A stretch of 24,523 nt of DNA from a virus, in IMG/VR virus record IMGVR_UViG_3300021420_000116, positions 1 to 24,523 of that record; one strand, written 5' to 3'. The notes beneath the pieces are model-generated. The model did no database searches and was not told the DNA's origin. It saw nothing but the letters and a program-made list of their open reading frames with translations. Positions 1-24,523 of this stretch are shown here, one piece after another (positions within the stretch are counted from its first letter, which is position 1; every line of letters starts with the position of its first letter). A program made the position numbers and the translations under genes.

Positions 1-475
1 TGTACCCAAAAGCGTTTGGCACCCTATTCCAAACGAGCGTGACCGAAAGGTTTCCTCCTGCTGGAGTGGCACTGACTTCGTTCGAAACTAGCGTCTCTCC
101 GCCAACCCCATCAAGGGCTGTAACTTCATAGAAATACTGCTGTCCAGACATGAGACTTCCACCAGTAGATGCCGTGGCGGAATTCACATGCGGAGCGCCG
201 AGGTGCTCATCAAGCGCCTGTGCGAGAACGAGGTAATATGGATTTACTCCGGTCGGTTCGTACAGGAATTCGTCCATCATCCGGCCACGATTGGACTGCA
301 CGGCAGCCGAGAACCAGTTGATGATTCCCGATCCGTCGCACGGAGTTAGAGCGCCGCGTTCCATCAGGACAAGATTCGACCCTCGGGGAAATGATCCCTT
401 CGGCTGCGCGAGCGGCTGATTCGAGGCCACTAGACCTTTGAGCCACGGTCCGCTCGATTGTGGTTGATAGGCCAT
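1..475 (-). CDS. Virion/tail protein with Fn3-like module (C-terminus cut by window edge)
   Basis: An open frame of 158 codons runs off the left edge, so the C-terminus is missing. It starts at an ATG that overlaps the TAA stop of the upstream gene by one base (TAATG), which implies translational coupling. The N-terminus (MAYQPQSSGPWLKGLVASN) leads into a region with an LVLMERGALTPCDGSG segment. From about residue 100 there is a beta-rich module of the Fn3/Ig type common in phage structural proteins, with key segments QQYFYEVTALDGVGGETL, then SNEVSATP, then LVWNRVPNAFGY. Together with its place at the distal end of the head and adaptor genes, this points to a tail or other virion surface protein. 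The exact role is not recognisable. Confidence 0.75.
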   Translation of the reverse strand, partial: MAYQPQSSGPWLKGLVASNQPLAQPKGSFPRGSNLVLMERGALTPCDGSGIINWFSAAVQSNRGRMMDEFLYEPTGVNPYYLVLAQALDEHLGAPHVNSATASTGGSLMSGQQYFYEVTALDGVGGETLVSNEVSATPAGGNLSVTLVWNRVPNAFGY

Positions 476-1734
476 TAGTTAATCAAAATCCCGCCCGCAA
501 TGTCGGGGTAGTAGACGACTGGTCCACTCGGACCTCCTACCTGCCTTCTTCGAACGACTCCCGCATTCGTCTTCGCCCATCCCTTGATCGACTTTTCCAT
601 GTCGGCGTTGAATGCCTGCAAAGTCTGCATGTCGTGCTCGACGATCTTGGCTCTCCCGGAAATGTACTGGACGAGTAGTTGGTCCCATCCGGAAGTGAGT
701 GGAAGAATAGTGGTCGATTGACCTGGAGAATAGACCTGATTCGATTGCCGTTTGCCCATCCAGGCAATGTTGCATTCAATTGCCGCTTCCATCGAGCTAT
801 GCGCAATGGCGCTCGTTCCACCAAGTCCACGAATTAGCCCGGTCAAATTACTCCCGCTAATTGTCGCGTAGGCCATGATCTCGGAGCCGATGGAGACGAA
901 CCCGAACGGCAGCGTGAATCCGGCGTTCGTGAGGGTTGCTGTCGTATCGGTAGCGAGCATGGGTGAAGCCAAGGTCGTATTGACCGAAGTTCGAGCAGGT
1001 TGCGGGTAAACTTCGAGCACGGTCTTACCGGCATTGATCGAAATATGAGCCTGTGAGAGCACTTGGCTCGTAATCGAGTTGCGCCGCCAAAATGTTCCGG
1101 CATCCCCGCCCTGCATCCAGTAGCCGTCGTACCAAATCGCCGTAATGGAGTTCCAGGTGCCGGGAATTTGGTAAAGAGGTTGATTGATCGTCGATCCGAT
1201 AGCCGAATAGTCCTGAATCCCGCCCGTTCCCCGAGCAATGAGTTCAATTCCGGCATTGAGCCACCGATAAATCGCTCCGGCTGAGATGAATCCACCATCT
1301 GAATCCGGCAGCCATGCCGTACCGCGTACCGGAGGAGACCCGGCGAGCACTGGATTCGCCAGAATTGTGAACGGAGAAGTGGTCGATTCGACGTATTGAG
1401 ACTCCGTTCCCGACGATCCGTTTACCTGAGTCAGATACGCTCGAATCTTAGTCGCTCCGACCTGTAAGGCCGAAGTGATTTGGATTCCATTGGTCGCTAG
1501 GACATTCTGTTGCGTCGATTCGGTCGAGGGAAGCGTTTCTCCCCACTGGTTCCACTGGGTCACTTCGACGAAATAAGTTCCTGCCGAAAGAGTTCCGGTG
1601 CCGGGAGTCGTAACCGCTACTGCCGCTACCGGAGCAGGCAGACTTGCGGGCATGTCTGGTACGGTTTCACGAGCCTGGACGATTACGTCCCCGATCAGAG
1701 ACCCGGAAAAGAGTGCAATGGGAGTTGTTGCCAT
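475..1734 (-). CDS. Putative head-tail adaptor/virion structural protein with Ig-like insert
   Basis: 419 aa. Residues about 1-30 resemble the start of a neck or adaptor protein (GDVIVQARETVPD). Residues about 35-125 form a beta-rich Ig/Fn3-like module (LSAGTYFVEVTQWNQWGET) similar in style to the one in the next gene. After it comes a GAIYRWLNAGIELIARG segment, reminiscent of the helical opening of phage head-to-tail adaptors, where an RWLN-type helix is common. The C-terminus has a basic RRRQVGG stretch. It lies downstream of portal, scaffold and capsid genes, where adaptor genes are expected. I infer an adaptor fused with an Ig-like decoration; no catalytic motif is visible. The start ATG directly follows the stop of the Cys-rich gene (TAAATG). 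Confidence 0.7.
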   Translation of the reverse strand: MATTPIALFSGSLIGDVIVQARETVPDMPASLPAPVAAVAVTTPGTGTLSAGTYFVEVTQWNQWGETLPSTESTQQNVLATNGIQITSALQVGATKIRAYLTQVNGSSGTESQYVESTTSPFTILANPVLAGSPPVRGTAWLPDSDGGFISAGAIYRWLNAGIELIARGTGGIQDYSAIGSTINQPLYQIPGTWNSITAIWYDGYWMQGGDAGTFWRRNSITSQVLSQAHISINAGKTVLEVYPQPARTSVNTTLASPMLATDTTATLTNAGFTLPFGFVSIGSEIMAYATISGSNLTGLIRGLGGTSAIAHSSMEAAIECNIAWMGKRQSNQVYSPGQSTTILPLTSGWDQLLVQYISGRAKIVEHDMQTLQAFNADMEKSIKGWAKTNAGVVRRRQVGGPSGPVVYYPDIAGGILIN

Positions 1735-1920
1735 TTATCCGCCGTAATCAAACATCAACTGTAAATAGCATTTCTCACAAAAATAGAGCGTTTCCCTGTT
1801 GGGGTTATCCTCTCGCATTGTCAGATATGGTCCGGGAGAGATACATTTCCATTCGCCATTCTCACACCATTCGGAACAGGCTGAACAACCCCAACACATG
1901 CACGAAGTATCGAAATCCAT
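1735..1920 (-). CDS. Small Cys-rich probable zinc-binding protein
   Basis: 61 aa with eight cysteines: an N-terminal cluster (CMCWGCSACSEWC, residues 7-19), one at WKC (25), and a C-terminal CEKC pair (48-51). This suggests one or two zinc sites, but I recognise no named family. An AGGAG lies 12 bases before the ATG, slightly long; an out-of-frame ATGATG lies in between. The gene ends directly before the adaptor start, so it belongs to the late operon. Directly upstream of its ribosome-binding site is a strong three-tier hairpin (1941-2004). Confidence 0.6.
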   Translation of the reverse strand: MDFDTSCMCWGCSACSEWCENGEWKCISPGPYLTMREDNPNRETLYFCEKCYLQLMFDYGG

Positions 1921-1940
1921 GCCGCCATCATACTCCTAAA

Positions 1941-2004
1941 ACTGGTACGAGCCGGAACCGGACATTCGTATTTATGTCCTTGCCCCGGCTCGTTGCCGAC
2001 CAGT
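1941..2004 (-). other. Three-tier RNA hairpin upstream of the Cys-rich gene
   Basis: Nested inverted repeats, seen directly: ACTGGT (1941-1946) with ACCAGT (1999-2004), ACGAGCCGG (1947-1955) with CCGGCTCGT (1985-1993), and GGACAT (1960-1965) with ATGTCC (1974-1979) around an 8-base loop. A 5-base bulge separates the two outer stems. On the minus strand it lies 3 bases before the AGGAGT ribosome-binding site of the 61-aa gene and about 24 bases after the HNH stop. No T-run follows, so it is not a typical terminator; an RNA processing or translational control element is possible. Confidence 0.6.
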
Positions 2005-2027
2005 GGAGAAACCTTGTAACCGCTAAA

Positions 2028-2507
2028 TCAACACGCAAGCCCTCGGATGACAGACGCCGTGTTAAACTTTTCATGGAAGCACGGCTTTCCGTATCGCGTT
2101 GCTTGATTACAATTCCAGCAGAGAAGTCGGAACCTATCAGGGAATCCTTCGTTCATTATGTCTCGCAAAACTCCCCATTGACTTCTCCCGCGCCGATGCT
2201 CCATTCCAGACCTATCGGCATGGTCAATACAAAGAGCCGCTTCGTCCATTTCACCGCAGCACGCGCATTTGTTACCGTAAGCCTCCAAGACCAATTTTCT
2301 AATCTTGAAGATGGTCAACCGATTTTCTCGATACCGCGTCAAGGCTTTCTCTCTTCCGATGGCGTCGTACCGAGTTTTCAGAATGCGCCTACTGCAAGTC
2401 AAACACGGACTGGTGAAATATCGCTTGCCTTTGGAATCTACACGCGTCACAAATTCTTCCAGAGGCTTTTCTTCTTCACATAGGGTGCAGCGTTTCAGTT
2501 CGCTCAT
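2028..2507 (-). CDS. HNH endonuclease (EndoVII-like fold), free-standing homing-type
   Basis: 159 aa. The N-terminal zinc ribbon has CTLC (7-10) and CLTC (35-38). The C-terminal treble-clef HNH core has CACCG (81-85), IDHAD (94-98, with the Asp-His of the active site), LLCWNCN (128-134, Cys pair plus final Asn) and CFH (143-145). This arrangement is known from recombination endonuclease VII-like HNH proteins, which cut DNA and often act as homing endonucleases in phages. The gene sits between two virion genes with only 16 bases to the upstream stop. It has no good Shine-Dalgarno site; a TAACAT box lies 7 bases before the ATG. Six other homing-type genes occur in the window. Confidence 0.88.
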   Translation of the reverse strand: MSELKRCTLCEEEKPLEEFVTRVDSKGKRYFTSPCLTCSRRILKTRYDAIGREKALTRYRENRLTIFKIRKLVLEAYGNKCACCGEMDEAALCIDHADRSGMEHRRGRSQWGVLRDIMNEGFPDRFRLLCWNCNQATRYGKPCFHEKFNTASVIRGLAC

Positions 2508-2514
2508 AAACCCT

Positions 2515-2520
2515 ATGTTA
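2515..2520 (-). promoter_or_regulatory. Possible -10 box (TAACAT) for HNH gene
   Basis: TAACAT lies 7 bases before the ATG at 2507, which would put the transcript start at or very near the start codon. It fits a TANNNT leaderless -10 pattern, but no -35 element is recognisable. The box lies just past the end of the upstream virion gene. Confidence 0.3.
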
Positions 2521-2523
2521 TCA

Positions 2524-3030
2524 TCAAATTAAGCCAAACACTTCTATATCCATCGTGCAACCCGGTCCCGTTCCGCCGAGCGTTGGAATGAACTTGAGCG
2601 TTTGAATACCGCCATTTCCGGAAGTTGCGCTCGCGCCGCCGATCAGGTATCCAACCGCGCCGCCCGAGGTCGTCGAGGGAGCCGTGTCAGTGATGAAATC
2701 CATCATCGCGTCAAACCAACTCGTCGAGGAAAGCGTGACTGCCGTTCCGAAGTTCCAGTCCGCAATCACAACCGAGTTCGTCCCGTCGTAGGACATCACC
2801 TGTAGCTTCGTCAAGGTCGGCGTCGTGCCGGTGCCATTGTAAATCTTGACCCGAAAGCGCCCCGCTGTGATGGTCGGCACAAGGAGTCCGGCCACGCTGT
2901 TGAGTGACGTTCCCGGAACGTAATACGTGTTGCCGGAAGTGACCGCAATACCAGTCGCCTGTTGGATCGACTGAAGGCTCGATACCCCAAATCCGGGGAA
3001 CGTGCGCTGAACCGATACTGTAATCGCCAT
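2524..3030 (-). CDS. Beta-rich virion protein (possible head decoration/fibre)
   Basis: 168 aa, low in charged residues and rich in Thr, Ser, Gly and Val (for example TVSVQRTFPGFGVSSLQ and a GGAVGYLIGGASATSG stretch near residues 123-138), consistent with an all-beta structural protein. There is no signal peptide, membrane segment or catalytic motif. It was originally next to the major capsid protein gene and is now separated from it by a LAGLIDADG gene, so a head decoration or minor capsid role is inferred from position alone. The start is supported by AAGGAGAGTTTC before the ATG. Confidence 0.72.
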   Translation of the reverse strand: MAITVSVQRTFPGFGVSSLQSIQQATGIAVTSGNTYYVPGTSLNSVAGLLVPTITAGRFRVKIYNGTGTTPTLTKLQVMSYDGTNSVVIADWNFGTAVTLSSTSWFDAMMDFITDTAPSTTSGGAVGYLIGGASATSGNGGIQTLKFIPTLGGTGPGCTMDIEVFGLI

Positions 3031-3045
3031 GAAACTCTCCTTGTC

Positions 3046-3537
3046 CTACTGAATCGTTTCCTTTGGGTTCGGAGGAAGTGGTGCTCCGACAAATGCTTCC
3101 TCTGGAAGTTCTCTTTTTAGCCGCTTTAATTCTCCTTGGTAATGACGGCGGAGCAGGCTCGTTTCATTCGTAAGGTCCTGTAGCGGAGTTCGCCCCTTAA
3201 CGTGATCGAATGTCTTGCGATAGACGAGGGCTATTTCCGCCTGCTCTTTCTTCAATAGGAAATATGGTAGGCATCCACGTAGGATTAGCTCAGCCTTTTT
3301 AGATTGTAAAACCCACGTGTAAACCCTTCGACCATTCTTCCGAATTGCATTACTGTCGCTCGCATACAACTGTCCACCGAAAACATCCTTGCACCAAATT
3401 GGAAGGCGCGGGTCAGTGTTGGCGATGCGAATGAAGAGTTGGGTGTATTTGACCTTATATGACTTGATGACGATTGTTCCCTCGCCATCAATAAAGGCCG
3501 CGAGTCGTGCCCAATCAATTTGCGTAGGTTCCATCAT
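3046..3537 (-). CDS. LAGLIDADG homing endonuclease (single-motif)
   Basis: About 163 aa, the size expected of a single-motif LAGLIDADG enzyme that works as a homodimer. The signature helix is LAAFIDGEGTI (residues 12-22), with the acidic Asp-Gly-Glu centre. Downstream, FIRIANTDPRLPIWCKDVFGG and the YTWVLQSKKAELILRGCLPYF segment match the usual DNA-binding beta-sheet and helix pattern. It sits 25 bases after the capsid gene stop. Two consecutive ATGs (3537 and 3534) are possible starts. There is no Shine-Dalgarno site, but TAAAAT precedes them by 3 and 6 bases, so the second ATG fits a leaderless start better. Confidence 0.9.
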   Translation of the reverse strand: MMEPTQIDWARLAAFIDGEGTIVIKSYKVKYTQLFIRIANTDPRLPIWCKDVFGGQLYASDSNAIRKNGRRVYTWVLQSKKAELILRGCLPYFLLKKEQAEIALVYRKTFDHVKGRTPLQDLTNETSLLRRHYQGELKRLKRELPEEAFVGAPLPPNPKETIQ

Positions 3538-3540
3538 TCC

Positions 3541-3546
3541 ATTTTA
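3541..3546 (-). promoter_or_regulatory. TAAAAT -10-like box of the LAGLIDADG gene
   Basis: TAAAAT is preceded by TTGTTGG and followed after 6 bases by the second ATG of the endonuclease. The same box at the same distance occurs before the two plus-strand HNH genes. No ribosome-binding site lies between the box and the start codon. Confidence 0.4.
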
Positions 3547-3562
3547 CCAACAACCACCACTG

Positions 3563-4567
3563 TTACGATAGTGTAGTAAGAGCTATTTGACCGATTGGTC
3601 TATTGCATCCAAGCTGACAAATGAGATGAATGCGCGAAGTGATGACATCTTGGTTAGAGGGCATAATCCAAGGGGTCATTCTGAAATATGAACCCATGTT
3701 ATACACCATCCAGATATACTTAGTATTAAGTAAATACCCCGTGCCTGCCGGGAAGTGCTGGTCCGCGAGCACGACCGCGTTCTTGAACCGCATGTGGTAG
3801 CGGAACGAAGTCTGGATCGGGGCCGTATCCGCGTAATTGTCCGAAGCGCGGATGATGGTCGTCGAAGCCGCAGAACTGGAATTTTGCGTGAACGCCGACT
3901 CGAAGTTCGCAAAATCGGCGTTGTTCAGGATCAACAGGTTCGGCTCGTCATAGCCGTACGTCGCCTGGAAGTACGGAACGAGGAGCTTCGCCGGGGTTAA
4001 GTGACCGCCGATGGCGGAGTTCGCTTGTGGCTGCCAGAAGGTGTTCGTCGAGCGGTTGATCCCGGCAATCGTGTTCGTGGTCGAAAGGACCCAAGAATTG
4101 ATCGAGTCGAGGTCCGTCGAGGAGTTGAACGGCGAGTTACCGGCTACGGCCTCGGCCAGCATGTCGAGCATCGAACCAGCGGCAGCCTGCACGTAGGTCT
4201 TTACGAGATCAAGACCCACCGGCCCACCGCGCCCGATCACGATGTCCATGACCGGCAGCGTGGTCGCTTGGAAGTAACCGCGCCACACCTGATCGGCAGG
4301 CTGAATCGCGTCGATTGCCGAGGTCGGCAAAAGCTGATCGCCCCAATAGGAGCCGCGAGTCGTGATCTTGGTCGTCAAGAGCGGATAGACGATTTCCGCT
4401 CCGGCGTTGTATTTCTTCGCGTACTGGTTCAGGAACGAAAATGTCGGACTCGGCTGAAAAACCAAATCTGCGATTTTCGGAAAGACCAATTTCTGAGCAA
4501 TCGACGAAAGTGTATTAACCAGTAATGCAGAAGGTTGGTTAATACCAGTTCCGACTGTGAGCGCCAT
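3563..4567 (-). CDS. Major capsid protein
   Basis: 334 aa. Length, position directly after a scaffold-like gene, and composition fit a phage major capsid protein: an N-terminal helical arm (LVNTLSSIAQKLVFPKIADL), a P-domain-like central part with a long helix near GLDLVKTYVQAAAGSMLDML, and a mixed beta C-terminus with QDVITSRIHLICQLGCNRP. I assign it by context and general look, not by a diagnostic motif. A strong AGGAGAGTCAG precedes the ATG. Both ends of the gene are much poorer in GC (38-43% in 60-base blocks) than its middle (55-65%), and homing endonuclease genes abut both ends. Confidence 0.82.
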   Translation of the reverse strand: MALTVGTGINQPSALLVNTLSSIAQKLVFPKIADLVFQPSPTFSFLNQYAKKYNAGAEIVYPLLTTKITTRGSYWGDQLLPTSAIDAIQPADQVWRGYFQATTLPVMDIVIGRGGPVGLDLVKTYVQAAAGSMLDMLAEAVAGNSPFNSSTDLDSINSWVLSTTNTIAGINRSTNTFWQPQANSAIGGHLTPAKLLVPYFQATYGYDEPNLLILNNADFANFESAFTQNSSSAASTTIIRASDNYADTAPIQTSFRYHMRFKNAVVLADQHFPAGTGYLLNTKYIWMVYNMGSYFRMTPWIMPSNQDVITSRIHLICQLGCNRPIGQIALTTLS

Positions 4568-4579
4568 CTGACTCTCCTA

Positions 4580-5137
4580 TTAGCCCGCGATAGCTCGCAG
4601 ACCGTCGTCCTCGACAATTGAGATTTTCTTCTGCAACCGCTTGGATTCGTGGGGACAGATGCCAAAAATACCCTTTGCCCAATTGCAGTTACAACACAGA
4701 AGTTGGTACCTGTCCTTCGGAAAACCTTGGTCCCTGATTGACTTGTACACACCACGGATTCCGACTTCGGCACGATGTTGTTTCCCGTCTCCGTGGATAT
4801 GGTCAATGGTTAGAAATTGTTCTTCGGTTTCTCCGCAACACGTACACTTATTGCCGTAAGCGGAAAATACCTTTGCTTTCAGGGCAGCCTGATAGCGATT
4901 CTTGGCATCCCTTCGAGCGGTCCAAAAGGCGGGATCATCTTTGTGTGCTTCCCGATACTTCGCCATGTTCGCAAGCATGATTTCTTTGTTGTCCCGGTAA
5001 TACTGCTTGCGATACGCAATCTGGTCATCCCGAGTGGCTTCGTAATGCCTCTGCACTCGGGCCTTTATGCGCTCACTGTGTTTTTTGTAGTATTCGCGCA
5101 TATATTGTTTCTTTTCTTCGTTGTACGGTCCACTCAT
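4580..5137 (-). CDS. HNH endonuclease (EndoVII-like) with helical N-terminal repeats
   Basis: 185 aa from the chosen ATG at 5137, which has GGAGG 8 bases before it; the frame is open to a TTG at 5152 and contains another ATG at 5143 that abuts the GGGG. The N-terminal about 90 residues are charged, helical repeats (YYKKHSERIKA, HYEATRDDQIAY, YYRDNKEIMLANM). The HNH core has CTCCGE, LTIDHIHGDGKQHR with the catalytic Asp-His, LLCCNCNWAKG and CPHES. It is inserted between scaffold and capsid genes, 13 bases from the scaffold stop and 12 from the capsid start. The ribosome-binding site is inside a hairpin, as reported for some T4 homing endonucleases. Confidence 0.88.
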   Translation of the reverse strand: MSGPYNEEKKQYMREYYKKHSERIKARVQRHYEATRDDQIAYRKQYYRDNKEIMLANMAKYREAHKDDPAFWTARRDAKNRYQAALKAKVFSAYGNKCTCCGETEEQFLTIDHIHGDGKQHRAEVGIRGVYKSIRDQGFPKDRYQLLCCNCNWAKGIFGICPHESKRLQKKISIVEDDGLRAIAG

Positions 5138-5139
5138 CG

Positions 5140-5159
5140 GCATCCCCTCCAAGGGATGC
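5140..5159 (-). promoter_or_regulatory. Hairpin sequestering the HNH ribosome-binding site
   Basis: Perfect 7-bp stem GCATCCC (5140-5146) with GGGATGC (5153-5159), loop of 6 bases. On the minus strand the GGAGG of the HNH gene falls in the loop and 3' arm, 2 bases before the ATG at 5137. A TATAAA lies just upstream (5163-5168). If the RNA starts before the stem, the site is masked. Confidence 0.5.
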
Positions 5160-5162
5160 GCT

Positions 5163-5168
5163 TTTATA
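5163..5168 (-). promoter_or_regulatory. Possible -10 box (TATAAA) before HNH hairpin
   Basis: TATAAA overlaps the stop codon of the scaffold gene and lies just upstream of the hairpin over the HNH start. A transcript from it would begin near the first base of the stem. No convincing -35 is seen, so this is a weak call. Confidence 0.25.
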
Positions 5169-5973
5169 CCACACCCGTCTGCTCGATAAGTGCTCTCAAA
5201 TCAGGGTCTTTGAGGGCTTCGGTGTACAAATCTCCGAGAACGTCGGTGTCGGGAGTGATCTTCCGATTCGTTGGCTGTGGCCCCTGTCCCATTCCCGAGA
5301 CTCCGGGAGCCGTAACGCGAGCCGCCATCGCTTCCATCCGACCCTCTTCCCGGCCCTTTTCGAGAGCTTCCTGCTTCAGGCTTTCGAGCCGGTCGGTTTC
5401 CGACATCTTGTCCCACGCCAGCCGCACAGACGGCATTCCGTCCGTATCGACAATCTTGTTTTCTTGGGCGTATTTCAGGATTTCGTCACGGGTGGGTTTC
5501 TTCTCACGCTTGCCGAAGTTCAGGCCGCTGTATTCGCGGTCCCATTCCCGGCGCATGAAGACCTGAGCCGCTTGCGCGAGCGTCATTTGCTGTGTTTTGA
5601 CCAGATTAGTCAATTCTTCGAACTTCTTGTCGCGCTCTCCGAGAGCCGTCTTGACCGGAGCAAGCCACGGATCGGCAAATGGGTCACTTCCGGGATCGGC
5701 CTGCCGCGTAGTCGCCTTCTTTCGGGCTTCTTCGGCGGCGTCATACGCCTGCTGCGCCTTCTGCGCCAGTTCGACAACGGACTGTTGCCTCGTTTGGAGG
5801 TCCTTTTCCTTCGCTTCAACCCCCTGCATTCGTTCGGAAAGTGACTGCCGCTCGGCAGAGTTTAGTTGCCGGAGGGACCCCAATGGAATTTCCGTATCCC
5901 CGATGCGAATCGGTGTGGCGTCGGGATATTCCTTGGCGGATTCGAGAAACTTTTTGATCTGATCGACGGACAT
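5164..5973 (-). CDS. Capsid assembly scaffolding-like protein
   Basis: 269 aa, highly charged, with a long predicted coiled coil over residues about 40-95 (SERMQGVEAKEKDLQTRQQS, then AQKAQQAYDAAEEARKK) and a second helical, Glu/Lys-rich region near 180-215. Composition and position directly upstream of the capsid gene, now interrupted by an HNH gene, match phage scaffolds, which template procapsid assembly and are then released. No protease motif is seen. AAAGGAGAAAGG precedes the ATG. The C-terminus is small and acidic (LRALIEQTGVV). Confidence 0.75.
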   Translation of the reverse strand: MSVDQIKKFLESAKEYPDATPIRIGDTEIPLGSLRQLNSAERQSLSERMQGVEAKEKDLQTRQQSVVELAQKAQQAYDAAEEARKKATTRQADPGSDPFADPWLAPVKTALGERDKKFEELTNLVKTQQMTLAQAAQVFMRREWDREYSGLNFGKREKKPTRDEILKYAQENKIVDTDGMPSVRLAWDKMSETDRLESLKQEALEKGREEGRMEAMAARVTAPGVSGMGQGPQPTNRKITPDTDVLGDLYTEALKDPDLRALIEQTGVV

Positions 5974-5988
5974 AAAATCCTTTCTCCT

Positions 5989-6426
5989 TTACGTTGTTGC
6001 ACCCTGGTCGGCACCAGGAACCGCTCCTTGACTTACCGGGCTGAAATTGATCGGCCCTTGCCCTGAACCCTCTTCGTTCTTACTGACCGCCTCGGTTACA
6101 TTCGAGGCTTGCTGCCCCTCTTTAATGGCCCTAGAGAGTGCTTTCATCGTCGCGCTGATCTGATTCGCCATGTTCGGGAGCGTTTGGAACGTCTTGACGA
6201 ACAAAACGCCGAGAACTTGGTTTACCGCTTCGAGTTGACGTAAAACCATCGAAGGGTCGGCACCTTGTAACGCTGCCGATTGCTGCGAAAAGTCCTGCCC
6301 TGGATTCGTCGAGGCTCGATTGGAAAGCGCCCCGAGGATAGTCGAGAGCATCCCTCCACCCGGAGCACCGCCCGGAGCGCCCGGAGGGGCACCGCCGCCC
6401 ATTAACGGATTTGTAGGAGTCGCCAA
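5989..6426 (-). CDS. Small Gly/Pro-rich phage protein, function unknown
   Basis: 145 aa starting at TTG, with AAAGAG 6 bases before it. The first 25 residues are Gly/Pro/Ala-rich (LMGGGAPPGAPGGAPGGG). A helical segment follows (MVLRQLEAVNQVLGVLFVKT, about residues 60-79), and then a second helix. The C-terminal third is disordered-looking. It lies directly upstream of the scaffold in the late operon, so a minor head or assembly role is possible, but no family is recognised. An ATG-started frame at 6430 on the same strand gives a less protein-like product and was rejected. Confidence 0.6.
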   Translation of the reverse strand: MATPTNPLMGGGAPPGAPGGAPGGGMLSTILGALSNRASTNPGQDFSQQSAALQGADPSMVLRQLEAVNQVLGVLFVKTFQTLPNMANQISATMKALSRAIKEGQQASNVTEAVSKNEEGSGQGPINFSPVSQGAVPGADQGATT

Positions 6427-6429
6427 ACA

Positions 6430-6612
6430 TTACTCTTTCGAACTCGGACCAATGTTCCGAGGTTTCGCATCCTTCGGTAGAACGCCCATCGGATCGGTGC
6501 GCATGTCCGCTTCGGCAACGCCGCCGTAATCAATCGGACCCTCGGCAGCGCCCTTGGGTGGCTGAACTTCATAGGGCGAATCAAAAACTGAAAAGTGGTC
6601 GCCTTTTGCCAT
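6430..6612 (-). CDS. Small late-operon protein, function unknown
   Basis: 60 aa, hydrophilic and proline-rich (SPYEVQPPKGAAEGPIDYGG), without cysteines, membrane segments or known motifs. The ribosome-binding region GGAGGTAAGGA lies 6-13 bases upstream of the ATG and decides this frame over another 60-aa frame starting at 6584. Its stop overlaps the region of the next gene's start. Its upstream region is shared, over 32 bases, with the divergent HNH gene at 6645. Confidence 0.55.
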   Translation of the reverse strand: MAKGDHFSVFDSPYEVQPPKGAAEGPIDYGGVAEADMRTDPMGVLPKDAKPRNIGPSSKE

Positions 6613-6633
6613 GATTTTTCCTTACCTCCGTTG

Positions 6634-6639
6634 TAAAAT
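6634..6639 (+). promoter_or_regulatory. TAAAAT -10-like box of plus-strand HNH gene
   Basis: TAAAAT is preceded by CGTTG and followed by 5 bases and then the GTG start at 6645. No ribosome-binding site is seen for this gene. On the other strand the same bases lie just upstream of the GGAGG of the 60-aa gene. Confidence 0.4.
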
Positions 6640-6644
6640 TCATC

Positions 6645-7052
6645 GTGCCCAATTCACACTCCACGCCCGAATACCAGAGAGAATGGAGGCGCAGAAATCC
6701 CGCTAAAGTGGCTGAATATGAAAGGAAATCGTATCAACGGCGGAGAGAGATGGCCGCTCAACCGCATAGAAAAGCAACCAAAAAACGGAACTGGAAAAAC
6801 TGGTATCGAGAGAATTTCCAGAGGGTTTCTGAGCGTCAAAAAATTAGAAGAAAAGAATCCCCTGAGAAATTCAGCGCCAGGAACGCCGTCAATCATACAC
6901 TCGCAGGCGGAGCGCTCACTCGCCCCGATCACTGCTCTAAATGCGGCAAGAAATGTAGACCGCAAGGCCATCATCACCGTGGATACGACTTCCCACTTGA
7001 TGTTGTGTGGCTCTGTTCGACCTGTCATGGCATTGAGCATCGGAAGCGCTAA
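6645..7052 (+). CDS. HNH endonuclease, antisense to the late operon
   Basis: 135 aa from GTG. The N-terminal 80 residues are basic helical repeats (EWRRRNPAKVAEYERKSY and similar), likely DNA-contacting. The C-terminal core has CSKCGKKC, a GHHHRGYDFPLDVVWLC segment (first His of the HNH pair) and STCHGIEHR (the second metal and catalytic end). This pattern is well known in phage HNH genes. The gene is opposite to the surrounding virion genes, and its TAA overlaps the stop of the 67-aa gene. It is a paralogue of the gene at 7474-7851: 33 of 56 C-terminal residues are identical by eye. Confidence 0.85.
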   Translation: MPNSHSTPEYQREWRRRNPAKVAEYERKSYQRRREMAAQPHRKATKKRNWKNWYRENFQRVSERQKIRRKESPEKFSARNAVNHTLAGGALTRPDHCSKCGKKCRPQGHHHRGYDFPLDVVWLCSTCHGIEHRKR

Positions 7053-7252
7053 CTCCGTTTATGTCCGTTCTTCATAAACCCAACCCGATCTTCCGGGAGG
7101 CTATTGAAGAGAACATCGCCGTAATCCGCGTCTCCGGCCATAATCTCTTCGTTGAACGGGGATTCCAGGTACGAATCCTCGGTGGTTTGGATGTTCCGGT
7201 CGATCTGCTCTACGTCAATCCGATTGTTTCGACCATTCCGTGTATCGGGCAT
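7049..7252 (-). CDS. Small acidic late-operon protein, function unknown
   Basis: 67 aa, hydrophilic, with an acidic middle (EEIMAGDADYGDVLFNSLPEDR has its charges clustered near residues 35-55). No motif is recognised. The start is well supported by AGGAG 6 bases before the ATG. The stop (TAG) overlaps the stop of the convergent HNH gene by 3 bases. It continues the late operon on the minus strand between two antisense HNH genes. A longer overlapping plus-strand frame (7061-7516) lacks a start signal and is probably a shadow. Confidence 0.6.
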   Translation of the reverse strand: MPDTRNGRNNRIDVEQIDRNIQTTEDSYLESPFNEEIMAGDADYGDVLFNSLPEDRVGFMKNGHKRS

Positions 7253-7348
7253 TTGCTTCTCCTAGAGTGCGAAGGGCGGAACAAGCAGAAAGGGAGTCCC
7301 GCCCCCGGCAGTGCCTTCCACGCACTTTTTGTACTCTCAGCGCATATC

Positions 7349-7387
7349 TTACTTACGCTTCGAGTGTCTACCGCGCTTTCGAGCCAT
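7349..7387 (-). CDS. Tiny basic peptide MARKRGRHSKRK
   Basis: A 12-codon frame with a strong AAAGGAG 9 bases before the ATG and a clean TAA stop. Nine of 12 residues are Arg, Lys or His. A second basic peptide with a similar start (MAKRGKKSS) lies on the other side of the HNH gene, at 7848-7931. It could be a nucleic-acid-binding or protamine-like virion peptide, or a leader peptide. The function is unknown, and the short length means chance cannot be excluded. Confidence 0.4.
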   Translation of the reverse strand: MARKRGRHSKRK

Positions 7388-7461
7388 ATTGGTGTCTCCT
7401 TTTCTGTCCTAGGCATCCGAATTTACGGAGAGACCCCCAGGATAATTTACGTGCTTTGTAG

Positions 7462-7467
7462 TAAAAT
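7462..7467 (+). promoter_or_regulatory. TAAAAT -10-like box of second plus-strand HNH gene
   Basis: TAAAAT is preceded by TTTGTAG and followed by exactly 6 bases and the ATG at 7474. No Shine-Dalgarno site is present. It matches the boxes at 6634-6639 and 3541-3546. Confidence 0.4.
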
Positions 7468-7473
7468 CAGCCC

Positions 7474-7851
7474 ATGCCACAAGCTGCTGAATCGCAACGA
7501 GATTGGCGAAAAATAAATCCAGGAAAAACACGCGAATATTACGAGCGACAAAGATTGCTTCATCCTGGAAAGGCTGCTGAACAACACAGAGAATGGAGCA
7601 AAAATCATCCAGAAAAAATCCTGGAGAAGAAACGTAAAGCATGGAGAGAGCACCCTGAAAAAATCAAAGCTCAAAATGCTGTTCACTATGCTATTCGTGT
7701 CGGTAAACTCGTAAGGCCAACAAAATGCTCCAAATGCTGTATAGAATGCAAACCGCATGGCCATCACTATCGCGGCTATGCCTTCAAACTCGATGTCGTG
7801 TGGCTTTGTGTTATGTGCCATGCTGCTGAACATAGGCCTCACCGAGATTAA
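7474..7851 (+). CDS. HNH endonuclease, second antisense copy
   Basis: 125 aa. The N-terminus contains three basic repeats with a W/Y...HPEK or HPGK core (EYYERQRLLHPGK, EWSKNHPEKI, AWREHPEKI). The catalytic part has CSKCCIEC, a GHHYRGYAFKLDVVWLC segment and VMCHAAEHR. It is clearly related to the HNH gene at 6645 but diverged in the N-terminal repeats. Local GC is about 42% (7561-7620), below the virion genes. Its TAA overlaps the stop of the minus-strand 27-aa peptide (TTAA shared), just as its paralogue overlaps the stop of the 67-aa gene. Confidence 0.86.
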   Translation: MPQAAESQRDWRKINPGKTREYYERQRLLHPGKAAEQHREWSKNHPEKILEKKRKAWREHPEKIKAQNAVHYAIRVGKLVRPTKCSKCCIECKPHGHHYRGYAFKLDVVWLCVMCHAAEHRPHRD

Positions 7852-7931
7852 TACCGGCCAGCTTTCCGACTCCCTGGATGGCGTCCCGCCATTTTTGTGT
7901 TCATGGAGCTTTTCTTGCCCCGCTTTGCCAT
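7848..7931 (-). CDS. Small basic peptide (27 aa)
   Basis: A 27-codon frame beginning MAKRGKKSSMNTKMAG and ending GSRKAGRY, with AAGGAG 7 bases before the ATG. It is rich in Lys, Arg, Gly and Ser and has no hydrophobic core, so it is probably unstructured and nucleic-acid-binding or a minor internal virion peptide. It resembles the 12-aa peptide at 7349-7387 in start and composition. Its TAA is shared in the TTAA with the stop of the convergent HNH gene. Confidence 0.5.
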   Translation of the reverse strand: MAKRGKKSSMNTKMAGRHPGSRKAGRY

Positions 7932-7956
7932 AAACGATCTCCTTCACCAAGAATTG

Positions 7957-8184
7957 CTAATTCGTCAAAGCCTTCGAAGGTCCACACTCGTCAAGGGCAC
8001 CCTGCGCTTCGAGCTTCAGGTTCTCCATCCACATATCCTCACCAAGTTCGATCCTCGATTGCTTCGTGGACCAGAACGGCGGGCACACCTGTCCATCGAC
8101 GGCAAATTGAACGAGATAGACGGGGGTGTGATACCCAGGGTGTGTGTGTTCGGAGAGGTGAATCAGTTCAAACTTTTGTTGCAC
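7957..8184 (-). CDS. Small protein, unknown, in frame after HTH gene stop
   Basis: 75 aa if started at the GTG at 8184; no ribosome-binding site is seen. The product looks protein-like (HPGYHTPVYLVQFAVDG, WSTKQSRIELGEDMWMENL), with no known motif. The frame is the same as that of the HTH gene and is open right up to its TAA at 8209-8211, with no ATG in between. The two could therefore be one longer ancestral gene split by a stop, a readthrough product, or two genes with reinitiation. The start is uncertain. Confidence 0.5.
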   Translation of the reverse strand: MQQKFELIHLSEHTHPGYHTPVYLVQFAVDGQVCPPFWSTKQSRIELGEDMWMENLKLEAQGALDECGPSKALTN

Positions 8185-8208
8185 GCAGGACAGATTGGGG
8201 TATGCTGC

Positions 8209-8409
8209 TTACTTGGTCAATCCGTTGGGTTTACTCTGTTCACTTTGTTCGTTGCTTGTTTCGCACAGAAACCATTGGCCTTTTGGGTCTTTTCGAATGC
8301 GAAAACCCAAATGCAATATAAATCCATCCTTGCACCATCGCTTAATGGTTACGGAATGCTTACCGTATCGACGGGCGATTTCTGAAACTGGAACCCATTC
8401 TGACATCAT
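8209..8409 (-). CDS. Small helix-turn-helix protein (MerR/excisionase-like)
   Basis: 66 aa. Residues about 7-28 form a helix-turn-helix: VPVSEIARRYGKHSVTIKRW, followed by a wing-like CKDGFILHLGFRIRKD and GQWFL. This pattern is typical of excisionase/AlpA and MerR-type winged helices that bind DNA. Its ATG overlaps the portal stop (ATGATG with TGA inside), so it is translated with the portal. In a late operon it might be a DNA-packaging or regulatory factor; a small terminase role is only a possibility. Confidence 0.72.
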   Translation of the reverse strand: MMSEWVPVSEIARRYGKHSVTIKRWCKDGFILHLGFRIRKDPKGQWFLCETSNEQSEQSKPNGLTK

Positions 8410-10136
8410 CGGGGCCTTTTAAGTTTCGCCACGGCAGCAAGTTCCTGGGCGTGTTGCGCATCCTCGGCTAGTTGTTCTGCTTGCGGGAGTCCAAGAGTCT
8501 CGAAGATGAACTTCGGAGGCAATGCTCCAGTCTTCGAGAGCGCCATGACCAGATTCTTCATCATGGACGAAGACACCGCTTGGAGCGTAACCGCATCAAG
8601 TTCCAAGTCACACTCCGCCGCATCGGGAACCGGCAGCCACGAACACGATTTCTGCTTCCCGCGTTGCGGCATCATCGTGTCTTCTTGCCGCTTGAACTTC
8701 GCCATCGTGTAGAAAACCATTCGAGCAAGCCGCTGATATGATTCGGCGAGCAAGCGGGCCTTCATCCGAACGAATGTCTGCCCCTGAAAGACAGCGGCAT
8801 CAAACAGTTCCGGAGAAATGTTTCCCCCTCCCGCTTGCCCTTGCCGCTCGGCTGTGCTTCCCGAGTACCGCGCAACCTTCTGAAGCAGAACTTCGGGTAT
8901 CTGCGTCATGTGCTGCGGAATGGCCGGTGGGGAACTCATGGTCGGAGGCTTGTCCCCGTCGTACACCTGCACTTCTCCCGGCAACCCGCCGTAGGCATCA
9001 ATGTCGATGTTCGAATCCCGAGGAATCCAGCACTGCACATTGTTCGTGCGGATCATGTTTTCGATCAACTGCGTGTACATGCGTTCCGCAATATCCTGGG
9101 GAGACTTAACGTAACGAACGGGAGGAGGACCGTAAATACTGTCAAGGTGAGGCATAGACCAAATACCGACAAAAGGAAAAGTTCCGAAATCATCTTCAGG
9201 CAGCCGAGGAATGAAATTCGGCCCATCGGCGAGGATGATCCCGTTGCACTCGACGATGAATCGGCCATTTGGAAATCTCCACTTAAACTTCGGCTGGACT
9301 ATGAGTTCGAATCCCTCTCCAGCCTTAACCCCTGCAATTTCTTCCACTCGATCTCGGGCATAATCCTTAACCCAAGCGTACCGTACACGCACACGAGGTC
9401 CGTTCCTTTGATGCTCGAAACCTTCCGGGGCATCGACCCGAAGAGGTCCCGGAGGAAGTTCCATCGAAAGGTCGAACCGGGAACCTTGTGTTTCGTCGTC
9501 TTCGTAGTCATCGTACCCTCCGCCGATCTTTACGTATTTCCCTTTGTCCGGGAACATGCGCCGGATTTCATCGACGTAGAAGTACCTCTCGGCGACGACG
9601 TAACCCCAGGTTCGGTCATCCTTGGCGTGAGGGTCGGGGAAGATTGTCGAAGGGTCCACTGCATCGAGCCAAACCATGCCCTTGCCGTTTCGAGCGTCGG
9701 GGTTATACCCAAGCCAAAGCCAACTTGGATTCGTCAACTGCGCCCAAAACACAGCATCGAAGATACGGTTATTGAACATCCCGAGCCGCCATGCCGCTGA
9801 AAACGCCTTCTCCCGCTGCTCATCGGCCTTGCCATCGACCGAAATGTAGATTTTCGGGGTATCGTTCGTTAAATCCGTGGCTTCGCAGAGAGCAAGAAAC
9901 TGCGCTTCGGGGAGGGTAACACGGGGACGGAAGGAAGGGGTTGATGCGCTCGGGTAGTACGTCAAGTTGTAAAAATTCTTCATGTCGGCAATGTGATTGC
10001 CGCCCTGCTTCTGCTCCCGTTCCTGCGTGGACATCCGAACGAGTTCGTCAATTTGCTTCGAAATCTTCTTGTCGCCGGGGACGGCGGTGGTTTTCTTCTC
10101 GTCAGTCAGAATCGCCGGGAAGTAGGTGACGGACAC
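8406..10136 (-). CDS. Portal protein
   Basis: 576 aa. Size, composition and position two kilobases after the terminase fit the dodecameric portal through which DNA enters the head. Visible portal-like features are an N-terminal helical region, AVDPSTIFPDPHAKDDRTWG (near residues 160-180, the common DP...I.PDP turn), a conserved-looking ERMYTQLIENMIRTNN helix near 350, and a long helical C-terminus with IFETLGLP. It starts at GTG with GGAGA 7 bases upstream. It ends overlapping the HTH gene. The assignment is by general features and context. Confidence 0.85.
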   Translation of the reverse strand: MSVTYFPAILTDEKKTTAVPGDKKISKQIDELVRMSTQEREQKQGGNHIADMKNFYNLTYYPSASTPSFRPRVTLPEAQFLALCEATDLTNDTPKIYISVDGKADEQREKAFSAAWRLGMFNNRIFDAVFWAQLTNPSWLWLGYNPDARNGKGMVWLDAVDPSTIFPDPHAKDDRTWGYVVAERYFYVDEIRRMFPDKGKYVKIGGGYDDYEDDETQGSRFDLSMELPPGPLRVDAPEGFEHQRNGPRVRVRYAWVKDYARDRVEEIAGVKAGEGFELIVQPKFKWRFPNGRFIVECNGIILADGPNFIPRLPEDDFGTFPFVGIWSMPHLDSIYGPPPVRYVKSPQDIAERMYTQLIENMIRTNNVQCWIPRDSNIDIDAYGGLPGEVQVYDGDKPPTMSSPPAIPQHMTQIPEVLLQKVARYSGSTAERQGQAGGGNISPELFDAAVFQGQTFVRMKARLLAESYQRLARMVFYTMAKFKRQEDTMMPQRGKQKSCSWLPVPDAAECDLELDAVTLQAVSSSMMKNLVMALSKTGALPPKFIFETLGLPQAEQLAEDAQHAQELAAVAKLKRPR

Positions 10137-10139
10137 TAT

Positions 10140-10532
10140 TTATCTCCAATATCGCGGCAGAGGATCGGGATTGTCCAAAAACTTTAGCAGCCGAATGAGT
10201 CCCATTTCCTTCTGTTTTTCTGCCGCCACTACCGTAATTTCCGGTGTAATGAACATTTGACCTTCATGGATGGAAATATCAAACATTTGTCCTGGAAGGA
10301 ACCATCCACAAGCCCCCGGAACGGAAGAATATACGCCTATAGATTCGCCCTCTTTCATAGCGACCCACCGTCCTACGAGTAGGTGCTGGTTCATACAGGG
10401 AATCCAATCACTCCACTTGATCGTCCAGCCCTTGTATTGCGTGTCTTTTGTTTCGTGGAGTTTGATCCCCTGAAGAGACAGAGCGAGAGTAGGGGTGAAT
10501 CCGAGCATCTGAAGTAGCTTTCTACGCTCCAC
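10140..10532 (-). CDS. Unknown protein with twin-arginine-like N-terminus
   Basis: 130 aa from GTG, with GGAGG 4 bases upstream and an 11-base overlap with the previous gene. The first 22 residues read as ERRKLLQ followed by a short hydrophobic run (LGFTPTLALSL), reminiscent of a twin-arginine export signal, although this is unusual in a packaging operon. The rest is a mixed alpha/beta domain with WTIKWSDWIPCMNQHLLVG and a helical C-terminus. No catalytic motif is recognised. It lies directly upstream of the portal. Confidence 0.6.
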   Translation of the reverse strand: MERRKLLQMLGFTPTLALSLQGIKLHETKDTQYKGWTIKWSDWIPCMNQHLLVGRWVAMKEGESIGVYSSVPGACGWFLPGQMFDISIHEGQMFITPEITVVAAEKQKEMGLIRLLKFLDNPDPLPRYWR

Positions 10533-10689
10533 GACGCCTCCCCTTCAATTCGAGCGGCGGCTTCCAAGTCGGAATGTTGTGGTAGTACACGAATCCTCGG
10601 CAACCGCAAATGTACTGCTTGACCGTCTCCGTACTGAGCGCCGTGTTCAATTGCATGGGCCGATGGCAGTATACACACGTTGGAATCAA
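10522..10689 (-). CDS. Small zinc-ribbon protein
   Basis: 55 aa. The start is TTG at 10689, overlapping the TGA of the upstream gene (TTGA), with AAAGGAG 8 bases before it; the frame is open upstream, but this start has the best signal. CVYC (residues 5-8) and YICGC (near 28-32) form a likely zinc site, followed by RGFVYYHN and a basic end (KGRRRGA). It is part of the tightly overlapped gene series between terminase and portal. Function unknown. Confidence 0.6.
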   Translation of the reverse strand: MIPTCVYCHRPMQLNTALSTETVKQYICGCRGFVYYHNIPTWKPPLELKGRRRGA

Positions 10690-10991
10690 TGTGTACGCTC
10701 CTTTATCATCGAGATTCGAGAAAGGTCTACCTTCCCCGAAAGCCAGTCCGACATATTGGTCATCGGATCGCCGGAATTCGACTGTTTGTCCTCTTTCGTG
10801 AAGTTTTCGCAATCAAAGACCATTGACATAAATTCCTTCGCCGTAGCGTAGGCGGGAACGAGGTCGGAAGCGTGTTCGGCCAGCGACCGTTGGAGCTTCG
10901 CGGCGGCGTTCGCTCGACCCTCTTTCCGATCCTCTGAGAACTGCTTCCAGATTCGGTCGAATATGGCTTTGGCGTTCTCTTCGTTGCTCAT
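10686..10991 (-). CDS. Helical small protein, unknown
   Basis: 101 aa, charged and mostly helical (FDRIWKQFSEDRKEGRANAA, then LQRSLAEHASDLVPAYATAK). It has no cysteine cluster beyond one residue and no membrane segment. The start ATG overlaps the preceding stop (ATGA). In this position phages often encode small packaging accessory proteins, but no family is recognised. Confidence 0.6.
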   Translation of the reverse strand: MSNEENAKAIFDRIWKQFSEDRKEGRANAAAKLQRSLAEHASDLVPAYATAKEFMSMVFDCENFTKEDKQSNSGDPMTNMSDWLSGKVDLSRISMIKERTH

Positions 10992-11218
10992 TGCAGTTTG
11001 ACCCGATCTAGGATTCTGCCGGTCTTAGCTTCGTTCATGGCGTCAATTCGGCTCTGCGCAGCCGCCTTCTGCATCAGCACGATCTTTTCCTGCGCTTCGA
11101 GTACCCGCTTCGCCCGGTCCAAGAGCGAAATACCGAAATCGAGGGAGATTTCCGGGGCATCAATCGAGATTTCCAGGCTCTCCCGGTCAAACGTGATTAT
11201 CATGGTTGGATTATTCAC
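10988..11218 (-). CDS. Small helical protein, unknown
   Basis: 76 aa from GTG, overlapping the upstream stop (GTGA). A short beta segment (MIITFDRESLEISIDAPEIS) is followed by a long helix with heptad-like spacing (AKRVLEAQEKIVLMQKAAAQ), suggesting a coiled coil. There is no known motif. It is tightly coupled with both neighbours by 4-base overlaps. Confidence 0.6.
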   Translation of the reverse strand: MNNPTMIITFDRESLEISIDAPEISLDFGISLLDRAKRVLEAQEKIVLMQKAAAQSRIDAMNEAKTGRILDRVKLQ

Positions 11219-11637
11219 TGTGCCTCCGGCTGCTGCCGTCGTTTCTTCAAGTCTTCCGATATTAAAGATGCGATCCTGCGACGTGTCAAATCCGTTTCTA
11301 TCTTTTTCAGCTTCTCGTCGTCCAAAGTGCTACCCTTCGGAGCAAATAGATTTGGTTGGTCTTCGGCCTTCCGTATCGGATCGGCGGCAATCACTTCTTT
11401 CGTTGGCTGCTTCTCCGGAACAACTCGGAAAACTTCTCCAAAACTTCCCATATGAGTTCGCAGGACGAGTTCCTGTGTCCGGGAATCCCAATCTTTCAGG
11501 AGTGTGGTCGGTTCATTGATCGCATCGACGAGTTCCCCTTTGATCCGAAGTTCTCCCCCACTCTGACGGCACAGCGCCGCCAGAATCCGGACCAAGTACG
11601 CCTCTAGGCTAAGTTCTCCTCGGTTATATGCCGACAA
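11215..11637 (-). CDS. Unknown protein following the terminase gene
   Basis: 140 aa. It starts at TTG at 11637, overlapping the terminase end by 14 bases; a TTG further in is also possible. The N-terminal 60 residues look like a compact domain (LEAYLVRILAALCRQSGGEL, then a strand-rich part LVLRTHMGSFGEVFRV). The C-terminal half is charged and helical (KKIETDLTRRRIASLISEDL). No family is recognised. Position suggests a packaging accessory. Confidence 0.58.
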   Translation of the reverse strand: MSAYNRGELSLEAYLVRILAALCRQSGGELRIKGELVDAINEPTTLLKDWDSRTQELVLRTHMGSFGEVFRVVPEKQPTKEVIAADPIRKAEDQPNLFAPKGSTLDDEKLKKIETDLTRRRIASLISEDLKKRRQQPEAQ

Positions 11638-13384
11638 GACGGTCCCTCACCTTCGTTTTCGCGGCCTTCATAAACATCTTCATTTCCCGTTGGATCATTG
11701 GCCCGATTTCTTCCTTGATCGGCATTTCGAGGACCTGTTTCGGATTCTGCGGGTCCATCGTGTTTTTGGGGGCGTACTTCATCCGGGCTGGAGGGTATTG
11801 CTCACGCGTTAAACACGCTATCATCCAAGCGACAGCAATGTCGTCGTGTCCCCGAAGAATGTCCCACCGCCATTCCTTCACCGTCATCATCCCGAGTTGA
11901 TCCATTAAGGCTCGATCATTGATGACGAGTGCCCCTGGATCGGCTCGAAGTCCCATCCGGATTCCACTTCTCGCTGCATCGACGATCAATCGTCGCGTCG
12001 CCTGCGTCATTTCAAATCCGAGGGCTATGCTCCGGCTCTTGCCCTTCTTTCGGTCGTCTCGGCCCTTCCAGGTGTAGATGTTGGGGTACCGGTACTCGTC
12101 TCGAAGCTTGACGAGCGCCCACCGGCCCAGGTTTCCGGTCAGTTCCGGGTTTACCATAGCTCGATTGTAGTAGTGTCCGCACATATCGAGTTGATTCGCC
12201 AGAACTTCGGGGGCAATGCGTTCTGCAAAGCGGCAAGCAAGTTCACCGGTCTCTCCGCACAGACACGCATAAGCACAGAAGTCGCCCTCCTCAGTTCCAA
12301 GAGCAGCATCCGCTCCGATGTAGTAGTGCAGTCCATCCGGACGACCTTTTTCGTTGACGGGTCTCTTCCAAACATGGACAGGACCATTATCATCCTCGAC
12401 GAACTTAAAAGACGCACCTCCAGCCACACGCTGAAAAGACCCTCGGCAGAGTGGAGGTTTGACCGTGCTTTCCGCATAGGCCAGTTCTTCCCTCGGGAAA
12501 GCCGGGTAGCCCGATACTTGGAAGGCTACCGAGGGTGTGTGCGGAAAGTCTTGTAGGAATTTCGATTCGATGTTCCGACAGTCATCAGCTTTCGTTCGGC
12601 GCATCCAGGCAATTTGTTCCCTGGTCGCATTGAACGGAGCCTTCATTAGCTCCTTTTCGAGGTCATCCCGAGGCGCGTCTTCCGCCTCTTCTTCCGGACG
12701 AATGAAGGCCGGGTCTTCGAGCCACGATGCGAAGTTCGGGATGTATCCGTTTCGGCCCGCTACCGCTTCATCCCAATACTCGGCAAACGCGGCTCCTGGC
12801 CCTTCCCGGCCATTGGCCGTCGATTCAATGATTATCATGCTTCCCGGACCCTTCGATACCGAAGAGATCATGGCCGTAAAAATCTCGTCATCAGGGTACG
12901 AAGCGGCCTCGGACAGATGGAGTGCGGAGAGCGTACCTCCGCGCCCCGCCGATGGAGTGCCAGCGGTCGCAACCGTCAAATGGCTGTCTCCACTCGGATG
13001 GCGGAAGTAAATCTTCTTTTGCTGGATGTCTTCGAGCGGAAAGTTCGGGAATCCTCGGGATAGATCGCCCGGAACACGAAACAATTCCTCGGCGCTCGTC
13101 GCAAGGTGGGCGACGATCTTCATGTTCATATTTGCGAACCCGAGGCCCCGACTCCAAAAAATACCTTCGGTTTGAGACGAGAATCCCACACGGCGACTTT
13201 TGAGGTCGATGATCCGGATATGCCCCTCTTTACGCCATTGCTCCCGCATCCGCTGGAACCGCTTCTCCTGGCTAGGAAAGAAGTGAAACGGGGTCATTTG
13301 ATTGTGTTCGCGGTCTTTGATCGGGAGGCGAGACAGTAATACGCGAGACCGATCCATCCAACTCGGATCGTTCGCTTTAGGCAT
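11624..13384 (-). CDS. Terminase large subunit
   Basis: 586 aa, normal length for the DNA-packaging ATPase-nuclease. The ATPase has a terminase-type Walker A, LKSRRVGFSS (61-70, deviant P-loop), a Walker B-like LSALHLSEA (152-160, with Glu159) and the coupling motif IIIESTANG (184-192). The nuclease has GADAALGTEEGDF (358-369, Asp359 and Asp368), NPELTGNLG (412-420, Glu414) and RGHDDIAVAW (511-520, Asp514-Asp515), consistent with an RNase H-like fold. The enzyme translocates DNA through the portal and cuts the concatemer. The ATG overlaps the preceding stop by 8 bases. Confidence 0.95.
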   Translation of the reverse strand: MPKANDPSWMDRSRVLLSRLPIKDREHNQMTPFHFFPSQEKRFQRMREQWRKEGHIRIIDLKSRRVGFSSQTEGIFWSRGLGFANMNMKIVAHLATSAEELFRVPGDLSRGFPNFPLEDIQQKKIYFRHPSGDSHLTVATAGTPSAGRGGTLSALHLSEAASYPDDEIFTAMISSVSKGPGSMIIIESTANGREGPGAAFAEYWDEAVAGRNGYIPNFASWLEDPAFIRPEEEAEDAPRDDLEKELMKAPFNATREQIAWMRRTKADDCRNIESKFLQDFPHTPSVAFQVSGYPAFPREELAYAESTVKPPLCRGSFQRVAGGASFKFVEDDNGPVHVWKRPVNEKGRPDGLHYYIGADAALGTEEGDFCAYACLCGETGELACRFAERIAPEVLANQLDMCGHYYNRAMVNPELTGNLGRWALVKLRDEYRYPNIYTWKGRDDRKKGKSRSIALGFEMTQATRRLIVDAARSGIRMGLRADPGALVINDRALMDQLGMMTVKEWRWDILRGHDDIAVAWMIACLTREQYPPARMKYAPKNTMDPQNPKQVLEMPIKEEIGPMIQREMKMFMKAAKTKVRDRLVGI

Positions 13385-13943
13385 TGTCCCGTTCGGAGGC
13401 AGCCTTCGCTAATTCTCGTTGGTGCCGTTGATTGATTCGGAATGCGTTGTAGTTGATGACGCAGAGTTCGCCGCAACAATCCACTCGGGGGAATAGGCCG
13501 GTTGCCGGGTCTTGGTAACTGTGATCGGTGAAGCCGGGATTCCCATTGAAATGTTTATGACACATGAAACACGTATATCCGGCAGTGCGTTCCATCGACC
13601 GCGCATTCAGGATTTTACCGGCGTTCTCGAATGCCGATCTGAGGTAGGCGTAGAAGGATTGCGCTTCGGTCATCGGAAGGTGCTCCCAATCGACTTCGAC
13701 GGTGATGTGATTGTCGGCGAAATAGACGGGACGTACCGGTAGGGCTTCGGTCGGAATCGCTTCGTCCTTCACTTCGGCAACCATCGTTCCGCGTTCGATG
13801 GGAGCATTCATCGGAACTTTGGCTTGAGCTTCCCGCAGAGCAGGATCGGCGGCGGCTTGCCCCTTTTCGGCCTTCCGCTTAATCCAACTCTCCTTCATTT
13901 TTGCGGATTGTAAAGCGCGTGCTTCGGGCGACATCACGGTCAT
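13377..13943 (-). CDS. C2H2-like zinc protein upstream of terminase
   Basis: 188 aa. The N-terminal 30 residues are basic and helical (SPEARALQSAKMKESWIKRK). The middle contains HITVEVDWEHLPM. A zinc-finger-like element CFMCHKHFNGNPGFTDHSY (near 131-149) and CCGELCV (near 161-167) follow. GGAGG lies 3-4 bases before the ATG, which overlaps the upstream stop. Small terminase genes often lie here, and the basic N-terminus and DNA-binding look would fit, but no family match can be shown. Confidence 0.62.
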   Translation of the reverse strand: MTVMSPEARALQSAKMKESWIKRKAEKGQAAADPALREAQAKVPMNAPIERGTMVAEVKDEAIPTEALPVRPVYFADNHITVEVDWEHLPMTEAQSFYAYLRSAFENAGKILNARSMERTAGYTCFMCHKHFNGNPGFTDHSYQDPATGLFPRVDCCGELCVINYNAFRINQRHQRELAKAASERDNA

Positions 13944-14233
13944 TTTCCTCCACTGGTCGGCAACGAGTACGCTGGTCGGCTTGACTCGTACCGTTGCTGT
14001 GCTTCTCGGGCTGCTTTGTGCTTCAGAAATGATTGATACTTACCCGCCGATTCGTCTTTGTCTTTCGGCCATACGTTATGGGAGGAGCAGGTTCGGCAGG
14101 TCATTACAAATACGGAGTCTGTTTCTCGGGACACGTAAACGTCGGAGCGTTCGCAAGTTCCTGCTAGGAAGTTTCCGCACGTTGGAAGTTCAGGCACGTT
14201 CGGAATATATTCCCAAGCCGAATCGAAATACAA
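13940..14233 (-). CDS. Small zinc-ribbon protein, first gene of late block
   Basis: 97 aa from a TTG at 14233; the frame is open to 14413, but that part overlaps the divergent plus-strand gene and has no start signal. GTG at the NVPELP segment is another option. The product has two potential metal sites (PTCGNFLAGTC and MTCRTCSSH) and a helical basic C-terminus (KYQSFLKHKAAREAQQRYES). No ribosome-binding site is seen. It ends in an ATGA overlap with the next gene. Confidence 0.5.
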   Translation of the reverse strand: MYFDSAWEYIPNVPELPTCGNFLAGTCERSDVYVSRETDSVFVMTCRTCSSHNVWPKDKDESAGKYQSFLKHKAAREAQQRYESSRPAYSLPTSGGK

Positions 14234-14252
14234 CCAAATTGTGCTTGGGCAT

Positions 14253-14264
14253 AGCGTATACGCT
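14253..14264. promoter_or_regulatory. 12-bp palindrome between divergent genes
   Basis: AGCGTATACGCT is a perfect palindrome centred between the divergent late block (minus) and the small-gene block (plus). Its position makes it a candidate operator for a dimeric regulator. A TACAGAT near 14264 could serve a plus-strand promoter, but no good -35 is seen. Confidence 0.4.
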
Positions 14265-14276
14265 ACAGATTGTGGT

Positions 14277-14477
14277 ATGGTTCCGGCGATGCGTGGCACT
14301 GAAACGAACGGAATCTGCGACCTGCACAATCGACCCTTCCCGTGTATCTGTTGCCGGGGAGCCAAGGGCGGGAGGGTGTCCAGCCCGAAGAAGTCGGCTG
14401 CCAATCGGCTCAAGGCTCGTCATGCTGCCATGAAGCGATGGGGCCGGAAGGAGATCGACAATTCCGGGCCTGTATGA
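14277..14477 (+). CDS. Small Cys/His protein, plus-strand block
   Basis: 66 aa from ATG 14277 (the frame is open to a GTG at 14241; ATG 14289 is also possible). Residues 13-23 hold ICDLHNRPFPC followed by ICC, a probable zinc site, then a basic helix (SAANRLKARHAAMKRWGRKE). That basic tail suggests nucleic-acid binding. There is no Shine-Dalgarno site. It is the first gene of the plus-strand block. Confidence 0.5.
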   Translation: MVPAMRGTETNGICDLHNRPFPCICCRGAKGGRVSSPKKSAANRLKARHAAMKRWGRKEIDNSGPV

Positions 14478-14484
14478 ATTTTGC

Positions 14485-14859
14485 ATGTCGGGGCACCACG
14501 AACAGTGCGCAAACCGGGACTGCCGGTGCCTGTGTCACCCGTGGGCACAGCAACTCGTAAAGACGGCTCCCGTCCCACAGAAACCTGCCGGGATTGGGAA
14601 CCTCGTATGCCCAACCTGTGACCGCGTACCGAAGGCCGGGGACTCCTTCTGCCGAAACGATGGTACTCGGCTCGGGAAGACCTGCAATTGCGGGAAACCG
14701 GGAGCGCCGGATGACGTATACTGTGGGAGTTGCGGGGCGAAGTTCGGCTTACCGCCCCTTCCGGCACTCGAACTCTCCGAAGAGGAAATTGCGGCTATCG
14801 AATCGAAGGCTCGCATGAGACCGTCCGATGTCGAAGTGCCGCCTACCGAGGTTCATTAG
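14485..14859 (+). CDS. Double zinc-ribbon protein
   Basis: 124 aa. The N-terminus has HHEQCANRDCRCLCH (residues 4-18), a compact Cys/His cluster. Then come two zinc-ribbon-type Cys pairs (CPTCDRVPKAGDSFC and CNCGKPGAPDDVYCGSCGAKF), the look of a double zinc-ribbon adapter. The C-terminus is acidic and helical. It probably makes protein or nucleic-acid contacts; no enzyme motif is seen. It follows the previous stop by 7 bases, without a clear ribosome-binding site. Confidence 0.62.
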   Translation: MSGHHEQCANRDCRCLCHPWAQQLVKTAPVPQKPAGIGNLVCPTCDRVPKAGDSFCRNDGTRLGKTCNCGKPGAPDDVYCGSCGAKFGLPPLPALELSEEEIAAIESKARMRPSDVEVPPTEVH

Positions 14860-15111
14860 ATGATTTCCAAAGATTCCTACGAACGGCTTCTGAAGGATCG
14901 TCCCTATAAATTTTCAGAGGATGAAGTCAATTACCGTGACGGAGAAGGCGAAGAAATCTGCCGAACCTGCCAGCATTTTTTCGAACGGGTGATCGACAAG
15001 TTCCATACGTGCGAAATCTTCAGGCCGAAGGATGATGCGTCGGTCGAACCGGAATATGTCTGTGACTTCCATACAGTCGATGGAGAAGAGTTTCCGTTAT
15101 TGGAGGAGTAA
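14860..15111 (+). CDS. Small four-cysteine protein
   Basis: 83 aa with ICRTCQHFFERV, CEIFRPKD and VCDFHTVDG, spacing typical of small phage proteins with four cysteines that bind zinc or an iron-sulphur centre. The protein is acidic. The ATG follows the preceding stop directly, with GAGG 8 bases upstream. Function unknown. Confidence 0.6.
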   Translation: MISKDSYERLLKDRPYKFSEDEVNYRDGEGEEICRTCQHFFERVIDKFHTCEIFRPKDDASVEPEYVCDFHTVDGEEFPLLEE

Positions 15112-15197
15112 TGCGGGGTACTGGGAGGCAACAATCGGCATGGGTGACACTATCAATCGCGGGATTCCTTCTGTTCGTAGCGTGGATTCTGAAGTAA
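15111..15197 (+). CDS. 28-aa single-span membrane peptide
   Basis: A frame with a strong GGAGGAG 2 bases before an ATG that overlaps the upstream TAA by one base. The N-terminal 10 residues are polar and basic (MRGTGRQQSA), then a hydrophobic span WVTLSIAGFLLFVAWIL and a final Lys. This is a small membrane peptide with its N-terminus probably inside. A holin-like or lysis-accessory role is one guess. It overlaps the next membrane frame if that one starts at 15140. Confidence 0.5.
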   Translation: MRGTGRQQSAWVTLSIAGFLLFVAWILK

Positions 15198-15286
15198 GTT
15201 GGGTGGATCGGCACTACCACGCAATTATGCTCGCCTCGATGATCCTCGAACTTCTACTTTTGGGTTATATCGCTTGGAAGGCTTAA
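15140..15286 (+). CDS. Small single-span membrane protein (48 aa; start uncertain)
   Basis: From ATG 15140 (GGGAGG 11 bases upstream) the frame gives 48 aa, overlapping the previous peptide in another frame. A GTG at 15203, just after that peptide's stop, would give 27 aa. Both forms contain the hydrophobic span IMLASMILELLLLGYIAW near the C-terminus, preceded by a charged VDRHYH. With its neighbour it makes a pair of tiny membrane proteins, as seen in some lysis modules, but no lysin gene is next to it. Confidence 0.5.
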   Translation: MGDTINRGIPSVRSVDSEVSWVDRHYHAIMLASMILELLLLGYIAWKA

Positions 15287-15320
15287 AAACGAGGGCGGCC
15301 TAAGCCTTGTCCGACCCGCC
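15285..15320 (-). terminator. Probable intrinsic terminator of the glycosyltransferase operon
   Basis: On the minus strand GGCGG (15316-15320) can pair with CCGCC (15294-15298), loop 17 bases, followed by CTCGTTTTT. An alternative longer pairing joins CGAGGGCGG (15290-15298) with CCGCCCTCG (15369-15377). Either way a GC-rich stem precedes a T-run, between the glycosyltransferase operon and the convergent plus-strand genes. Confidence 0.5.
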
Positions 15321-15410
15321 GAAGGGTAATGGTCGCATACCCTCCACGTTGGTCCACTCGCTACCCACCCGCCCTCGCTCAACCGGAGCAACCGATCCCG
15401 CAGCCCGCAT
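15300..15410 (-). CDS. Possible 36-aa peptide after glycosyltransferase gene
   Basis: An ATG frame of 36 aa in the 147-base gap between convergent blocks. The product has a plausible look (RVGSEWTNVEGMRPLPFGG) but no motif, and the ribosome-binding site is weak (GCGAG). Its stop lies next to the terminator stem. It may be spurious. Confidence 0.25.
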   Translation of the reverse strand: MRAAGSVAPVERGRVGSEWTNVEGMRPLPFGGSDKA

Positions 15411-15433
15411 ACTCGCAAATCTCGATGCCCAAG

Positions 15434-16108
15434 TCAAGTCCAAAGACAAGATTTTTGCTCCGGATGCCGGTCAAATTCCTCCCCGCAGCCATTACAGGCC
15501 GTCCCTTCGCCGACAAGCACCGTGGACGTACTGCCACACTTCGGGCACGGTTTGCCCATGTTCTTTCGGGTCCGGAAAAAGTAGTGGTAAAGCACCTTCC
15601 CGACGTAGCGTTCCGTTTTCAGAACATTACGGGCACGCATTCGATCAGCCCAACGAACGTCCTCTCCGTGCCCGCCTTCCATTGGTTCGAGGAGAGCTAA
15701 GTCCCGTCGAATCGGGTTGATATGCGAAATGTCACGGTAGAAGCCTGTTTCGTCTTCATACCAGCCCTCGTATCGAAGTGAGTGATGGGTCAGCTTGCCG
15801 AGCTTCTTCCCGTCGATATAGCACTGCACGTCGAATCCAACGTAGTCCACGCCTCGTACCAGTAGAGGCAGGATGGTGTCCACATAGTCGTCCGGAACCA
15901 AATCGTCATCATCGACAAAGCAGATGTATTGCCCTTCCGAGGCTCGACGCAGCATGTCCCGGTTCTCGCCGAGCGTGTAGGCCGGGTCACACATCCGAAT
16001 CAGCACACTGGCGTCTCGATGATCGAGTTGCCGGTCGAGTGTTTTGTACAGGCGCTTCAGAAATTCCATGCGCGTCGGCATGGTCAGGCAGAGGAGTTGA
16101 AGTTTCAT
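15434..16108 (-). CDS. GT-A glycosyltransferase with C-terminal zinc ribbon
   Basis: 224 aa from the ATG at 16108, which overlaps the upstream stop (ATGA). The N-terminus is a family-2-like GT-A fold: LLCLTMPTRMEFLKRL, then ICFVDDDDLVPDDYVD (62-77) with the acidic cluster that binds metal and nucleotide-sugar. MEGGHGEDVRWADRM may hold the catalytic acidic residue. Residues 188-212 are a zinc ribbon: CPKC, a VGEG turn, CNGCGEEF. A ribbon with the same pattern ends the neighbouring glycosyltransferase. The sugar and acceptor are unknown. Confidence 0.85.
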   Translation of the reverse strand: MKLQLLCLTMPTRMEFLKRLYKTLDRQLDHRDASVLIRMCDPAYTLGENRDMLRRASEGQYICFVDDDDLVPDDYVDTILPLLVRGVDYVGFDVQCYIDGKKLGKLTHHSLRYEGWYEDETGFYRDISHINPIRRDLALLEPMEGGHGEDVRWADRMRARNVLKTERYVGKVLYHYFFRTRKNMGKPCPKCGSTSTVLVGEGTACNGCGEEFDRHPEQKSCLWT

Positions 16109-16926
16109 CGTATAAATTCTTGGCCGCAAGCATTGCAGAAAAACTTTCCGAGTCCAACCGTGACCGTCGATAGACTCTCGCACTTCGGACACATCCCGGC
16201 GCTCCGAATATTGTTGTGCGGCGGGCACCAACCCTTCGTGCTGAGAGTCTTGTCCATCAGCTTTGCGAGTTTCATGGCGTCCCGGTACCGCTCGGATGCC
16301 ATTTCGGAACTGTAATACAAAACCTCGGGATTGTCCTCTTGATGCCGCTGGAGCCGCTCCTTTGTGTTTTCGTCCACCTCGACCATGCCCTGAGAGAAAT
16401 GATAGTGTTCTACGTTGAAAGGCAGGAATCTCCGGCGACCGAGGATGTTCGCTATTTCACAAATCCAAGCATCGCCGAAATCAGATGAGAAATAGGGCGG
16501 GATGAAATATCCTAAAGTTTCAACCCATTTACGGTGTACGAAAGCATGAGGACCGAAGTTGCTGCCGTGACCGAAGACATCCGACCCGTGCGCCAGCATA
16601 ATCTTGTCGGGAACTTCAGAGAACGCTTTTTCGATAATCGCGTCCCATCCCTTTGTAGTGAACACAATGTCGTCATTGGTTTGCTGAAAAATGTCCCCCG
16701 TGGCTAGGAGTAAAATCTCATTCCATGCTTGTGTAATTTTCCGAATCCGTGGACCAACTTTATATCGAAGCCCCAGTTCTTGAGCGACCGGAACACTCAG
16801 TTCATCATCCGTGTCGATATAGACCACAACCTCCACTTCGCTATCGGCAGTTTTACGCACCGATTCGACCATTCGCCGTAATTCCTTCGGGCGTTTCCGA
16901 GTCGGGAGAAGCAGACTGATACTCAT
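16105..16926 (-). CDS. GT-A glycosyltransferase-like protein with C-terminal zinc ribbon
   Basis: 273 aa from ATG 16926, overlapping the preceding stop (ATGA). The GT-A-like domain has SISLLLPTRKRPKELRRMV, VVVYIDTDDE (34-42), a QAWNE helix and TGDIFQQTNDDIVF (77-90) with the Asp pair expected at the nucleotide-sugar site. GDAWICEIANILGRR fits the acceptor side. The final 30 residues are a zinc ribbon (CPKCES at 246-251, FFCNACGQEF at 262-271) almost superimposable on that of the next gene. The ribbon might aid binding of nucleic acid or a protein partner. Confidence 0.82.
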   Translation of the reverse strand: MSISLLLPTRKRPKELRRMVESVRKTADSEVEVVVYIDTDDELSVPVAQELGLRYKVGPRIRKITQAWNEILLLATGDIFQQTNDDIVFTTKGWDAIIEKAFSEVPDKIMLAHGSDVFGHGSNFGPHAFVHRKWVETLGYFIPPYFSSDFGDAWICEIANILGRRRFLPFNVEHYHFSQGMVEVDENTKERLQRHQEDNPEVLYYSSEMASERYRDAMKLAKLMDKTLSTKGWCPPHNNIRSAGMCPKCESLSTVTVGLGKFFCNACGQEFIR

Positions 16927-17900
16927 GCCGACCTCTCGATTTCGTAGTGGGGCCGAACATTCGCAACAGAGAACGCCGCCCTTGCAATGGCTCGACTGTA
17001 CATACTGCATGTCCTAGCAAAATTAATGTTTTCGAAACATTGATCGAGAAATCTTTCGATTTGGTTCAGATTGTCGGCTGCAACCCCATTGCCGTCGATA
17101 TAGCCCATATAGGAGAGTCCCGGCAGGTCCCGAGCCACCACCGGCATACCGGCTGCCAAAGCCTCGGTAAACGACGTACAGAGGGGCCTACCGCCATGAC
17201 CATCAAGATTCACGAACACCCGATACTGGCTAAACATTTCGGCCATTTGCTTCGAGGTTTTGAACTCCATTGCCCCATCGTGGTGGTGCATCCGTCCCGG
17301 AAAGCGTTCCGAGAGTCGTTCGAAGAGGTCAACCCCACAGACCGATTTGTCTGCCGGTCGCCACAGGTCCTTCCCGGCAAGCACAAAGAGCGCCTCTTCC
17401 CGGATGCCAGTCCATTCCCGCTCGAACCACCAGTCGCCCACCGGCACCGGAGCAAACTCGGCTTGGGGATAGACCGACTTCCAGGCTGGAACAATCGACG
17501 GCATCCCGATCTTGATTGGCACGCTCTTAATCTTCTCTTGGTAGTTCGATGGCAGGGAGGACGGATTATCGAACCAGCACACGAAGACCAGAATCGGGCA
17601 TTCGACTCGATGACAATGATTCTTCCAGTCGGCGGCATAGTTGAAAGTTTCGACCGATTCGATCAACAGGTCGAATTTCGAGAAATCACACTCCGAGTAC
17701 GGCTTCTCTTCGAAATGAATGTCGAGGCCCACTTCTTGCCATTCCTTCACTCGATCATTCGCCTTCGCCAGCGGTAGAATCCGCTTGTCCCATTTATAGA
17801 GATCATCGCACGGAGGACCAATGACGGTGAGACCGGGAAACAGAGTTGCCATCTTCTCGCACAATGCCCCGACTGTCGGATAGAGGAGAGCCACTTTCAC
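16923..17900 (-). CDS. GT-B glycosyltransferase (family 4/1-like)
   Basis: 325 aa from GTG at 17900, which overlaps the preceding TGA (GTGA). The N-terminus VKVALLYPTVGAL is a Rossmann-type start. The C-terminal half shows the GT-B donor-site pattern, with YRVFVNLDGHGGRPLCTSF and TEALAAGMPVVARDLPG, the Glu-rich loop that holds the nucleotide-sugar. It likely transfers a sugar from an activated donor; substrate unknown. It is in a tight operon with two other transferases. Confidence 0.82.
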   Translation of the reverse strand: MKVALLYPTVGALCEKMATLFPGLTVIGPPCDDLYKWDKRILPLAKANDRVKEWQEVGLDIHFEEKPYSECDFSKFDLLIESVETFNYAADWKNHCHRVECPILVFVCWFDNPSSLPSNYQEKIKSVPIKIGMPSIVPAWKSVYPQAEFAPVPVGDWWFEREWTGIREEALFVLAGKDLWRPADKSVCGVDLFERLSERFPGRMHHHDGAMEFKTSKQMAEMFSQYRVFVNLDGHGGRPLCTSFTEALAAGMPVVARDLPGLSYMGYIDGNGVAADNLNQIERFLDQCFENINFARTCSMYSRAIARAAFSVANVRPHYEIERSA

Positions 17901-18607
17901 GTCGTTACCTCTGGCAAATGGATGTTGGCAAGTCCCCAATCGGGTTCATTCGTTTGCCCGATGAATCGGTGGATGTCCGAGGAGTGAATCGACATTCGGC
18001 CTTTGTGAACCGAACGATCGTGCTCTTGATGGTAGATCGGGAATGGCAGTTCGACCTTGTTCATGCCCGACTTTTCGAGCGTCCAGCAGAGCAGGGAATC
18101 GAGATGCGAATAGCTCACAAGGTCGAGATACCCGCCGAACGCGAACCACCGGCTCCTGTGCATCAGAATAAAGTCTCCCGGACCGTGGCAGATTTGTACC
18201 AGATTCCCGTCCCGGATGTCATGCCGAGGGGCTGTGTAGAACGAGGTTTCGTACAAGTTCCCGTACAGGCATTCCCGAATCTCGGAACTGAGTAGGATGT
18301 CGGGATTCATGCACAGCACCCATTCGCCTGCCGACCGCCGAATCCCCACGTTTTTAGCCCGATATTCGAAGAACGGCAGCCAGTCGTGGCCGTGCATTTG
18401 GCTGTGCAAGTCTCGGGGAACCGTGATGACCCGAACCCCGTGATACTTGATCTCGGAAGCGAGCGGAGGTCGATCCTCGGGAGGGTTCCATTCGACCATG
18501 ATGATTTCTGCATCGGAGGGAAGCGTTTCAAACGAGCGGTTCATCCGGTCGATGAAGTCTCCGGCGTGTTGATCGTTCCGGCCCGCTAAAACTACAGACA
18601 GATTCAC
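17897..18607 (-). CDS. GT-A glycosyltransferase (family 2-like)
   Basis: 236 aa starting at GTG, which overlaps the HNH stop (GTGA). It begins MNLSVVLAGRNDQHAGDFID, as in GT-A proteins acting on nucleotide-sugars. EIIMVEWNPPEDRPPL and GEWVLCMNPDILLS (about 103-116) carry the acidic N-P-D at the metal site. YHQEHDRS near residue 195 could be a C-terminal His motif. It is most likely a glycosyltransferase; the donor is unknown. Confidence 0.8.
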   Translation of the reverse strand: MNLSVVLAGRNDQHAGDFIDRMNRSFETLPSDAEIIMVEWNPPEDRPPLASEIKYHGVRVITVPRDLHSQMHGHDWLPFFEYRAKNVGIRRSAGEWVLCMNPDILLSSEIRECLYGNLYETSFYTAPRHDIRDGNLVQICHGPGDFILMHRSRWFAFGGYLDLVSYSHLDSLLCWTLEKSGMNKVELPFPIYHQEHDRSVHKGRMSIHSSDIHRFIGQTNEPDWGLANIHLPEVTT

Positions 18608-19197
18608 TGAATCCCCAACGCAACTCTCATTACGTTTGCATCTTCTTCGGGAACTATTCCACGCATCAATTTATCTTTGGCTTTGTCGGGATGCTTTCGC
18701 ACCCACCTAGCGATGGCCGCTTTCCTGCCTTCTAGTTGTAGCTGTTTAGGTATCGGAGTGAAATCTGGCCTATAGCCAGGACGGGGACGACGGTTGAAAT
18801 CTTGGGGCCAAATTCCTTTATGATACCAGCGGCGAAGAGTTTCTTCGTGGATGCCAAGCCTGTCAGCCCAATCCTGCAAGATCATAGTTTCGCTACCTAC
18901 TGTGATGCGAATATTCTTCCTCTCATTTCGCGTCTGTTCCCATCGGTTAGCCCACTTACAATTCTGAGGTTCATAATTCCCATTATTGTCGATGCGTTCT
19001 AATGTTCCACCTTTGGGCTGTTTACCCATATCTTCTAGAAAATTGACGAACTTCCCCCATCTCTCACAGATGGCTATTCCCCGCGCTCCATAATTTTTAT
19101 AGTAAGGATTGTTTGGATTACGACACCGCTGTCTCATGCTGTTCCATGTGGCATAGGTAGGATTTTTCTGACTGCATCCGTGCGATCTTGGAGGCAT
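18604..19197 (-). CDS. HNH endonuclease with C-terminal DNA-binding region
   Basis: 197 aa from the ATG at 19197, which overlaps the radical SAM stop (TAATG); an upstream ATG at 19239 would add 14 residues inside that gene. The nuclease core has KNPTYATWNSMRQRCRNP, YGARGIAICERW and LERIDNNGNYEPQNCKWA, which is the well-known phage HNH layout (R-G-I, then the D-N-N-G-N-Y helix, then the Asn-Cys-Lys-Trp end). A helix-turn-helix-like part follows (LQDWADRLGIHEETLRRWYH), typical of homing enzymes that bind an extended site. It ends overlapping the next glycosyltransferase start. It is less GC-rich than the genes beyond. Confidence 0.9.
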   Translation of the reverse strand: MPPRSHGCSQKNPTYATWNSMRQRCRNPNNPYYKNYGARGIAICERWGKFVNFLEDMGKQPKGGTLERIDNNGNYEPQNCKWANRWEQTRNERKNIRITVGSETMILQDWADRLGIHEETLRRWYHKGIWPQDFNRRPRPGYRPDFTPIPKQLQLEGRKAAIARWVRKHPDKAKDKLMRGIVPEEDANVMRVALGIQ

Positions 19198-20558
19198 TAG
19201 CGATTCGCCAGTCGTAGAGAGATATTTTCTGTAATCCATTGGTGGAGCATATGGCGAGCATCGAACAATTCCGTTTTTGTCATTGTCGGAAGATCAAGAA
19301 CAATTGTTTTAGGATCGGAATCATCTAATTCCCACATAGCAGAAAATGTATCTGGCAAAATAGTAACACCGAACTTATTGGGGTTATTCCAAACCTCACA
19401 CCCTGGATATGGTTGAAACATATGTAGACTGGCCGCATCTGGTCGCACTTTATCCAACCAAGTCTGCATTTCATAGATAGATTCCCAGGTTTCACCGGGG
19501 AATCCAATAAGCAAATAGGCGCGAGCGACAATTCCTGCATCTTGGCAAATCCCGATACCTTTTTCGTTTGCTTCTGGAGTAGTTCCTTTTTGCATCGCTT
19601 TTAGCATTCTGGCGCTGCCATGCTCAACCCCAAAACCCATCTCCGTACACCCCTTTGTAGCTAGGTATTTGTACAGATCGGCGTCCATTAAATTAACTCT
19701 ACTCCAACCGCGCCAGAGCATTCCGTAGTCATGGAAAAGTGCAGCTAATTCCCGACACCGTTTTGCTTTGATAGTCAATACATCATCCCAAATCCGTAGA
19801 GCCGTAATGCCAAGTTCTGCCAAGGCCTTCACTTCCGCTTCTATTTGATCGAGGGTTTCGTCTCGCAATTTAGTTCTTGCATCAGCGCAAAAAGAGCACG
19901 CATACGGGCATCCCCTAGAACACCACAGGGAGCCTATCTTCCGTTCCTCGGCATCAATGGATTTTCCCGACTTGCTCTCTACTTGTAGGCCCCCCGAAGA
20001 GTAATGTTCCCAAAGATCATAAGCTGGCAGTTTTAGTTTCGTCACATCGGGAAGTGGCGGCGATGGGTAAAGCTGATGCACTCCGAAGGCATCAAACCAC
20101 GTCACTCCCGGTACTCGGGTTACGTCCCCGCCCGCCTGCCATAGATTACAGAACTGGACGAACGATTCCTCGCACTCGCCGGTCATCAGGAAGTCGAACC
20201 CTTCGAAATACTTCTTCTGCTTGAACTGCGCATGGGGACCGTCGATGATGTACGTCACATGCGGTCCACCGGCAACCTTAACCTTCGCAGGCCAGAGCGC
20301 GGCTAGTTGCCCTCCAAACTCGGCATTCGGAGTGACAATGGAAACGCCCAAGATGTCACAGGGTTCCATTTGGTCGGGATCGACGCGGAGTTTGTTCGCT
20401 TCGGCATCGAAGGTGCTGATTTTGTGGCAGTCGATGATTTTGACTTCATGCCCCGCTTCTCGAAGCGCCGAGGCGAGGTAGAGCAGGCCGAGCGAGGCGT
20501 GCAGGCTCGGATTGAACAGCGCGAAGGACGGGCCGCCAGCTAGGATGACTTTTGCCAT
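19197..20558 (-). CDS. Radical SAM protein with N-terminal B12-binding-like domain
   Basis: 453 aa. Residues about 1-150 form a Rossmann-like B12-binding-type domain (VILAGGPSFALFNPSLHASL, CDILGVSIVTPNAEF, AGGPHVTY). The common D-x-H-x-x-G cobalamin motif is not intact (DCHKIS), so cofactor binding is uncertain. The radical SAM core has CPYACSFC (C217, C221, C224), which ligates the 4Fe-4S cluster, and GVEHGSARMLKAMQKG and LLIGFPGETWE, typical of this superfamily. It could methylate or otherwise alter a substrate in the sugar cassette. It has GAGGAG before the ATG. GC falls toward its 3' end, next to the HNH gene. Confidence 0.88.
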   Translation of the reverse strand: MAKVILAGGPSFALFNPSLHASLGLLYLASALREAGHEVKIIDCHKISTFDAEANKLRVDPDQMEPCDILGVSIVTPNAEFGGQLAALWPAKVKVAGGPHVTYIIDGPHAQFKQKKYFEGFDFLMTGECEESFVQFCNLWQAGGDVTRVPGVTWFDAFGVHQLYPSPPLPDVTKLKLPAYDLWEHYSSGGLQVESKSGKSIDAEERKIGSLWCSRGCPYACSFCADARTKLRDETLDQIEAEVKALAELGITALRIWDDVLTIKAKRCRELAALFHDYGMLWRGWSRVNLMDADLYKYLATKGCTEMGFGVEHGSARMLKAMQKGTTPEANEKGIGICQDAGIVARAYLLIGFPGETWESIYEMQTWLDKVRPDAASLHMFQPYPGCEVWNNPNKFGVTILPDTFSAMWELDDSDPKTIVLDLPTMTKTELFDARHMLHQWITENISLRLANR

Positions 20559-20566
20559 GCCACTCC

Positions 20567-21406
20567 TCAGAATTTGGAGGTCCCCGTTGTCGGACGTGGG
20601 GTCGTACCTACTGAGGCAGTAGTTGTCGCCGACGTTTTCGGGGACCGCAGTCTCGCCTTCACCAATAGATGATGGCCGAGGATGGATTCAAACGAACGGT
20701 GCGGAACAATGTTCCACGGGAACGCTTTCACATAACGGTGTTGGATGTAGTCATCGACCCGCCATTGAAAGATGTGCCGCTTCTCGATGCTTACGATTTC
20801 GAATCCACAGGTCTCCACGAGCCGCCTCGCTCCCGCCACAGAATACCACCGAACGAGTGGACAGTTCGACTGCGCTTCAGGCTGATGCCCCATCAGGCGC
20901 TTGTAGCTCCATTTGGCGTAGAGCATGATCCGAAGTTCGCCGTTCGGCTTCAGTAACTTGTGCGCATTCTGTAAGGCTGCTTCGGGATGCGGGGTGTGAT
21001 GGAGGACGCCGAAACTGTAGACGAGGTCGTAGGTGTTCCACTCGTTTGCCGTGAAGGGAAGCGGGTCTTCGATATTCCCCTCGTAGAATCCGATGTTCGT
21101 GTAGCTGTTGAGGGCCGCTCGCTTCATGGCAAGTTCGAGGCTGGCCTTTGAAATGTCCACGGCATCGACGTGCTCGGCAAACTTGGCGAATTGGAGCGTG
21201 TCCGTGCCGATGCCGCAGCCGAGTTCGAGTACTCGCTTTCCCTGCCAGTGCCGGAAATCGGCGAAGTCGGGGATGTGCGATTCGACCCAATACCGTCTGG
21301 TCGTCACTTGATGGGACCATAGCGCCGTACCGACTGGAGCCTCTCCGTGCCTTACGTTACAGGGCTGACGGTCGAAAAAATCACGCGTTCGCTCGATTAG
21401 ATTCAA
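20567..21406 (-). CDS. SAM-dependent class I methyltransferase
   Basis: 279 aa from a TTG at 21406 with AAAGG upstream. The frame opens further to an ATG at 21463, but that part lies inside the HNH gene. Motif I is RVLELGCGIGTDTLQF; VDAVDISKASLELAM provides the acidic residue that binds the ribose of SAM; GNIEDPLPF and DLVYSFGVLHHTPHPEAAL follow. The fold is that of small-molecule or sugar methyltransferases. A Thr/Ser/Pro-rich C-terminal tail (about 25 residues) has no motif. Start and ribosome-binding site lie in HNH coding sequence. Confidence 0.85.
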   Translation of the reverse strand: MNLIERTRDFFDRQPCNVRHGEAPVGTALWSHQVTTRRYWVESHIPDFADFRHWQGKRVLELGCGIGTDTLQFAKFAEHVDAVDISKASLELAMKRAALNSYTNIGFYEGNIEDPLPFTANEWNTYDLVYSFGVLHHTPHPEAALQNAHKLLKPNGELRIMLYAKWSYKRLMGHQPEAQSNCPLVRWYSVAGARRLVETCGFEIVSIEKRHIFQWRVDDYIQHRYVKAFPWNIVPHRSFESILGHHLLVKARLRSPKTSATTTASVGTTPRPTTGTSKF

Positions 21407-21860
21407 TCCAAACCTTTCTTTGTTTTGGTGGATTGTCGCTATTCCATTTTGATTTAACCGCACAACTCTTACCGCAGAATGGTCCAGTACTGCCGCGTTT
21501 TCTACGATACCTCAATCGAGCCATTTCTATTGACGATGGTTTATTGCACACAGGACAATTGAAACAAAATCTTGAATCTGACTTTACTCTCCGGAATGCA
21601 GATTTCGCTGCATTTTTCTGACGGTTTAGAATCTGAAGGTTATCTTCCGAATCGTTCGTTCGATCTTCGTCGATATGGTCAACTTCCTCTGACGGATCGA
21701 GCCATCGACATATCTTCTTAGTCATAATCCATCGGCTATAAAACATAGCACGGGTCTTTTGCCCATCTTTAACGACAATGAATTTACGTCCCTTATTTTT
21801 CTCGGTTCTATGGACGTACGGTCCCCAAACTTTCATATTGTCGAAATCAATTTTGTTCAT
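21381..21860 (-). CDS. HNH endonuclease with zinc finger, overlapping two genes
   Basis: 159 aa from ATG 21860; an ATG at 21875 and one at 21836 are alternatives. The nuclease has YSRWIMTKKICRWLDPSEEV, then VDHIDEDRTNDSEDNLQIL, the His-Asn-rich HNH core of the phage AP2/NUMOD4-linked type. A second metal site follows (FCFNCPVCNK, FCGKSCAVKSK). The start lies inside the end of the dehydrogenase gene. The stop lies inside the methyltransferase's upstream part, so it seems to have invaded the junction. Confidence 0.85.
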   Translation of the reverse strand: MNKIDFDNMKVWGPYVHRTEKNKGRKFIVVKDGQKTRAMFYSRWIMTKKICRWLDPSEEVDHIDEDRTNDSEDNLQILNRQKNAAKSAFRRVKSDSRFCFNCPVCNKPSSIEMARLRYRRKRGSTGPFCGKSCAVKSKWNSDNPPKQRKVWIESNRANA

Positions 21861-22635
21861 GGTAGATGTCGGCATTGATTTGGTCGGCGGCTATCGACAA
21901 CGCCGCACAAACTCCCACCTGTTCGGCAACGTACTGGAACATTCTATTATCACGAGGTAAGCATACCCCGGCGTAGGGCCAACCTGGAGTGAGATAATGA
22001 GGATTAATTCTAGGGTCAGTTCCAACTGCGTCCATTATTTTATTCGAATCGGCTCCTAGTTTTCGGGCCACGAGGTGTAACTGATTGGCGAGAGAAATCT
22101 TCATCGTGAGCGCACAATTTAGAGTAATTTTCGCCAACTCCGCCTCTAGGAGAGACATCCGTTTAACGGGAGCGTCGGATATTCCACGAAAGATCGCTTC
22201 GGCCCGGTCTCCGGCCTCTTTCCGGTGCTCCCCAATCAGCACAAACGACGGCGCTCGAAGGTCCGCGTCCACAAACTCCAAGCGAATAAACTCCGGCTTG
22301 TACACGACGTTATCGCCGACAATCGCCCGAAACCGGTCGCAACTTCCAGGGGTCGTCGTACTCGTGATGATGTACAGGTAGTCGGCAGGCGCTACGTCAT
22401 GGAACTTTGTTAGGGCCTCGATTAGATGGTCGTTCGAGAAGGAACCATCCTCATTTGAAGGCGTTTGGACGATGAAGATGCAGGCATCGGAACCATTCAC
22501 CGCGTCCCCGATAGATGCCTCCGACCTCTTCCAGTCCCGGTCGTAGCCGATGGTTCGATAGCCCTTTTCCCGAAATAGGTTCAGGATGGGTAGTCCGACT
22601 TTGCCGAGACCACAAACCGAGATTCGTTCACTCAC
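21847..22635 (-). CDS. Nucleotide-sugar dehydrogenase, short form
   Basis: 262 aa from a GTG at 22635 overlapping the stop of a small gene (GTGA). NAD-binding VCGLGKVGLP (G9-x-G11-x-x-G14), TSTTTPGS and KPEFIRL are seen, then the central helix AELAKITLNCALTMKISLAN and the active-site segment AGVCLPRD (C225), as in UDP-glucose and related dehydrogenases. The usual C-terminal nucleotide-sugar domain of about 130-170 residues is missing. It may be truncated, partner with another protein, or use a different substrate. GC falls toward the HNH gene at its 3' end. Confidence 0.85.
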   Translation of the reverse strand: MSERISVCGLGKVGLPILNLFREKGYRTIGYDRDWKRSEASIGDAVNGSDACIFIVQTPSNEDGSFSNDHLIEALTKFHDVAPADYLYIITSTTTPGSCDRFRAIVGDNVVYKPEFIRLEFVDADLRAPSFVLIGEHRKEAGDRAEAIFRGISDAPVKRMSLLEAELAKITLNCALTMKISLANQLHLVARKLGADSNKIMDAVGTDPRINPHYLTPGWPYAGVCLPRDNRMFQYVAEQVGVCAALSIAADQINADIYHEQN

Positions 22636-22730
22636 TTCTGCTTGGCTCCACAGAGGACGCAACGCCGGAGTTTCGGATCGAACCGATGTTTCCTCCGGCG
22701 TTTGCCATCGACAATGCACCATCTTCGCAA
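22632..22730 (-). CDS. Small zinc-binding basic peptide (32 aa)
   Basis: A frame from TTG at 22730 to a TGA that overlaps the dehydrogenase GTG (GTGA), the join typical of this operon. The peptide has a basic core (KRRRKHRFDPKLRR) and WC, CVLC and a final CGAKQK, a likely zinc site with Cys and His. No ribosome-binding site is clear. The gapless fit between neighbours and its composition make it plausible. Confidence 0.45.
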   Translation of the reverse strand: MRRWCIVDGKRRRKHRFDPKLRRCVLCGAKQK

Positions 22731-22751
22731 GATGGACCGAGTATAAACCTG

Positions 22752-23498
22752 TTACACCGTTCTCCGACCTTCGAATTTCGGTTCATCCCACACATCGAGA
22801 TAGAGGCCGATGCTCCCATAATTCATAGCGAGGAACGGATCAGGAGGATTCGGCTTGTAGCTCGTCGGCACATTATGGGTTTCCTCTCCGAGCCATTCGA
22901 CCACGAAGTTCGCTTCCGGGAGCCGGATCTTAATTTGCATGGCGCGTTCCAGAACGAATTCCGGAATTGCGTGTCGATAGCCCTCGATAGGAGTGGTGTA
23001 CCAGTTGCCGGTGATGGTGAAACAGTTCTTGTGCCGAGCGACCATGCACACCACCCAAGCGGCCATCAGGGACAGAAGCCAAATTCCACAACCGGCAAAG
23101 AACATTGGATGCTTCAGCGGCGGCTTGTCTTCAATCCCGGCCAGAATCGCGCCGGTAAGAACCGCAGAAACGATAATCCCGACTCCGATCACTCCCACTA
23201 CGGTTTGTCCATCCCAAAAATCAATCCTATGGGCAGAGTGCATGTAACGGACGAAGCGGCTCGATCCTTTGGCCTCGATCTTTTGCTTCTGGTATTTCTT
23301 GTAGGCATCGACCGACCTTCGGTCCAAAGGCTCAATGCCCAACTCTTCGAGCGCGATGGCTACGGTCCGTTCCTCGTCGGTAAGGACGGTTGGCTTGTAA
23401 TTGAGTTTCACTGCTGCTGCTGCCAGTACGTCTCGCTTCAGAATAGCTGGTTCGGGTCTTGGTTTGAACTTCATGCGTACAAGTTCTGTGGTTTGCAT
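22752..23498 (-). CDS. Membrane protein with two transmembrane helices
   Basis: 248 aa from the ATG at 23498 (AAAGGAGAACCG upstream; an earlier start at 23525 has none). The N-terminal about 100 residues are charged and cytoplasmic-looking. Two hydrophobic spans follow (VVGVIGVGIIVSAVLTGAI and GIWLLSLMAAWVVCMV), then about 95 soluble C-terminal residues with HAIPEFVLERAMQIKIRLPE. It may be an anchor or scaffold for the surface-modification enzymes encoded downstream, but this is inferred from position only. Confidence 0.7.
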   Translation of the reverse strand: MQTTELVRMKFKPRPEPAILKRDVLAAAAVKLNYKPTVLTDEERTVAIALEELGIEPLDRRSVDAYKKYQKQKIEAKGSSRFVRYMHSAHRIDFWDGQTVVGVIGVGIIVSAVLTGAILAGIEDKPPLKHPMFFAGCGIWLLSLMAAWVVCMVARHKNCFTITGNWYTTPIEGYRHAIPEFVLERAMQIKIRLPEANFVVEWLGEETHNVPTSYKPNPPDPFLAMNYGSIGLYLDVWDEPKFEGRRTV

Positions 23499-23508
23499 CG
23501 GTTCTCCT

Positions 23509-23649
23509 TTATTTAGCTTGGGCATGGCATCGGCACGGACAATTCAGCTTGTAACAATGGAAATGCTTCCCGGTCTTACACGACTCCGACAATCGAATCT
23601 CGGTCCGAATCCTCTGCGTATACACCCGCTCCCGGCGCTTCGGCTTCAT
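23509..23649 (-). CDS. Small Cys/His-rich peptide (46 aa)
   Basis: The frame starts with ATG 2 bases after the preceding stop and ends just before the ribosome-binding site of the membrane-protein gene. It is basic at the N-terminus (MKPKRRERVYTQRIR). It has a tight cluster HFHCYKLNCPCRCH (residues 29-42), spaced like the HHEQCANRDCRCLCH of the gene at 14485. A zinc-binding role is likely. Confidence 0.55.
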   Translation of the reverse strand: MKPKRRERVYTQRIRTEIRLSESCKTGKHFHCYKLNCPCRCHAQAK

Positions 23650-23651
23650 GG

Positions 23652-23828
23652 TCAGTATTTCTCGTCCTTATGCCGGTAACCCGTCCCCTTCTCGTAATGC
23701 CGTAATTCCCTCACGTCCTGACACGACCGGCACATGCACGTCTGCCAGACCGAAGCCGCTTCATGCACCCCGATCTCCTTGTACTCCTTGTGCAAATACC
23801 CCAATCCCTTGTCCGGAGTCTCTATCAC
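23652..23828 (-). CDS. Small Cys-pair protein
   Basis: 58 aa from GTG at 23828, which overlaps the preceding TGA (GTGA) and has GGAGG 6 bases upstream; the frame is open to an ATG at 23849. It contains CMCRSC (near 37-42), a possible zinc site, with a charged C-terminus. No family is recognised. It is the second gene of the leftward operon. Confidence 0.55.
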   Translation of the reverse strand: MIETPDKGLGYLHKEYKEIGVHEAASVWQTCMCRSCQDVRELRHYEKGTGYRHKDEKY

Positions 23829-24169
23829 CTGAATCCTCCACACCGACAATCATCCTGAATGCACGCCGTTCCAAATCCTCGATGCATAGCCTTTCCGTGC
23901 CCACAGTGACTACACTCGATCGAGGCAAGAGGTCCAACGGAAACAGACTTCCGTCTCCGAGGCGTAGAAACTTCTCCACCCCGAGGCAACTCCGATATTC
24001 CATCAACTTCTCCACTTTGCTCCACTCCCGACTTCAAAACCACCGCCTGCCCACTCGCCGTCAAATTACACTGCTCCCGAATCCACTCCGATAAACTCCC
24101 TGACCCTGCCTTTTCTTTCCACTTCTCCGCTTCCTCCACCTCTACCCTCAAACTGATCGTCGTTTTCAT
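23825..24169 (-). CDS. Ribbon-helix-helix (CopG-like) protein with C-terminal zinc ribbon
   Basis: 114 aa. The N-terminal 40 residues are a ribbon-helix-helix: MKTTISLRVEVEEAEKWKEK and GSLSEWIREQC, as in CopG/Arc-type DNA-binding regulators. The C-terminus has CSHCGHGKAMH and CIQDDCRCGGF, a zinc site found in small phage proteins. It is probably a regulator of its own operon: four GTATTAC repeats lie directly upstream. No Shine-Dalgarno site is seen. It is the first gene of the glycosylation operon. Confidence 0.72.
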   Translation of the reverse strand: MKTTISLRVEVEEAEKWKEKAGSGSLSEWIREQCNLTASGQAVVLKSGVEQSGEVDGISELPRGGEVSTPRRRKSVSVGPLASIECSHCGHGKAMHRGFGTACIQDDCRCGGFR

Positions 24170-24170
24170 T

Positions 24171-24215
24171 GTATTACACCGCTCGCGTATTACGTATTAC
24201 ACCGGGCCGTATTAC
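24171..24215. promoter_or_regulatory. Four GTATTAC repeats upstream of the ribbon-helix-helix gene
   Basis: GTATTAC occurs at 24171-24177, 24187-24193, 24194-24200 and 24209-24215. The first and third copies are extended by ACCG. The arrangement is two units of GTATTACACCG, 4-5 bases, GTATTAC. On the minus strand each copy reads GTAATAC, resembling a -10 box. It is a good candidate operator-promoter for autoregulation by the downstream ribbon-helix-helix protein. Confidence 0.6.
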
Positions 24216-24523
24216 ATGTCAAGAAGAAAACGGCTTGGGCATCAGTTTGGCTTATTCTACATGGCAGCCTCGCGGTCGCCAGTTCTCCGGACCGCGTGCG
24301 CAAACCGGGGGGCTTCGACATTCGCGCTAGGGGTCCCCGAGTCCCTTACGTTCTTTTATGCATACCATTACGTTTATGCAGTGTGTTTAGAATGAGATAG
24401 TTACAGACAAAAGCAACATAATATTTATACCCAGACAAAAAGCGTCTGCATAATTAGCGGGGTGTGAGGCGAAGAGTTCCACCAACAATCGTCAAACGTC
24501 TTTCAGTTTCAATGGGTTGCAAT
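24216..24523. other. Gene-free right-end region with hairpins and repeats
   Basis: No gene is supported in these about 310 bases. Visible structures are a 7-bp stem CGCGGTC (24271-24277) with GACCGCG (24290-24296), a small stem CAGAC/GTCTG (24432-24448), a direct repeat TTACGTT...TTTATGCA (24346-24361 and 24368-24380), and AT-rich stretches such as ATAATATTTATAC near 24419-24430. The region could hold a promoter, regulatory sites or part of an origin; none is proved. Confidence 0.4.

Follow-up and report, generated by a model that had tools for sequence, protein, structure and literature searches.

Seven putative free-standing homing endonuclease genes of five families in the gene seams of a tailed-phage fragment

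Introduction

When genes for homing-type endonucleases crowd a short stretch of phage DNA, the question is whether they serve the phage or move through it as selfish elements. The stretch that raises this question here (the window) is an entire IMG/VR virus record of 24,523 bases, a tailed-phage fragment with its genes mostly on the minus strand that, judging from its relatives, is evidently part of a ~55 kb genome. A preliminary description made from the letters of the window had reported one LAGLIDADG and six HNH genes with at least three HNH architectures, located in the seams between phage genes and on both sides of the capsid gene, and had called their density unusual and the region a natural case of endonuclease competition. 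The phage genes that serve as landmarks are as follows.

475-1734: tail-fibre-like gene
3563-4567, minus strand: major capsid protein gene (phrog_9953 major head protein, 1.8e-22)
5164-5973: scaffold-like gene
8406-10136: portal gene
11624-13384: terminase gene
about 15.4 to 22.7 kb: sugar/glycosyltransferase-like genes

Results

Relatives of the window

A search with the capsid protein returned 27 loci at 45-97% identity, including 10 on records 50-56 kb long, and further contigs were reached through the portal and a radical-SAM-like gene. Records reached through the loci are designated G001-G013; three contigs that recur below are IMGVR_UViG_3300021420_000371 (C371; L063, L072, L084), 3300021420_000092 (C092; L075, L086) and 3300021432_000187 (C187; L076), and L022 comes from metagenome 3300027867. 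Every sequence compared is a metagenome contig, and gene order is largely constant across the relatives. We found no named phage close to the window in DNA, only two matches of the capsid protein among GenBank phages (22-24% identical) and no relative of the portal protein among named phages. A provirus search of bacterial genomes for a host gave no hit, and neither introns (Rfam) nor tRNAs were found in the window.

Families of the seven nuclease genes

All seven genes were recovered as intact open reading frames, each starting where first proposed or no more than a few codons away; they represent five families and together cover 3,462 bases, or 14% of the window.

2028-2507, minus strand: H1, EndoVII-like HNH, seam g2524 / tail-fibre-like gene
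3046-3537, minus strand: LAG, single-motif LAGLIDADG, seam capsid / g2524
4580-5152, minus strand: H2, EndoVII-like HNH, seam scaffold-like gene / capsid
6645-7052, plus strand: H3, phrog_2340 zinc-HNH, seam g7049 / g6430
7474-7851, plus strand: H4, phrog_2340 zinc-HNH, adjoining g7049
18604-19239, minus strand: H5, phrog_3377 HNH with a C-terminal extension, seam radical-SAM-like / glycosyltransferase gene
21381-21875, minus strand: H6, HNH_3, seam UDP-glucose dehydrogenase-like / methyltransferase gene

PHROG profiles matched a nuclease family in every case: phrog_2255 (5.8e-15) and phrog_2633 'endonuclease VII' (2.4e-11) for H1, phrog_5046 (1.2e-15) for LAG, phrog_2255 (5.3e-7) for H2, phrog_2340 for H3 (1e-20) and H4 (3e-20), phrog_3377 (8.5e-47) for H5 and phrog_14913 (2.5e-20) for H6. 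Pfam by itself was weak: H6 alone passed a curated cut-off (HNH_3, 6.7e-6), H2 (Endonuclease_7, 0.0046) and LAG scored below theirs, and H1, H3, H4 and H5 had no Pfam nuclease match. The division into one LAGLIDADG and six HNH genes is thereby borne out, with four HNH families distinguished by profile.

The PHROG family of LAG is labelled 'HNH'. However, when its family profile was compared with the PDB, it matched I-MsoI and I-CreI (best E 4.2e-13, ~110 residues), and we therefore class LAG as LAGLIDADG; its motif reads LAAFIDGEG, with D17-G18-E19-G20 invariant in the family. I-CreI and I-MsoI are intron-encoded enzymes of algal organelles; LAG resembles them in its single LAGLIDADG motif but is free-standing in a phage seam.

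Proteins of the H1/H2 type share invariant C81, C84, D95, H96, C130, N132 and C133, that is, two CxxC zinc pairs around a DH motif followed by N, the arrangement of EndoVII. Both nevertheless fall under the Pfam Endonuclease_7 cut-off, a profile of the type found no EndoVII match in the PDB, and the predicted fold of H1 only weakly resembles the beta-beta-alpha-Me enzyme Hpy99I (E 0.18, not significant). In the H3/H4 type the invariant elements are CSKC, GHH, CxxCH and EHR, which make up a zinc-HNH core. The predicted model of H3 (pLDDT 87) combines a helical arm with such a small core. Significant matches were to models of viral HNH/EndoVII proteins (E 2e-8 to 5e-4) and none to the PDB. H3 and H4 are paralogues, 43% identical.

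All seven genes lie between intact genes, none within a self-splicing intron or intein. The proposed location in seams holds, except that H5 and H6 overlap the ends of their neighbours instead of occupying spacers. The capsid gene is indeed bracketed, with H2 upstream and LAG downstream, and H2 brings its own GGAG upstream of the capsid ATG.

Seams are occupied, empty or swapped among relatives

Among about 27 relatives compared, we found an intact junction lacking the gene for each of the seven, at the places where the preliminary description expected them. H1 is absent, its junction intact, from L002, G005 and L004. The capsid/g2524 seam is empty in L002, L004, G002, G003/G004, G007, G008 and G012 and holds LAGLIDADG genes in G001, G005, L008 and G013; the scaffold/capsid seam is empty in L002, G001-G006 and G008-G010 and holds EndoVII-like genes in L004, G007, L014, G012 and L022. 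H3 is absent from the near-identical L022 and has its nearest relative at the same seam of C371 (81% at the amino-acid level); genes of its family, phrog_2340, occupy the g7049/g6430 seam in G003, G005, G013 and C371. H4 is common to L022 (99%), with a diverged copy in G002, and its seam is empty in G001, G006, G007 and G008. The H5 seam is occupied in G007 and G013 and empty in G002, G004, G005, G006 and C371, and the H6 seam is empty, as an overlapping junction, in G001, G008 and C371. The seams are hot spots for such genes: the portal/g8209 seam carries EndoVII-type genes in G003, G005, L019 and L015, and seams of the glycosyltransferase region carry phrog_3377 or HNH_3 genes in G001, G005, G006, G007, G013 and C187.

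The ten relatives of at least 50 kb carry between zero and seven genes of the families searched (G001, 7, including a LAGLIDADG intein in the terminase; G005, 6; G007, 5; G013, 4; G002 and G008, 3 each; G004 and G012, 2 each; G006, 1; G009, 0), so that the same genes do not stand at the same sites in all. Neither does sequence similarity follow the phage. The H2-type genes, all at a single seam, show 34-41% identity in close and distant backbones alike (39% in L004, with a scaffold of 76%; 41% in G012, with a scaffold of 45%), and LAG is 75% identical to its counterpart in G005 but 48% to that in G001 (L003), though the capsid of G001 is closer. The patchiness of the nuclease genes does not follow the phage backbone.

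These distributions bear on whether some or all of the seven are conserved phage genes for packaging, recombination or junction resolution, in the manner of T4 EndoVII or of HNH genes beside the terminase. H1 and H2 do resemble EndoVII families, Skunavirus has one fixed packaging-linked HNH gene (PMC12724721), and the dN/dS of H3 between the window and C371 is 0.12 (backbone genes, 0.05-0.08; silent sites of LAG and H5 are saturated and give no usable ratio), from which we conclude that H3 has been kept functional by purifying selection. Set against this are the intact gene-free junctions for all seven, the failure of same-seam homologues to track backbone divergence and the 54-kb relative, G009, that has none of the families searched; we regard conserved roles as highly improbable. 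Because the same seams are empty or hold other nucleases in relatives, we instead interpret the seven as probable homing endonuclease genes of the free-standing kind, which would live as selfish elements in the seams of this tailed phage, and assign this sequence-based reading a probability of about 0.87.

How such genes would spread can be outlined as follows. Two related phages would co-infect one cell, and the nuclease of one would cut the genome of the other near a seam that lacks that nuclease gene; the break would then be repaired by copying in the gene and part of the DNA beside it, a process known as intronless homing with co-conversion. As genes of different families repeatedly invaded the same seams, replaced one another, decayed and were lost, even near-identical phages would come to differ in their patchwork. 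The cleavage, the target sites and the transfer during co-infection are steps that we infer.

The suggested endonuclease competition finds indirect support in seams whose nuclease varies from phage to phage, or where a putative DNA methyltransferase gene takes the place of the nuclease gene in some phages. At the gt17897/gt16923 seam, a gene that by eye is DNA methyltransferase-like is present in C092 (L075 8764-9396) and C371 (L072 4141-4803), and an HNH_3 nuclease gene is present in G001 and C187.

Probable footprints of movement in near-identical phages

L022 and the window are 98-99% identical over about 10 kb, apart from four main islands of divergence.

about 6480-7136: H3 and its flanks
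8188-8460: g8209 and the 3' end of the portal gene
10954-10987: in L022, an insertion of 566 bases with an HNH_3 gene; ~35 adjoining bases have diverged
11768-13376: terminase

The two nuclease genes by which L022 and the window differ both fall inside islands. A third phage, C371, is closer to the window than L022 is in three of the islands (H3, g8209 and terL). The g8209 and terL islands contain no nuclease gene in either the window or L022, and thus local replacement without a nuclease also occurs; at these sites, though, relatives do have an EndoVII gene or an intein. It is possible, though we consider it rather doubtful, that homing endonuclease genes, with the terminase intein, are the main engine of gene-level mosaicism in this lineage, driving the turnover of neighbouring alleles, including islands now free of nucleases (terL, g8209), and competing with DNA methyltransferases for seams.

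Within the g8209 island the window and L022 are 53-78% identical in 60-base bins, and the g8209 protein of the window is 97% identical to its C371 counterpart. The LAGLIDADG intein of G001 lies in frame in terL at about residue 283 (L003 2747-3793), and one is also present in C092 (L086); the terminases of the window and L022 have no intein, yet their alleles differ sharply near its insertion point.

Other near-identical contigs show similar breaks. G001, C187 and C092 share stretches of at least 1 kilobase at 100% identity but diverge at nuclease seams, and one H5-type gene is 100% identical in G001 and C187 together with ~130 and ~350 bases of its flanks, a block that sits between stretches of 95% and of 80-84%. 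When 100 bases were scored on each side of every seam in near-identical comparisons, flank identity was 79% where nuclease content differed (9 seams), 93% at other seams (25) and 99% where a nuclease or intein was shared. At the level of seams the Mann-Whitney P is 6.5e-4, a value that comes from few genomes, with G001 reused against three contigs and some events shared. Co-conversion of flanks is seen for H3 in the window, where the near-identical pair differs, and for other nuclease genes in relatives. At the GT341/SAM and gt16923/gt16105 seams of relatives the upstream flank is 95-96% identical and the downstream flank 61-68%; tentatively, this bias would be consistent with cleavage within the downstream gene, as with SegG of T4.

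Two further explanations can be weighed here. Were the genes ancestral, passively inherited and deleted in some lineages, one might expect what is seen in the truncated remnants of L015 and G002 and in the presence of H4 and H2 in both the window and L022. However, simple deletion leaves flanks similar, whereas those of H3 and of the L022 HNH_3 gene have diverged, and the H5-type gene of G001 and C187 shows recent shared import; inheritance with loss has in our view very little chance of being the explanation. Alternatively, assemblers, which fail at variable seams, could have joined variants there and produced false mosaics, a concern for a data set composed of metagenome contigs. We think this most unlikely, since combinations of gene and seam recur across separate metagenomes (the window shares H4 and H2 with L022 and H3 with C371; G001 and C187 share an identical H5-type gene), open reading frames are intact and gene order is constant.

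Conservation of the capsid gene reflects selection

The position of H2 and LAG on both sides of the capsid gene suggests another possibility, namely that the flanking nucleases mobilise it between lineages as the cargo of an island and so account for its conservation. Islands of this type have been proposed (PMC10448857), and the capsid protein is 84-97% identical in relatives whose other proteins are often at 45-75%. Nevertheless, capsid four-fold degenerate sites differ by 0.5-0.67 in most relatives and are nearly as saturated as those of portal, terminase and scaffold, which argues that the conservation stems from purifying selection and not from recent exchange; in the islands of ICP1-like and other phages, by contrast, cargo keeps high nucleotide identity. 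We give scarcely any credence to the cargo explanation, and homogenisation of the capsid gene by the flanking nucleases is ruled out by the saturated silent sites in the relatives compared.

Discussion

The phenomenon itself is already known, given the precedents in other phages. Of the 15 homing endonucleases of T4, 12 are free-standing; the 15 account for 11% of its coding potential, and co-conversion and marker exclusion are described for them (PMC2988022). Like the T4 seg and mob genes, which are intergenic, patchy, near essential genes and co-converted with their flanks (PMC2988022), the genes of the window stand between phage genes, but T4 spreads its 15 over a whole genome and uses GIY-YIG and HNH enzymes, whereas the window packs 7 putative ones into 24.5 kb (14% of bases), lacks GIY-YIG and has a LAGLIDADG gene. 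Skunavirus genomes carry 1-8 HNH genes at 11 recurring positions, some truncated, that are linked to exchange (PMC12724721); these are mostly of one I-HmuI-like class plus the fixed packaging gene, as opposed to the five families of the window, none of them fixed. For Xop411 the count is 8 in 44.5 kb (PMC2248197). Capsid and terminase genes of ICP1-like and other phages are bracketed by several families, with unstable seam content (PMC10448857). The free-standing homing endonuclease F-CphI of cyanophage S-PM2 has an EndoVII-type catalytic motif (PMC6083498), which H1 and H2 also appear to use, although F-CphI acts at the insertion site of the psbA intron. A literature search for free-standing LAGLIDADG genes in phages found no paper, which is not evidence of absence.

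The density of nuclease genes is accordingly high, as first described, but not unprecedented: relatives reach 6-7, G001 is about equal in the matching interval, and Skunavirus and Xop411 are similar. The window stands out for packing so many families into a short stretch, for an I-CreI-like LAGLIDADG gene that is free-standing and for footprints that are clear at the population level. Natural series of near-identical phages in which a site is occupied, empty or swapped offer a direct measure of how often homing endonuclease genes move and how much neighbouring DNA is dragged along, and of whether nuclease families exclude one another at a seam. The free-standing I-CreI-type gene is, in addition, a possible source of new site-specific nucleases.

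Other features of the window

Close to H1, a conserved hairpin on the minus strand (1941-2008; CTCCACTGGTCGGC...TACCAGT) precedes the tail-fibre-like gene. At least ten relatives have it as well as the window; of its 21 predicted pairs, 4 show compensatory changes, and it has no match in Rfam. H1 does not disrupt the hairpin, which lies intact a short way downstream of that gene. A cysteine-rich open reading frame of 61 codons (1735-1920, minus strand) lies between this hairpin and the tail-fibre gene, and the stretch that contains it is absent from L002 and G005.

Finally, the C-termini of two glycosyltransferase-like proteins (15434-16231 and 16105-17010) contain a zinc-ribbon-like motif, CPKC...CNACG, and a similar short zinc ribbon is encoded directly before the scaffold gene in G002, L008, G007 and G013.
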